Assembly: GCA_028284665.1 (NCBI GenBank)
Contig: JANQRG010000003.1
Coordinates: 1 to 54,937 of the forward strand
DNA: 54,937 bases
Source of the DNA: Croceivirga sp.
GTDB lineage: Bacteria > Bacteroidota > Bacteroidia > Flavobacteriales > Flavobacteriaceae
Reading direction: 5' to 3'
Shown here in pieces: positions 1 through 54,937 of this stretch. The notes below the pieces were generated by a model. That model ran no database searches. It had not been told where the DNA came from and saw only the letters and a program-made list of their open reading frames with translations. A program made the position numbers and the translations under genes. Each line of letters starts with the position of its first letter. Positions within the stretch are counted from its first letter, which is position 1.

Positions 1-82
1 TTAGAATTCAAATCATTGTAAAGTTTGTCCTGGCTTGAAGATTATGCAGGGTAAAATATCTTATCGCGATATCGAAAAATTC

Positions 83-116
83 CTTTGGCAGGTGGTATTC
101 ATGTTTCCTATCTTTA
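83..116 (+). promoter_or_regulatory. Putative Bacteroidota promoter of the ROK kinase
   Basis: TTTG at 83-86 and TATCTTTA at 109-116 resemble the Bacteroidota -33 (TTTG) and -7 (TAnnTTTG) elements with a 22-nt spacer. The -7 element ends 20 nt before the chosen ATG at 137, which supports that start. Pattern match only. Confidence 0.4.
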
Positions 117-136
117 TTGAAAGATTTACGCTTTAT

Positions 137-1093
137 ATGGATTTAGTAATAGGAATAGACATCGGTGGTACCAAAACCAAAATTGGCTTAGTAGATAAAA
201 CGGGGAACTGTTTAGAGAAAACATTTTTTCGAACCAAGGAATATCCGGATTTGGAGGCCTATCTGGAGCAGGTAAAGCTTGCTTCCGAAACACTAATCGA
301 AAACGTAGGTGCTAAGGGAACCATTTTGGGTTGTGGCATCGGCGCGCCAAATGCCTCCAGCAAAAATGGAACCATTGAAAATGCGGCCAATTTGTTGTGG
401 AGAGGTACGGTTCCTATTTTGGAAAAACTCAGGAAAAAAATGCCAATGCCAATGCGAATAATGAATGATGCTAGTGCTGCAGCCCTTGGCGAAATGCTGT
501 TTGGCAGAGGTAAAGACATGACTGATTTTATTGCAATTACCCTTGGGACAGGATTTGGTGCTGGAATAGTGGCTAATGGGCAATTGATTGACGGGTATGA
601 TGGTTTTGCCGGAGAATTGGGTCATGTGGATATGACCATAGGAGATGGCCGGCTTACGGGGCTTGGAGTGCAGGGGGGGTTAGAAGCCTATGTATCTGCT
701 ACCGGATTGAAGCGAACAATTCTCTATATGCAGAGCATGTATTTGGATCAAAGCCGGTTTAGAGATGTAGCTTACAATGATCTGCACGGAGAAGATATCA
801 CCAAAGCTGCTGAGGAGGGAGATGTGATCGCACTAAAGGCATTTGATTACACGGCGAAGATCATGGCGCTGGCGTTGGCGAACTTTACAGCGTTTACACA
901 GCCGGAAGCTTTTATCCTTATGGGAGGACTTGTCAACAGCGGAAAGTGGATTTTGGAACCGCTTGAGCGGTACTTCAATGATTACTTACTGGAAGTATAT
1001 AAGGGTAAGGTAAAGATCCTGGAATCCGGGATGCCCGGAAAAACGGCTGCAATTTGTGGGGCAGCAGCATTAATTTGGGAGAAGCATCGTTAA
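137..1093 (+). CDS. ROK-family sugar kinase (glucokinase-like), zinc-site cysteines missing
   Basis: This is a 318-aa cytoplasmic ROK-fold sugar kinase that probably phosphorylates glucose or a related hexose with ATP. The N-terminal phosphate loop reads GIDIGGTKTK, the catalytic Asp lies in NDASAAALGE, and the adenosine loop is TLGTGFGAGIV. The frame is open from position 35, but the phosphate loop normally lies within the first 15 residues, so I chose the ATG at 137. A promoter-like element lies just upstream. The ROK zinc motif (GH then CxCGxxGCxE) keeps its His but reads TGLGVQGGLE where the cysteines belong, so all three Cys are replaced. The family call is sure; the substrate is inferred. 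Confidence 0.88.
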   Translation: MDLVIGIDIGGTKTKIGLVDKTGNCLEKTFFRTKEYPDLEAYLEQVKLASETLIENVGAKGTILGCGIGAPNASSKNGTIENAANLLWRGTVPILEKLRKKMPMPMRIMNDASAAALGEMLFGRGKDMTDFIAITLGTGFGAGIVANGQLIDGYDGFAGELGHVDMTIGDGRLTGLGVQGGLEAYVSATGLKRTILYMQSMYLDQSRFRDVAYNDLHGEDITKAAEEGDVIALKAFDYTAKIMALALANFTAFTQPEAFILMGGLVNSGKWILEPLERYFNDYLLEVYKGKVKILESGMPGKTAAICGAAALIWEKHR

Positions 1094-1178
1094 AAATAAT
1101 TCTTTGGTTATCTTTGTCCTGTTGTGTTGTGTTCCGGGAAAACCCGGAACGGTGTTGCACTAACAGTGCAAACCAATG

Positions 1179-1206
1179 AAAGGCTTCCTTTTCGGAGGCT
1201 TTTTTG
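1179..1206 (+). terminator. Rho-independent terminator after the ROK kinase
   Basis: A 10-bp stem with two G-T pairs (1179-1188 with 1194-1203) and a 5-nt loop runs into a T tract at 1200-1205. It ends the plus-strand ROK gene and abuts the hutG stop on the other strand, so it may serve both. A second small hairpin without a T tract (TTGCACT/AGTGCAA) lies at 1155-1171. Confidence 0.7.
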
Positions 1207-1207
1207 T

Positions 1208-2161
1208 TTATGGGAATTCAGAATGGATAATCTTGTGAATGAGTGAAGCCGCTAGTTTTGCCGTTCTTCCGTCCAGATCAAATTCCGGGTTCATTTCTGC
1301 GATATCCAGACTTATCAGCTTCCCCGATGTAATTATGGTTTCCAGGCTTTCCAGGACAATATCCGGGGAAAAACCCATAGGTGAGGCGGCGCTTACCCCG
1401 GGGGCGTATGCGGAGGAAAAGCCATCCAGATCTATGGTAACATAAACATGATCTACCGTTGCGATAAAGGCCTTGATCCAGGTGTTGATCTCTTTAACGA
1501 ACTCAATCCGAAAGGTATTCTGAAGCACATAGGTAACATCCATTTCCGCTGCGGTTGCAAAAAGAGTTCGGTCATTCGCATCCTTTCGTATACCCAGGCA
1601 TAGATAGGGAAAAGGTTCATTTTCATTGGCCAGCTGGTAAAATGGGGTTCCTGAATTTGAAAGGTCGTGATCTTCTCTAAGATCAAAATGGGCATCGAAG
1701 TTAATAATCCCAATAGCGGGTCTTTTCCTTTTTGAAAGCAAGAATTTTTTGATGCCATTATAATGCCCATAGGCTATATCATGACCTCCACCTAAAAGAA
1801 TAGGGAAGGCATTTTTATGCAATAGCTCATATACTTTGTTGCAAAGCATTTCCTGCGCTGCCTCCATGGCCCTATCAGCACAAAAAATATCTCCAATATC
1901 AATAAGCTTTTGACCATCCTCAAGGTGATTAGGCATTTTTGCCAACGCTTCACGAACCACTTTCGGCCCCTTTTTTGCCCCTGTTCTGCCAGAATTTCTG
2001 CGAACCCCTTCATCACAGGCATACCCCAGGAGAGCAAACTGATTTTTGCCCTTCTCTAATTGATCGATCGGCAAGCAAGTTACTTTTTCGTGTAGATAGA
2101 GCTGTTGATCCGACATCCTACCGGACCAGTTTTCTTTAAGGGGGAACACATATTTTGCCAT
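1208..2161 (-). CDS. hutG: Formimidoylglutamase (arginase/agmatinase family)
   Basis: This 317-aa protein hydrolyses N-formimidoyl-L-glutamate to glutamate and formamide, the last step of histidine degradation. Arginase-family manganese ligands are visible in GGGHDIAYGH, NFDAHFDLRE and the Asp-x-Asp of TIDLDGF. The frame opens at 2197, but the ATG at 2161 (MAKYVFPLKE) follows the hutU stop after one base and gives the usual length, so I prefer it. It is the last gene of the hutH-I-U-G operon, and that context separates it from arginase or agmatinase. No hut repressor gene lies nearby. Confidence 0.9.
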   Translation of the reverse strand: MAKYVFPLKENWSGRMSDQQLYLHEKVTCLPIDQLEKGKNQFALLGYACDEGVRRNSGRTGAKKGPKVVREALAKMPNHLEDGQKLIDIGDIFCADRAMEAAQEMLCNKVYELLHKNAFPILLGGGHDIAYGHYNGIKKFLLSKRKRPAIGIINFDAHFDLREDHDLSNSGTPFYQLANENEPFPYLCLGIRKDANDRTLFATAAEMDVTYVLQNTFRIEFVKEINTWIKAFIATVDHVYVTIDLDGFSSAYAPGVSAASPMGFSPDIVLESLETIITSGKLISLDIAEMNPEFDLDGRTAKLAASLIHKIIHSEFP

Positions 2162-2162
2162 A

Positions 2163-4181
2163 TCAGAACAAATTATCCAATAGTGAAGGATCAACACCGT
2201 TGGGTAGGGTCACTTGCAATTCAGGAGTACGTTCCATCTCACGATGTATTGCAAAAAGCGCTTCTTCGTTTCGCGCCCATGCCCGTCTTGCAATACCATT
2301 GTTAACGTCATAAAAGAGCAAATGTTTTAAGTTATGTAGGGCATCTTCGGAACCGTCTAACAGCAGGCCAAATCCTCCATTGATAACTTCTCCCCATCCT
2401 ACACCACCACCGTTGTGAATGGAAACCCAGGTAGCACCCCGAAAACTATCGCCAATAACATTATGTATGGCCATATCTGCGGTGAACTTACTACCATCAT
2501 AAATGTTACTTGTTTCCCGAAAGGGAGAATCCGTACCACTCACGTCGTGATGATCACGACCCAATACCACTGGAGCGGAGATTTTCCCTTCGCGTATGGC
2601 CTGGTTAAATGCAGTTGCTATCGCAATGCGTCCTTCAGCATCAGCGTACAGTATCCTTGCTTGAGAACCTACTACCAATTCGTTCTGTTCCGCTTGTTGT
2701 ATCCATGCGATGTTGTCCTGCATTTGCCGACGGATTTCCTCAGGAGCTGAACTTGCTATGGCTTCCATTACGTCCAGGGCAAGCCTATCGGTTTGTTTCA
2801 GATCGTTAACAGCGCCGGAAGTACATACCCAGCGGAAGGGGCCGAATCCGTAATCAAAACACATTGGCCCAAGAATATCCTGTACATAGGAGGGGTATAT
2901 AAAGTCAACGCCATTTGGTGTCAAAATAGCTGCTCCGGCTCTGGACGCCTCTAGCAAAAAGGCATTGCCATAATCGAAAAAATAGGTGCCGTTCTCAGTA
3001 TGTTTGTTAATTGCAGCCACCTGTCTTCGGAGGGACTCTTGTACATTACGCTTAAAATTTTCGGGATCTTCGGCCATCATCACATTGGCTTCCTTAAAGC
3101 TAAGATCCACCGGGTAATACCCACCGGACCAGGGGTTGTGCAAAGAGGTCTGATCCGATCCCAAATGCACAAAAATCGCTTCTTCGTAAAATCGCTCCCA
3201 TACGTTCACAATATTGCCTATAAAGGCAAGCGAAACAACCTCTTTCTGGTACATAGCCCTTTTTGTTCGTGCCACTAAAGCCTCCATATCTTCCAAAAGC
3301 TCGTCTACCCACCCCTGATCGTACCTTTTTCTGGCAGCTTCCGGGTTTACCTCGGCACAGACTGTAATACATTGGGCAATGTTTCCTGCCTTAGGTTGGG
3401 CTCCGCTCATACCCCCCAATCCCGAGGTCAAAAAAACCTTTCCTTGGGGGGAGTCTTCAGGAGAAAGCACTTTTCTGAAGGCGTTCATTACTGTTATTGT
3501 AGTGCCGTGAACAATCCCCTGGGGACCGATATACATATAGGAACCTGCCGTCATCTGTCCATATTGGGTTACTCCAAGGGCATTGAACCGTTCCCAATCA
3601 TCAGGTTGGGAGTAATTAGGGATCATCATCCCGTTGGTAACCACTACTCTGGGAGCGCCGGGAGATGATGGAAACAAGCCCATGGGATGCCCGGAGTACA
3701 TATGCAGTGTTTGGCTTTCTTTCATTTCTGCCAGGTATTTCATTGTAAGAAGGTATTGTGCCCAATTTTGGAAAACGGCCCCGTTCCCACCATACGTAAT
3801 GAGTTCGTTAGGGTGTTGCGCTACAGCCGGATCAAGGTTGTTCTGGATCATTAGCATTATAGCTGCCGCCTTAGGTGTTATGGCGGGATACCAATCAATG
3901 GGCCTGGCAAAGAGTTTGTAATCCGGTTTAAAACGATACATGTAAATGCGTCCAAATTGCTGCAGTTCCTCAGCAAACTCTCCTGCCAATTCCTTATGCC
4001 ATGCTTCTGGAAAATACCGTAAAGCGTTTTGAACTGCTAGTTTTTTTTCCTCAGGGGAGAGGATAGCCTTTCGTTTTGGCGCTGTATGTTCTTCATGCAC
4101 CAGAAGCCTTTTTGGAGGGAGTTGCTCCGGAATTCCCTGAAGAATTTGGTGCTTGAAATCAGTGATTTCGGCCTTACTCAT
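2163..4181 (-). CDS. hutU: Urocanate hydratase (long Bacteroidota form)
   Basis: This 672-aa protein hydrates urocanate to 4-imidazolone-5-propionate using tightly bound NAD+, the second step of histidine breakdown. Urocanase signatures are clear: ITYGGNGAVFQNWAQY, MYSGHPMGLFPS, GQMTAGSYMYIGPQGIVHG and SGLGGMSGAQ. It is about 115 residues longer than the classical enzyme of about 555 aa, with an extra N-terminal segment (about residues 1-100) before the first core motif and a longer C-terminal part. The start at 4181 follows the hutI stop within one base. Identification is firm. Confidence 0.96.
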   Translation of the reverse strand: MSKAEITDFKHQILQGIPEQLPPKRLLVHEEHTAPKRKAILSPEEKKLAVQNALRYFPEAWHKELAGEFAEELQQFGRIYMYRFKPDYKLFARPIDWYPAITPKAAAIMLMIQNNLDPAVAQHPNELITYGGNGAVFQNWAQYLLTMKYLAEMKESQTLHMYSGHPMGLFPSSPGAPRVVVTNGMMIPNYSQPDDWERFNALGVTQYGQMTAGSYMYIGPQGIVHGTTITVMNAFRKVLSPEDSPQGKVFLTSGLGGMSGAQPKAGNIAQCITVCAEVNPEAARKRYDQGWVDELLEDMEALVARTKRAMYQKEVVSLAFIGNIVNVWERFYEEAIFVHLGSDQTSLHNPWSGGYYPVDLSFKEANVMMAEDPENFKRNVQESLRRQVAAINKHTENGTYFFDYGNAFLLEASRAGAAILTPNGVDFIYPSYVQDILGPMCFDYGFGPFRWVCTSGAVNDLKQTDRLALDVMEAIASSAPEEIRRQMQDNIAWIQQAEQNELVVGSQARILYADAEGRIAIATAFNQAIREGKISAPVVLGRDHHDVSGTDSPFRETSNIYDGSKFTADMAIHNVIGDSFRGATWVSIHNGGGVGWGEVINGGFGLLLDGSEDALHNLKHLLFYDVNNGIARRAWARNEEALFAIHREMERTPELQVTLPNGVDPSLLDNLF

Positions 4182-4182
4182 T

Positions 4183-5412
4183 TTACAAAACTTTTATTCC
4201 ATTTTTCCATACAGCGCATGGCTGCAGTTGTCCCTGATGATAGGTGATTTCCCGATAATCGGCTGTAGGAAAAGCAATGATATCCGCTTTATTTCCTTTT
4301 GCTAATGTGCCACGATCCTTCAGACCCAGGGCGGCAGCGGCTCTGAATGTTATACCGGCCAGTACCTCCGCGTTGGATAATTTTTGAAAAGCGCCAAGAA
4401 TACTGGCTTGTGCGAGTAAATTTCCCATTGGGGCAGAGCCCGGATTGTGATCGCTGGCAATGGCAAGGGCAGCTCCGGCATCCAGCAATTTACGGGCAGG
4501 TGTAAATCCACATCCCAGGCCAAGAGAAGCGCCCGGTAGTGCTGTAGCGATTGTAGAACTTTGCGCTAAGCGTTCAATTTCTTTGGAGGAGCTTGCTTCC
4601 AGATGATCGGCGCTAATAGCATTATACTTTACGGCAATTGCACTTCCCCCGGCGGAAAATTGATCTGCATGCACCGTAATATCAAATCTCATAGCAGAAG
4701 CCGTTTTGAAATAAGGTTCGATCTCTTTTTGGGAAAAGGCACTTTCTTCTACGAAAGCATCTATTCGATTGCTAAGCTTTTCTGCTTTTATTTGGGGGAG
4801 CAATGTCTCACTTAGTTGTTGCAGATATTGTTCCGGAGAACCTGGTTGATCCTTTGGTGGGATATGCGCCGCCAGACAGGTAGGGATCAGGTCCACTACG
4901 GTTTTTGCATTTGCCGTTTTAATGGCACGTAACATTTTTAGCTCTTCCTCTACTGAAAGACCGTAGCCGCTTTTTACTTCCAGGGTGGTAACGCCAAGTT
5001 GTAAATGTTCGTTGGCCCTCATTATTACCCCTTGACTAAGATTGGCCGCTGTGGCTTCTCTTGTTTTTACCACGGTATCCCAAATACCTCCTCCCGATTT
5101 AGCGATTTCCAAATAGGTCTTCCCAGAATTGCGAAGGGCATAGTCCCGGGCACGGGATCCGCCAAAACAAATATGGGTATGAGCATCTACAAAACCGGGT
5201 GTGCCAACCACTTCCTCATCCAACTGATGCACCTCGTCAGCTTCCGGTAACAGATCTTTAAAAGGCGCAATCGTAAGGATTTGCCCTTCAGAAATAAGGA
5301 TGCCGCCTTGATCTATAACCGCTATTACGTCATCTTTGAGGGCTCCTTTTACGGGAAGTCCGGACATTGGCAGCAATTGGGTGAATGGGCCGATCAGTGT
5401 TTTGGTTGCCAT
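4183..5412 (-). CDS. hutI: Imidazolonepropionase
   Basis: This 409-aa cytoplasmic amidohydrolase opens the ring of 4-imidazolone-5-propionate to give N-formimidoylglutamate. The metal-binding motif is VDAHTHICFGGSR (His78 and His80), and further metal/active-site regions are seen in HADQFSAGG, SADHLEA and ASDHNPGSAP. The length is typical. Its ATG (5412-5410) directly abuts the hutH stop codon (5415-5413), so translation is probably coupled within the operon. Confidence 0.96.
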   Translation of the reverse strand: MATKTLIGPFTQLLPMSGLPVKGALKDDVIAVIDQGGILISEGQILTIAPFKDLLPEADEVHQLDEEVVGTPGFVDAHTHICFGGSRARDYALRNSGKTYLEIAKSGGGIWDTVVKTREATAANLSQGVIMRANEHLQLGVTTLEVKSGYGLSVEEELKMLRAIKTANAKTVVDLIPTCLAAHIPPKDQPGSPEQYLQQLSETLLPQIKAEKLSNRIDAFVEESAFSQKEIEPYFKTASAMRFDITVHADQFSAGGSAIAVKYNAISADHLEASSSKEIERLAQSSTIATALPGASLGLGCGFTPARKLLDAGAALAIASDHNPGSAPMGNLLAQASILGAFQKLSNAEVLAGITFRAAAALGLKDRGTLAKGNKADIIAFPTADYREITYHQGQLQPCAVWKNGIKVL

Positions 5413-6990
5413 CTAAAAAAGTTCAAATTCGCGACTGTAGGGAGTATCCCAAACAATATTCTTCTCCTGCATCAGGGTTTCTATTAAATTGATGATTTCA
5501 CCGCTTCGGATGATGTTTATAGTGGTATCAATATCGTCTGCAAAGACCCGATCTTCTGCGGCAAAAGGGACTTTGGAACGCAAGAACTGGTGCACCTGAT
5601 CCAGGAGGATTCCGGATTTTAAAGGTTTACGGTACTCAAATGCCTGTGCTGCAGTGAGCAGTTCAATGGCCAGGATCTTCTCTACATTTTCAATAATGGT
5701 AAGGGCTTTTCTTCCACTAATGGATCCCATACTCACATGATCTTCCTGCCCTAATGAGGTTGGTATACTATCAGCACTGGCCGGGAAACACAGACTTTTG
5801 TTCTCACTGACCAAAGCTGCAGAAGTATATTGCAACATCATGTAGCCGGAGTTAATACCGGTATCCTGCATCAATAGTTGAGGTACCCCATAACCTCCTT
5901 CCAGGGCCAAATAAATTCGGCGGTCCGATATGTTTCCTAATTCGGCGGCGGCCACAGCAGCATAGTCCAACGCCAGTGCGAGGGGTTGGCCGTGAAAATT
6001 TCCTCCACTAATGGCCGTGGTACTATCAAGGATAACCGGATTATCCGTGACCGAGTTTAGTTCCGTTTGCAAAAGTGCTTTGAGATGGTGCCATGCATTT
6101 CGGGAAGCCCCATGTACCTGGGGAATGCAACGTAAGGAATAGGGATCTTGTACCCGTTCACAGTCAATATGGTGCTCCAATATCTCAGAACCGGCTAATA
6201 AAGTCCGGATCCTGCCAGCTACATGTTGATTCCCCATGAAAGGGCGTAATTCGTGTAATTTCTTGCTAAAAGGACGTATGGAACCTTGCAGGCCCTCCAA
6301 CATCATTGCGCCAATAACATCAGCTTGTCTTAGGCAGTTATGGAGTTTCTGAAGTGCCAGCACGGCATGAGCAGCAATGAATTGTGTACCGTTAATGAGT
6401 GCCAGACCTTCTTTTGGACCCAACTCCAGGGGAGTGAGCCCGGTTTTTTGAAAGAAACGTTCTGTGGTTAGGGTTTCTCCTTGAAAATTCACCTTACCTA
6501 ATCCAATAAGCGGCAAAAAGAGGTGGGAGAGTGGGGCGAGATCACCCGAAGCACCTACCGACCCTTGAGAGGGAACGACAGGGATAGCGTTGTTTTCTAT
6601 GTGCCAAAGGATACGTTTAAGTGTTGCGAGGCGTATACCGGAGTAGCCTTTGGCCAGGGCATGAGCTTTAAGGACCAGCATTAACTTTGCAAGTGTATCG
6701 GAAATAGGAGGCCCAACTCCTACGCTATGGCTTTGTAAAATATTGGTTTGCAATTTTTGGGTAGCTTCCCTGGAAATTTTAGTGGTGCATAAGGGCCCAA
6801 AACCGGTGTTAATACCATAGACCGGGTCACCATGTTCCACGATCTCCTCAACATAGCGGGCACTTTCCTGGATCCCTTTTTGGGCAATATTGGAAAAGGT
6901 ACCTTTTAATTCACCTCGGACCATCTGCAGTGCCAATCCCGCAGACAAAGTAGCTTCTCCCAGAAGGAAATGTATTGGTGGTTGTGGCAT
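5413..6990 (-). CDS. hutH: Histidine ammonia-lyase
   Basis: This 525-aa enzyme deaminates L-histidine to trans-urocanate and ammonia. Its electrophilic MIO cofactor forms from the Ala147-Ser148-Gly149 triad, seen here in GSVGASGDLAPLSH. Other family motifs are YGINTGFGPL near the N-terminus and NFHGQPLALALDY. It is the first gene of the minus-strand hut operon, and only 87 bp separate it from a divergent nitroreductase. I could not identify a convincing paired promoter in that gap, although TACTTTTA at 7018-7011 on the minus strand is a candidate -7 element. Confidence 0.96.
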   Translation of the reverse strand: MPQPPIHFLLGEATLSAGLALQMVRGELKGTFSNIAQKGIQESARYVEEIVEHGDPVYGINTGFGPLCTTKISREATQKLQTNILQSHSVGVGPPISDTLAKLMLVLKAHALAKGYSGIRLATLKRILWHIENNAIPVVPSQGSVGASGDLAPLSHLFLPLIGLGKVNFQGETLTTERFFQKTGLTPLELGPKEGLALINGTQFIAAHAVLALQKLHNCLRQADVIGAMMLEGLQGSIRPFSKKLHELRPFMGNQHVAGRIRTLLAGSEILEHHIDCERVQDPYSLRCIPQVHGASRNAWHHLKALLQTELNSVTDNPVILDSTTAISGGNFHGQPLALALDYAAVAAAELGNISDRRIYLALEGGYGVPQLLMQDTGINSGYMMLQYTSAALVSENKSLCFPASADSIPTSLGQEDHVSMGSISGRKALTIIENVEKILAIELLTAAQAFEYRKPLKSGILLDQVHQFLRSKVPFAAEDRVFADDIDTTINIIRSGEIINLIETLMQEKNIVWDTPYSREFELF

Positions 6991-7077
6991 TAAGAAATCG
7001 TTTTCGTAAGATTAAAAGTAGGGCGAAAGTTTGAGATTAGGTATACCTTTATGCCAAGAAAAATCAAATGATTGTAA

Positions 7078-7635
7078 ATGGATATTTTTGAAGTAATTCC
7101 AAAAAGACGTTCTGTTTTTCCCCCACAGTTCAATGATAGGCCAATTGCGAAAGAAGATCTGGAGCAAATATTGGAAGCCGCCAATTGGGCACCAACCCAT
7201 AGAAAGACCGAACCCTGGCGCTTTAAGGTGGTACAAGGCGACGCAAAGACCCGATTAGGGGAGTTTTTGTCAAAAAAGTATCAGGAAACAGAGCCGAAAC
7301 CGAAACAAATCAAGATTAAAAAGCTTTTGGAAAATCCGCAACGGTCGGCGTCAGTGATTGCTATCTGTATGCAGCGGGATCCTAAGGAAAGCCTTCCGGA
7401 GTGGGAGGAAATTGCGGCCACTGCCATGGCGGTGCAAAATATGTGGCTCTATTGCACAGCTTTGGGTATAGGGAGTTATTGGAGTTCTCCGGGACTTATC
7501 CGATATATGAATGAGTTTTTTCAACTGGATGAGGGAGAGAAATGTTTGGGGTTCTTCTATATGGGGTATTATGATGAAACCCCTCCACCTGTGGAACGTA
7601 GGCCTGTTTCGGACAAAGTTAGCTGGCTGAACTAA
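7078..7635 (+). CDS. Nitroreductase-family flavoprotein (YdjA-like)
   Basis: This is a 185-aa FMN-dependent nitroreductase-family oxidoreductase, probably a cytoplasmic homodimer. The N-terminal FMN-binding signature is PKRRSVFPPQF followed by ANWAPTHRKTEPWRF. The C-terminal GIGSYWSSPG segment resembles the single-domain YdjA group. The physiological substrate is unknown. It is divergent from hutH. Its stop codon overlaps that of the convergent DUF456 gene: TAA at 7633-7635 shares bases with the opposite-strand TAG. Confidence 0.87.
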   Translation: MDIFEVIPKRRSVFPPQFNDRPIAKEDLEQILEAANWAPTHRKTEPWRFKVVQGDAKTRLGEFLSKKYQETEPKPKQIKIKKLLENPQRSASVIAICMQRDPKESLPEWEEIAATAMAVQNMWLYCTALGIGSYWSSPGLIRYMNEFFQLDEGEKCLGFFYMGYYDETPPPVERRPVSDKVSWLN

Positions 7636-8144
7636 GAAAAGGAGAATAGCTCGGGGCCGTATTCAATCGCTTTCCACAGAAATAAACCGGCATAGACAAC
7701 CGCGATTAAAAATTTAAGGAAAGTGCCGGTTAAAAACCCAACGAAGGAGCCGAAAGCCGCTTTTAATGCCTTTTTCTGGTCTGCATTGTTGGTGAGCTCG
7801 CCAACCAGTGCCCCTACAAAAGGCCAGATGATGATCCCAAAAGGGCCTAGAATAGGAAATATGATGGCTACTAAAAGCCCGATGATGCTACCCCACATTC
7901 CTGCTTTGCTCCCCCCGAACTTCTTGGTCCCCGCAGCCGGGATAATGTAGTCCAGTACGGTTACCAAAAGGGCAATAGCCAAGGTAATACCCAAAAACCA
8001 CCAATTATCAGGAACTGCTTTAGTAAGGTATAGCAGGAGCAATCCAATCCAACTTACCGGAGGCCCTGGCAAAACAGGTAAAAAACTTCCTAAAATGCCA
8101 ACAAGCATTAACAAAAATCCAATGATGAGCAGAACAATATCCAA
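7632..8144 (-). CDS. DUF456 integral membrane protein
   Basis: This 170-aa inner-membrane protein has several hydrophobic segments. The N-terminal half begins with a helix rich in Gly-Pro (GSFLPVLPGPPVSWIG), the hallmark of DUF456, and the family's glycine-rich repeat FGGSKAGMWGSIIGL follows at about residues 76-90. It contains about four or five membrane helices. Function is unknown across the family. It is a single gene converging on the nitroreductase with a 4-bp overlap of stop codons. A perfect -7 element lies upstream on the minus strand. Confidence 0.85.
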   Translation of the reverse strand: MDIVLLIIGFLLMLVGILGSFLPVLPGPPVSWIGLLLLYLTKAVPDNWWFLGITLAIALLVTVLDYIIPAAGTKKFGGSKAGMWGSIIGLLVAIIFPILGPFGIIIWPFVGALVGELTNNADQKKALKAAFGSFVGFLTGTFLKFLIAVVYAGLFLWKAIEYGPELFSFS

Positions 8145-8166
8145 GGCTTCTTTTTTAGGGATTAGT

Positions 8167-8174
8167 CAAAAGTA
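8167..8174 (-). promoter_or_regulatory. -7 promoter element of the DUF456 gene
   Basis: Read on the minus strand this is TACTTTTG, a full match to TAnnTTTG, 22 nt before the start codon at 8144. A TTG occurs 14 nt further upstream, closer than the usual -33 spacing, so only the -7 element is supported. Confidence 0.45.
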
Positions 8175-8271
8175 ACAGGAATTTGTTACAATCACGTTCC
8201 GGGATTTAATCCGTCCGCTTGGATTTAGGTTTTCGAAAATATCGTAATTTCCACCAAATTCCGGAGGTGGT

Positions 8272-8751
8272 ATGTACAGATGGTGGTGCTTTTTTCTTCT
8301 ACTCTCTTTGGTTTCCTGCGACTTATTTTTGTCAAAGGAAGAACTGAAGGACCGTTTGGTGAACCAAAAGCTAAGGGCCATTGACTGGAATAATGTAGAC
8401 CAATACCCACTTTTTGAGAATTGCGATGAAATGGCTACAAAAGCGATACAAAGAGAGTGCTTTCTACAAACTATGGCAACATATCTCAATCAGGCGTTTG
8501 AAGGGCTGTATTACGAAGTAGAACAGGAGGTAAACGATACTATAGATGTTGATCTGTCAATTGATGAACACGGTTTCATTACCCTGGTAAACATACAAGG
8601 AGGGGACGTTGCGGAACAACAGTTGCCAAATCTTAGCAACGAATTGAGTGAACGTCTGAACGACCTCACTACTGTGGCTCCTGCACTAAAGCAGGGTGTT
8701 CCGGTAAGTGTTAGGCTGCGCTTGCCACTCATTTTAAACACAAAAGACTGA
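8272..8751 (+). CDS. Predicted lipoprotein, conserved hypothetical
   Basis: This 159-aa protein has a short N-terminal hydrophobic segment ending in the lipobox LVSC (Cys16), so it is probably a lipid-anchored envelope protein. The mature part is acidic and has no motif I recognise. The C-terminal half (DVDLSIDEHGFITLVNI onwards) looks like an alternating beta-strand domain with Asn/Asp turns. The stop is followed after one base by the TTG start of ruvC, suggesting cotranscription. I do not recognise the family. Confidence 0.7.
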   Translation: MYRWWCFFLLLSLVSCDLFLSKEELKDRLVNQKLRAIDWNNVDQYPLFENCDEMATKAIQRECFLQTMATYLNQAFEGLYYEVEQEVNDTIDVDLSIDEHGFITLVNIQGGDVAEQQLPNLSNELSERLNDLTTVAPALKQGVPVSVRLRLPLILNTKD

Positions 8752-8752
8752 T

Positions 8753-9310
8753 TTGACAGGAGAGAAGATCATATTAGGAATAGACCCCGGGACGACCATC
8801 ATGGGCTTTGGGATCATTAAAGTGGTCCATAAAAAAATGCAATTTGTGCAGATGAATGAACTCCATTTACGCAAATACGATGACCCTTATACCAAATTGA
8901 AGCTTATTTACGAGCGCACCTTGCAATTGATTGATACGTATTACCCGGATGAGATTGCTATTGAAGCTCCCTTTTACTCGAAAAATGTACAGTCTATGCT
9001 CAAACTGGGAAGAGCCCAGGGAGTGGCTATGGCCGCTGGCTTATCCCGACAAATCCCAATAACGGAATACCTACCCAAAAAAATAAAAATGGCCATTACG
9101 GGCAATGGGAATGCCAGTAAAGAACAAGTAGCTAAAATGTTACAGGGCCTTCTGGGGCTGTCTTCCTTGCCCAAAAATCTGGATAGTACAGATGGCCTGG
9201 CGGCAGCGGTCTGCCATTTCTACAACGCAGGAAGGATAGATGTAGGAGTGCAGTATACCGGCTGGGAGGCCTTTGTAAAGCAGAATGCGGATAAAATCAA
9301 CAAAAAATGA
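8753..9310 (+). CDS. ruvC: Crossover junction endodeoxyribonuclease RuvC
   Basis: This 185-aa Holliday-junction resolvase acts with RuvAB. The four metal-binding acidic residues are visible: Asp11 in LGIDPGTTIMGFG, Glu71 in AIEAPFYSKN, and Asp144 and Asp147 in NLDSTDGLAAA. Translation must start at a TTG (8753), because no ATG lies between the preceding stop and the catalytic GIDPG motif. Length is typical. Confidence 0.96.
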   Translation: MTGEKIILGIDPGTTIMGFGIIKVVHKKMQFVQMNELHLRKYDDPYTKLKLIYERTLQLIDTYYPDEIAIEAPFYSKNVQSMLKLGRAQGVAMAAGLSRQIPITEYLPKKIKMAITGNGNASKEQVAKMLQGLLGLSSLPKNLDSTDGLAAAVCHFYNAGRIDVGVQYTGWEAFVKQNADKINKK

Positions 9311-9382
9311 TCAGCGGGCGCTAAACCTGGTACATGGATGGTGAATCATTATCGCCTTTGAAGGCACAACACAATACGTATT

Positions 9383-10537
9383 ATGGCCGGAATTTACCTT
9401 CATATTCCCTTTTGTAAACAAGCTTGCCATTACTGTGATTTTCATTTTTCCACAAGTCTTAAACGAAAGCAGGAGATGGTGCATTGCCTGGCACAGGAGC
9501 TCATTTTGAGAGCCGGGGAAATGAAGGATATCCCCATAGCTACCATATACCTTGGTGGAGGTACGCCTTCCCTTTTAGAGGAGCACGAAATTGCATTTTT
9601 GCTGGACACTATTTATAAAAACTACACCGTAGTTGACGATCCGGAAATTACGTTGGAGGCCAATCCGGATGATTTATGGCCTGGCCCGCGTGGAGGTTCT
9701 TCAAAAGTGTCCCGTTACAGCACCGTTGGTATAAATCGCATGAGTATTGGTATTCAGTCATTTTTTGACGCCGATCTGAAGCTAATGAACAGAGCACATA
9801 CGGCTCATGAAGCAGAAAACTGTATCAAAGAAGTAATGGATTATTTTGACAACATCTCCATTGACCTAATCTATGGCATTCCCGATATGGGAGACGATAG
9901 ATGGGAGCAAAATATTGGGAAGGCGTTGTCTTTTGATCTGGCGCATATTTCCAGTTATGCACTAACCGTGGAACCAAAAACAGCCCTATACAGTTTCATT
10001 CAGAAAGGAATTATTGCAGATGTGGACGACGAACAAGCGCAGCGCCAGTTTTACCTGTTGGAGGAACGGTTGACCACAGCGGGCTATAGCCACTATGAGA
10101 TTTCGAATTTTGGAAAACCGGGCTTTTTTTCAAAGAACAATACTGCCTATTGGCAGGGCAAACCGTATTTAGGCATAGGACCTTCCGCCCATTCGTTTGA
10201 TGGAAAGCGAAGAGGTTGGAATATCCGTAACAATATCAAATACATACAACAACTTCGCAAAGGAAAACTGCCTATAGATTATGAGCTATTGTCCACAACC
10301 GATCGCTACAATGAATATGTTATGACAGGGCTACGTACCATCTGGGGCGTTTCTCTGGAAAAGGTGGAAGCGGATTTTGGAAATACGTATCGTTCGTATT
10401 TAGAAAGACAGGCCAAAAAGTATGTTAATGATCATTTGTTGTTTTGGGATAATTCGGTCCTTCTGCCCACCAAAAAAGGAAAGTTCTTGGTAGATGGTAT
10501 TGCAAGTGATCTGTTTATGCTTAATTTAAAAGGATGA
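9383..10537 (+). CDS. hemW: HemW-like radical SAM protein
   Basis: This 384-aa radical SAM protein is often annotated as oxygen-independent coproporphyrinogen III oxidase, but it most closely resembles HemW, a haem chaperone. The 4Fe-4S cluster motif is Cys11-x3-Cys15-x2-Cys18 (CKQACHYCDF), and the Gly-rich SAM motif is YLGGGTPSLL. The HemW signature HNxxYW appears here as NNTAYW, with Asn instead of His. The short N-terminus lacks the extra segment of true HemN. It overlaps the next gene by 4 nt (ATGA). Confidence 0.88.
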   Translation: MAGIYLHIPFCKQACHYCDFHFSTSLKRKQEMVHCLAQELILRAGEMKDIPIATIYLGGGTPSLLEEHEIAFLLDTIYKNYTVVDDPEITLEANPDDLWPGPRGGSSKVSRYSTVGINRMSIGIQSFFDADLKLMNRAHTAHEAENCIKEVMDYFDNISIDLIYGIPDMGDDRWEQNIGKALSFDLAHISSYALTVEPKTALYSFIQKGIIADVDDEQAQRQFYLLEERLTTAGYSHYEISNFGKPGFFSKNNTAYWQGKPYLGIGPSAHSFDGKRRGWNIRNNIKYIQQLRKGKLPIDYELLSTTDRYNEYVMTGLRTIWGVSLEKVEADFGNTYRSYLERQAKKYVNDHLLFWDNSVLLPTKKGKFLVDGIASDLFMLNLKG

Positions 10538-11286
10538 TTGCTACCCTATCGTATAATGCGGTCTCCTACAAAATCGATCTGTCAAAACCGATAGATCTGT
10601 CAATTGCATTAAGTGGCGATGGCAATGGCATAAATGCCTGGGATATCTCCCCACCAAAAATAGCACCCTTCCGGGAGGGTGGTTTTATCGGGAGTGTAAG
10701 AATGGGAGCTGCTGTAAACTTTAACATGATCCATTTTAATCCCCATTCGCATATCACACATACGGAGTGTGTAGGTCATATTACGGAAGAAGTATATTCC
10801 ATCAATACCCATCTGCAACGCTATTTCTTTTTTGCAATGCTGATCACAGTGGCGCCGGAGCAGTCCGGGGATGACCTGGTAATTTCCAGGAAACAGCTGG
10901 AATATGCTCTTGGTGATGAGCGTGTGGAAGCGGTAATAGTGCGTACATTACCAAATACTGAGAAGAAATATCATAAGGAATATACCAATACCAACCCACC
11001 TTATTTTCTGGAGGAGGCTGCTGAATACCTCAGTGATAGAGGGATACAACATTTGTTGGTGGATCTGCCCTCGGTGGATAAGGAAAAGGATGAAGGAGCG
11101 TTGTTGGCCCATAAGGCTTTTTGGAATATTTCCGGGGAGATTAGAATGGGTACTACTATCACAGAATTTATATATGTGCCGAATGCTATTGCTGACGGCA
11201 CCTATTTTCTAAACCTTCAGCTAGCTCCAATTGAGAACGATGCAAGTCCTAGTCGACCAGTGATCTACAAAATTCTAGAATTGTGA
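10534..11286 (+). CDS. Cyclase-family (kynurenine formamidase-like) metal-dependent hydrolase
   Basis: This 250-aa protein resembles the cyclase/kynurenine-formamidase superfamily, whose His-rich metal site is usually HxGTHxDxPxH. Here the equivalent segment reads NPHSHITHTECVGH (about residues 71-84), so the metal ligands are present but the spacing is atypical. The substrate is unknown; candidates are N-formylkynurenine or another amide or lactone. It overlaps hemW by 4 nt, so the two are probably cotranscribed. Confidence 0.72.
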   Translation: MIATLSYNAVSYKIDLSKPIDLSIALSGDGNGINAWDISPPKIAPFREGGFIGSVRMGAAVNFNMIHFNPHSHITHTECVGHITEEVYSINTHLQRYFFFAMLITVAPEQSGDDLVISRKQLEYALGDERVEAVIVRTLPNTEKKYHKEYTNTNPPYFLEEAAEYLSDRGIQHLLVDLPSVDKEKDEGALLAHKAFWNISGEIRMGTTITEFIYVPNAIADGTYFLNLQLAPIENDASPSRPVIYKILEL

Positions 11287-11442
11287 AAATAATGTTGGAA
11301 TGTTCTTTTTAGGAGGGCGGGGGGCTACAATTGGCCGGGATAATAATTTTTTCCCATATTGCTATAGATAGAGTATTAGGTTATGGTTTGAAATATGAAA
11401 AAGGATTTAAGTATACCCACTTGGGGAAGGTAGGAAAGGCGA

Positions 11443-12063
11443 ATGGATAGTATTGTTGAAGCCATATTGGGACTTATATTAGGGGCAATCCTGATGTATT
11501 GGAGCTACACCTTTTTTAGGAAAAAAAGAAGAAAGGAACTGATACAGCATCAATCCACAGTAATCCTGGAGCGGATAAAAAGTGTATGCAAATTGGTATC
11601 GGTAGAAGGAGATTTTGCCGAGATATACAAATATGAAAATACTAAAGAGGGCTTTATAAGTAGTAAAAAAAAGGCGCTGGTGGTGATCAATGCAAAAGCG
11701 CAGGTGGGGTATGACCTGAAAAAGTTGGTATTGCGAGCGGACACCGAAAAAAAACGAATTTTACTAGATCGATTTCCGGAACCGGAAATACTTTCCATAG
11801 AGCCAGACATCCAGTTTTACGATATCAAAAATGGGTTGTTCAACTCCTTTTCCTCAGAAGATCTTACGGATCTGAATGCAAAGGCTAAAGAACAAATAAG
11901 AGCCAAAATCCCGGAAAGCGGCCTTATTGATACCGCAAAAAAAGAAGCATTACAGGCAGTGCTGCTTGTGGAAAAAATTGTAGAGACCATAGGTTGGAAA
12001 TTGGATTATTCGGCCTTGGAACTATCAGATAAAGAACAAGAATTGTTAGAAAATAACCCATGA
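11443..12063 (+). CDS. DUF4230 membrane-anchored protein
   Basis: This 206-aa protein has one N-terminal transmembrane helix (about residues 6-25), followed by a basic KKRRKE stretch and a soluble domain of the DUF4230 type. Conserved features are LERIKSVCKLVSVEGDFAEIYKYE, an alternating beta region and a C-terminal helix after KIPESGLID. Function is unknown. It overlaps the next gene by 4 nt, starting a three-gene operon. A 156-bp gap precedes it in which I see no clear promoter pair. Confidence 0.8.
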   Translation: MDSIVEAILGLILGAILMYWSYTFFRKKRRKELIQHQSTVILERIKSVCKLVSVEGDFAEIYKYENTKEGFISSKKKALVVINAKAQVGYDLKKLVLRADTEKKRILLDRFPEPEILSIEPDIQFYDIKNGLFNSFSSEDLTDLNAKAKEQIRAKIPESGLIDTAKKEALQAVLLVEKIVETIGWKLDYSALELSDKEQELLENNP

Positions 12064-12455
12064 AAAAAGTAGCTGTCTTATTACTATTGACCTTACCCGT
12101 ATTGGGAATAGCACAAAAATCGACTGCAAAAGAGTTTGATGCGAATTTTGCCCATTCCGTTTATTTTTGGTTGAAGAATCCTGATAGTAAGGAGGATCGT
12201 GCTAAGTTTGAAGCCTCCCTCTATCAATTCCTTAATAATTCCAAATACGCTAAAACTAATTTTTTGGGAATACCTCCCAAAGCCGTTCGGGAGGTTGTGG
12301 ATGACTCATTTACCTATAATCTGATCGTCACCTTTGAATCCGCGGAAGCACAACAATCGTATCAGGAAGAGGAGGCTCACCTGGTTTTCATTGAAGAATG
12401 TAAAAACTTATGGGAAGAAGTAGTTGTTTACGATGCTATAGGGACTACGCCATGA
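12060..12455 (+). CDS. Exported Dabb-domain (stress-responsive alpha-beta barrel) protein
   Basis: This 131-aa protein starts with a signal peptide (MKKVAVLLLLTLPVLGIAQ) and continues with a Dabb-like dimeric alpha-beta barrel. The family features are HSVYFWLKNP, followed by a helix, then the FLGIPP strand, DDSFTYNLIVTFESAEAQQSY and a C-terminal helix. Most Dabb proteins are cytosolic, so the signal peptide is unusual. Overlaps of 4 nt on both sides place it in an operon with DUF4230 and the MmcQ/YjbR gene. Function is unknown. Confidence 0.78.
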   Translation: MKKVAVLLLLTLPVLGIAQKSTAKEFDANFAHSVYFWLKNPDSKEDRAKFEASLYQFLNNSKYAKTNFLGIPPKAVREVVDDSFTYNLIVTFESAEAQQSYQEEEAHLVFIEECKNLWEEVVVYDAIGTTP

Positions 12456-12817
12456 ATATAGAAACACTAAGGGAATATTGTTTAGCGAAAAAAGGTGTAA
12501 CCGAAACCTTCCCCTTTGATAGCGAAACGCTGGTATTCAAAGTAATGGATAAAATGTTTGCTTTAGTCTCCCTGGAACGGCGGCCTCCGCAGATTAACCT
12601 GAAATGTGATCCCGAATGGGCCGTTGAGTTGAGGGAAACCTACGACGGGGTAATAATCCCGGGTTACCACATGAACAAAAGACACTGGAATACAGTATAT
12701 ATAGAACAACTTAACCCGCAAACGGTGGCCCAGTTAATCGACCATTCGTATGCATTGGTAGTAGCCAAACTTCCCAGGACTGCAAAGGAAGCGCTGAAGG
12801 CATTATCCGGAGAGTAA
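12452..12817 (+). CDS. MmcQ/YjbR-family protein
   Basis: This 121-aa protein of the MmcQ/YjbR family (CyaY-like fold) has the characteristic TETFPFDSETLVFKVMDKMFAL, PPQINLKCDP and IPGYHMNKRHWNTV blocks. The frame opens at 12410, but the ATG at 12452 overlaps the upstream stop as ATGA and begins at the conserved MNIETLREYC, so I chose it. Members are thought to bind nucleic acid or act as accessory proteins; function is not settled. Confidence 0.85.
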   Translation: MNIETLREYCLAKKGVTETFPFDSETLVFKVMDKMFALVSLERRPPQINLKCDPEWAVELRETYDGVIIPGYHMNKRHWNTVYIEQLNPQTVAQLIDHSYALVVAKLPRTAKEALKALSGE

Positions 12818-12957
12818 TCAATTTTGTAAGAAAAAAATTACTAATTTCATCGACGTTTAACTTCCATTCACCGAAGGAAAATCACATTTTATCCCCCAGA
12901 TGCCCATATTTGTAAGGGTTTAACGGAACTTTGTAGGACAAATTAAAACATCTACTC

Positions 12958-13356
12958 GTGAAAGTATTGTTTATAGAAGATGATATGATCGAATCCATGA
13001 AGTTACAGCGGGCTATTGAAAAGTTCCAGCTGAAGCATACGATCGTGGAAGCAAAAAATGGCGAAGAGGCCCTGGAGGTATTACGAAATGGTGATCTTCC
13101 TGATATCATCCTGTTAGACCTGAATATGCCCAGAATGAGTGGGATTGAATTCCTGACCATCTTAAAGGCTGATGAGCGCTTGAAATATTTACCGACAGTT
13201 ATTTTGACCACATCGGAAAACAGGGCAGATCTGCTGGAGTGTTTTAAAATTGGGATCGCCGGCTACGTGATAAAACCCTTAAAATATGAGGATTACGAAG
13301 CTAAGATTAAGAAAGTCTTTGATTATTGGGAGATCAGCGAATTGATCAAAGGCTAA
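12958..13356 (+). CDS. Stand-alone response-regulator receiver protein
   Basis: This 132-aa protein consists of a single REC domain: acidic pair Glu7-Asp8-Asp9, phospho-acceptor Asp54 in ILLDLNMPRM, TTSEN and the conserved Lys in YVIKPL. It has no output domain, so it probably works by protein contact or as a phosphate sink or intermediate. The start is a GTG. It precedes the H-NOX signalling operon by 77 nt but has its own upstream gap (12818-12957), and an operator-bearing promoter separates it from the H-NOX gene. Confidence 0.9.
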   Translation: MKVLFIEDDMIESMKLQRAIEKFQLKHTIVEAKNGEEALEVLRNGDLPDIILLDLNMPRMSGIEFLTILKADERLKYLPTVILTTSENRADLLECFKIGIAGYVIKPLKYEDYEAKIKKVFDYWEISELIKG

Positions 13357-13414
13357 CAAAAAACGGCATTTCACAACATTCTTTTTTAGTAAAGTAGTCC
13401 AATTCCTACTTTTA
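13352..13414 (+). promoter_or_regulatory. Type A operator and promoter P1 (H-NOX operon)
   Basis: TTCACAACAT ends at 13379 and is followed, after 27 bases, by TACTTTTA at 13407-13414, a -7 element. The upstream partner repeat is weak: only AACA at 13355, 20 bp before the matching AACA. P1 also shares TAAAGTA at the same position, and a CCTACTTTT block, with P2 (20001-20063). The TTT of the -7 begins 32 nt after the repeat ends, exactly as at P2 and P3. Inferred to bind the LytTR regulator encoded in this operon. Confidence 0.6.
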
Positions 13415-13433
13415 TTTCATAATATTCTGTATT

Positions 13434-13976
13434 GTGAAAGGAATTGTATTCACGGAGTTTTTGGAGATGGTAGAGACGCAGTTTGGTTTAGAGACTGTAG
13501 ATACCATTATAGATGCTTCGGACTTATCTTCAGGTGGTGCCTACACTGCAGTGGGCACGTATGAGTTTGGGGAGATGCTTCAATTGGTTACCCATTTAAG
13601 CCATGTTTCTCAAATTCCGGTTAACGATCTACTATACACTTTTGGGTTATATCTATTTCAAGGGCTTTCCAAGGCCCATCCGGAGGTCGTACAGAGCTAC
13701 CAAAATCCATTAAGCTTGTTGTACTCTATAGAAGACCATATCCATATTCAGGTAAAAAAGCTGTATCCGGATGCCGAATTACCCACTTTTAAGATTTTGG
13801 AGCGCACAGACCATTCGCTTACCATGATCTACAGCTCTTCTCGCGGTCTTTATGCGCTGGCACACGGCCTGATCGAAAAGACTTTTCAGCATTTTCAAAA
13901 GCAGGTCGATGTAGCAATGCAACTATTAAATGAACAAGGAACCGAAGTCAAATTTACCATTGTCCAGCAAGAGTAG
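13434..13976 (+). CDS. H-NOX (haem NO/O2-binding) sensor protein
   Basis: This 180-aa soluble haem sensor binds NO (some members also bind O2) and controls a partner kinase. Haem-binding features are visible: a probable proximal His104 in EDHIHIQVKKLYP, aligned by its 7-residue spacing to Tyr-Pro, and the propionate-binding Tyr-x-Ser-x-Arg motif Y133-S-S135-S-R137. The fold spans the full length, as in bacterial stand-alone H-NOX proteins. The start is a GTG. The 3' end overlaps the next histidine kinase gene by 47 nt, the classic H-NOX/kinase arrangement. Whether it excludes O2 cannot be read reliably from sequence. Confidence 0.92.
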   Translation: MKGIVFTEFLEMVETQFGLETVDTIIDASDLSSGGAYTAVGTYEFGEMLQLVTHLSHVSQIPVNDLLYTFGLYLFQGLSKAHPEVVQSYQNPLSLLYSIEDHIHIQVKKLYPDAELPTFKILERTDHSLTMIYSSSRGLYALAHGLIEKTFQHFQKQVDVAMQLLNEQGTEVKFTIVQQE

Positions 13977-16329
13977 TACGGAAGTTGGGGTATTACAGCG
14001 TGCCCTGGAACGGGAAAAGAAGGCTAGAAAAGCCGCTGAGCGTTTGTTGGAAGACAAATCCAAGGAACTCTATGATGCTTCTTTGCATTTACGGGAAGCC
14101 AATGGTAGACTAGAGGCGCTTCTTAATCAAAAGGATGCCGCTATTGACGGGGCCTTTGTAAATATTATCGATCCCTATGTGGTAATGGACCTGGAAACCA
14201 GGGTGCTGAATATGAACAACAGCGCTAAAGAGTTTTTGGGATATGATCATACACAGGAAGAGATCATGCTTTTCGATCTTGTACATAAAGACTATGTAGG
14301 GTATACCATAACATCATTTAAAACACTACTCCAGGTAGGGATTCTTAAGAACTATTGTGCCAAAATCGTTACTCGAAAATTGGGGGAAAGATTTGTGAAT
14401 ATCAATGCCAGCCTCATCTACGATAAGGAAGGAATTCCTATTGCAGCTCAAGGTATCCTAAGGGATATTACCAAGGACGTTGAGATCAGGGAGCTTTTGG
14501 AAGATCAAAAGAAGCAGCAAGAAATTATCGTTGAAAATTCGTCTTTAGGAATCTTGTTAATTGTAGATGGGAAAATTGTTCGCGCTAACAAAGCAGCCGT
14601 TGAGCTTTTTGGATACGCTGAGACCGAGCTTAAGAAGATGTCTATTGATACCATATCTACTATTGAAGATATCAGTTTATATAAGGACCTTATTGAAAAC
14701 AATCAAAAAGGGAAATCGGATCGATTCTCAATAGTCCGAAAATTCCATAAAAAAAATGGACAATCCCTCTACGGAAAGACCTCGGTCAGTACAGTAAGAA
14801 ACCAGCAGGGTAAAGTGGCGTATAAAGTTGCCATGATCGAAGATATCACTCACGATAAGTTGTCTGAAGAAAAAATTCGCGCTTCTGAGGAACGATTGAC
14901 CACATTGATCAGCAACCTGCAAACAGGAGTCTTGTTGGAAGACGAGAACAGGAAGATGGTACTGGCAAATCAAGAATTCTGTGATCTATTTCAAATACCC
15001 TTGGAACCCGAAAAGTTAATTGGGGTGGATTGTAAACGGTCTTTGGACAAATACAAGCATTTGTTTGTAGGTCCAGACCAAATGGTGGAAAGAATAGAAC
15101 ACATTCTTGAAGAAAAGGAGGTAGTACTTTCGGATGAATTGGACCTGGTTGATGGCAGAACCTTTGAAAGAGATTACATCCCATTGTTCATTGATGACGA
15201 GTACAAAGGCCATTTGTGGACCTATAATGACATTACCTTCCGGAAAAACTATCGTAAAAACCTTGAAATTCAAAAGGAGAAGTACAGCAGTATTATCGCC
15301 AATATGAATCTTGGATTGGTAGAAATTGATGGCGGGAGTACTATTTTGCTGGCCAATCACCGCTATGCTGAGATGATAGGGATTCCTCAACATGAACTTA
15401 TTGGGAAAAACGTCCTGGAATTGATGGGGCTGGACCAGGAAAATCTTAATAAGATCAAAGAACAGTTCGAAAAAAGAAAAAGGAATCAGTCAGATTCGTA
15501 TGAAATTGAAGTGGTCCTAAATACCGGAGAAAAAAGGTACTGGCTCATTAGCGGGGCACCGCGATACGATGAAACCGGTAAGATCGTGGGATCTATTGGG
15601 GTGCATCTGGATATTACCAAACAGAAGGAGCTGGAATTTCAAAAGCAAGACCTGGTTACCGAACTGGAAGACAGCAATAAGGGACTACAGGAATATGCAC
15701 ACGTAGTTTCTCATGATCTAAAATCGCCATTGCGTAGTATAACGGCTTTGGCGACCTGGTTGTTTGAGGATTACAAAGATGTATTGGACGAAAAGGGCAA
15801 GTACAATCTTCAAATGATGTTGGAAAAGGTAGAGGGTATGGACAAGTTAATTGACGGTATTCTTAAATATTCCACGGTAAATAGTGATCGCTTGGACAAC
15901 ACAACGGTGAATGTTAACGATGTTATCCGCGAAATTAAGGAGATCATTTACATCCCGGATCATGTTACCATCGAGATAACCAATACCCTACCGGTAATTC
16001 AAGCCGATAAGGTTAAAATCCATCAATTGTTTCAGAACTTTTTAAGTAATGCGGTGGTGAACATAGATAAGCCCGAAGGTTTGGTGGAAATTGCCAGTCA
16101 TGAAAATTCAACGCATTGGGAGTTTAGCATCAAGGACAATGGGGTAGGCATCCCTAAAGAATATCACGAAAAGATCTTTAAGATATTTCAGTCCATTGGT
16201 AACAAAGAGCGCTCCACAGGCATCGGACTATCCATCGTTAAAAAAATTATCGATCGTTACCAGGGCAAGGTCTGGTTAAATAGTGAAATAGGTGTGGGAA
16301 CCACCTTCTATTTTACCCTTAAAAAATAA
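13930..16329 (+). CDS. Soluble four-PAS sensor histidine kinase, H-NOX partner
   Basis: This 799-aa kinase has no transmembrane segments. It has an N-terminal coiled coil (about 20-70), then four PAS-like domains at about 75-190, 195-310, 320-440 and 448-565. The HisKA domain carries phospho-His595 (VVSHDLKSPLR), and the HATPase domain carries N707 (QNFLSNA), DNGVG at 736 and GIGLS at 764. It overlaps the H-NOX gene; a TTG at 13960 is an alternative start. Established H-NOX systems regulate autophosphorylation of such kinases. There is no fused receiver, so phosphate probably goes to a receiver protein and then the Hpt protein downstream. Confidence 0.93.
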   Translation: MNKEPKSNLPLSSKSSTEVGVLQRALEREKKARKAAERLLEDKSKELYDASLHLREANGRLEALLNQKDAAIDGAFVNIIDPYVVMDLETRVLNMNNSAKEFLGYDHTQEEIMLFDLVHKDYVGYTITSFKTLLQVGILKNYCAKIVTRKLGERFVNINASLIYDKEGIPIAAQGILRDITKDVEIRELLEDQKKQQEIIVENSSLGILLIVDGKIVRANKAAVELFGYAETELKKMSIDTISTIEDISLYKDLIENNQKGKSDRFSIVRKFHKKNGQSLYGKTSVSTVRNQQGKVAYKVAMIEDITHDKLSEEKIRASEERLTTLISNLQTGVLLEDENRKMVLANQEFCDLFQIPLEPEKLIGVDCKRSLDKYKHLFVGPDQMVERIEHILEEKEVVLSDELDLVDGRTFERDYIPLFIDDEYKGHLWTYNDITFRKNYRKNLEIQKEKYSSIIANMNLGLVEIDGGSTILLANHRYAEMIGIPQHELIGKNVLELMGLDQENLNKIKEQFEKRKRNQSDSYEIEVVLNTGEKRYWLISGAPRYDETGKIVGSIGVHLDITKQKELEFQKQDLVTELEDSNKGLQEYAHVVSHDLKSPLRSITALATWLFEDYKDVLDEKGKYNLQMMLEKVEGMDKLIDGILKYSTVNSDRLDNTTVNVNDVIREIKEIIYIPDHVTIEITNTLPVIQADKVKIHQLFQNFLSNAVVNIDKPEGLVEIASHENSTHWEFSIKDNGVGIPKEYHEKIFKIFQSIGNKERSTGIGLSIVKKIIDRYQGKVWLNSEIGVGTTFYFTLKK

Positions 16330-16343
16330 CAAATACGGCAATC

Positions 16344-17471
16344 ATGAAAATTCAACAGGCAAAAAGAGTAAAAAACGGAACATGGGACTTCTTGCAATCC
16401 GGGAAGTTGCAGCGACCTTTGGTTTTAATATTCGGGGACCGGTTTTTGTTGGAAGATGAAGCCATCTTTAAGGAAATAAGGAACTTTTATCCCGACGGAG
16501 AACTGGTTTTCGGTTCTACTTCAGGGGAAATCCTGGATACCCATGTCTACGAGGGGATCATCACCATAACTGCCATCGAATTTGAGCAGGCTTCCTTTAA
16601 GATCGTACGGGAGAATGTATCCGATTTCGCTTCTGTAGAAGCCATGGGCGGAGCAATTTCCGATCAATTCGAAACAACCGGATTACAACATGTATTCGTT
16701 GTTTCAGACGGAAGCTTTGTGAATGGTAGTGGCCTGATAGAAGGTTTGGAGTCCAACGATAATTATTTTGCTTCTATTACTGGAGGACTTTGTGGCGATG
16801 GCACGCGTTTTGAAAAGACATTGGCCTCTTACAATGAATTGCCCAAACAGGGTGAAGTGGTTGCCATTGGGTTTTACGGAGAAAATTTGGAGATCTCCTA
16901 TGCCAATTATGGCGGATGGACGCCTTTTGGGCCGGAGCGGACAATAACCAAATCCGAAGACAACATATTATATGAAATTGACGGGCAACCTGCCTTGGAT
17001 CTATATAAGAAGTATCTAGGGGACAAGGCCAAGGAATTGCCCCAGGCTGCCTTATTGTATCCCCTTACCGTACAACAACACAAGGATACGGAACCGCTGG
17101 TCAGAACTATTTTGAATATCGATGAAGCGACAAATTCGATGATTCTTGCCGGAGATGTTCCTGAGAATTCTAAGGTGCAACTAATGATGTCTACTATGGA
17201 TGATATTGCCAATGGCGCCTATCATGCAGCAAAGCTTGCCATGCAAAACAGGAAAGATAAACCGGAATTGGCAATTTTGGTTAGTTGTGTCGGCAGAAGA
17301 CTGGTTTTGGCAGAACGTACCGAAGAAGAAATAGAAGAAGTGTCCGAAGTGGTAGGGGATCAGGCAAAACTCACAGGATTCTATTCCTATGGGGAAATGG
17401 CACCCTTTGCCGGTAAGAGTGAATGCCAGTTACACAACCAAACAATGACCCTAACCTTAATGAGTGAGTAA
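16344..17471 (+). CDS. FIST-domain sensor protein (NosP-like candidate)
   Basis: This 375-aa soluble protein consists of the FIST N (about 25-220) and FIST C (about 225-365) regions. Motifs include the N-terminal VFGSTSGEI, GGLCGDGTRF and the C-terminal SCVGRR with GFYSYGEMAPF. FIST proteins are small-molecule sensors; the NosP subgroup binds haem and NO and is usually encoded beside a histidine kinase. Here the start codon of a histidine kinase gene follows the stop codon directly. The NosP function is inferred from domain plus context; I cannot see a diagnostic haem ligand. Confidence 0.85.
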   Translation: MKIQQAKRVKNGTWDFLQSGKLQRPLVLIFGDRFLLEDEAIFKEIRNFYPDGELVFGSTSGEILDTHVYEGIITITAIEFEQASFKIVRENVSDFASVEAMGGAISDQFETTGLQHVFVVSDGSFVNGSGLIEGLESNDNYFASITGGLCGDGTRFEKTLASYNELPKQGEVVAIGFYGENLEISYANYGGWTPFGPERTITKSEDNILYEIDGQPALDLYKKYLGDKAKELPQAALLYPLTVQQHKDTEPLVRTILNIDEATNSMILAGDVPENSKVQLMMSTMDDIANGAYHAAKLAMQNRKDKPELAILVSCVGRRLVLAERTEEEIEEVSEVVGDQAKLTGFYSYGEMAPFAGKSECQLHNQTMTLTLMSE

Positions 17472-18569
17472 ATGCATTCTTTGCTGAAACGTCAAATAAA
17501 AAAGTTCTTACCGCTACGGTTTAAAGAAAGCCCGGAGTTGGCGCAATTTTTTGAATCGGTAGATAAATCCTATACCGATTATGATGATAAACTGACAATG
17601 ATCCAACGGGCCACCTCATTGAGTTCTAAAGAACTTTATGAAGCCAATAAACGGCTGAACAAAGAGACAGAAGGACAACGGAAAATCCTGGAGGCGTTGA
17701 GCAAAGCAGTAGCCCTTATGGAGCACGGGACCACTCAACAACAAGGAAATCAAGGATTTGATCCTCAACGCCTCGTTGAAAATATAGAGAATCAGGCTAA
17801 CAAGATTTTGGAGATCACTGCGGAAAAGGACGTTCTGCTTCAAAATTTGGAACGGCAGAACGAGTCGCTGAACAATTACGCTCACATGGTTTCTCACGAT
17901 CTAAAATCACCGATCCGGAATATTCATTCCTTACTCACCTGGGTGTATGAAGATAGCTGTGACGATTTTAAATCGGGGTGTAAAGGCAGCTTTGAACTCA
18001 TCTTTCAAAACTTGTCAAAAATGGACAGTTTGATCGATGGGATCTTAAAGCATGCCACAATTGACGCCTTGGAAGAAAAGGTTAAGGAGGTAGATCTAAA
18101 CCAATTGATAAAAGAGATTGAGCGCACCATTTTTGTTCCTGATACGGTCAAAATCAAGATTAAAGGTAACCTTCCAACCATCACCACTGGAAAATACAGA
18201 ATAGAGCAGCTATTCAAGAATTTGATTACCAATGCGGTCGCGGCTACTGAGGGAAGTAAAACCGGCTTAGTGACTTTAGAAGCCAGGGAGCAGGAAGATC
18301 ATTGGTTGTTTTGTATCGCTGACAATGGTAAAGGAATTCCCAAGCATTTACAAATGGGGATCTTTGATATGTTTAAAAAGCTGGAAAACGATGCTAATGC
18401 GACAGGGATAGGTCTTGCACTGGTAAAAAAGATCATCAATCATTATGAGGGGGATATTTGGCTCTCTTCTGAAGAAGGGATGGGAACCACCTTTTATTTC
18501 ACCATAAAAACAACAAAAAATGACAGAAGTCCCAAATTTGAACTACATCAAGGAAATAGCAGGAGGTAA
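17472..18569 (+). CDS. Soluble histidine kinase, FIST/NosP partner
   Basis: This 365-aa cytosolic kinase has a helical/coiled-coil N-terminus (about 1-130) without PAS domains, then HisKA with phospho-His142 (MVSHDLKSPIR) and HATPase (NLITNA, DNGKGIP, GIGLALVKK). The catalytic part closely resembles that of the upstream H-NOX kinase. The architecture fits kinases controlled in trans by FIST/NosP proteins. The ATG directly follows the FIST stop. The C-terminal tail overlaps the Hpt gene by 50 nt in another frame, so the two are translationally linked. Confidence 0.92.
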   Translation: MHSLLKRQIKKFLPLRFKESPELAQFFESVDKSYTDYDDKLTMIQRATSLSSKELYEANKRLNKETEGQRKILEALSKAVALMEHGTTQQQGNQGFDPQRLVENIENQANKILEITAEKDVLLQNLERQNESLNNYAHMVSHDLKSPIRNIHSLLTWVYEDSCDDFKSGCKGSFELIFQNLSKMDSLIDGILKHATIDALEEKVKEVDLNQLIKEIERTIFVPDTVKIKIKGNLPTITTGKYRIEQLFKNLITNAVAATEGSKTGLVTLEAREQEDHWLFCIADNGKGIPKHLQMGIFDMFKKLENDANATGIGLALVKKIINHYEGDIWLSSEEGMGTTFYFTIKTTKNDRSPKFELHQGNSRR

Positions 18570-18843
18570 CGAAGAATTCGAGAAAAAATTTCTGGCAATC
18601 ATCCAGGCCGAATTTCCGAGAGAAAAAGAGGATTACTTGAAGTATTTGGAAGATGGGGCACTGGAAGAATCTGCTAAAGTGGTGCATAAGATTAAGCATA
18701 AGTTTGGCATTTTGGGACTTACAGAAGGGTATAAAACGGCAATACAGTATGAGGAAGACCTAAAAGGGGGTAATACGGTACTAATGGAGGAGTTTTCCGG
18801 GATTCTTAGGGCAGTAGAAGATTTTATTTTAAAAATAACCTGA
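18520..18843 (+). CDS. Hpt-domain phosphotransfer protein
   Basis: This 107-aa protein is essentially one HPt four-helix bundle, starting YIKEIAGGNEEF and with phospho-acceptor His56 in KVVHKIKHKFGILGL. It would relay phosphate between receiver domains or from the two upstream kinases to the LytTR regulator that begins one base after its stop. The ATG at 18520 is the only start that keeps the first helix, so the 50-nt overlap with the kinase gene is probably real. Confidence 0.9.
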   Translation: MTEVPNLNYIKEIAGGNEEFEKKFLAIIQAEFPREKEDYLKYLEDGALEESAKVVHKIKHKFGILGLTEGYKTAIQYEEDLKGGNTVLMEEFSGILRAVEDFILKIT

Positions 18844-18844
18844 G

Positions 18845-19555
18845 GTGAAATGTATAGTAATCGATGATGAGCGCTCAGCAAGAGCAATAGTGACAGCGCT
18901 TTGTGAAAACAGCGAGGAGCTTCAAATGATCGCGGAGTTTCCCAATGCTGTTGAAGCACTGAAGTACTTGAATCAACATTCCGTTGACGTCATTTTTCTG
19001 GACATCCACATGCCCTTTCTCACGGGGATCGATTTCATACAAACGCTTAAAAACCCTACGAAAGTAGTGTTTACTACTTCGGATAAAGACTTTGCCATTG
19101 CGGCCTATGAATACGAGTTTATTGTGGATTATTTGGTGAAACCTATTACTCCGGAGCGATTTAGAAAGACCCTTGTAAAGTTGAAAAATGCGTATCTGCC
19201 TGTGACGGCAAATGGGGATTTGGGAATTGAAGAAAGCGAGGGGGAAGACAATCTATACATCAATATAGACAGAAGATTGATTAAGTTGCATTTGGGAGAG
19301 GTGCTGATCGTTGAGGCCAAAGGAGACTATATTGAGATCAAAACCACCACCACCACTTACAGGGTACACGCAACCCTAAAGAAAATCAAAGAGAAATTAC
19401 CGGAATCCCGTTTCATGCAAATCCATAGGTCCTATATCATTAATTTTAAAAAAATAATTGATATTCAGGACAATAGTGTCTTAATAGAACGCAGTGTAAT
19501 TCCAATAAGCAGGTCGCATCGTCCTCATCTGATGCAGCGTTTGAACTTGCTATAA
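18845..19555 (+). CDS. LytTR-family response regulator
   Basis: This 236-aa DNA-binding regulator has an N-terminal REC (Asp7-Asp8, phospho-Asp53 in IFLDIHMP, Lys in YLVKPITPE) and a C-terminal LytTR domain (about 140-236; EVLIVEAKGDYIEIKT, FMQIHRSYIINFKKI). LytTR proteins bind pairs of about 9-bp direct repeats one or two helical turns apart, matching the type A repeats found in front of this operon and the three polysaccharide operons. The start is a GTG one base after the Hpt stop. It is the only evident transcription factor of the operon. Confidence 0.94.
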   Translation: MKCIVIDDERSARAIVTALCENSEELQMIAEFPNAVEALKYLNQHSVDVIFLDIHMPFLTGIDFIQTLKNPTKVVFTTSDKDFAIAAYEYEFIVDYLVKPITPERFRKTLVKLKNAYLPVTANGDLGIEESEGEDNLYINIDRRLIKLHLGEVLIVEAKGDYIEIKTTTTTYRVHATLKKIKEKLPESRFMQIHRSYIINFKKIIDIQDNSVLIERSVIPISRSHRPHLMQRLNLL

Positions 19556-19574
19556 CTCATTTAAAACCCGAAAA

Positions 19575-19877
19575 GTGGCTTTGGAAATAAAAGAAAACAA
19601 AGGGATATTTCAAATTCATGGAAAGGTGACTTCGCAAAACCTTGAGGCACTGAAAATATACTTTGATACTGTCTTAGCCTCCCAAAATATCATAGTAGTA
19701 AATCTAGAGTATCTAAAAGGCATGGACGCTTCGGCGGCCTTGTTTTTTGAAAAGCTTTACAGGGATGCTGCCACAAGAAATAAGACAATGACCATTGTAG
19801 GGAGAGAAAATCAAAATATTTCGGAAATCATGGCGCTGACCAAGACGAATTACATTCTTAGCCCGGATAGCGTTTAA
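19575..19877 (+). CDS. STAS-domain protein (anti-sigma-antagonist-like)
   Basis: This 100-aa protein is one STAS domain. The phosphorylation-site loop resembles that of SpoIIAA-like antagonists but reads GMDASAALFF, keeping a Ser after Asp-Ala. It starts with GTG and is the last gene before a strong terminator. STAS proteins usually act by partner switching with a kinase or phosphatase; no partner gene is visible here. Its presence suggests an additional non-transcriptional or sigma-linked output. Confidence 0.85.
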   Translation: MALEIKENKGIFQIHGKVTSQNLEALKIYFDTVLASQNIIVVNLEYLKGMDASAALFFEKLYRDAATRNKTMTIVGRENQNISEIMALTKTNYILSPDSV

Positions 19878-19897
19878 AGCGTATTTATAATTCAAAG

Positions 19898-19933
19898 AAG
19901 GGCAATCCATACGCTAGTCGATGGATTGCCCTT
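19898..19933 (+). terminator. Terminator of the H-NOX/FIST signalling operon
   Basis: A perfect 13-bp inverted repeat (19898-19910 with 19921-19933) with a 10-nt loop is followed by a T-rich stretch. It separates the signalling operon from the polysaccharide operon, which has its own promoter at 20056. Confidence 0.8.
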
Positions 19934-20000
19934 TGTTTGTACCCGGAGACGAAAAGAAGCCGTTTTCACAAAAAACATGACCAACAGTGGGTAGGGACTT

Positions 20001-20063
20001 ACAACATATTGCCCTTGTTTTACAACATACAATTTAGATAAAGTAATATTAATCCTACTTTTC
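20001..20063 (+). promoter_or_regulatory. Type A operator and promoter P2 (first polysaccharide operon)
   Basis: There are two perfect copies of TTACAACAT-like repeats (ACAACAT at 20001-20007 and 20022-20028), exactly 21 bp apart. After 27 bases follows TACTTTTC (20056-20063), one mismatch from TAnnTTTG. The proximal repeat lies where a -33 element would be, as expected for an activator-dependent promoter. A weaker third copy (CCAACAG) begins at 19981. Confidence 0.75.
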
Positions 20064-20091
20064 ATCCCTAATAATACTACAATCATTAGAT

Positions 20092-20457
20092 ATGAAAATT
20101 CTTGTTGTTGATGATAAGCAATCGTTAAGCGAATTAGTGGCGCAGTTTTTAGGACAATCCTATCATGTGAATACCGTTGAAAACGGGCTTGCTGCGATTA
20201 CGTGGTTACAGGAAGGCAATATGCCGGATCTGATCATTACCGATCTGGAAATGCCGGAAATGGATGGCTTTGAACTGATCAAACGGGTAAGGCAGACCGG
20301 AGTATTCTCTGATATCCCGATCATAGTGCTTAGTTGCAGGGATAGTAGCAGTGATCGTATTGAGTGCTTACGACTTGGTGCGGATGATTACCTGGTAAAG
20401 CCCTTCAATCCTGAGGAATTGCTTATCCGTGTCGATAAGCTACTAATCCGTCAATAA
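20092..20457 (+). CDS. Stand-alone response-regulator receiver protein (polysaccharide operon)
   Basis: This 121-aa REC-only protein has all phosphorylation residues: Asp7-Asp8, acceptor Asp51 (IITDLEMPEMDGFE), Ser in VLSCRD and Lys in YLVKPFNPEE. It is the first gene of the polysaccharide operon and ends two bases before a phosphoglycosyltransferase that carries an inactive receiver domain. A direct receiver-to-pseudo-receiver contact is therefore plausible. It has no DNA-binding output. Confidence 0.93.
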   Translation: MKILVVDDKQSLSELVAQFLGQSYHVNTVENGLAAITWLQEGNMPDLIITDLEMPEMDGFELIKRVRQTGVFSDIPIIVLSCRDSSSDRIECLRLGADDYLVKPFNPEELLIRVDKLLIRQ

Positions 20458-20459
20458 CT

Positions 20460-21692
20460 ATGGAAGTACTGGTAAGCAAGACAACTACCGTCCTTTACAT
20501 AGGTTCAAACCAGCGATTTGCAGAAGAGTTTCACCGTTTTTCCCAGAACGTCACGGTGAATACAGTAGATTCTACTGAAGACGCAATAAAGTGGCTGCAC
20601 AATCACAGTAACTATGATAACGATAAATGGATCAATGCCCAGAAAGCGGTTGATGCCATCTTATGTGAGAAGACTATTCCAACAAAAGATATTAAAGAGT
20701 TTCAACGCTATTTGATAAAAGTGTTCGATCCTGCCAAGAAGATTCCCCTGGTAATACTTGCAGATAAAGTGACTAAAAAGGAAAAGCTCAAGACGCTTGA
20801 AAATGGATTTGACGATATTTTTTCACACCCCATCAGTTTTCAGCAGGTATTGGAACGGATCAGCTTTCTTAAAGAGCTCAAGCAAAACCTAAGGCACGAG
20901 CAGATAGCTGAAGGGCAAAAGAATACGCAGCACTACAAGACCGGATTCTGGAAAAGATCATTCGACATTATTGTGGCGGGTACGGTACTCCTTCTCGCTG
21001 CTCCATTTTTGCTTTTGGTTATTCTTGCGATACGGTTAGAATCCAAAGGAAAGGTATACTACATCTCCAAACGAGTAGGAACCAGTTATAGGATCTTCAA
21101 TTTTTTAAAATTGCGCTCCATGTATCCGGATGCGGATAAGCGCCTAAAGGAGTTTCAGCATTTGAATCAATACGTTCATGACACCGACGAGGTCGTATTC
21201 GATATCGTAAGTGATGCGGATGGAAATGAACAGCAGGGCACCAAGTTGTTTGGGGATGATACCGAGGTGTATGAAAAAGCCCATAATGAGAAGCGGAAAA
21301 AGAATGCGGAAAGCGCCTTTGTCAAGTTTGATAATGATCCACGAATTACCAAAGTAGGGAAGGTAATACGAAAGCTTAGTATTGATGAGCTTCCTCAGTT
21401 GATCAATGTCTTAAAAGGAGATATGTCCATAGTGGGAAATCGGCCCTTACCGCTGTATGAGGCAGAGATGTTAACTACAGACGAGTGGACGGAACGCTTT
21501 AATGGACCTGCCGGAATTACAGGTCTTTGGCAGGTAGAGGCCAGGGGGAGAACTTCTAAAATGTCTCCTGAAGAACGAAAACAATTGGATATCAAGTATG
21601 TAGAATACGCCAACAGTAAATATGCTTTTTGGATAGACTTGTGGATAGTGTTACGGACGTTTAAAGCAGTATTCCAAAAAGAAAATGTATAG
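20460..21692 (+). CDS. Pseudo-receiver fused to a phosphoglycosyltransferase (priming sugar transferase)
   Basis: This 410-aa protein is a two-part fusion. Residues 8-140 look like a degenerate REC domain: the acidic pair is missing, the phospho-Asp position is Glu70 (DAILCEKTIP), and the Lys-Pro motif is His-Pro. Residues 160-410 are a PglC/WcaJ-type phosphoglycosyltransferase with one membrane segment (about 168-192), the Lys-Arg-rich KLRSMYPDAD and the catalytic Asp-Glu of SIDELPQL. It transfers a sugar-1-phosphate to undecaprenyl phosphate to start the repeat unit. The insert at about 225-300 is acidic. The sugar is unknown. Confidence 0.9.
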   Translation: MEVLVSKTTTVLYIGSNQRFAEEFHRFSQNVTVNTVDSTEDAIKWLHNHSNYDNDKWINAQKAVDAILCEKTIPTKDIKEFQRYLIKVFDPAKKIPLVILADKVTKKEKLKTLENGFDDIFSHPISFQQVLERISFLKELKQNLRHEQIAEGQKNTQHYKTGFWKRSFDIIVAGTVLLLAAPFLLLVILAIRLESKGKVYYISKRVGTSYRIFNFLKLRSMYPDADKRLKEFQHLNQYVHDTDEVVFDIVSDADGNEQQGTKLFGDDTEVYEKAHNEKRKKNAESAFVKFDNDPRITKVGKVIRKLSIDELPQLINVLKGDMSIVGNRPLPLYEAEMLTTDEWTERFNGPAGITGLWQVEARGRTSKMSPEERKQLDIKYVEYANSKYAFWIDLWIVLRTFKAVFQKENV

Positions 21693-21694
21693 GA

Positions 21695-22438
21695 ATGGGG
21701 AAAAGATTCGGGATTCTTGGGGCAATTTTGCTGGTTGCGAACTTATCTATGGGACAATCCCTGAATGAGTACGTAGAAAGGGGTTTGGAAAAAAATGACA
21801 TTTCCAGAAAGTTGCCTTCCATTGATAGCCTGATCCAAGTAGCAAAAGAAAACTCTCCCAGGCTTAAATATTTTGATGCTGATGCAAAGTATTGGGAAGG
21901 AAGGGTAAGTGTAACGGGGAGGTCCTGGATGAACAGTATTTACCTGGATGCCTCATACGGATACGGCATTTTTGACAATTTGAGTAACCAACAAATAGCC
22001 GGTGATCCTCAGGCCAGTCAGGCACTCTTCACCACAGAACAGAGCCGGTTTAATCTGGGAGTTTCCATGAAGATGCCCCTTCATGCCATATTTAACAGAA
22101 AGCTGGAAGTGAAAACCGCCAAGGCTGAAGCGGAAAGGGCAAAGTATGAAAAGGAGTTTGCCCTTAGGGAGCTTGAAATGTTGGTGACCCAACAATTTCA
22201 TGAAGTGGTCCGGGCACATCGTATGCTTTTAGTGTCCAGTTCAATCGTAGAGAGCTACAAACTACAGGCTCTTAACGCTGATAAAAACTTTACCAACGGA
22301 GTAATTGATATTACCGAGTACACCCGTTTACAGCAAATGCTCAACCAATCCCTCAAAACACTGGAGTTTCAAAAATCAGAGTATGAAATGGCATTGTCCG
22401 CTCTGGAGGGGATAGTAGGCATCAAAATAGAGATCTAG
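21695..22438 (+). CDS. Half-length TolC-like outer-membrane protein
   Basis: This 247-aa protein has a signal peptide (about 1-20, ending LSMGQ) and one TolC-type repeat: a helix-rich start (SIDSLIQVAKENSPRLK), beta strands near FNLGVSMKMPLHAIF, and a long coiled-coil pair (about 145-240). Full TolC proteins have about 420-470 residues and two such repeats, so this is half a monomer. It sits between the priming transferase and the Wzc-like copolymerase, where a Wza-type OPX exporter would be expected. A role in polysaccharide export is inferred. Confidence 0.72.
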   Translation: MGKRFGILGAILLVANLSMGQSLNEYVERGLEKNDISRKLPSIDSLIQVAKENSPRLKYFDADAKYWEGRVSVTGRSWMNSIYLDASYGYGIFDNLSNQQIAGDPQASQALFTTEQSRFNLGVSMKMPLHAIFNRKLEVKTAKAEAERAKYEKEFALRELEMLVTQQFHEVVRAHRMLLVSSSIVESYKLQALNADKNFTNGVIDITEYTRLQQMLNQSLKTLEFQKSEYEMALSALEGIVGIKIEI

Positions 22439-22440
22439 GG

Positions 22441-24675
22441 ATGAAGAAGTTTAATCTGCTTTTCTTTGTTAGATTATTGCTAAGGCATGCGGCCTTATTG
22501 GCAACCGTGCCAATAGTCCTGGCCTCCCTGGTTTTTTTCCTCACGCAAAACGAACCCAAAGTTTACAATTCCAAAGCGCGGGTATATACTGGAATTGCTT
22601 CCGGATCAACCATTGAACTGGATAACACCAAACTGGACTTTAGAGCTACCAATACCGCTTATGATAATCTTTTGAACCTGATAAAGGCGAGAACAACGAT
22701 TGAAACTGTAGCGCTAAAACTATTCGCCCAACATATGGCTTTGGATAGTGCAGATACCAAGATCATTTCGAAAGAAAAGTTCGCTGCGCTTATGGAAATG
22801 GTTCCCGAAGAAGTCAAAGCTTTGGTGGTAAAAGGGGATATAGGGAAAACGTATGCCAATTTCAGGCAATTAAAGGAATCGAATCATACCAATTTTGTTT
22901 ACGAGCTAATCAACCTGAAACACCCTGATTATAGCATTGAGAAAATCGTGGGGCGTATAGGGGTGAAAAGAATACTGAGTAGTGACTTTGTGGATATCGA
23001 ATTTGAAGGAGATGATCCTGCGATATGTCAAAACACCCTCCTTATCCTGTGCGAGGTGTTTGTTGAGCTAAATGCCGATATCAAAGTTAACCAGTCCGAT
23101 GCGGTTGTAAAATATTTTGAAGGGCAGCTGGAAAATTCAACAGGCGATCTGAGAGGCGCAGAGGATGACCTATTGGCATTCAACAGAACTCATAATATTA
23201 TCAATTACTACGAGCAGACAAAACACATAGCTTCCGAAAAAGAACATTTCGAGCTGGAATATCAAAAGGTGTATATCCGTCATCATGCCGCTGAAGCAGT
23301 CTTGCAGACATTGGAAGCAAAACTGGAGACTCACGAAAAGAAACGACTTTCCAGCCAGCAGATCGTTTCACTTCGCAACGAGTTGGCTGATGTCAACTTT
23401 GACCTGTCCATGAAATCGCTAGCTACGGATGTAGAGGGTGAGGAGAAGGAAAAGAATGCCGAGGAAGTAGTGACACTTGCTAAACGGGCTGTTGCGCTAA
23501 AGACCGCATTACAAGGGCATGTGGACCAATTGTTTGTCACCGATTATGACGAGAAAAGCCTGGCTTCTACTACTATACTAACGGATTGGCTGGCAAATAC
23601 TATCGAGTACGAAGGCACCAAGGCACAGCTTCGCGTTATGGATCAGAAGCGATTGGAATTCGACAAACTCTACCAGGTATTTTCACCCCTGGGGGCTACA
23701 ATGAAGCGGTTAGAGCGGAAAATAGATATTGCCGAGCGGGAATACCTAAGCCTTTTGCACAGCCTGGGGTTAGCCAAATTAAGACAACAAAATGTAGAAC
23801 TAAAGTCCAACCTGAAGCTGATTGAGGTGCCCTTTTTCCCCATTAGCCCCAAACCAAGTAAGCGAATGCTGTTAGTTGTAGTGGCAGCTATGGCAGGCTT
23901 TGTTCTGGTGTCCTTTACGGTGCTGGTCTTAGAATTTCTGGATGGCAATTTGAATACCGCTTCCCGGGCAGAGGACAAAATCGGGCTGACAGTATCCTCC
24001 ATATTTCCGGTAATCAGTACCCGTAAGAATACGATAGATTATGCCTATCTACAGAACAAGGCGGTGAATGCGATTTCAAGAAATGTACTGCTGAACCAAT
24101 TCAAGAAAGAAGCGTCCGGAGAACCTGTAGTCAATTTGTTTTTCTCTACCCAGGAAGGTGAAGGGAAAACTTTTGTTTGCCAACATTTAATTGCTAAGCT
24201 CTGCGAACTGGATTATAAAATACTGCACATTACCTATGATGATTACGACTTTGAATTACGGCCAGAGCACTATACCCGAATACGATATCCTATTACGGAT
24301 CAACTCTATAAGATAGCAACCGTAGGGGAATTTGATATAGCGGAGACCATTGGAGATTATGCTGCGTTTGACTTTGTGATATTGGAAATCCCGGGAATTA
24401 TCAAGAATCCGTTCCCGGTAAAACTGGCTTCTACTATGGATCACACTTTCCTGGTGACCCGAGCCAACAGGGCCTGGAGTGCTGCAGATAAGAACGCCCT
24501 GGCCTTATTCAATGCCGCAACCACAGGACCAGAGCCTACCATAATCCTTAACGGGGTTAAGGTATTGGAGATGGAAACCGTAGTAGGGGACCTTCCGAAG
24601 AAACGGTCCTTAGTTCGCCGTTGGATCAAAAAGGTGGTTCAACTTCAGTTTTTTACCAAAAGAAGTGTTGCCTGA
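22441..24675 (+). CDS. Wzc-like polysaccharide copolymerase with degenerate BY-kinase domain
   Basis: This 744-aa inner-membrane protein has two membrane helices (about 12-35 and 475-500) flanking a long periplasmic coiled-coil region, as in Wzc/ExoP chain-length regulators. The cytoplasmic domain keeps a Walker A loop (STQEGEGKT). However, Walker A' is only loosely matched (HITYDDYD) and Walker B ends in Glu rather than Asp (FVILEIPG). There is no C-terminal tyrosine cluster. It probably controls polymer length or export without normal autophosphorylation. Confidence 0.85.
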   Translation: MKKFNLLFFVRLLLRHAALLATVPIVLASLVFFLTQNEPKVYNSKARVYTGIASGSTIELDNTKLDFRATNTAYDNLLNLIKARTTIETVALKLFAQHMALDSADTKIISKEKFAALMEMVPEEVKALVVKGDIGKTYANFRQLKESNHTNFVYELINLKHPDYSIEKIVGRIGVKRILSSDFVDIEFEGDDPAICQNTLLILCEVFVELNADIKVNQSDAVVKYFEGQLENSTGDLRGAEDDLLAFNRTHNIINYYEQTKHIASEKEHFELEYQKVYIRHHAAEAVLQTLEAKLETHEKKRLSSQQIVSLRNELADVNFDLSMKSLATDVEGEEKEKNAEEVVTLAKRAVALKTALQGHVDQLFVTDYDEKSLASTTILTDWLANTIEYEGTKAQLRVMDQKRLEFDKLYQVFSPLGATMKRLERKIDIAEREYLSLLHSLGLAKLRQQNVELKSNLKLIEVPFFPISPKPSKRMLLVVVAAMAGFVLVSFTVLVLEFLDGNLNTASRAEDKIGLTVSSIFPVISTRKNTIDYAYLQNKAVNAISRNVLLNQFKKEASGEPVVNLFFSTQEGEGKTFVCQHLIAKLCELDYKILHITYDDYDFELRPEHYTRIRYPITDQLYKIATVGEFDIAETIGDYAAFDFVILEIPGIIKNPFPVKLASTMDHTFLVTRANRAWSAADKNALALFNAATTGPEPTIILNGVKVLEMETVVGDLPKKRSLVRRWIKKVVQLQFFTKRSVA

Positions 24676-26018
24676 TGTGGACTGCTATTAAAAAAATCAG
24701 TAAGGAGAAAAACCTGTCCTCGTTGCTAACCAACCTGGTCATAGCCTTTTTTGGTTTGGTCAGTTTTATGTTATTAACCCGGCAACTCCCTAAAGTGCAA
24801 TTTGGGGATTGGGTGCTGTTCATTACCCTGGCTACTTTTGTTGATCTCCTGCGTTTTGGACTCACCCGCACGTCTACGGTAAGAGTATTATCCGGTGCAG
24901 ACAAGGAATCCTTCAAGAGGTTTTTAGGTTCTAGCTACAGGATCAATCTCTTGTTGCTGGCATTGATCACTATGGTATGCTGGTCGGTTGCAGGCATCTC
25001 TTTTGGTTTGGAATTAGACATCAATAAGGGGTATGAACTATTCTTTATCTGGTATCCCATTTTGGCTGCATTTAATTTGGGATGGAATACAGCTTCAGCA
25101 CTCTTTCAAGCCGAACAGCAATTCAATCGAATGCTATTCGTAAGGCTGGCGAATATAGGTCTGTTTGTACTCTTTTTAGTCTTGAATATGTGGGTCCTGC
25201 AATGGGGACTTCTTGAAATTGTTTGGGTCTACCTGTTGGTAAACCTAGTCTCGAGCCTTTGGTGCTCCATAAAAAGGTGGGATGGTCTTAGCTATCTCAA
25301 ATATGCCGATAGTGCTACGGAAAAGGAACTGATCCACTTTGGAAAGTATTCTATGGGAACCCTGGTGGGATCCAGTTTACTGAGAAGTGCGGATACCCTT
25401 ATTATTGGCCTAAGCCCTGTATTAGGGTCTGCCGGTATTGCCATGTACGCAATTCCGCTAAAACTAACCGATGTATTGGGGATTCCCTTGAGGAGTTTCA
25501 CCATGACGGCCTACCCACGAATGTCAAAGAAGAGTTTATCCGGGGATTTGGATGGGGTTCGAAAAACCTTTTATGCCTATTCCGGGGCAGTAACGCTGCT
25601 GTTCATTCCTGTGGCGATAGCGTGCTTTGTTTTTGCAGAATACCTCATTCTTTTTCTTGGTGGTGCAGAATACCGGGATGCACTACCGGTATTGACACTT
25701 ATATTTCGGATTTTCACGGTGTATACCCTTCTTTTGCCTGTTGACCGGTTTACCGGGGTGTTATTGGATAGTATTAATCGGCCAAAGTTGAATTTATACA
25801 AGGTCATTTTTATGACCCTTTCCAATATTGTGATCGATGTTGTTGCAGTGTTCCTATTGGAAAGCTTGGTGGCGGTTGCTATTGGCACGGTCTTCTTTAC
25901 ACTGCTAGGCATCTTTTTGGGATTCTATTTTCTAAGAAAAGAAATCCAAATAGAGTCGCGCCATATTCTTCCGGAAGGCATTTTCTTCTTTAAAAACCTT
26001 AAAACCTACATTAGTTAG
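24675..26018 (+). CDS. Wzx-like polysaccharide flippase
   Basis: This 447-aa integral membrane protein has 12-14 predicted helices and belongs to the oligosaccharide-flippase (MOP/MATE) superfamily. Family-like features are the N-terminal LLTRQLPKVQFGDWVLFITLA and the RSADTLIIGLSPVLGSAGIAMYA segment. It moves lipid-linked repeat units across the inner membrane. The frame opens at 24621, but the ATG at 24675 overlaps the copolymerase stop (TGATG) and starts immediately before the first helix, so I chose it. Confidence 0.85.
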   Translation: MWTAIKKISKEKNLSSLLTNLVIAFFGLVSFMLLTRQLPKVQFGDWVLFITLATFVDLLRFGLTRTSTVRVLSGADKESFKRFLGSSYRINLLLLALITMVCWSVAGISFGLELDINKGYELFFIWYPILAAFNLGWNTASALFQAEQQFNRMLFVRLANIGLFVLFLVLNMWVLQWGLLEIVWVYLLVNLVSSLWCSIKRWDGLSYLKYADSATEKELIHFGKYSMGTLVGSSLLRSADTLIIGLSPVLGSAGIAMYAIPLKLTDVLGIPLRSFTMTAYPRMSKKSLSGDLDGVRKTFYAYSGAVTLLFIPVAIACFVFAEYLILFLGGAEYRDALPVLTLIFRIFTVYTLLLPVDRFTGVLLDSINRPKLNLYKVIFMTLSNIVIDVVAVFLLESLVAVAIGTVFFTLLGIFLGFYFLRKEIQIESRHILPEGIFFFKNLKTYIS

Positions 26019-27493
26019 TGAACCCCTTTGAAAGGACATATGGTACCGATCACTTAAAACAACCGCTTCCCATAGCGATAGTGTTATCCATTGCCGTGCT
26101 TAGTGCCCATTTAACAGCGACTAAGGGGTTGGTTGCCGGTATTGGGATTATGATCCTTCCTATTGGGATCGTATATCTGGGCGTATTGTTTCAAAAACCT
26201 AAGGTTGGGTTACTCACAATATTTGTACTTAACTTTTTGATATTGGGGTTGGGCCGATATGTGCCCATGACCTGGGGCTTATTGATAGATGGTTTGTTGT
26301 TCCTAATGTACCTGGCCTTGTTCTTTAAGGCATTCAAAATTAAGGTGCCCTGGAATAAGGCCAGATCACAGCTCACCCTACTGGTCTCTGTTTGGTTTGG
26401 CTACGCGCTGTTTCAGGCAGTCAATCCTGAGGCGGTCAGTTTTGCGGCCTGGTTCTATGCCATGCGGGGCCTGGCATTGTACCAATGGATGATCGTACCG
26501 CTACTTTTTATCCTATTTGATAAGCCGAAGGATCTAAAACTCTTTTTTATCATTTGGGGGATAATGTCCTTGCTGGGCACATTAAAGGGATTTCAGCAAG
26601 TGGCCTTTGGCCCTGATCCTTTTGAGCAACGCTGGCTGGACAACGGGGGTTCGCTCACGCATATACTTTTTGGTAAGCTAAGGGTATTTTCCTTTTATTC
26701 CGATGCCGGTCAGTTTGGCGCTTCCCAGGGGCACGCAGGGGTAGTATTTGGGGTTTTGGCGCTGTTCGCCAAAGACAAAAAGTTCCGAATTTTCTGTGGT
26801 GTAGTGGCACTGGCAGGGCTGTATGGGATGATGATTTCCGGGACACGCGGCGCTATTGCGGTCCCCGCTGCAGGGGGGGTCATGTATCTCATCTTACGCA
26901 AGAATATCCCTATTCTCGTTGCCGGAGCGCTGCTGGGTATCGGAGTTTTTGTGTTTTTTAAGTATACAACGATAGGCAACAACAATCAGCAGATCAGGAG
27001 GATGCGCACAGCATTTGATCCCAACGACGCTTCATTCCAGGTGCGTTTAGCGAATCAAAGAAAGTTAAAGACCTATTTGGCTTCCCGGCCTTTTGGCGGG
27101 GGAATAGGTTCCACCGGAAATTGGGGCCAACGCTTTACGCCACATACATTTTTGGCAAATACCGCTACCGATAGCTGGTTTGTCGCCATATGGGCCGATA
27201 CGGGAGTCGTCGGGCTCTATCTGCATTTGTTCATCTTGTTTTTTGTTTTGATCACCGGAGCCTACAATGTAATGTTCAGAATTCAGGATCCCTGGCTACG
27301 GGGACAAATAGCCGCACTGGTCTGCGGCATGTTCGGAATAATGGGAGCTTCCTATGGTAATGGGGTTTTTGGTCAGTTTCCCACCTGTATCCTCATGTAT
27401 ACGGGAATGGTCTTTATGTTCATTGCTCCGAAAATGGACAGGTACATTCTACAACAAAAGGGACTTTTAGAAGAAACGAATACGGAAAAGTAA
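26018..27493 (+). CDS. Wzy/O-antigen-ligase-like membrane protein
   Basis: This 491-aa protein has about 11-12 membrane helices and a large periplasmic loop near residues 300-400 containing RMRTAFDPNDASFQVR and GGGIGSTGNWGQRF, typical of the O-antigen polymerase/ligase (WaaL/Wzy) group. It would polymerise repeat units at the periplasmic face. The GTG start shares its G with the flippase stop codon (1-nt overlap). Polymerase rather than ligase is inferred from its place in a Wzx/Wzc operon. Confidence 0.85.
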   Translation: MNPFERTYGTDHLKQPLPIAIVLSIAVLSAHLTATKGLVAGIGIMILPIGIVYLGVLFQKPKVGLLTIFVLNFLILGLGRYVPMTWGLLIDGLLFLMYLALFFKAFKIKVPWNKARSQLTLLVSVWFGYALFQAVNPEAVSFAAWFYAMRGLALYQWMIVPLLFILFDKPKDLKLFFIIWGIMSLLGTLKGFQQVAFGPDPFEQRWLDNGGSLTHILFGKLRVFSFYSDAGQFGASQGHAGVVFGVLALFAKDKKFRIFCGVVALAGLYGMMISGTRGAIAVPAAGGVMYLILRKNIPILVAGALLGIGVFVFFKYTTIGNNNQQIRRMRTAFDPNDASFQVRLANQRKLKTYLASRPFGGGIGSTGNWGQRFTPHTFLANTATDSWFVAIWADTGVVGLYLHLFILFFVLITGAYNVMFRIQDPWLRGQIAALVCGMFGIMGASYGNGVFGQFPTCILMYTGMVFMFIAPKMDRYILQQKGLLEETNTEK

Positions 27494-28392
27494 TGAAAAC
27501 ACAACCCCTGGTTTCCATCATAACCATCAATTACAATGAATCCGGCGTAACCCTGGAGATGCTCGAATCATTAGAAAAAGTAAAATACAAGAACCTCGAA
27601 GTCATCGTGGTAGACAATGCTTCCCCTAATGATAATCCGGATGTCATCAAGGAAAGATTTCCTGAAGTGAACCTTATTAAAAGTGACAAAAACTTAGGAT
27701 TCGCCGGGGGGAATAACCTGGGGGTTAAGGAAGCCAGTGGTGACTACCTGCTTTTCATCAATAATGACACAATTGTCCCGGAAGATTGTATTGCTCCATT
27801 GGTGGAAACCCTGGAAAACGATCTTTCTATTGGAATGGTAAGTCCAAAGATCAAGTTTCACTGGGACGATTCGCTTATCCAATACGCCGGCTATACCCCA
27901 ATGAATCATTGGACCATACGGAACAGTAGCATTGGATACCATCAAAAGGACAACGGCGATTATGATCTTCCAGGAGAAACAGAATCTATCCACGGCGCTG
28001 CCATGATGGTTCCCCGTAGGATCATTGATGAGGTAGGCTTGATGACCGAAATCTATTTCCTGTACTATGAGGAGCATGATTGGGCTGAAATGGTCAAGCG
28101 AGCGGGATATAAAATATATTACCAGCCCGGGTCGTATATTCTTCACAAAGAATCGCTGTCCACGGGAAAGTCCAGCCCCTTAAAAACGTACTATATTTCC
28201 AGGAATAGAATAGTGTTTGCCAGAAGGAATTTTACTCCTGTGCAGTTAACCGTAAGCCTGATATTTCAGACGTTGGTATCCATCCCAAAAAACACATTGA
28301 CCTTTCTTTTGAAAAGGAAATTCCAGCATTTACAGGCATTTTGGAACGCCATTTTCTGGAACATAAAGAATCACAAAATAATTCATACTTAG
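27493..28392 (+). CDS. Glycosyltransferase family 2 (rhamnosyltransferase-like)
   Basis: This 299-aa GT-A fold transferase begins with SIITINYNESGVTLEML, then VVDNASPND and the metal-binding NNDTIVPEDC. A second conserved block is HGAAMMVPRRIIDEVG with YEEHDWAEMVKRAGY. This pattern is common in rhamnosyltransferases of the WbbL type, which fits the dTDP-rhamnose genes at 37.7-41.1 kb. A hydrophobic C-terminal stretch suggests membrane association. It is the last gene of the first polysaccharide operon; the start overlaps the preceding stop by one base. Confidence 0.88.
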   Translation: MKTQPLVSIITINYNESGVTLEMLESLEKVKYKNLEVIVVDNASPNDNPDVIKERFPEVNLIKSDKNLGFAGGNNLGVKEASGDYLLFINNDTIVPEDCIAPLVETLENDLSIGMVSPKIKFHWDDSLIQYAGYTPMNHWTIRNSSIGYHQKDNGDYDLPGETESIHGAAMMVPRRIIDEVGLMTEIYFLYYEEHDWAEMVKRAGYKIYYQPGSYILHKESLSTGKSSPLKTYYISRNRIVFARRNFTPVQLTVSLIFQTLVSIPKNTLTFLLKRKFQHLQAFWNAIFWNIKNHKIIHT

Positions 28393-28464
28393 ATTATTTA
28401 ACCATCAGGTAATCACGTAGCCCCAAATGAGGCAGTAATCAATAACGCCTTGATACTGTGATTT

Positions 28465-28527
28465 ACAACGTAACCTGTACGTTTCACAACATTATTTTCT
28501 GAACCTCAAATTGTAAGATAATATTTA
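28465..28527 (+). promoter_or_regulatory. Type A operator and promoter P3 (ugd operon)
   Basis: TTTACAACGT (ACAACGT 28465-28471) and TTCACAACAT (ACAACAT 28486-28492) are 21 bp apart. The TTT of the -7-like element (AATATTTA, 28520-28527) begins 32 nt after the second repeat ends. The -7 is weak, as expected for an activated promoter. The block GTAAGATWATATTTACAAA is shared almost exactly with P4. Confidence 0.75.
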
Positions 28528-28555
28528 CAAATAAATCAAATAAAACTAGTAAACA

Positions 28556-29908
28556 ATGAACATAGCAGTAGTTGGTACAGGGTATGTGGGCTTGGTAACA
28601 GGTACCTGTTTTGCAGAAACGGGAATAAATGTAGTCTGCATAGATATTGACAAAAAGAAGGTAGAGATGCTTCGGAATGGAGAGGTGCCTATTTATGAAC
28701 CTGGGTTGGACAGCTTGTTAGAGCGCAATATTGATAAAGGAAGGATTTCCTTTACCACCAGCCTTGAAAAAGGAATTAAAGAAGCAGACGCCATATTTAT
28801 TGCTGTGGGGACACCTCCTGATGAAGATGGGAGTGCTGATCTAAAATATGTTTTAGGTGTTGCTCAGGAAATTGGGCAACACATGGAAGATTATAAGGTA
28901 ATTATTACGAAAAGTACAGTGCCTGTGGGTACTTCCTATAAGGTCAAAACCGCAGTAGAAGGAGAATTGGAAAAAAGAGGGGTCCGGATTTCATTTGATG
29001 TAGCCTCCAATCCTGAATTCCTCAAAGAGGGGAGTGCTGTGGACGATTTTTTAAAACCAGACCGTATTGTAGTGGGGATCGAGAGCAAGCGGGCTGAAAA
29101 GGTAATGCGTCGCTTGTACAAACCGTTTCTGATGAACGGACATCCGCTATTGTTTATGGATATTTTTTCCTCAGAAATGACAAAGTACGCAGCTAATTCC
29201 ATGCTGGCCACGAAGATCAGTTTTATGAATGACATCGCAAATCTTTGCGAACTGGTAGGAGCCAATGTGGACTTGGTACGAAAGGGAATCGGATCAGATT
29301 CCAGAATAGGTAACAAGTTTATTTATCCCGGAACAGGTTATGGCGGAAGTTGTTTCCCCAAAGATGTTCAAGCCCTGGTAAGAACCGCCGACGAATACGG
29401 TCACTCTCTTGAAGTGTTGAAGGCCGTTGAGGCCGTGAATTACAGACAAAAAAGCACTTTGGTGGAGAAGATCAAGCAACATTTTGGTGAAAATTTGAAA
29501 GGAAAGCAATTCGGTTTATGGGGCCTGGCTTTCAAACCGAAAACTGATGATATGCGGGAAGCCCCCTCATTGGTCATAATAGAACAGTTAAAGGCGTTAG
29601 GAGCCAGTATTCGCGCCTATGATCCAGTGGCCATGCACGAGGCAGAGCGGATCCTGGGCAACGCTATCGAGTATGCGAAAGACGAATACGATGCCTGTAT
29701 TGATGCGGATGCCCTGATTTTGGTAACGGAATGGTCAGAGTTTAGAATGCCCAATTTCCGCATTCTGGAGAAACTAATGAACGAAAAGACCGTATTTGAC
29801 GGAAGAAACGTGTATGATCCCGAGGAAATGGCCGAACAAGGATTTAATTATTACAGTATTGGAAGGGAAGTTGTACGCAATGCTGAAAGAAAATCCATAA
29901 CAGCTTAA
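28556..29908 (+). CDS. ugd: UDP-glucose 6-dehydrogenase
   Basis: This 450-aa NAD-dependent enzyme oxidises UDP-glucose to UDP-glucuronate. Visible are the Rossmann start [15 protein letters not shown], the SNPEFLKEG substrate motif, [20 protein letters not shown], the catalytic Cys in [12 protein letters not shown] and [16 protein letters not shown]. Length is typical. It heads the second polysaccharide operon behind P3 and feeds the decarboxylase encoded next. Confidence 0.96.
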
Positions 29909-29917
29909 TAATTTGAT

Positions 29918-30886
29918 ATGAAAAGGATTCTAGTCACCGGAGGAGCTGGATTTGTCGGATCACACTTATGTGAACGACTACTACAACAGGGGCATGAAGT
30001 TGTTTGTATGGACAACTATTTTACGGGAAGAAAAAGTAAGATCGTGCATTTAATGGCTAACCCGTATTTTGAACTGATACGGCACGATGTTACGCTTCCT
30101 TATTTCATAGAAGTAGATGAGATTTACAATCTGGCTTGTCCAGCGTCACCGGTGCACTATCAATACAATCCTATCAAAACGATCAAAACCTCGGTTATGG
30201 GCGCTATTAATATGTTGGGATTGGCAAAGCGTATTGAAGCGAAGATTTTGCAAGCCTCTACGAGTGAAGTATACGGAGATCCTGAAGTGCACCCACAACC
30301 GGAGGGGTATTGGGGGCATGTAAATCCTATAGGAATCCGTTCCTGTTATGATGAGGGGAAACGTTGCGCGGAATCACTGTTTGTAAACTACCATCAGTCC
30401 AACGATGTTTTAGTTAAAATTGTTCGGATTTTCAACACCTATGGCCCGAGAATGGAACCGGATGACGGTAGAGTGGTATCCAATTTTATCATGCAAGCTT
30501 TACAGGGGCAGGACATTACAGTCTTCGGTGACGGTACCCAAACCCGAAGCTTTCAATTTGTGGACGACCTGGTAGATGGTATGATCAAAATGATGGCTAC
30601 CGAAGATGATTTTATAGGTCCTATCAATATTGGGAATCCAGGAGAGTTTACGATGTTGGAACTGGCAGAGAATATCATAGATCTGACCGGTTCTAAATCC
30701 AAGATTATCTATTTACCATTACCATCGGATGACCCAATGCAACGTAAACCGGACATTACCTTGGCCAAAGAAAAGTTGAATGGATGGGAACCCTCCGTGG
30801 ATTTGCGTACCGGATTGCAAAAAACCATAGCCTATTTTGATGGTATGCTTCAGGAGCGATCCATTAAGCAGTTAGTGAATTCATAA
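29918..30886 (+). CDS. uxs: UDP-glucuronate decarboxylase (UDP-xylose synthase)
   Basis: This 322-aa extended short-chain dehydrogenase converts UDP-glucuronate to UDP-xylose. It has ITVGG-type Rossmann start [18 protein letters not shown], the decarboxylase hallmark [11 protein letters not shown], catalytic Thr/Ser in [10 protein letters not shown] and the Tyr-x3-Lys motif as [22 protein letters not shown] completes the pattern. It follows ugd by 9 nt, so the operon supplies GlcA and Xyl donors. Confidence 0.94.
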
Positions 30887-30909
30887 GTTAAGTTTAAATA
30901 AGAATACCA

Positions 30910-32109
30910 ATGGATGCAATTCAAATAACGGTCAATGTTCTGGAAATCATAGTGTTGATCTATTTTGGTTTTGCATCCCTTTATGTCTTTGTTTTTGCTC
31001 TTGCCGGTCTTTTTACGCCTAAGCAAAGGGAAAACATCATTGCAAAACAGCGGAAGTTTGCTGTACTCATTCCCGGATATAAAGAGGATAACGTAATAGT
31101 AGAAGTGGCCCGGAGAGCTTTAGAGCAAAGTTATCCGGAAGAGCGCTATGATGTAGTTGTCATTGCCGATTCTTTTCAGGAAATCACATTGCAAAAACTT
31201 AGAAAGCTACCTGTAAAATTAGTAGAGGTCGCTTTCGAAAAGAGTACTAAATCCAAGGCCTTGAATAAAGCGATGGAGGTCATTGGGGATCGCTATCATG
31301 TCGCTTTGATTTTGGACGCTGATAACATTATGGACTTTGATTTTGTGGAACGCATCAATGAGGCGTTCAACAAGGGATATAAAGTAGTACAAGGCCACAG
31401 AATTGCGAAAAATACCAACACTCCTTTTGCCATTTTGGATGCCATAAGTGAGGAGGTCAACAATCATATTTTTAGAAAGGGCCATCGCGTATTGGGGCTT
31501 TCTTCGGCCCTGATTGGTTCTGGAATGGCCTTTGATTATCACTTTTTCAAATCTACTATGGCTAAGGTGCATGCGGTGGGTGGATTTGATAAGGAATTGG
31601 AATTAAAGCTGCTTAAGAACAGGAACACCATAGCGTATTTGCATGATGCTTTAGTGTTGGATGAAAAGGTTCAGAAAACAGCGGTGTTTGCCAATCAACG
31701 CAAACGATGGTTGTCGGCTCAATTCGTTTATTTCAAGCGATTTGCCGCCTCTGGTGTTCGGGAACTAGTACTAAAGGGGAATGTTGATTTTGCCGATAAG
31801 GTCTACCAAATGATTGCTCCACCCCGGATACTACTTTTGGGGCTTGTCTTTTTGATCACTTTGATGTATTCCGCCGGGCATTTCCTTTTTGAAGATGGTT
31901 GGTTGTCTATATCACCCGGGGTATGGTGGGTTACCTTCAGCCTGGTTGTTCTGGCGTTTGTAATGGCCATCCCAAGAAAATTCTACAACATGAAAACTGC
32001 ACAGGCCATTTTGACCTTACCCAGGGCTTTTGGAGTCATGTTTTTATCGCTGTTCAAATTAAAAGGGGCGAACAAAAAATTCATTCATACCCAACACGGG
32101 ACAGTCTAA
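30910..32109 (+). CDS. Membrane-bound family 2 glycosyltransferase
   Basis: This 399-aa protein has an N-terminal helix (about 8-35), a processive-type GT-A domain and three C-terminal helices (about 300-395). Motifs are IPGYKEDN, IADSF, the metal-binding LILDADNIMD and the acceptor motif QRKRW (Gln-x-x-Arg-Trp). The layout resembles cellulose/hyaluronan-synthase-like transferases in miniature. The linkage is unknown. It may make part of the polymer backbone. Confidence 0.86.
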   Translation: MDAIQITVNVLEIIVLIYFGFASLYVFVFALAGLFTPKQRENIIAKQRKFAVLIPGYKEDNVIVEVARRALEQSYPEERYDVVVIADSFQEITLQKLRKLPVKLVEVAFEKSTKSKALNKAMEVIGDRYHVALILDADNIMDFDFVERINEAFNKGYKVVQGHRIAKNTNTPFAILDAISEEVNNHIFRKGHRVLGLSSALIGSGMAFDYHFFKSTMAKVHAVGGFDKELELKLLKNRNTIAYLHDALVLDEKVQKTAVFANQRKRWLSAQFVYFKRFAASGVRELVLKGNVDFADKVYQMIAPPRILLLGLVFLITLMYSAGHFLFEDGWLSISPGVWWVTFSLVVLAFVMAIPRKFYNMKTAQAILTLPRAFGVMFLSLFKLKGANKKFIHTQHGTV

Positions 32110-32125
32110 ACTTCTAAAGGAGAAT

Positions 32126-33286
32126 ATGAAAATTGGCATAGAGGGACAACGGCTTTTTAGGAAAAAAAAGCATGGCATGGACATGGTGGCTTTGGAACTT
32201 ATCAAAAATCTACAGGAAATAGATCACAAAAATGAGTATGTCATTTTTGTAAGACCGGACGAGGATAATACTTGTATTCCGGATGCACCGAATTTTAAGG
32301 TCGTAGAACTGACCTCAAAATGGGGGTATCCCGGGTGGGAACAGATCGCTTTACCTAAAGCCGCTTTTCAAGAGGGGTGTGATGTGCTCCACTGCACCAG
32401 TAATACAGGCCCTTTGTTTTGTAAAGTGCCTTTGGTGACCACGCTGCACGATATTATCTATTTGGAGAGTATCAGCCTTTTCAAAAAAGAAGGCTCATGG
32501 TACCAAAAATTGGGGAATATGTACCGAAGATATTTTGTTCCCCCTGTGATCAAAAAGAGCAAAAAGGTAATTACGGTTTCCAATTATGAAAAGCAACGGA
32601 TCAACGACCACTTCGGGTTTACGGACGATCGTTTAACTGCAATATACAATGGGGTGGGGAATCATTTTAAAAGGATTACAGATCCTTCCACTTTAAAAAG
32701 CATAAAGGAGGAGTACCATTTGCCGGATCATTTCTTTTTCTTTTTAGGAAATACCGATCCCAAGAAAAATACCATAGGTGTTTTGCAAGCTTTTGCCAAA
32801 TTCAACAAGGTATATCCTGGAAAGTTCAGTTTGGTGATGTTGGATTATGACGAGTCCGAGTTACGACGATTACTACAGTCCATAAATGCAACGGAGTTAC
32901 GTTCACAAATCCATCTCACGGGGTATGTACCCAATACAATTCTTCCGGCATTGATTAGTCAATGCTCTATCTTTTTATACCCTTCGCTACGGGAAAGTTT
33001 TGGTATTCCCATCTTAGAAGGGATGGCTTGCGGCGTACCGGTAATTACTTCTAACACTTCCTCTATGCCCGAAGTAGCTGGAGAAGGCACCGCATTGATC
33101 GTAGATCCGTTCAATCCAAATGAAATCGCATGGGCTATGCAGCATTTGGTAGAGGATGCCGCATTGGCGAAGGTCCTGGCCGATAGAGGCATTGAACGGG
33201 CAAAGTGCTTTTCATGGAAAGCGATGGCCCGAAATGTTTTAGAACTCTATGAAGATGTCTATAATGGGTTAAAGGTAACAGCATGA
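32126..33286 (+). CDS. Glycosyltransferase family 4
   Basis: This 386-aa GT-B fold transferase uses the retaining GT4 pattern: VLHCTSNTGPL, HDIIYLES, KVITVSNYEKQRI in the N-domain and the donor-binding IFLYPSLRESFGIPILEGMACGVPVI (here the Glu of Phe-Gly-Ile-Pro) with SNTSSMPEVAGEG. It lies in the ugd operon and overlaps the next gene by 4 nt. Donor and linkage are not predictable. Confidence 0.9.
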   Translation: MKIGIEGQRLFRKKKHGMDMVALELIKNLQEIDHKNEYVIFVRPDEDNTCIPDAPNFKVVELTSKWGYPGWEQIALPKAAFQEGCDVLHCTSNTGPLFCKVPLVTTLHDIIYLESISLFKKEGSWYQKLGNMYRRYFVPPVIKKSKKVITVSNYEKQRINDHFGFTDDRLTAIYNGVGNHFKRITDPSTLKSIKEEYHLPDHFFFFLGNTDPKKNTIGVLQAFAKFNKVYPGKFSLVMLDYDESELRRLLQSINATELRSQIHLTGYVPNTILPALISQCSIFLYPSLRESFGIPILEGMACGVPVITSNTSSMPEVAGEGTALIVDPFNPNEIAWAMQHLVEDAALAKVLADRGIERAKCFSWKAMARNVLELYEDVYNGLKVTA

Positions 33287-34488
33287 TCAAAGGACAGGAT
33301 ATAATCGTAATGGGTATTCAGGCCTGGGATATTGAGATTGGCAGCAACTGCAAAAATATCGCCCTTGAGATGGCCAGGAACAATCGGGTGCTATACGTGA
33401 ATCCTCCCATGGATCGGATATCGAGATATCGCGAAAGGCACACCAAAAAAATCCAAAAAAGACTCCGTATAAAAAAAGGACAGGAAAAGGATTTAGTACA
33501 GCTAGGGGATACCCTGTGGACACTATATCCCAGGACAATGACGGAATCCATCAACTTCGTAAAGAACAGTTTTCTTTTCGATATTCTAAACAAAAAGAAT
33601 GCCCGGCGGTTCAGCAAGGATATTAAAACGGCCATCCAGCGTTTGGGATTTCGAGAATATATCGTTTTTAATGATAGTTCCATGTTTTTGGGGCAGCATA
33701 TAAAGGACTTTTTGCAACCTACCTTCTATGTCTATTATATGCGGGACTATCTGACCAAAAATCCCTATTGGAGAAAAAACGGGGTGCGTTTAGAACCCAG
33801 ACTGATACAAAATGCAGATTGTGTAGTGAACAATTCTACCCTCTACACCGAGTACGGGAAGCAGTTTACCACGCATTCGTACATGGTAGGCCAGGGATGT
33901 GATACGTCGCTGTTCAATGAAGGCGTACGAAAGATTACTATTCCTAAAGACCTACAATCCATTCCAAAACCAATAGTAGGTTATGTCGGGTTTTTGAGCA
34001 GTCGAAGATTAAGTATTGACATTTTAATTCACATCGCAACCGAACGGCCGGATTGGAGCATTGTCCTTGTAGGCCCCGAAGATGACCAATTCAACAGCTC
34101 CCAACTCCATGAGATAGACAATGTTTATTTTTTGGGAAGCCGGGACGCCTCCCAATTGCCCAATTATATAAAGGGCTTTGATGTCGCCATTAACCCACAG
34201 TTGATCAATGAGGCTACCATGGGGAATTATCCCAGAAAGATAGACGAGTATTTGGCAATGGGGAAACCTACCGTTGCTTCGGCCACTAAGGCAATGGAAT
34301 ATTTTAAAGCATATACTTACCTGGGAGAATCTCCTGAAGACTATGTGCACTTAATAGAAAAAGCGTTACAAGAAAACTCGGAAGCACTGGAAGAAAAAAG
34401 AAGGGCTTTTGGCCTGTCGCATAGTTGGGAAAACAACGTCAATGCGATTTATGACTGCATCCTAAAAGTTAAAAATGCATCTGCATAA
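33283..34488 (+). CDS. GT-B fold glycosyltransferase
   Basis: This 401-aa protein resembles a divergent GT1/GT4-type transferase. Features are an N-terminal beta-alpha pattern ([25 protein letters not shown]), the linker [30 protein letters not shown] and a C-terminal [30 protein letters not shown] donor site. Its start overlaps the preceding gene by 4 nt. The substrate is unknown. Confidence 0.83.
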
Positions 34489-34499
34489 AATGTACTACC

Positions 34500-35141
34500 A
34501 TGGGAATCCTCGCCAAAATCAAATCAAATCCAAAGTTAAAGCGACTGGTCTTACGGATGATAGCGCCACAGCGAAATCCCCGGCCCAGATTATGGGTGAG
34601 ATGGTTTTTAAATCCATTAAAGCACAAAAGGGGTAAAGGGGCTACTATTAGAAGAAACAGTCGGCTGGATGTTTTTCCCTGGAAAAAATTTGAGATCGGA
34701 AAATTGACCACTATTGAAAGCTATTGCACCATAAACAATGGTTCCGGTGATGTGATATTAGGGGACCGTGTACGGGTTGGAATAGGTAGTGTAATTATTG
34801 GCCCGGTGAAAATGGGCAACGGTTCGGGTTTGGGGCAACATGTATTTGTCTCCGGGTTTAATCATGGCTATTCCGATGGGACGAAGAACTCCAGTGAGCA
34901 AGCTTTGGATATCCGGCCAACAGTTATAGAGGATGAAGCCCACATTGGGGCAAATTCGGTGGTGTTGGCAGGGGTGACCATTGGCAAAAGATGCCAGATC
35001 GGTGCGGGAAGTGTGGTCACCAAAGATATTCCTCCCTTTTCCATAGCTGTAGGCAACCCTGCACGGGTCATCAAACAATTTAATCACCATACGGGGGAGT
35101 GGGAACGTGTGGCGCATCAAAAGTCCCTTTCGGTACATTAA
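34500..35141 (+). CDS. Left-handed beta-helix acyltransferase (WbbJ-like)
   Basis: This 213-aa protein contains repeated hexapeptides ([LIV]-G-x4) from about residue 60 to 195, e.g. [47 protein letters not shown] and [13 protein letters not shown], ending in the [13 protein letters not shown] signature. Catalytic His is probably in FNHGYSD. It probably O-acetylates a sugar of the polymer. The N-terminal 60 residues are basic. Confidence 0.88.
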
Positions 35142-35151
35142 AAACTAGCTT

Positions 35152-36363
35152 ATGGAAATAGTAAAGATCTTTTTCTGGGTGGCATTGTTCATTATTTTCT
35201 ACTCGTATCTGGGTTATGGCTTACTGCTTTTTATCATCATAAAAACACGAAGGCTTTTAGGCTTTGGGAAGCCATTTCATGGCAATGAGAATTACGAGCC
35301 TGAGGTAACACTTTTTGTTGCCGCGTATAATGAAAAGGACTATCTGGACGAGAAAGTGAATAATTCCAGGTGTCTGAACTATCCTAAGGCAAAAGTGACC
35401 CAACTTTGGGTTACCGATGGTTCGGATGATGGCACTCCGGAATTACTGAAAAAATATAAAGATGTTACCGTATTACACGAACCAGCCAGAAATGGAAAGA
35501 TAGCAGCAATGAACCGGGGGATGCAATATGTGAACACCCCGATCGTAATATTTTCCGATGGCAATACCAGTCTGGGGAAGGAGTCCATTCAAGAGATTGT
35601 TAGGTTGTTCCGCGATCCTAAAGTAGGGTGTGTTTCCGGGGAGAAAAGGATTTATTCCAAAACAACCGATAGTGCAGCTGGGGCAGGAGAAGGAATGTAT
35701 TGGAAATACGAATCACAACTCAAAAAATGGGATGCAGAATTGTATTCAGTGGTTGGTGCGGCGGGAGAGCTTTTCGCCATACGGACGGAATTGTGGCAGG
35801 AAGTGGAACCGGACACCTTGTTGGACGACTTCATGATCTCCTTGAGAACGGCGATGAAGGGGTATACGATTCAGTACAACCCCGAAGCTTATGCCATTGA
35901 AAATGCTTCAGCTAACGTTAAAGAGGAATTAAAAAGGAAGATCCGTATCTCTGCGGGCGGGATTCAATCGGTTGTCCGTCTGGCGCCGCTATTAAATAGC
36001 TTCAGATATGGCACCCTCTCATTTCAATACATATCACATCGAGTGCTACGCTGGACATTGACACCACTATTATTGCTGTTGATCATTCCCGCCAATTTGG
36101 CCCTGGCGATGACCGAAGGGATATGGGCTTTTGGAATTTTTAGCATGCTGTTCTGGGGGCAGGTACTTTTCTATATGGCGGCCTTGCTCGGGTGGTTCCT
36201 GGAAAATAGGCAGATACGGTTAAAAATCCTTTTTATTCCGTATTACTTCTTTATCATGAACCTTTCCGTCTTTTTAGGGTTTATCCGTTATACACGAGGC
36301 GGTCAGTCCGTAAAGTGGGAAAGAGCAAAACGCGGGGGAAATACAGAAGGAGTGTTGACTTAA
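35152..36363 (+). CDS. Membrane-associated family 2 glycosyltransferase
   Basis: This 403-aa protein has an N-terminal helix (about 5-30), a GT-A domain (VAAYNEKDYLDEKV, VTDGSDDGT, metal-binding IFSDGNTSL, a late Asp-Asp in LLDDFMIS) and three or four C-terminal helices (about 295-385). Instead of QxxRW it carries RKIRISAGGIQSV, a common variant. It is the last gene of the ugd operon, and its TAA overlaps the stop of the convergent histidine kinase by 4 bp. Confidence 0.87.
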   Translation: MEIVKIFFWVALFIIFYSYLGYGLLLFIIIKTRRLLGFGKPFHGNENYEPEVTLFVAAYNEKDYLDEKVNNSRCLNYPKAKVTQLWVTDGSDDGTPELLKKYKDVTVLHEPARNGKIAAMNRGMQYVNTPIVIFSDGNTSLGKESIQEIVRLFRDPKVGCVSGEKRIYSKTTDSAAGAGEGMYWKYESQLKKWDAELYSVVGAAGELFAIRTELWQEVEPDTLLDDFMISLRTAMKGYTIQYNPEAYAIENASANVKEELKRKIRISAGGIQSVVRLAPLLNSFRYGTLSFQYISHRVLRWTLTPLLLLLIIPANLALAMTEGIWAFGIFSMLFWGQVLFYMAALLGWFLENRQIRLKILFIPYYFFIMNLSVFLGFIRYTRGGQSVKWERAKRGGNTEGVLT

Positions 36364-37496
36364 ACCGAAACCTCTTTTGCTACCGGCAAGTCAAAGTAAA
36401 ATGTGCTACCCTCCCCAACAGTACTTCGTATTTTAAGTGTACCACCGTTCTTGCGAACAAAGTTTTGACAGAGCACAAGTCCCAGACCGGTACCCGGTTC
36501 TTTCTCAGTACCCAATTTGCTGAAATGTTCGTTAGGATTTAGGATTTTGGGAATATCCTCCGAGGGTATGCCTTGCCCATTATCCTGGACCTCTACGATC
36601 ATCCTGTCCTTTTCCATGTCAAGGTTCACCTGGATCTCACCTTCGTAAGGGGTAAACTTAATGGCATTAGAAAGCAAATTCCGCAACACGGTTTTGGTCG
36701 TATTCAAATCGGCATGAGCAAAGGTTGACTCAGGAACGTTGTTCCGCAAACTAATGCTTTTATGTTCACTCCCCAACTTTAGAAGGCGGAATGTTTGTTC
36801 TACAATTTCATGCAGATCAAGATTTTCCGGGATCACCTGAATTTGATCACTCTCTGCCTTCGCCCACCCCAATAGGTTCTGAAGCAGGTTTAAGGCCTCA
36901 TCCATGGTCTTTAACAGTTCATAGACGGTTTTATCTTTAAAATCGGAAGATTCGGGATCAATGATACCCCGCATGATAAAATCCATTTTTAGTTTTGCCG
37001 CACTCAAAGGGGAACGAAGATCATGCCCGATAATCGAAAACATACGGTCCTTTAAAGCATTAGATTGTCTTAAATTCTCCGCTTGCCGCTCTATTTGGTT
37101 TCTCGCCCTTCTTAGCTCAACATGGGTTTGAATCCGGGCGATAAGCTCTTGTTCGTTAAAAGGTTTGGTGACATAATCTACCCCGCCAACCTCAAAACCT
37201 TTGATCTTGTCTTTCACGTTTACTTTGCCGGTAAGAAATATGATGGGAATATCCTTGTATTGGGGGAAGGTTTTGATTTTTTCGCAGAGCTCAAAACCCT
37301 CTATCCGAGGCATAATAATGTCCAGTAGGATCAACTCTGGAGGCTGTTGTTGCAAAAGCTCAAAAAAGTGCTCGTCATCATGCGTTCCCTGGAAGACAAA
37401 ACCGTTCCTTTCCAGGATAAATCGCAGGAGTTCCAGGTTCAATTGCTCGTCGTCAATGGCGAGTATATAAGGTTTTTCCGTAACTTGCTGAGACAT
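36360..37496 (-). CDS. Receiver-histidine kinase protein (REC-HisKA-HATPase)
   Basis: This 378-aa soluble protein has an N-terminal REC (Asp15-Asp16, phospho-Asp59 in LILLDIIMPRIEGFE, Lys in VTKPFNEQE), a short coiled coil (about 125-150), HisKA with phospho-His158 (SIIGHDLRSPLS) and HATPase (NLLSNAIKF, DNGQGIP, GTGLGLVL). The receiver-first order means that it takes a phosphate signal as input and passes it to an unknown partner. It is transcribed against the polysaccharide genes, divergent from rfbB across a 221-bp region containing P4. TACTTTCG at 37525-37518 is a possible -7 element. Confidence 0.92.
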   Translation of the reverse strand: MSQQVTEKPYILAIDDEQLNLELLRFILERNGFVFQGTHDDEHFFELLQQQPPELILLDIIMPRIEGFELCEKIKTFPQYKDIPIIFLTGKVNVKDKIKGFEVGGVDYVTKPFNEQELIARIQTHVELRRARNQIERQAENLRQSNALKDRMFSIIGHDLRSPLSAAKLKMDFIMRGIIDPESSDFKDKTVYELLKTMDEALNLLQNLLGWAKAESDQIQVIPENLDLHEIVEQTFRLLKLGSEHKSISLRNNVPESTFAHADLNTTKTVLRNLLSNAIKFTPYEGEIQVNLDMEKDRMIVEVQDNGQGIPSEDIPKILNPNEHFSKLGTEKEPGTGLGLVLCQNFVRKNGGTLKIRSTVGEGSTFYFDLPVAKEVSV

Positions 37497-37625
37497 AGGG
37501 GGTAGCTATACACTATACGAAAGTAAGAAAAAGTTGATAGTACAGGGTGGTATTATCCTATAAAAACCTGAAAGAATCCCGGTGCACGGTGTTCATCTGT
37601 AATAATAAGTGTAATTTCAGGGTTC

Positions 37626-37690
37626 TACCACCAAAAAGATGGCTTTCACAACATAAATTCAATCGACCGCAAGAAGTAAGATTATATTTA
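37626..37690 (+). promoter_or_regulatory. Type A operator and promoter P4 (rfb operon)
   Basis: The repeat TTCACAACAT (ACAACAT 37648-37654) has a weaker partner TACCACCA at 37626-37633, exactly 21 bp upstream. TATATTTA (37683-37690) is the -7 element, with its TTT 33 nt after the repeat, one base longer than in P1-P3. The -7 region is nearly identical to that of P3. Confidence 0.65.
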
Positions 37691-37717
37691 CAAAGTAAGT
37701 AATAGAAATAGTTGTTT

Positions 37718-38755
37718 ATGGAGCATGTATTGATCACTGGGGGAGCGGGTTTTATCGGCTCTAATTTTATTCCTTTTTTCCTGGACAGTAAGGCTAATAT
37801 CCATGTTGTAAACCTGGATGCCCTAACCTATGCGGGGGATTTGAAAAACGTAGAGGAGCTGGAGGGGCATAAACGATATACTTTCATTAATGGGGATATC
37901 TGTGACAGACCATTAATTGAGACCATTTTTGATCGATTTGATATTAAGGGGGTAATTCACTTTGCTGCGGAGTCCCACGTAGACAATTCCATAGCCAATC
38001 CTGATGCATTCATGCAAACCAACATTATAGGCACCTTTAATCTTATTGATGTGGCTAAAAAGCATTGGATGGTAGGGCCGGGGATCTACAAAGAGGCCTA
38101 TGGAAATTCCCGTTTTCATCACGTTTCAACAGATGAGGTATACGGTACTTTGGGTAAAGAAGGATTGTTTTCAGAGCGTACCCCTTATGCCCCTAATAGT
38201 CCCTATAGCGCTTCAAAGGCCTCTTCCGATTTTATCGTAAGAAGTTACCATCATACCTATGGGATGAATGTGGTAACCACCAATTGCTCTAACAACTACG
38301 GACCAAAACAACACGACGAAAAGCTAATTCCCACCATCATTAGAAAGGCTTTAGATGGAGCACCAATTCCTATTTACGGAGATGGCTCCAATATTCGCGA
38401 TTGGCTGTATGTACTGGATCATTGTAAAGGAATAGCCCTGGCCTATGAAAAGGGAAAGTCAGGCGAAACGTACAACATTGGCGGAGATAATGAGCGGACT
38501 AATCTATACATCGCTACTACCGTTTGTGAAATTTTGGATAGCAAACATGCCAAATCTGATGGTGACTCCTACAAAGAGCAGATCACGTTTGTAAAAGATA
38601 GGGCAGGGCATGACTTTAGATATGCCATTGATGCTTCCAAAATTGCGAATGACTTAGGATGGGTAGCAGATGAAAACTTCGAAACCGGAATTGAAAAAAC
38701 CATCGACTGGTATTTGAACAAATATGTTGAAAATAAAAACTCAAGCTTAGCATAG
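37718..38755 (+). CDS. rfbB: dTDP-glucose 4,6-dehydratase
   Basis: This 345-aa NAD-dependent dehydratase performs the second step of dTDP-L-rhamnose synthesis. It has the Rossmann start [14 protein letters not shown], the catalytic [10 protein letters not shown], Tyr-x3-Lys in [28 protein letters not shown] and [16 protein letters not shown]. The frame extends two codons to a TTG at 37712, but the ATG at 37718 fits the family start and promoter spacing. It is the first gene of rfbB-A-C-D. Confidence 0.95.
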
Positions 38756-38784
38756 TACAAGCAAAACCTACTAAAGAAAGAAGA

Positions 38785-39642
38785 ATGAAAGGAATCATCT
38801 TAGCGGGAGGCTCGGGAACACGGTTGCATCCATTAACACTTGCGGTAAGCAAGCAATTGATGCCAGTATATGATAAGCCAATGATTTATTATCCCCTTTC
38901 CACCTTATTGGAATCCGGGATATGGGAAATATTGATCATTTCTACGCCTCATGATCTTCCCTTGTTCAAAAGATTGTTGGGGGACGGTAGAAAATACGGA
39001 TGCCGTTTTGAATACGCAGCACAGGAAAAGCCCAACGGACTTGCAGAAGCGTTTGTAATTGGTGAGGAGTTCATTGGAGATGATAAGGTAGCCTTGATCT
39101 TAGGAGATAATATTTTTTATGGAACAGGCCTGGAAACCTTATTGCAATCCAACAACGATCCCGACGGGGGTATAATCTATGCCTACCATGTAAATGATCC
39201 GGAACGATATGGTGTTGTGGAATTTGATGAAAGTGGTAAAGTGATTTCCATTGAGGAAAAGCCGCAACAACCCAAATCGAATTATGCTGTACCGGGGATC
39301 TATTTCTATGACAACGATGTGGTCGAGATTGCTAAAAACATTCAACCCAGTTCACGGGGAGAACTGGAAATCACAGATGTAAACCGGGAGTACCTGAAAC
39401 GGGGAAAATTAAAAGTAAGTATCATGGACCGGGGAACCGCATGGCTGGATACCGGGACTTTTAGCTCCCTAATGCAAGCCGCCCAATTTGTGCAGGTAAT
39501 CGAAGAGCGCCAGGGCCTGAAAATTGGAGCCATTGAGTCAGCAGCCTACAAAATGGGGTATATTACCAAGAACCAGTTTAAAAAATTGACAACGCCTTTT
39601 TTAAAGAGTGGTTATAGCAAACGTTTATTGGAAGCTATTTAA
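38785..39642 (+). CDS. rfbA: Glucose-1-phosphate thymidylyltransferase
   Basis: This 285-aa nucleotidyltransferase makes dTDP-glucose from dTTP and glucose-1-phosphate. The nucleotide loop is [13 protein letters not shown], with [25 protein letters not shown] and the [13 protein letters not shown] motif. Length is typical. It is the second gene of the operon, 29 nt after rfbB. Confidence 0.96.
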
Positions 39643-39647
39643 GGAGT

Positions 39648-40196
39648 ATGGAGATTAAAACTACAGCCATAGAGGGGTGTTTTGAAATTATCCCTAAAGT
39701 TTTTGAGGATGAGAGAGGCTATTTTTTTGAAAGCTTTAATCAGGCAAAATTTGAAAAAACAACCGGGGCAACTCCCTTTTTTGTACAGGACAATCAGTCG
39801 TTCTCCACTAAAGGAGTTTTACGCGGGTTGCATTTTCAGAAGGGAGAACATGCTCAGGCGAAATTGGTACGTGTTTTAGAAGGAGAAGTATTAGATGTTG
39901 CTGTAGATATCAGGCCCGGGTCAAAAACATATGGGGCTGTTGTACGAACCATTTTGTCTTCAGAAAATAAAAAGCAATTGTTTATCCCCAGGGGATGCGC
40001 TCACGGATTCGTCACCTTGAGTGCCACTGCGGTTTTCTTCTACAAATGTGATAATTTCTACAACAAGGCATCGGAGGGAGGAATTTTGTATAACGATCCT
40101 GCCTTTACTATCGATTGGATCCTCGACACGTCGGAATTGATTATTTCGGCCAAGGATTTGGCCCTCCCGACAATAAAAAAATTCGCTGCAGGTTAA
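39648..40196 (+). CDS. rfbC: dTDP-4-dehydrorhamnose 3,5-epimerase
   Basis: This 182-aa cupin-fold epimerase contains FEDERGYFFESFNQ, the catalytic His in VLRGLHFQKGEHAQAKLV, DVAVDIRPGSKTYG and FIPRGCAHGFVTLS with the Tyr of FFYKCDNFYN. Spacing to the neighbouring genes is 5 and 9 nt. It provides the third enzyme of the rhamnose pathway. Confidence 0.95.
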   Translation: MEIKTTAIEGCFEIIPKVFEDERGYFFESFNQAKFEKTTGATPFFVQDNQSFSTKGVLRGLHFQKGEHAQAKLVRVLEGEVLDVAVDIRPGSKTYGAVVRTILSSENKKQLFIPRGCAHGFVTLSATAVFFYKCDNFYNKASEGGILYNDPAFTIDWILDTSELIISAKDLALPTIKKFAAG

Positions 40197-40205
40197 AAGA
40201 AGGAT

Positions 40206-41072
40206 ATGAGAATTTTGGTCACCGGAGCTACCGGACAGTTAGGAAGTATGTTACAATCCATGGTTGGACCCGATACCGAGGGGTTGGAGTTTGTTTTCAA
40301 GTCTTCTTCTGAATTGGATATTACCGATTTTGATGCCGTAAGCAACGCCTTATCCCATAAGCGTTACGACTACTGCATCAACTGCGCGGCGTTTACCAAT
40401 GTGGACAAAGCCGAGACCGAAACTGAACGCGCCAAAGCGGTCAATATTATTGGGGCAAGAAATATGGCTATGGGTTGTGCACAAGAGCATACCGTACTTA
40501 TCCACGTTTCTACCGACTTTGTATTCGATGGCTATCTGAACGTTCCCTATAAGGAGGAAGACATTGCGAGACCTATAGGGTTTTATGGTGATACCAAGTA
40601 TAAAGGTGAGCGGGCCATTATCAACAACTTGGAGGAACACTTTATCCTCCGAACATCATGGTTGTATTCCGAGTTTGGACACAATTTCATGAAGACCATG
40701 CTGCGGTTAGGAAATGAAAGAGAGGAACTTTCCGTGGTGTACGATCAGGTAGGGACACCCACTTATGCGGGAGATCTGGCAATGCTGATCCTAATGATCA
40801 TCAAAGGGAGAAGCAAAAAATATGGGGTGTATCATTATAGCAATGAAGGCGTAGCCAGCTGGTACGATTTTGCAAAAAGCATTTTCGATCTCCAGGGAAT
40901 TCGAATCAAACTGCTTCCCATTCTTTCGGAAGAATATCCTACTCCGGCAGAACGCCCTAAATACAGTGTCCTGGACAAATCGAAAGTAAAAAGGACGTTC
41001 AACATTGCTATACCACATTGGAGGGATAGTCTCCGAGTAGCACTAAAGTCACTTTCCGAAACACCGGCATAA
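40206..41072 (+). CDS. rfbD: dTDP-4-dehydrorhamnose reductase
   Basis: This 288-aa NAD(P)H-dependent reductase completes dTDP-L-rhamnose. Visible are VTGATGQLGSML, CAAFTNVDKAETE, HVSTDFVFDGY, the Tyr-x3-Lys motif FYGDTKYKGE (Tyr-Gly-Asp-Thr-Lys) and LRTSWLYSEFGHNF. It is the last gene of the operon. A hairpin follows at 41098-41121 but lacks a T tract. Confidence 0.94.
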   Translation: MRILVTGATGQLGSMLQSMVGPDTEGLEFVFKSSSELDITDFDAVSNALSHKRYDYCINCAAFTNVDKAETETERAKAVNIIGARNMAMGCAQEHTVLIHVSTDFVFDGYLNVPYKEEDIARPIGFYGDTKYKGERAIINNLEEHFILRTSWLYSEFGHNFMKTMLRLGNEREELSVVYDQVGTPTYAGDLAMLILMIIKGRSKKYGVYHYSNEGVASWYDFAKSIFDLQGIRIKLLPILSEEYPTPAERPKYSVLDKSKVKRTFNIAIPHWRDSLRVALKSLSETPA

Positions 41073-41133
41073 CGCACTCCAATCCTCTTTACCCTTTGCG
41101 ATTTTCTTTAAAAAGAATCGCTGGCGTAATGGT

Positions 41134-41141
41134 TATCTTTG
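41134..41141 (+). promoter_or_regulatory. -7 promoter element of the MutS-like gene
   Basis: TATCTTTG is a perfect TAnnTTTG match ending 15 nt before the ATG at 41157. A TTTA at 41107-41110 is a possible -33 with a 23-nt spacer. The position supports the 41157 start over the in-frame TTG at 41139, which lies inside the element. Confidence 0.6.
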
Positions 41142-41156
41142 GATTTTTCCTGCGCT

Positions 41157-42926
41157 ATGCAAAAACTTCTTGATTTTTATACCGCTACCTTAAACCGTTA
41201 TGTGCTAGCGTCCGATACGATGCAAAAAAGGCTAAAGTTACTATCTGTTTCTCGTCTGATGGCTTTCACCGCCACAGTGATCGTTATCTACTTTTTTAGA
41301 AATGAGGTGAAATGGGCCATCCTATCCGCCTTTGTGGGCATGGGCGTTTTTCTTTTTTTGATCCGGTACTATGAGGATGTCAAGATCAAATACCGGTTAC
41401 TACACGCTTTAGCAAAGATTAACGCTACCGAATTAGCGGTGGTACAACATGACTTTGCTGAATTACCACCAGGAGATACACACAAGGATCCCGAACACCA
41501 TTACAGCCATGACCTGGACCTCTTTGGGCAAGGTTCACTTTTTCAATACATAAACAGAACCCAACTTCCGGAAGGCGAACAGCTTTTGGTAAAAAAGTTA
41601 ACGGAAAACGAGGTAGTCGATGTACCCGAAAAACAAAAGATCATAAAAGAATTGGCACAAAAAGTGGAATGGCGACAGCATTTCAGTGCCCAGGGCGCAT
41701 TGATTACCCAAGAGACCAAAATTGCGGACATTGTAACATGGTTGCACCGCTATGCTCCGTTCGTGCCCGGAGTAATGCGTTATCTTCCATGGCTATTTCT
41801 GGCCATTTTTGTTGGGCTTGCGGCATTAGTGTATTGGCAGGGCGTTGCAGAAAGCCTGTTATTATTTTGGCTACTGCTGGGACTGGGGGTCACCGCCCGG
41901 TACTTTAGGAGAATATCGCAGCTTGCACACAAGGCCGATCGTATTAAAGCGACTTTTAAACAGTATTCGCAATTACTTAGAATCCTTGAAGAAACAAATT
42001 TTGAGGCCCCACAACTGCAATCAAAAAAACAGCAGTTGTCAGTGGCGAACAAAAAGGCTTCCCAAGCTATTCGGCAGTTTTCCAAACTGTTGAACACCAT
42101 GGATTACAACAATAATATTTTTTATGCCATTTTTGGGAATGGTTGCTTCCTGGGAGCACTACATACCGCCTATCGCATTGAAAGATGGATTCAGCAATAC
42201 AAAACGCACGTAGGCGACTGGTTTGAGGTTATTGCTTTTTTTGACGCGTACAACAGCCTGGGGAATTTCGGATTCAATCATCCACACTACAGCTATCCTG
42301 AGATCAATGAAGGGGATTTTGTACTTTCTTGTACAAAAGCGGGACACCCGTTAATACCGGCCAAAAGCAGTATACGAAACGACTTTACGATCAGCCAGGA
42401 AAACTTCTTTATCATTACTGGTTCCAATATGGCAGGGAAAAGCACCTTTTTGCGCACTGTAGGGCTTTGTGTGGTAATGGGGAATATGGGGTTACCGGTT
42501 TGTGCGGAAAAGTGTGTTTATTCACCGGTAAAATTGGTCACCAGTATGCGAAGTGTTGATTCGCTCTATAAAGGGGATTCCTATTTTCTGTCGGAATTAA
42601 AACGCCTAAAGAAAGTGGTACAGCTTTTAGAGCAGGAGCCGTTTTTTGTTTTGCTCGATGAGATCTTAAAAGGCACCAATAGTACGGATAAGGCCAAAGG
42701 TTCCAGGAGATTTGTGGAACGCTTACTTCGTGCCAATGCCACGGGCCTGATCGCTACCCATGACTTGAGTTTATGTGATGTTGCTAAAGCCCACGCCAAG
42801 GTGCACAATTATCATTTGGATGCAACCATCAGGAACGATGCGCTTTACTTTGACTATTTATTGAAAAAAGGCGTCAGCAAAACGATGAACGCCTCCTTTC
42901 TTTTAGAACAGATGGACCTGGTATAG
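41157..42926 (+). CDS. Membrane-anchored MutS-family ATPase
   Basis: This 589-aa protein ends in a MutS domain V ATPase: Walker A TGSNMAGKSTFLRTVG, FLSELKRLKKV, Walker B FFVLLDEILKGTNS and the IATHDLSL switch. The N-terminal mismatch-recognition domain is absent. Instead there are two hydrophobic helix pairs (about 30-75 and 205-250), predicted to sit in the membrane, around a small clamp/lever region. Such Bacteroidota proteins are labelled mismatch repair, but that role is doubtful for a membrane protein. The chosen ATG follows a perfect -7 element. Confidence 0.85.
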   Translation: MQKLLDFYTATLNRYVLASDTMQKRLKLLSVSRLMAFTATVIVIYFFRNEVKWAILSAFVGMGVFLFLIRYYEDVKIKYRLLHALAKINATELAVVQHDFAELPPGDTHKDPEHHYSHDLDLFGQGSLFQYINRTQLPEGEQLLVKKLTENEVVDVPEKQKIIKELAQKVEWRQHFSAQGALITQETKIADIVTWLHRYAPFVPGVMRYLPWLFLAIFVGLAALVYWQGVAESLLLFWLLLGLGVTARYFRRISQLAHKADRIKATFKQYSQLLRILEETNFEAPQLQSKKQQLSVANKKASQAIRQFSKLLNTMDYNNNIFYAIFGNGCFLGALHTAYRIERWIQQYKTHVGDWFEVIAFFDAYNSLGNFGFNHPHYSYPEINEGDFVLSCTKAGHPLIPAKSSIRNDFTISQENFFIITGSNMAGKSTFLRTVGLCVVMGNMGLPVCAEKCVYSPVKLVTSMRSVDSLYKGDSYFLSELKRLKKVVQLLEQEPFFVLLDEILKGTNSTDKAKGSRRFVERLLRANATGLIATHDLSLCDVAKAHAKVHNYHLDATIRNDALYFDYLLKKGVSKTMNASFLLEQMDLV

Positions 42927-42943
42927 CGGGTATAGTAGAAAAC

Positions 42944-44044
42944 CTAAAGTCCTTTTACCTGTACATTGTGAAATGCATCAGCCTGTAAGCGCAATAGCTC
43001 TTCCGCTTTCTCCTTTTTATACCGATACAGTGCCTCTTCAGCTTTAATATCAGCATAGATCTGATCATTTAGCGCCCCATCCGTTGCCAACAAGAGTTTA
43101 CGCTGCTCAACTTTTTGGGTTACCCAGGTAGCTACCACGCTTTCGCCCTCCTCAAACTTATAGTCGTATTCTCCTTTGGGAGCCAATAATTTTGCGATGA
43201 TTGGCGCAGTTTCAATAGCCAGGAACAACAAAAAGATGAAAAAGGAAGGGAACCAGGGCAGTTTTCCAAGGGCATTAACGCGTGCCATAAGGCCGTCAAA
43301 ACCTTCAATAATGGGCTGGGAATCGATCACTGCTTTTTCGTAGTCCTGGCCCAAGGCAGCAATCTGGTTCTCCAGGGCGATAATCTTTTCACCGTTTGTG
43401 GCCTTTAAGGCGTTCAATTCGGCCAGATAAGCATCGTGCTTTTCCCGCTTTTCTTTGTATACGGGACCCTTCCCTAATAATCCGGTTCCTGCAGTGCCCT
43501 CTGCCTCCGAAATATAGGTGTCATATAAAGCGTTGGTTTCCGCCTCTTTCTTTGCGACCTCATCTTTCAATGCCTGGATATCCTGTTCCAAAGCTTCAAC
43601 GGTAGGGGTGTATTGCAAGGCAAGTTGCTCCTTATTGGCAAGGGTCATTGCATTTTTTTCCTCCAGTAATACCTGGTCGATTTCCTTTTCAAAGATCTTC
43701 ATCTCAAGTGGTTTGGAAATCACCACTGCGATAATCACGGCAAGAAGAATTCGGGGTGCGGCTTGCAGCAATTCGCTTTTAAAAGAATCGCGCTTTTTTA
43801 TGGTGGAAACGATATATCGATCTAAATTGAAGATCAGCAACCCCCAGATGAATCCAAAGAAAATAGAAGTATAAATAGTATCAAAAACGGTATACAGTGC
43901 GTATCCTGAGGCAATAAAGGCCATAACCGCCGTAAAGAATACAGTAGCTCCAATGCCAGCATATTTGTTGCGTTCCCCTTTTGAGCAAGTAGCTAAAATA
44001 TCAGCATCAGCTCCGGAACAGAAGATAAAAAAGCGTAGTAACAT
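42944..44044 (-). CDS. DUF4407 membrane protein with coiled coil
   Basis: This 366-aa protein has about three or four membrane helices near the N-terminus (residues 25-125), a long charged coiled coil (about 130-255, e.g. LEQDIQALKDEVAKKEAE), and one further helix at about 275-295 (FPSFFIFLLFLAIETAPII). This is the DUF4407 layout. Its function is unknown. The gene converges on the MutS-like gene with a 17-bp gap. The upstream 171 bp holds a terminator for the BlaR1-like gene and no clear promoter. Confidence 0.83.
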   Translation of the reverse strand: MLLRFFIFCSGADADILATCSKGERNKYAGIGATVFFTAVMAFIASGYALYTVFDTIYTSIFFGFIWGLLIFNLDRYIVSTIKKRDSFKSELLQAAPRILLAVIIAVVISKPLEMKIFEKEIDQVLLEEKNAMTLANKEQLALQYTPTVEALEQDIQALKDEVAKKEAETNALYDTYISEAEGTAGTGLLGKGPVYKEKREKHDAYLAELNALKATNGEKIIALENQIAALGQDYEKAVIDSQPIIEGFDGLMARVNALGKLPWFPSFFIFLLFLAIETAPIIAKLLAPKGEYDYKFEEGESVVATWVTQKVEQRKLLLATDGALNDQIYADIKAEEALYRYKKEKAEELLRLQADAFHNVQVKGL

Positions 44045-44173
44045 GATAGTGTTCGTTTAGGTTTGAAAAAAAGGTTCTGACTGGATTTTTAGGTGCTTCG
44101 GAGGGTTGGTGTAAGCGGGTAAAATCCAAAAACTAATGGTATTAGAACGCAATTTTTCCGGATTTGTTACAAA

Positions 44174-44197
44174 AAAAGCCCTGAATGCAGGGCTTTT
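44174..44197 (-). terminator. Terminator after the BlaR1-like gene
   Basis: A 10-bp stem (44174-44183 with 44188-44197) with a 4-nt loop, flanked by an A tract on the plus strand, gives a T tract when read on the minus strand. It lies 18 nt past the stop at 44216. Confidence 0.75.
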
Positions 44198-44215
44198 CTA
44201 TCAAATGACAACGGC

Positions 44216-45790
44216 TTATTCTTTGGGAACTTCGGGATCTGACGAAACGCGGACTACGAAATCGGAATCTCCCGTATGTCGGGTCATGATATTCATTGGT
44301 CCCTCTTTTTCGAGTATTTCAATGATTTTAGCGACAGAAGTTCGCTCTCCTTCGAGATAAAAGATAGCTCCTTTTTGAGCCACCTCTTTTATATGTCCAA
44401 TTTGATTCTCTGCAGTTATCGGAGCAGGGAAGGTTGGTGGTTCCGGGGTCTCCGGGTTGGTGAAACCAGGAGTTGGCGGCTCAGGAGGCATTGGAGGCTC
44501 CAGGATCTCCGGAAAAGGTTCGGCATCCGCTCGTTGCTTTTCCGACATGAGGTCATAAATGTACTGCATCCGTTCCACTTCTTTTCTTTTAATATGGAAG
44601 GCCTCTTTGGTCATCGCGTTGTATCTCTTGGCAAGGGCATTGTATTCTTTCATTTGTGCTCTTGAAGCTCCTTTTTGCGGTGACCACTTGTCAAGAATAG
44701 AAGATGGAAAAGGTTGGGCATCTTGCCGTTGTTTCTCCGACATGCGATTATGTATATAGGTCATTTGTTCAATTTCTTTCTTTGAAATAGAACCGCCTAA
44801 AAATTGATTATACTTTTTAGCCAACGCATTGTATTCTCCCATCTGTTCCCGGGAAGCACCTTCTTGAACAACTAAGGGAGCTATATTTTCTTTGGATATC
44901 GGGTATATGGTTTTTGTCGTACTGAACCCATAAAGCAATACCACGGGTATAGGCAGTAACAGTACAATTCTTAGGGCAATTGAGGTTTTTGATGTTTCTT
45001 TTTTCATGATAGTAAATCGTTTTTTGATGGATGAATAATTAATGGCATTGGCCATTTTGATCGACTGATATTTTGCTTCGCTATCCCTGGATACGTAAGA
45101 TAGCAACGTATTCTGATATTTTTGAGTGTTGACTTTTTCTTTAAGCACTGCCCTATCGGCTAAAAACTCATGATTCAGTTTGATGTTTCTTTTAAACAGC
45201 AAGAGTAGGGGGTTAAACCAAAGGATGACCTGTACTAATTCTACGAACAAGACATCAAAACTATGGTACTGCCGGGCATGCGTTTCTTCATGTAGCATTA
45301 CTTCCCCGGGAATGGTATTGGCCTCATACTTTTCCTTATTCAAAAAAACATAACGGAAGAAGGTGTGGGGAGGTAGCTGCTCTTTCAATAACACTTTAGT
45401 AACCGTTTTCCCCTTGAGTTTTTGGTTTTTTCGTATTCTCCGAAGGATCTGATACAGGTGGGCACCAAACCGAAGCCCAAATCCAAGCACCCCGAGAAGG
45501 TAGAATGCCCGGAATAGTTTTGACCAGTTAACAACGTCCATATCTGAGATCGGTTGGGCGGTAGAAGGTTCAACCTGTTGCGCCGCTGGACCGGGGACGG
45601 CTGAAACTGTGGAAGGCACCGCTTCTGCATATTCGATAAAAACCAATTTTGGGATAACCAGGGAAGCGATAAGGGCCGCCAAAAGGAAGAAGCGTTTGAA
45701 TTGATGCATATTCTCCTTTTCCAAAAGAAACTGGTAGAAAAGCAGAAACACAATCATACAAGCCGAAGATTTTAGCACATATTCCAACAT
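44216..45790 (-). CDS. BlaR1/MecR1-type M56 membrane metallopeptidase
   Basis: This 524-aa protein has N-terminal membrane helices (about 1-60 and 95-115), the zinc peptidase motif HEETH in VMLHEETHARQYHSFD with the downstream HEFLADRAVL, and another helix near 280. Unlike BlaR1 it lacks a penicillin-binding sensor domain. The C-terminal half instead has two tandem copies of an about 58-residue motif (EYNALAKKYN ... MSEKQR ... PFP), a Pro-rich stretch, then a short domain like those of TonB-linked proteins. The start at 45790 follows the BlaI-like stop by 4 nt. It probably cleaves the repressor. Confidence 0.87.
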   Translation of the reverse strand: MLEYVLKSSACMIVFLLFYQFLLEKENMHQFKRFFLLAALIASLVIPKLVFIEYAEAVPSTVSAVPGPAAQQVEPSTAQPISDMDVVNWSKLFRAFYLLGVLGFGLRFGAHLYQILRRIRKNQKLKGKTVTKVLLKEQLPPHTFFRYVFLNKEKYEANTIPGEVMLHEETHARQYHSFDVLFVELVQVILWFNPLLLLFKRNIKLNHEFLADRAVLKEKVNTQKYQNTLLSYVSRDSEAKYQSIKMANAINYSSIKKRFTIMKKETSKTSIALRIVLLLPIPVVLLYGFSTTKTIYPISKENIAPLVVQEGASREQMGEYNALAKKYNQFLGGSISKKEIEQMTYIHNRMSEKQRQDAQPFPSSILDKWSPQKGASRAQMKEYNALAKRYNAMTKEAFHIKRKEVERMQYIYDLMSEKQRADAEPFPEILEPPMPPEPPTPGFTNPETPEPPTFPAPITAENQIGHIKEVAQKGAIFYLEGERTSVAKIIEILEKEGPMNIMTRHTGDSDFVVRVSSDPEVPKE

Positions 45791-45794
45791 TGTG

Positions 45795-46160
45795 TCATTT
45801 CTTTTTGATCTCGTCGTCAATTAGTTTTTTTAATTCCTCCAGTTCTTCTTTGTTCAGGTCCGTCTGTTGTGTAAAAAAGGAGGCAAATTGGCTGGGACTG
45901 TCGTTAAAGAAATTTTTTATCAATCCTTTTAATTGTTTGGAGAAGTAATCTTTCTTCTTTACCAAAGGATAGTATTGCCGGGAACGACCAAAACTTTTGT
46001 AGGCAACAACCCCCTTATCCATCATCCGCTTTAGCAGAGTAGCCACCGTTGTTGGCGCTGGCTTAGGTTCAGGATACGCTTCCAGGATGTCTTTCATAAA
46101 AGGGCGTTGGTGTTTCCAGATAATATGCATCAATTCTTCTTCTGATTTGGATAATTTCAT
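45795..46160 (-). CDS. BlaI/MecI-family repressor
   Basis: This 121-aa winged-helix repressor starts MKLSKSEEELMHIIWKH and has the recognition helix region in PAPTTVATLLKRMMDKGVVAYKSFGRSRQYYPLV, then a dimerisation helix bundle. The frame is open to 46325, but the family start at 46160 is preceded by palindromic operators that would otherwise lie inside the gene. It is cotranscribed with the BlaR1-like peptidase and probably autoregulated. Confidence 0.92.
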   Translation of the reverse strand: MKLSKSEEELMHIIWKHQRPFMKDILEAYPEPKPAPTTVATLLKRMMDKGVVAYKSFGRSRQYYPLVKKKDYFSKQLKGLIKNFFNDSPSQFASFFTQQTDLNKEELEELKKLIDDEIKKK

Positions 46161-46224
46161 TTCTACGAAATAAGAAGTTGTTCTACAAATATAGAAATAA
46201 TCTTTAATTCTACAAGTGTAGAAT
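46161..46224 (-). promoter_or_regulatory. Tandem palindromic operators of the BlaI-like repressor
   Basis: There are three related sites: ATTCTACAAGTGTAGAAT (46207-46224; perfect 8-bp arms, 2-bp spacer), TTCTACAAATATAGAA (46181-46196) and a degenerate TTCTACGAAATAAGAA (46161-46176). The TACA/TGTA core matches known BlaI/MecI operators. They lie between the repressor start and the divergent flavoprotein gene, so they could control both. Confidence 0.78.
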
Positions 46225-46286
46225 AAAAACTTTAAAAAAGTTGTTCTTGTGTGACTTAAGTAGCTGTGGGTATTCCATTGTACGGC

Positions 46287-46294
46287 TACTTTTA
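46287..46294 (+). promoter_or_regulatory. -7 element of the SQR-like gene
   Basis: TACTTTTA, one mismatch from TAnnTTTG, ends 21 nt before the ATG at 46316. I see no convincing -33 element. Confidence 0.4.
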
Positions 46295-46315
46295 CGAATA
46301 CAAAAGCTGGAGGCC

Positions 46316-47518
46316 ATGAAAACAACTGTCGTTATTGGTGGAAATTTTGCAGGAATGACCGCCGCACTGGAAATTAAGCGTAAAGGGAAACGCGATCACA
46401 GGGTTGTGGTGATCGATAAGTCCCCCTTATTTCTTTTTATTCCGTCTCTGATCTGGGTGCCACTCGGTCGTAGGGAGGTAAAGGATATTTCATTTAGAAA
46501 AGACGCAATTTTAAAGAAAAAGGGGGTAGAGTTCATACAAACCGAAGCCTTACATGTTGATCCTTCGGTTAATACTGTAAAAACAAAGCAAGGCGATTTT
46601 GTATATGATCACCTGGTGATTGCCACCGGACCAAAAGTGGATTACGACGTAGCCCCTGGAGTTAGGGAGTATGCCCATTATATCGGCACCCCAAAGGGCG
46701 CCATGAAGACCCGAAAAGCCTTGGAAGAATTCAAGAAGGCTCCCGGACCTATTGTTATAGGCGCCACCCAAAATGCGGGTTGTATGGGGGCAGCCTATGA
46801 ATTTCTGTTTAACATAGAAAAATGGCTTCGCGAGCAGAAGATCCGAAAAAAAGTGGATTTGTATTGGATCACTCCTGAAAACTATCTTGGGCATTTTGGA
46901 ATTGACGGTATGCCCGGAGGCGAAACGATGCTAAAATCGTTCATGAAAATGTTCAATATCGAATACCGCACTGAGGTAGGGGTGAAGGAAGTCACTGAAG
47001 ATAGTGTAGCGCTCAGTTCTGGCGAAGTGTTGCCCAGTAGTTTTACCATGTTGATGCCTCCGTTTTTTGGGGTCGATTTTGTTTCCAACTCCCCGGCACT
47101 GAACCCTACTTCCAATGGATATTTGCCGGTGGGGGAGGATTATCGCCATAAAGACTGGCTTAACGTATGGGCGGCAGGGATTGCGGTTCAGGTTGACCTG
47201 CCTTTTACACCCGGAAAAGTTCCGTTCTCCGGCCCTAAAACAGGGTATCCGTCTGATGAAACCGGTAAGATTGTTGCGGAAAATATCATTCGGGTAGAAA
47301 AAGGGAAACAAAAATTAAAGACCAAAGCCTGGGGCAAAATTCCTGGTATTTGTGTAATGGATGCCGGGAAAAAAGAGGTGATCATCCTTAGTGATCATCT
47401 GTTTAAACCCCGCAATTTTGCCATAATGATCCCTAACATTTTCTACGACTTTTCTAAAGTATTGTTCGAAAAGTACTTTATGTGGAAAACCCGGAATGGA
47501 TATTCGCAATTGCCTTAA
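46316..47518 (+). CDS. Sulfide:quinone-reductase-like FAD oxidoreductase
   Basis: This 400-aa flavoprotein of the NDH-2/SQR superfamily has the FAD-binding start VVIGGNFAGMTAALE, the second motif LVIATGPKVDY and the C-terminal NVWAAGIAVQ. A Cys in NAGCMGAAYEF corresponds to the CxGPAYE motif of SQR-type enzymes, and another lies in GICVMDAG, so sulfide or a related electron donor is plausible. The frame opens at 46241, but the ATG at 46316 begins right at the FAD motif and follows a -7 element. Confidence 0.83.
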   Translation: MKTTVVIGGNFAGMTAALEIKRKGKRDHRVVVIDKSPLFLFIPSLIWVPLGRREVKDISFRKDAILKKKGVEFIQTEALHVDPSVNTVKTKQGDFVYDHLVIATGPKVDYDVAPGVREYAHYIGTPKGAMKTRKALEEFKKAPGPIVIGATQNAGCMGAAYEFLFNIEKWLREQKIRKKVDLYWITPENYLGHFGIDGMPGGETMLKSFMKMFNIEYRTEVGVKEVTEDSVALSSGEVLPSSFTMLMPPFFGVDFVSNSPALNPTSNGYLPVGEDYRHKDWLNVWAAGIAVQVDLPFTPGKVPFSGPKTGYPSDETGKIVAENIIRVEKGKQKLKTKAWGKIPGICVMDAGKKEVIILSDHLFKPRNFAIMIPNIFYDFSKVLFEKYFMWKTRNGYSQLP

Positions 47519-47536
47519 ACCGGGAAAATACTAAAG

Positions 47537-47566
47537 CATCCACCCTAAACAGGGTGGATGTTTTTT
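47537..47566 (+). terminator. Terminator of the SQR-like gene
   Basis: A perfect 10-bp stem (47537-47546 with 47551-47560), loop AAAC, followed by six T. It directly precedes the stop of the convergent M20 gene. Confidence 0.85.
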
Positions 47567-48956
47567 ATTGTGTGGAAAACTCCGTGTAATACTTATAGAA
47601 GTAAGGAATCGTTTCAATGCCCTTTAAAAAGTTCCATACCCCAAAATGCTCGTTGGGGGAGTGAATAGCGTCACTATCCAGGCCAAAACCCATTAGGATG
47701 GTTTTACTACCCAGTACCTCTTCAAATAAGGCTACGATGGGAATACTCCCCCCGGTACGTTCCGGGATCGGGGTTTTACCAAAGGTCGTCTCGTAGGCTT
47801 TGGCCGCCGCCTGATACCCAATACTATCTGTTGGGGTAACATAGGGAAGACCTCCGTGATGCGGGGTAACCGTTACTTTCACCCCTTCCGGAGCAATAGC
47901 TTCAAAATGCCTGGCAAACAGTTCGGTGATCTCATCCGGATCCTGATGGGGCACTAACCGCATGGAGATCTTCGCATTCGCTTTGCTGGCAATAACGGTT
48001 TTAGCGCCCTCGCCGGTATAGCCCCCCCAAATCCCATTAACGTCCAGGGTGGGACGAATGGAATAGCGCTCCGGAGTAGTATAACCAGATTCCCCGTACA
48101 CATCACCAATAGCAAGGGCATTCTTATACGCCTCCAGGCTAAATGGCGCCTCTGCCATATGTGCGCGTTCCGCAGTACTCAGTTCTTCTACTTTATCATA
48201 AAAACCGGGAATGGTAATGTGATTGTTTTCGTCGTGCAAGGAGGCAATCATTTTGGATAAGATGTTGATCGGGTTGGGTACTGCCCCGCCGTAGATACCG
48301 GAGTGCAGATCGCGATTGGGCCCTACCACTTCCACTTCAACATAGCTTAGTCCACGTAAGCCCGTAGTGATGGAAGGCACATCATTGGCCATCATGCCGG
48401 TATCCGAAATCAGAATAATGTCATTGTCCAGTTTTTCTTTATGTTCCGCCAGGAAATCTGCCAGGCTATCACTGCCAACCTCTTCTTCCCCCTCTATCAT
48501 GAACTTCACATTACAGGGCAAAGCGTTGTTTTTTACCATGAACTCCAGGGCTTTTACATGCATAAACATTTGCCCTTTATCATCGCAGGCGCCCCGGGCA
48601 AAGATGGCCCCATCCGGGTGGAGGTCCGTTGTTTTGATGACCGGTTCAAAGGGAGGGGAATTCCATAAACTTAAGGGGTCCGGAGGTTGCACATCATAGT
48701 GGCCGTACACCAGGATCGTGGGGAGTTTAGCATCAATTATTTTTTCGCCGTAAACAACAGGATATCCTTTGGTTTCACAGATCTCAGTGTGGTCGCAACC
48801 TGCATCTTTCAGGGATTTTTCAACGGCTTCTGCCGTTTCTATAACGTCCTGGGAATGGGCGCTGTCTGCGCTGATGGATGGGATCTTAAGGAGGGTAACA
48901 AGTTCGTTTACGAATCGGTCTTTGTGTTGTTGAATGTAGTTACTGATTTCTTCCAT
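47565..48956 (-). CDS. M20-family dipeptidase
   Basis: This 463-aa zinc peptidase resembles the CNDP/PepV-like branch of M20. Metal-binding residues are visible in VYGHYDVQPP (His86, Asp88), the bridging Asp of ARGACDDKGQ and the general-base Glu in IEGEEEVGSDS. The central lid domain spans about 215-380 and the C-terminal metal ligand lies in DAIHSPNEHF. There is no signal peptide, so it acts in the cytosol. It is a single gene. Confidence 0.93.
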   Translation of the reverse strand: MEEISNYIQQHKDRFVNELVTLLKIPSISADSAHSQDVIETAEAVEKSLKDAGCDHTEICETKGYPVVYGEKIIDAKLPTILVYGHYDVQPPDPLSLWNSPPFEPVIKTTDLHPDGAIFARGACDDKGQMFMHVKALEFMVKNNALPCNVKFMIEGEEEVGSDSLADFLAEHKEKLDNDIILISDTGMMANDVPSITTGLRGLSYVEVEVVGPNRDLHSGIYGGAVPNPINILSKMIASLHDENNHITIPGFYDKVEELSTAERAHMAEAPFSLEAYKNALAIGDVYGESGYTTPERYSIRPTLDVNGIWGGYTGEGAKTVIASKANAKISMRLVPHQDPDEITELFARHFEAIAPEGVKVTVTPHHGGLPYVTPTDSIGYQAAAKAYETTFGKTPIPERTGGSIPIVALFEEVLGSKTILMGFGLDSDAIHSPNEHFGVWNFLKGIETIPYFYKYYTEFSTQ

Positions 48957-49034
48957 GGAATAGTTTTCTGGAATACTAAAAATAGTAAAAAGAAGTTTTT
49001 AAAACCGAGGGATGCGGCAATTGAAAAATTGAAG

Positions 49035-49042
49035 TATATTTG
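49035..49042 (+). promoter_or_regulatory. -7 promoter element before the tRNA-Leu region
   Basis: TATATTTG is a perfect TAnnTTTG match 12 nt upstream of the first tRNA-Leu-like sequence. It probably drives transcription through the remnant into the intact tRNA-Leu. Confidence 0.6.
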
Positions 49043-49054
49043 CACTCCCGTAAT

Positions 49055-49133
49055 GCGGCTGTGATGGAACTGGTAGACCCGTCCGAACGGAGTTCATCCG
49101 GGCGGGCATGCTGGACTTAGGAGTGAGACGAGA
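49055..49133 (+). pseudogene. tRNA-Leu remnant interrupted by a 29-nt hairpin insertion
   Basis: The first 24 nt (49055-49078) are identical to the 5' end of the intact tRNA-Leu at 49158. Then 29 nt (49079-49107) that can fold into a GC-rich hairpin are inserted. After it the sequence resumes with a near match to the anticodon arm (ATGCTGGACTTAGGA) and variable arm. The T arm and 3' acceptor strand are missing, so it cannot form a tRNA. Confidence 0.7.
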
Positions 49134-49157
49134 AAAAGTTCTTAAAATATTGACTAT

Positions 49158-49239
49158 GCGGCTGTGATGGAACTGGTAGACATGCTTGACTTAGGATCAA
49201 GTGCCGAGAGGCGTGGGGGTTCGACTCCCTTCAGCCGCA
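49158..49239 (+). tRNA. tRNA-Leu (anticodon TAG)
   Basis: The 82-nt gene has a perfect 7-bp acceptor stem (GCGGCTG with CAGCCGC), a D arm with GGTAGA, an anticodon loop CTTAGGA closed by TTGA/TCAA pairs, a long class II variable arm (GCCGAGAGGC) and a T arm with GGTTCGACTCC. CCA is not encoded. The anticodon TAG reads CUN leucine codons. Confidence 0.93.
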
Positions 49240-49248
49240 CAGAAAAAT

Positions 49249-49276
49249 AAAAGCCCTTCAAATTTGAAGGGCTTTT
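49249..49276 (+). terminator. Terminator after tRNA-Leu
   Basis: This is a perfect 28-bp palindrome with arms AAAAGCCCTTCAAA and its complement, ending in T-rich sequence, 9 nt past the tRNA. It may work in both directions, also serving the convergent DUF983 gene. Confidence 0.8.
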
Positions 49277-49303
49277 ATTTATAGCTATTCCAGCACAATA
49301 GTA

Positions 49304-49660
49304 CTATCGGGAATAATTTTTGAAAAGATATATCCAAAGTATCCTAGATAACCTCATATTAAAAGAGGAAAGTAGAAGTAGGACACCCGCAATTATTCCA
49401 ATTATACGTAAATCAAATTTTTCTTCAAAAAACGTACTGGCAATTAGGTACGTAAGAATACCTTGACCAACTGTAAGTCCATAACTAACATACATTGCTC
49501 CATAGAAGAAACCTGGTTCTTTACGGTTTTTGAAACCGCACTTTGGACAACTCTCGTTCATTTCAGCCTTTCTGAAATTGAAGTAGATGTTGGAGTTTTT
49601 GAAAATTTTCCCTTTACCGCAGTTGGGACACTTATTGGTTAAAATGTTTTTTATCATCAT
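49304..49660 (-). CDS. DUF983 membrane protein
   Basis: This 118-aa protein has an N-terminal zinc ribbon of two Cys-x2-Cys knuckles (CPNCGKGKIF and CPKCGFKNRKEPGFFYGAMYVSYG) and two membrane helices after it, the DUF983 pattern. It is the last gene of a minus-strand operon that starts at 51482, 8 nt after the formylglycine-generating-enzyme-like gene. Function is unknown. Confidence 0.87.
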   Translation of the reverse strand: MMIKNILTNKCPNCGKGKIFKNSNIYFNFRKAEMNESCPKCGFKNRKEPGFFYGAMYVSYGLTVGQGILTYLIASTFFEEKFDLRIIGIIAGVLLLLSSFNMRLSRILWIYLFKNYSR

Positions 49661-49668
49661 TATGAGTT

Positions 49669-50553
49669 TTAATTGTTAGGGATATCTTTTACGCATCTAA
49701 AGCCGACATGCATAAGTGAGGTTTCAGGGGTAGAACCACTTCTTCCCGATACCCTATAACCATGACAGACCATTGGGTCGCATAGGTAGGAACCTCCTCG
49801 CTGAGCTTTTTCACTTTCGGCGTTGGGAACGAACGGTTCCGAACTTTGTTCATAGGGTATTTTCCAGTTTTCACACCACTCCCATACATTGCCAGCCATA
49901 TCTTCCAAGCCCAAAGCGGATTCTCCAAAAGTTCCTACAGGAGAAGTGTATTTATAACCATCTTTCACGCTATTGTAAAGCGGGAAAGCACCTTGCCAGA
50001 CATTTGCTTGGTATTTCCCATCTTTCATAAGAGTATCTGAGCCCCAGGGATACTTAGCCGTCTTTATAAGCCCTCCGTTTCTTGCCGCATGTTCCCATTG
50101 TTGTTCAGTGGGCAAACGTTTACCAGCCCATTTGCAGTAAGCTTTAGCATCATTCCAGGACACTTGTGTTACAGGGTGACTATCCTTTGCATTTTCTCCT
50201 TTAGGACCTTGTGGAAACATCCAGTTGGCACCATCAACCAAAGTCCATATACCTATCTCCATATGAAATACCCCAGCATTTCCGAATTTTTCTGCATCCG
50301 TTTCATAAGCAGTTTCTTGTACAAACCTTCGGAATTGGGCCACTGTAACAGGGTGGATATCCATGTAGAATGATTTTGTCACCTTTTCATGAACTGGTCC
50401 TTCCTGTGCAAACACTTCATTGGAACCTATAGTGCTTTTGCCTCCGGGAATTTTCACCATACCTTCCGGAGCCAATACCCTTTCTGAATTGTAAGCACTA
50501 ATAAGCACACCGGAAAAGAATGTCAATAGGATCAAATGGATATTTTTTTTCAT
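49669..50553 (-). CDS. Formylglycine-generating-enzyme family protein with catalytic Cys pair
   Basis: This 294-aa exported protein has an N-terminal signal sequence (about 1-20) and a full FGE-sulfatase domain (MVKIPGGKSTIGSNE ... PVTQVSWNDAKAYCKWAGKRLPTEQQWEHAAR ... GLEDMAGNVWEWCENW). The C-terminal block RGGSYLCDPMVC carries Cys258 and Cys263, matching in place and spacing the two catalytic cysteines of true FGE. Most bacterial SUMF1-domain proteins lack that pair. It could oxidise a Cys of an exported sulfatase; no sulfatase is in the window. It follows the OMP gene by 35 nt. Confidence 0.85.
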   Translation of the reverse strand: MKKNIHLILLTFFSGVLISAYNSERVLAPEGMVKIPGGKSTIGSNEVFAQEGPVHEKVTKSFYMDIHPVTVAQFRRFVQETAYETDAEKFGNAGVFHMEIGIWTLVDGANWMFPQGPKGENAKDSHPVTQVSWNDAKAYCKWAGKRLPTEQQWEHAARNGGLIKTAKYPWGSDTLMKDGKYQANVWQGAFPLYNSVKDGYKYTSPVGTFGESALGLEDMAGNVWEWCENWKIPYEQSSEPFVPNAESEKAQRGGSYLCDPMVCHGYRVSGRSGSTPETSLMHVGFRCVKDIPNN

Positions 50554-50588
50554 CTTGTTTTAATTAAGATTGATGGAAACGATTACAG

Positions 50589-51482
50589 TTACTTTATTAG
50601 TAGAAAACTCGCCTTCAGAAACGCCCCATTTTCTAATCCGTAATCTTCGGTATCCCCATTAACGTCAGTTGCTGTTAGCTTTCTACTTAAGGATAGCCCT
50701 CCGGACAATACTAGTCGTACACTTTTTGATAGATCAGTAGCTACCGTCGGACCAATATTATATCTGGAAAATTTGATACTTTCTACTTGCCCAATGTTTC
50801 GGTCTGTGTTCTCAACGTTAAGGGCGTACTCGTTACCTTGAAGGTCCACTCGGAATCCTAATATCACTTTATTTAGATGGTAACGTATGGCGGCCTGTAT
50901 TGGAGCCAGGATCAGGACATCCCAATTGCCGCTGCGGTATATAAATTCACCAACAGGCACTAGTTGTGGTTCACCAAATCCATTGGTGTAGGCGGCTCCC
51001 AAGCCATATTTGATACCATTGTCCGTGATGTATCTAACGAGTCCTGATGCCTGTAGCGTAAAGGCATCTGAACTTAGGCTTCCTGAAAAGTCTGATGCAA
51101 TGGTAGGGGAAATTATTGCTCTTACCGCCCAATTATTGCTCAATCTTTGATTGATTCCAGCTGAAAATTTCAAGGCATGCAAGTTTGCATCAACGCTTCG
51201 GTCATTGGGTAGGTCATTTAAAGGCCCCCCCAGAAAGGTATAATCAACACCCGTAAACAATGTGGTCTTATCGTTTTTCAATTTGAAAGGCGCCAAAAAG
51301 AACGCTCTGAATTCAGATATGTTGATTTCTGTATCCCCAAGCTGCGGATTTGAAGGATTATCCAAACTTACCGCCGGATTAAAAGTGTATGATATTCCTG
51401 CCAGGTTAAAGTCTTCCTCTTGAGCGCTTATCTGAAAGTATGCAATCAGTAATGTCAATACGGTTATTAATTTAGTTTTCAT
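50589..51482 (-). CDS. Predicted outer-membrane beta-barrel protein (DUF6268-like)
   Basis: This 297-aa protein has a signal peptide (MKTKLITVLTLLIAYFQISAQ) and alternating amphipathic strands ending in the aromatic-free but hydrophobic FLKASFLLIK, consistent with a beta barrel. It resembles DUF6268-type flavobacterial proteins, though I am unsure. The frame opens at 51509; the ATG at 51482 starts at the signal peptide and lies properly downstream of the promoter at 51520. It is the first gene of a three-gene operon with the FGE-like and DUF983 genes. Confidence 0.7.
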   Translation of the reverse strand: MKTKLITVLTLLIAYFQISAQEEDFNLAGISYTFNPAVSLDNPSNPQLGDTEINISEFRAFFLAPFKLKNDKTTLFTGVDYTFLGGPLNDLPNDRSVDANLHALKFSAGINQRLSNNWAVRAIISPTIASDFSGSLSSDAFTLQASGLVRYITDNGIKYGLGAAYTNGFGEPQLVPVGEFIYRSGNWDVLILAPIQAAIRYHLNKVILGFRVDLQGNEYALNVENTDRNIGQVESIKFSRYNIGPTVATDLSKSVRLVLSGGLSLSRKLTATDVNGDTEDYGLENGAFLKASFLLIK

Positions 51483-51519
51483 GATATTGTGTTTTAGGTT
51501 GTTAAACATATTCTTTGGT

Positions 51520-51584
51520 CAAACTTACCTTCGCTCAAACCTTTATGCACTCTAGAACTTCCCATCGTAGCATTTGGCTTTCCG
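51520..51584 (-). promoter_or_regulatory. Type B operator and promoter (OMP-FGE operon)
   Basis: Read on the minus strand, CGGAA (51584-51580) and GGGAA (51563-51559) are 21 bp apart, followed after 31 bases by a perfect -7 element TAAGTTTG (51527-51520). The block TACGATGGGAAGTTCT is identical to that in the promoter at 53449-53513. Confidence 0.75.
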
Positions 51585-51590
51585 AATGTT

Positions 51591-52859
51591 TTAACCTCTA
51601 TTTTTACCCTTGTTTTTTCGGGTTGACCAATTTCCTTTTAGCTTATCGTTGTTTTTGAATTGCTCGTAGTTTCTATCTTGGGGAACCTTCTCTCGGAAAT
51701 CAATTTTTGGGGAATTTCCATTTCTTGTCCCTTGATTTGATCTATTCGGTTTTGCACGTTCCCGATTATCTCTGGAAAGGCCAATGTTCTTTTCCTTTTC
51801 GATTCTTAAAGCGGTGCTAAGGCCACTTCTACTGTGGGGATGTCGTCTGTAATGGCGGTGATAATGAGCATGCAAATGAACATGGCGGTGGGGATAATGC
51901 AAGTGATGCCAATGGACATAGTGATAACTTGGAAGTCCAATGATGATTACCGTGCCCCCTGGTCCATAATAGAATCCTGTGTAGTAACAGTAGGGCATTG
52001 GCCTCCAATAGGGATAAGTATACCAGTAGGGGTATCCATACCAATAGGAATAGCTATAGGTTACCTTTACTGTGCTTGGCTCTTTGTATTCCTTTTCACT
52101 AATGTTGTTGTCCTGAGCATATAGATCAGCTGCTTGTTGCATTTCCTGAAAAGCCTCAGGATCTTCTTCAAGTTGTTTTTTGTAATCGTTCAGCTCTTCA
52201 GCTTGTTTTCGGGCCGCATCCAGGTTTAATTCCCCAGCCTTTTCAGTAATCCATTCGGGGTCCTCTTTGTAAATATCTCCCACTAGGATGGTCATATCAA
52301 TATTGTCAACTAACAGACTTAATAATTCTGGATTTTGGACAAGCTTTCGAATACTGGCCTGTGCCTTATGAGGATACCTTTTAATGGTTTCTTTGAATTG
52401 CGATCGAGTTGACTGGTTCAATGAAGCGATTTCCTCTAAGGTTTCCTCCTTTTTAAGTACACTGGCAACATCATCCTGAATTTCCTCTGGATAGGATGCT
52501 ATCAATGTTTTCCTGTTGTACTTGGTGTTGCTTAAACGGGCCAAAGAATCAATTAGCCTAGGATATCGGGTCAACTCGTAAAAGCTTTCCTGAGTATCAC
52601 GATCAAGAGCTGTTACTGCATTTAAAAAAGCTTCTTGCGACGTTTTCCGGAGACTTTCAAGGCGAATCAATAAGGCTGGATGCTGTGCCACTTCAAAGAT
52701 GTGACCCCTGGTTTCCTCAGGGTAAAGCACAATTGCATCGATAACATCTTGCTCCTGTTTTGCCAGAGTTCTAAGGGTAATCCTGTTATCCTGAGCAAAG
52801 GCGGGTGTAAAGAATTGTAGTAGGAATACTGCGATTATCAAGTTGAATATTCGTTTCAT
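51591..52859 (-). CDS. Exported protein with Tyr/Trp-rich and His-rich segments
   Basis: This 422-aa protein has a signal peptide (MKRIFNLIIAVFLLQFFTPAFAQ), then a helical region (25-250) with degenerate repeats built around Tyr-Pro and acidic residues. A Tyr/Trp-rich stretch (about 268-298) and a segment with 14 His in about 31 residues (313-342) follow, with a basic, Asn-rich tail. The His segment could bind metal ions in the periplasm; that is inference. The ATG at 52859 starts at the signal peptide. It follows the DUF4136 gene by 13 nt in one operon. I do not recognise the family. Confidence 0.75.
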   Translation of the reverse strand: MKRIFNLIIAVFLLQFFTPAFAQDNRITLRTLAKQEQDVIDAIVLYPEETRGHIFEVAQHPALLIRLESLRKTSQEAFLNAVTALDRDTQESFYELTRYPRLIDSLARLSNTKYNRKTLIASYPEEIQDDVASVLKKEETLEEIASLNQSTRSQFKETIKRYPHKAQASIRKLVQNPELLSLLVDNIDMTILVGDIYKEDPEWITEKAGELNLDAARKQAEELNDYKKQLEEDPEAFQEMQQAADLYAQDNNISEKEYKEPSTVKVTYSYSYWYGYPYWYTYPYWRPMPYCYYTGFYYGPGGTVIIIGLPSYHYVHWHHLHYPHRHVHLHAHYHRHYRRHPHSRSGLSTALRIEKEKNIGLSRDNRERAKPNRSNQGTRNGNSPKIDFREKVPQDRNYEQFKNNDKLKGNWSTRKNKGKNRG

Positions 52860-52872
52860 AACACCTGTGATT

Positions 52873-53412
52873 TTAAAGTGATCGGTCTTTTCTGTATTTG
52901 TCGAAGATGGCCTTAACGGCATCATTTATTTTTTGCTCCAATTCAATGGAATTTGTTGTGATGACCCCCGTTGTGCTAGCATGCCAAACCACTTCCTTGG
53001 TTTTGGCATCAATGAAGTCTACAATTAGGGTTCCTTGGGTATATTCCCTCACTTCCACTTCTGTGATTTGATATCGCCATCTTCTGCGGCCGTAGTAATT
53101 GGTATAGGTATCCAGATCTCTTTTAGTATCAACCACTACGAAATAGTTGATCAATACATCAGGACCTGTGACTCCAGAATTGTTCTTCACAGTTGAAATG
53201 GCCCGGGCCTGTTCTTCTATGGCTTTCTCTAGTTGCATTTTTTGTGTAGGATTTACATGGACTAAGAAGCCCACTTCGGTGTCGGCGAGCGTGTAGGAAC
53301 TATACTTGTTCAAATCGGCTTCATTGGCCGTTTCACTGGATACCTGCAAACTGGAACAGCCGGTTAAAAACAAAAGGAATGTTGCGCATACTAATCTAAG
53401 GGTTGTTTTCAT
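52873..53412 (-). CDS. DUF4136 lipoprotein
   Basis: This 179-aa lipoprotein has a signal peptide ending in the lipobox LTGC (Cys19) and the DUF4136 features: YSSYTLAD near the start, PDVLINYFVVVDTKRD, and GTLIVDFIDAKTKEVVWHASTTG. Function is unknown. It is the first gene of an operon with the His-rich protein, behind a type B promoter. Confidence 0.85.
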   Translation of the reverse strand: MKTTLRLVCATFLLFLTGCSSLQVSSETANEADLNKYSSYTLADTEVGFLVHVNPTQKMQLEKAIEEQARAISTVKNNSGVTGPDVLINYFVVVDTKRDLDTYTNYYGRRRWRYQITEVEVREYTQGTLIVDFIDAKTKEVVWHASTTGVITTNSIELEQKINDAVKAIFDKYRKDRSL

Positions 53413-53448
53413 GATTATTAATTTTAGGTTTTAAACATAATTTCATGT

Positions 53449-53513
53449 CAAAGTTATCCTTGCGAAAGCCTATAAACACTAGAGAACTTCCCATCGTACC
53501 TAGTGGGTTTCCC
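53449..53513 (-). promoter_or_regulatory. Type B operator and promoter (DUF4136 operon)
   Basis: On the minus strand, GGGAA copies (53513-53509 and 53492-53488) are exactly 21 bp apart, followed after 31 bases by a perfect -7 element TAACTTTG (53456-53449). The spacing is identical to that of the OMP-FGE promoter. Confidence 0.78.
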
Positions 53514-53540
53514 AACGGGAAATGGTGATTTTGACCATAA

Positions 53541-53570
53541 AAAAAGCCACCTTCTTGCAGGTGGCTTTTT
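53541..53570 (-). terminator. Terminator after the CotH-like gene
   Basis: A perfect 12-bp stem (53541-53552 with 53559-53570) with a 6-nt loop TCTTGC, giving a T run on the minus strand, 21 nt past the stop at 53591. Confidence 0.82.
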
Positions 53571-53590
53571 ATTTCAAATAGTATTCTGGG

Positions 53591-54661
53591 CTAGCTTCTT
53601 GCTTTCCCAATAATCTGGTCCTGAAACTTTTTGTGGTTGCCGATTATTTTGAAAAAATCATTAATGAATTTTACGACCCTTTTGTATTCCCGGGGATTGT
53701 CAAAATCCTCTTCAGAAGCCATTATTGCCTCCAAAATTTGCTTTTTCTTCCCTAGAAACTCTTTCCTTACCGATTGCACTGTTTTTTCATCCGTTTTTAT
53801 GCCCCGGTATAGCCTTTGGGTGACCCTATTGATTTCTAGGGATTCGCCTGCAATATTGGAAACCACGGCATAATCTGGGTTCACCAAACCTGAAAGATCA
53901 AAATCATACGGAATAGGGATATACTTCTTGTTGTGGTAAAGAAGTTTGCAATTATGCTGATAAATGGTAGAAAAGTCAGTGTTTCCGATTAAAAATTGAA
54001 AAAGAGCAAGCCTTACAGATGCCTTATCATCCAAAATGCTATATGAAAGTTTTGCCGAAACGACTTTACCATCTAATCTTTTTGCTACATCTTCGATGGG
54101 CTCAATTAAAAAACCAGGAAACCTATTTCTTTTGAGCTTTTTGGGCTTTTTGGTCTCTGAAAAATCGATTTGAAGCAACCTAGTTTTGAAGTGGTAAGGA
54201 GTGATAATCTCATAAAGCTTATATGCAATGTACTCCTTTAATAAATTATCATTGGATTTTTTGTTTAGAAAACATGGTTGGACCAGTTTCAGCTTTTTGC
54301 TTCCTAAAGAATCAATTACGTCCTGGTTGAACGTTTGTATTTTTACCTTTATGGGAAGGACGCCACACCTTTCGCGCCTGAAGTTCCCCCTGGCCCTTAT
54401 TTTTGCAGGAATCGTAAACCAGATACTGTCAATAGTCTTATAATGAATAGTTGTTTCAGCATACTTGCTGTCTTTAGTCTTCTGCTTGATATCCTTAGAA
54501 GAATATTCTAGCCTAACAGAGATTGGGCTGCTGCCTGAAAACAGTTTGGAGATTTTCGAAACGTCAACAGTATTTTGATTTTCTTGGGAATAGGAATATG
54601 GAAACAATAAAAGATAGGTGAATAGCACCCAAATGTGTGTATATGGTTGCGTGGCTTTCAT
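53591..54661 (-). CDS. Exported CotH-like protein
   Basis: This 356-aa protein has a signal peptide (about 1-25) and features reminiscent of CotH-type atypical kinases: a beta-rich start with KIRARGNFRRERC, KLVQPC followed by LLKEYIAYKLYEI, and a late FLIGNTDFS ... HNCKLL ... IPYDFDLSG, where the Asp-Phe-Asp could be the metal-binding site. The assignment is tentative. The ATG at 54661 starts at the signal peptide (the frame opens at 54682). It is a single gene behind a type B operator. Confidence 0.6.
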   Translation of the reverse strand: MKATQPYTHIWVLFTYLLLFPYSYSQENQNTVDVSKISKLFSGSSPISVRLEYSSKDIKQKTKDSKYAETTIHYKTIDSIWFTIPAKIRARGNFRRERCGVLPIKVKIQTFNQDVIDSLGSKKLKLVQPCFLNKKSNDNLLKEYIAYKLYEIITPYHFKTRLLQIDFSETKKPKKLKRNRFPGFLIEPIEDVAKRLDGKVVSAKLSYSILDDKASVRLALFQFLIGNTDFSTIYQHNCKLLYHNKKYIPIPYDFDLSGLVNPDYAVVSNIAGESLEINRVTQRLYRGIKTDEKTVQSVRKEFLGKKKQILEAIMASEEDFDNPREYKRVVKFINDFFKIIGNHKKFQDQIIGKARS

Positions 54662-54689
54662 AATAATTTGATTATTAAACAATTATATT

Positions 54690-54754
54690 TTAAGCTATAT
54701 GAGATTAAACAGCACTACCTTTTATAATTCCCTAACACTGCAATTGGATTTCCT
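54690..54754 (-). promoter_or_regulatory. Type B operator and promoter (CotH-like gene)
   Basis: On the minus strand, AGGAA (54754-54750) and GGGAA (54732-54728) are 22 bp apart, followed after 30 bases by TAGCTTAA (54697-54690), a weak -7 element. The layout matches the other two type B promoters within one base, but sequence conservation is lower. Confidence 0.6.
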
Positions 54755-54784
54755 AACGCAAGAAGGTGACGCGTGCTGGTAAAA

Positions 54785-54816
54785 AAAGCCACCCGCTAAA
54801 GGCGCGTGGTGGCTTT
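54785..54816 (-). terminator. Terminator of the partial gene at the right edge
   Basis: The inverted repeat AAAGCCACC/GGTGGCTTT (54785-54793 with 54808-54816), strengthened by CGC/GCG, gives a T run on the minus strand, 25 nt past the stop at 54841. Confidence 0.75.
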
Positions 54817-54840
54817 AAACAACCAAACTCAAAAAACCAA

Positions 54841-54937
54841 CTAATCTCCCATATAGTTTTTGAACTTATTCTGGAAATCGTGAAAAATCCAGCTTAGTGT
54901 GATTTTTGTGACGGTACCGTCAAGAGACACATTGTCA
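54841..54937 (-). CDS. C-terminal end of an unidentified protein (partial)
   Basis: The minus strand is open from the right edge to a TAG at 54843-54841, giving about 32 codons. The last residues are LSWIFHDFQNKFKNYMGD. A terminator follows, which supports a real gene. It is too short to assign. Confidence 0.5.
   Translation of the reverse strand, partial: DNVSLDGTVTKITLSWIFHDFQNKFKNYMGD

Follow-up and report, generated by a model that had tools for sequence, protein, structure and literature searches.

LytTR operators are described, in the passages cited here, as two direct or inverse repeats of 9–11 nt that stand 11–13 nt apart and have no consensus in common (PMC4847170), with spacers of mostly 12 bp and a site just upstream of the −35 element; the accompanying site table includes a repeat from Bacteroides thetaiotaomicron (PMC6193735). 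The −7 element of Bacteroidota promoters is given in its source passage as TAnnTTTG (PMC9723704). According to the portions cited, H-NOX of Vibrio fischeri acts on the syp exopolysaccharide (EPS) regulon through the Hpt domain of SypF (PMC8738867), and a LytTR-type regulator of Pseudomonas aeruginosa has a polysaccharide function (PMC4847170).

The window, the whole stretch of 54,937 nucleotides analysed here, contains four adjacent operons of a marine flavobacterium, which serve nitric-oxide sensing and the making of a slime coat, with the same real, conserved switch sequence in front of each. The genes and operons are as follows.

12958..13356, + strand: rr0, a stand-alone response-regulator receiver (PF00072)
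13434..13976, + strand: H-NOX protein (PF07700 HNOB, 132.9 bits)
13930..16329, + strand: PAS histidine kinase (Pfam search)
16344..17471, + strand: FIST-domain protein, NosP-like (PF08495, PF10442)
17472..18569, + strand: second histidine kinase (HATPase_c)
18520..18843, + strand: small protein, read as an Hpt protein (HKIKHKFGILG by eye)
18845..19555, + strand: the window LytTR response regulator (PF00072 and PF04397)
19575..19877, + strand: STAS-domain protein (PF01740)
20092..28392, + strand: operon behind P2, rrB-sugar transferase-OEP-chain-length-flippase-polymerase-glycosyltransferase (rrB-wz)
28556..36363, + strand: ugd operon behind P3, with all but its last genes covered by the domain search
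37712..41072, + strand: rfbB operon behind P4, with rfbA, rfbC and rfbD named by order and length only

The H-NOX protein combines the HNOB domain with YSSSR at 133 and HIQV at 104, which we take to be haem-ligand motifs of H-NOX. The sequence HKIKHKFGILG is presumably an Hpt motif, and a Pfam search with this small protein returned zero matches. The chain-length protein of the P2 operon was named from weak NCBIfam matches only. A search of the window and nine loci against Rfam revealed one tRNA and otherwise zero matches.

The sequence TTNACAACAT, here called the A box, was found before the H-NOX/LytTR operon (P1), the rrB-wz operon (P2), ugd (P3) and rfbB (P4), each time followed by a −7 or −7-like element.

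13370..13379, + strand: P1 A box TTCACAACAT, single, upstream of the H-NOX operon
13407..13413, + strand: P1 −7 element TACTTTT, 28 nt after ACAACA
19998..20007, + strand: P2 distal A box CTTACAACAT
20019..20028, + strand: P2 proximal A box TTTACAACAT, 21 bp after the distal one
20056..20062, + strand: P2 −7 element TACTTTT
28462..28471, + strand: P3 distal A box TTTACAACGT
28483..28492, + strand: P3 proximal A box TTCACAACAT
28520..28526, + strand: P3 −7-like element AATATTT, in the register of P1 and P2
37624..37633, + strand: P4 weak distal box TCTACCACCA (ACCACC at 21 bp)
37645..37654, + strand: P4 proximal A box TTCACAACAT
37683..37689, + strand: P4 −7 element TATATTT

The initial annotation had proposed a box at each of these promoters, and all four are present. 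The two promoters that it credited with strong copies exactly 21 bp apart are P2 and P3, where the period is exact. Its third promoter, with a weaker partner, is P4, where the distal box has 3 mismatches among the 8 positions scored yet keeps a register of exactly 21 bp. The partner it called poor at P1 (AAGGCTAACA) has mismatches at 6 of 8, leaving a single box. Set against LytTR repeats of 9–11 bp with an 11–13-bp spacer, P2 and P3 agree exactly, P4 has a weak partner and P1 falls outside the pattern.

A chance origin of the A boxes was rejected. Both strands of the window hold six copies of TTNACAACAT versus 0.72 expected, four of them in the roughly 5% of the DNA that is intergenic by our own gene list; ACAACAT alone is less striking (16 found versus 7.8 expected, with 16 reached by 1 of 100 shuffles). 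A search of the own and related genomes for the pair at 21 bp, as the initial annotation had suggested, found it enriched, with 48 matches in 40 genomes, where the reversed pattern gave 11. A pattern one base longer, which served as the spacing control, gave 1 match versus 4 for its reversal. These counts support an enrichment of the A-box pair within the genus when the period is exactly 21 bp, and the pair precedes exopolysaccharide operons. When up to three mismatches were allowed in the own genome, 30 pairs were found versus 18 for the reversed pattern, indicating that weak pairs are mostly noise; since many also lie inside ORFs, exact pairs were used. At this tolerance, a pair with one mismatch lies near a LytTR gene at C8:77944, and another with three mismatches, inside a gene, near a LytTR gene at C50:43835.

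The boxes might instead reflect similarity of core promoters, or chance, with no regulator involved, given that the −7 regions of P3 and P4 are long and nearly identical and that AT-rich promoters look alike. The exact period (48 matches at 21 versus 1 at 22), the conservation of the boxes across genera and a P1 box displaced by one whole period in one genome (G175, below) make this explanation highly improbable.

The distance to the promoter is equally regular. The P3 element AATATTT has one mismatch to TANNTTT, and the −7 TTT begins 41, 41, 41 and 42 nt from the start of the proximal 10-mer at P1 to P4; the 32, 32, 32 and 33 nt given by the initial annotation are correct if the count is inclusive and runs from the 10-mer's last base. 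Of 51 distinct pair contexts, 25 place the start of TANNTTT 28 nt after ACAACA, any other offset occurring in at most 4, and the same offset is found in 11 of 30 contexts once these are collapsed at 70% identity. In the 25 contexts with the 28-nt offset, the pair thus occupies the fixed place upstream of a promoter that is expected of a LytTR operator. Judged by its sequence and placement, the A box looks like a LytTR operator that marks a wider regulon.

Analysis of orthologous promoters revealed conservation at all four sites. Of 36 distinct promoters, 24 have the P1 box (≤1 mismatch), in no case with a 21-bp upstream partner at ≤2 mismatches; the box is absent in 10 loci in which the start of hnox is no more than 20 bp from rr0. 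In G175, the P1 box stands exactly 21 bp further upstream, and a weak TCCATAACA (by eye) occupies the old place. The P2 pair (distal box ≤2 mismatches) is kept in 10 of 13 distinct promoters and the P3 pair in 6 of 6. The P4 proximal box occurs in 6 of the 9 distinct rfbB promoters counted, and each of these six has ACCACC as its 21-bp partner. The distant homologues of ugd and rfbB, sampled at one genome per genus, were too remote for footprinting; the counts include none of these ugd loci and two of the rfbB loci (L188, L189).

The own genome encodes 34 LytTR genes, the window LytTR being one of them. Another, the C22 LytTR (G000:C22:90707-91459), adjoins three A pairs and has a HisKA_2 kinase as its neighbouring gene. 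All 13 genomes with the C22 LytTR (E up to 1e-90) have A pairs, compared with 2 of the 27 without it (Fisher p 9e-9; the genomes are not independent). This co-occurrence is confounded by descent because 12 of the 13 genomes comprise the own genome, others of its genus and one further member of its family, and the thirteenth comes from a different genus of that family. In each of the 13 genomes, a pair at 21 bp (≤2 mismatches) is found within the 660 bp that follow the C22 LytTR gene. In one genome, G011, one A pair lies inside an ORF. The two genomes with A pairs and no C22 LytTR are G025, where both pairs are inside ORFs, and G037, where both are intergenic. The threshold of 1e-90 would miss a diverged C22-type LytTR, as in G037, a genome of another family. 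There, a HisKA_2 kinase gene is followed by an RR-LytTR gene, and about 7 bp further on comes an A pair; the best counterpart of this RR-LytTR protein in the own genome is the C22 LytTR (159 versus 77 bits, with the loci of 30 of the 34 compared).

Orthologues of the window LytTR were called at a threshold of 3.4e-78. Among the genomes examined, none has the C22 LytTR without the window LytTR, and A pairs were found in 0 of 6 genomes with the window LytTR orthologue and no C22 LytTR. At the window LytTR's own locus, a distinct 21-bp repeat, termed the B box, precedes rr0, which in turn lies before H-NOX; this repeat falls just outside the range covered by the initial annotation.

12844..12876, + strand: B box pair ATTTCATCGACG and CATTCACCGAAG, period 21, upstream of rr0

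This pair has 5 mismatches in 24 to two copies of CATTCRYCKACA. The B box gave 10 matches in 40 genomes versus 0 for the reversed control, 7 of the 10 lying within 7 kb of a window LytTR orthologue. Upstream of rr0, the repeat is present in 36 of 41 distinct loci at ≤7/24 mismatches, a lenient setting without a shuffled control, and in 20 of 41 at the strict ≤3/24, which the window itself exceeds. The window LytTR more likely reads this B box, as far as such associations tell. That the C22 two-component LytTR reads the A boxes at P1–P4 and in a wider regulon, the window LytTR being left with the B box, is a reading that the genomic evidence makes narrowly probable.

The initial annotation had instead proposed that the window LytTR (18845-19555) reads the A boxes, regulating its own operon through P1 and the exopolysaccharide genes directly. 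The window LytTR might do so alone or besides reading B. Its operon is fronted by P1, with P2 as the next promoter downstream, and the EPS operon follows the LytTR operon in L062-L067, L079, L092, L334, L335, L336 and L338. In G142, rrB-EPS is present, the examined stretch has no H-NOX/LytTR operon, and P2 has no A box. The third residue of the window LytTR's FhRhHRS motif roughly tracks the P1 box: taxa with the box show Q in 24 of 25 rows, and taxa lacking it K in 11 of 13. The G037 LytTR linked to an A pair also has Q there, so the window LytTR may read A too. Against this stand the six genomes without A pairs, the separate B box that precedes rr0 in Q and K taxa alike, the A pairs behind another LytTR gene in all 13 genomes, and two loci (L079 and G127) that have both operons yet no A box at P2. 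G006 and G010 lack the P1 A box despite both LytTRs, with rr0-hnox gaps of 78–79 bp, which counts against the C22 LytTR as reader as well. Control of the A boxes by the window LytTR is on balance unlikely. Autoregulation through P1 was not borne out, the box occurring in only the 24 of 36 hnox loci noted above and not wherever the regulator occurs. What holds of the initial proposal is a LytTR operator linked to exopolysaccharide genes, given its anatomy at activator distance, the 21-bp enrichment and the position before EPS operons; the window LytTR as its reader is not supported.

The DNA-contact residues of the LytTR domain gave no decision between the candidate readers. A PDB search with the window LytTR provided no LytTR–DNA template, since the 60 matches listed all begin in the receiver part and none covers the LytTR domain as a family. 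With 34 LytTR genes in the genome, a further one, or several with overlapping specificity, could also read the A box. The loops of the C22 LytTR (FFRAHKS/SKDFKEF) and its G037 relative (FIQTHRS/SRSHRDE) differ although both adjoin A pairs, so differing LytTRs may read the box. However, apart from the C22 LytTR and the window LytTR, no LytTR gene adjoins any of the four exact A pairs of the own genome, and we regard further readers as improbable.

With the C22 LytTR as the favoured reader, the A box would be a LytTR-type operator of one or two 9–10-bp direct repeats with a period of 21 bp, whose proximal copy ends 28–29 nt before a TANNTTT −7 element. If the TA of this element is taken as −12, the boxes would lie at about −41 to −49 and −62 to −70, where a bound regulator would most likely activate RNA polymerase at promoters that appear to have no good −33 element. 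The reader would most likely be the C22 LytTR of a two-component system with a TPR/HisKA_2 kinase, encoded elsewhere. Through it, the system would control the H-NOX/FIST signalling operon and three exopolysaccharide operons within a wider regulon, and the LytTR inside the H-NOX operon would more likely act on the B box upstream of rr0.

To our knowledge, few transcription regulators of Bacteroidota have a defined operator and promoter geometry. The A box provides a searchable element with a candidate reader and a target list that spans EPS, nitric-oxide sensing and candidate small RNAs. Two LytTR proteins set against two boxes make a clear test, and the locus illustrates how a regulator can be credited wrongly because its gene lies closest. 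The titles and abstract openings of the literature searched, a scope largely without subscription papers, make no mention of the A box or its regulon.

Among described sites, the A box resembles those of HdrR, BrsR and YpdB in its direct repeats of similar length and spacing, but ACAACAT is absent from the passages of PMC4847170 and PMC6193735 drawn on here. Within P1, GGCATTTCAC resembles the YpdB box GGCATTTCAT, a likeness that serves as a lead only because LytTR sites have no common consensus, as stated in the cited part of PMC4847170. The A box differs from known LytTR sites in its Bacteroidota −7 element at an exact 28-nt spacing and in the single box at P1. The best NCBIfam match of the window LytTR is BtsR of the Escherichia coli BtsS/BtsR system (NF008677), at 131.4 bits and below the cut-off of 246; unlike that system, the window operon combines PAS or plain histidine kinases with H-NOX, FIST and Hpt-like components. 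As in H-NOX/NosP nitric-oxide signalling, the H-NOX and FIST proteins each adjoin a histidine kinase, whereas here the operon includes a LytTR regulator and the FIST protein scores 48.7 bits against NosP (NF041558), below the cut-off of 450. The Pseudomonas aeruginosa LytTR regulator mentioned at the outset, which we take to be AlgR, has partners different from those of the LytTR here. More tentatively, the A box may be the operator of an undescribed TPR/HisKA_2 and LytTR two-component system of the Maribacter-Flagellimonas-Croceivirga group, activating EPS synthesis, the H-NOX/FIST nitric-oxide signalling operon and several paralogous candidate small RNAs (with repeated CCCAAAU-like motifs) from one exact promoter geometry, and would then parallel, for a LytTR regulator, the multi-copy sRNAs that other quorum or stress systems use as outputs.

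Analysis of the draft genome (4.59 Mb), in which the window represents one complete contig (C45), indicated that the four ACAACAT-type repeats (A boxes) reported in the initial annotation are genuine and correctly placed. The promoters that carry them, and the two LytTR genes considered as possible readers, are as follows.

P1: ahead of the operon for H-NOX, PAS kinase, FIST protein, second kinase, a small protein read as Hpt, LytTR response regulator and STAS protein
P2: ahead of a receiver protein gene, followed by the sugar-transferase/OEP/chain-length/flippase/polymerase/glycosyltransferase operon
P3: ahead of ugd
P4: ahead of rfbB
18845-19555: window LytTR, the regulator gene of the P1 operon
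C22:90707-91459: C22 LytTR, on another contig of the same genome, with domains PF00072 and PF04397

The sequence TTNACAACAT occurs 6 times on both strands of the window, against 0.72 expected, and four of these copies fall in the intergenic 5%, every one upstream of an operon. A search of 40 related genomes, own included, supported the proposed 21-bp pairing of boxes (A pair), with 48 exact matches versus 11 for the backwards pattern; a spacing one base longer gave 1 match versus 4 for the corresponding control. Among 51 distinct A-pair contexts at the loci examined, the -7 element TANNTTT begins 28 nt after ACAACA in 25, with every other offset found at most four times, and the 28-nt offset persists in 11/30 contexts after collapsing at 70% identity. 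P1, P2 and P3 are all in register 28, the P3 element reading AATATTT, and P4 is in register 29.

A second pattern, GTA-N10-TAC, picked post hoc after being noticed, follows the A box at each of the four promoters (13394-13409, 20043-20058, 28513-28528 and 37676-37691), at 15 nt after ACAACA in one register and 21-22 nt in the other. Orthologous promoters contain it in 20/36 cases for P1, 9/13 for P2, 6/6 for P3 and 6/9 for P4; of 30 representative A-pair contexts, only two, P2 and P3 themselves, have it. P3 (28513-28531) and P4 (37676-37694) also have GTAAGATWATATTTACAAA in common around the -7 element, offset by one base.

Conservation was counted over distinct orthologous promoters. The P1 box is retained with at most one mismatch in 24/36, while a partner 21 bp upstream (≤2 mismatches) is absent from every orthologous P1. 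At 10 of the 12 boxless loci hnox begins ≤20 bp from the end of rr0, the preceding receiver gene, or overlaps it; the other two (G006 and G010) have gaps of 78-79 bp, resembling those of box-bearing loci. In one relative (G175) the box is displaced 21 bp further upstream, placing TANNTTT at 49 instead of 28, and a degenerate copy, judged by eye, occupies the usual place. The P2 pair is retained in 10/13 promoters (absent from L079, L325 and L326) and the P3 pair in 6/6. The P4 proximal box is retained in 6/9, all with ACCACC at 21 bp; none was found at the two rfbB loci from other genera, and in a 94% relative (L061, 10001-14958) the rfb operon lies directly 3' of the LytTR gene and rfbB lacks an A box. 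The shared A box is real, conserved and LytTR-like.

The initial annotation took the window LytTR as reader, being the only LytTR in the window, which is a weak argument since the genome contains 34 LytTR genes. Twelve others of the 40 genomes have a match to C22 LytTR at 87-98% identity (E up to 1e-90). In 13/13 genomes the 660 bp behind this gene contain at least one pair (≤2 mismatches, 21 bp), with three in our own, where the next gene encodes a HisKA_2 kinase with TPR. At the same E limit, exact A pairs occur in 13/13 genomes with C22 LytTR versus 2/27 without, a co-occurrence that shared descent confounds, since the 13 are closely related. The two exceptions are G025, where both matches are inside ORFs, and G037, from another family, where both are intergenic; one of the latter lies ~7 bp behind an RR-LytTR gene, itself 3' of a HisKA_2 kinase gene, whose product best resembles C22 LytTR. 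Close orthologues of the window LytTR (E ≤3.4e-78; next genome at 1e-64), whose nearest relatives are in Flavobacteriaceae records named Croceivirga, Croceitalea, Maribacter, Flagellimonas and similar, occur in 19/40 genomes, comprising the 13 with C22 LytTR and 6 more, and A pairs were found in 0/6 of the latter. The LytTR named earlier is thus probably the wrong one.

Reading by the window LytTR is unlikely, and keeps some weight because P1 and P2 flank its operon, because G142, with the EPS operon and no LytTR operon in the stretch examined, has no A box, and because the third residue of its FhRhHRS motif is Q in 24/25 rows where the taxon carries the P1 box (L074 has H) and K in 11/13 rows where it does not, two rows duplicating other records. 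Yet G127 has both operons and a boxless P2. The corresponding residue is Q in the G037 LytTR beside the A pair and R in C22 LytTR; the equivalent residue of AgrA, R198, makes a DNA contact (PMC4227749).

Upstream of rr0 lies a different 21-bp direct repeat (B box, consensus CATTCRYCKACA), present at 36/41 distinct loci with ≤7/24 mismatches and 20/41 with ≤3; the window copy has 5. It is also present at four loci (L071, L072, L078, L088) with no hnox match within the 20 kb examined. At ≤2 mismatches the 40 genomes gave 10 matches versus 0 for the reversed pattern, with none in our own genome. Of the 10, 7 are ≤7 kb from a window LytTR orthologue. The B box is thus the likelier target of the window LytTR. 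In two relatives the B box also stands ahead of polysaccharide genes: two of the seven precede a polysaccharide-flippase-domain gene, one with a STAS gene between. Five A-pair promoters (L219, L228, L246, L276, L285) also have a B-like half-site, TTTCATCGA or TTCGTCGA, 32 or 42 bp (by eye) downstream of the proximal A box.

Further A-pair promoters, which point to a wider regulon, recur ahead of a protein that is LRR-type in our genome, a large ORF extending past the locus ends (L219, L228, L246), and non-coding stretches with terminator-like hairpin ends. Five of these stretches, from G021 (L274, L275, L283) and G011 (L277, L279), are related candidate small RNAs of ~145-175 nt, assuming that transcription starts 12 nt past the TA in the -7 element; each has a GTAATTAAGTGAGAG-like start, two CCCAAAT-like motifs and a terminal terminator-like hairpin, and none matched Rfam at gathering scores. 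In L284 (G021) and L278 (G011), a conserved 33-aa ORF and then a terminator-like hairpin follow the A pair; the ORF encodes MEAQMNQTQEDIQVYRNEFLSGIVMLTKKLFML in L284 and a closely similar peptide in L278. In the gap separating the C22 LytTR gene from its kinase gene (L281 3050-3700; C22 ~91549-92200), three A pairs with 0-2 mismatches each have TANNTTTG 28 nt downstream. Terminator-like hairpins, the first seen by eye and the second folded, follow pairs 1 and 2 before the next pair, a layout that suggests two tandem candidate small RNAs.

Taking the Bacteroidota element TAnnTTTG at -12 to -5, as given in PMC9723704, the A boxes would span roughly -41 to -49 and -62 to -70, an activator position. 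We infer that a regulator bound there activates in response to a signal and fills the weak box cooperatively; the single box of P1 and weak partner of P4 suggest different response thresholds. The A box is ordinary in kind and apparently new in sequence and regulon. Its placement resembles that in other LytTR systems, whose repeats sit immediately 5' of the -35 element (PMC6193735).
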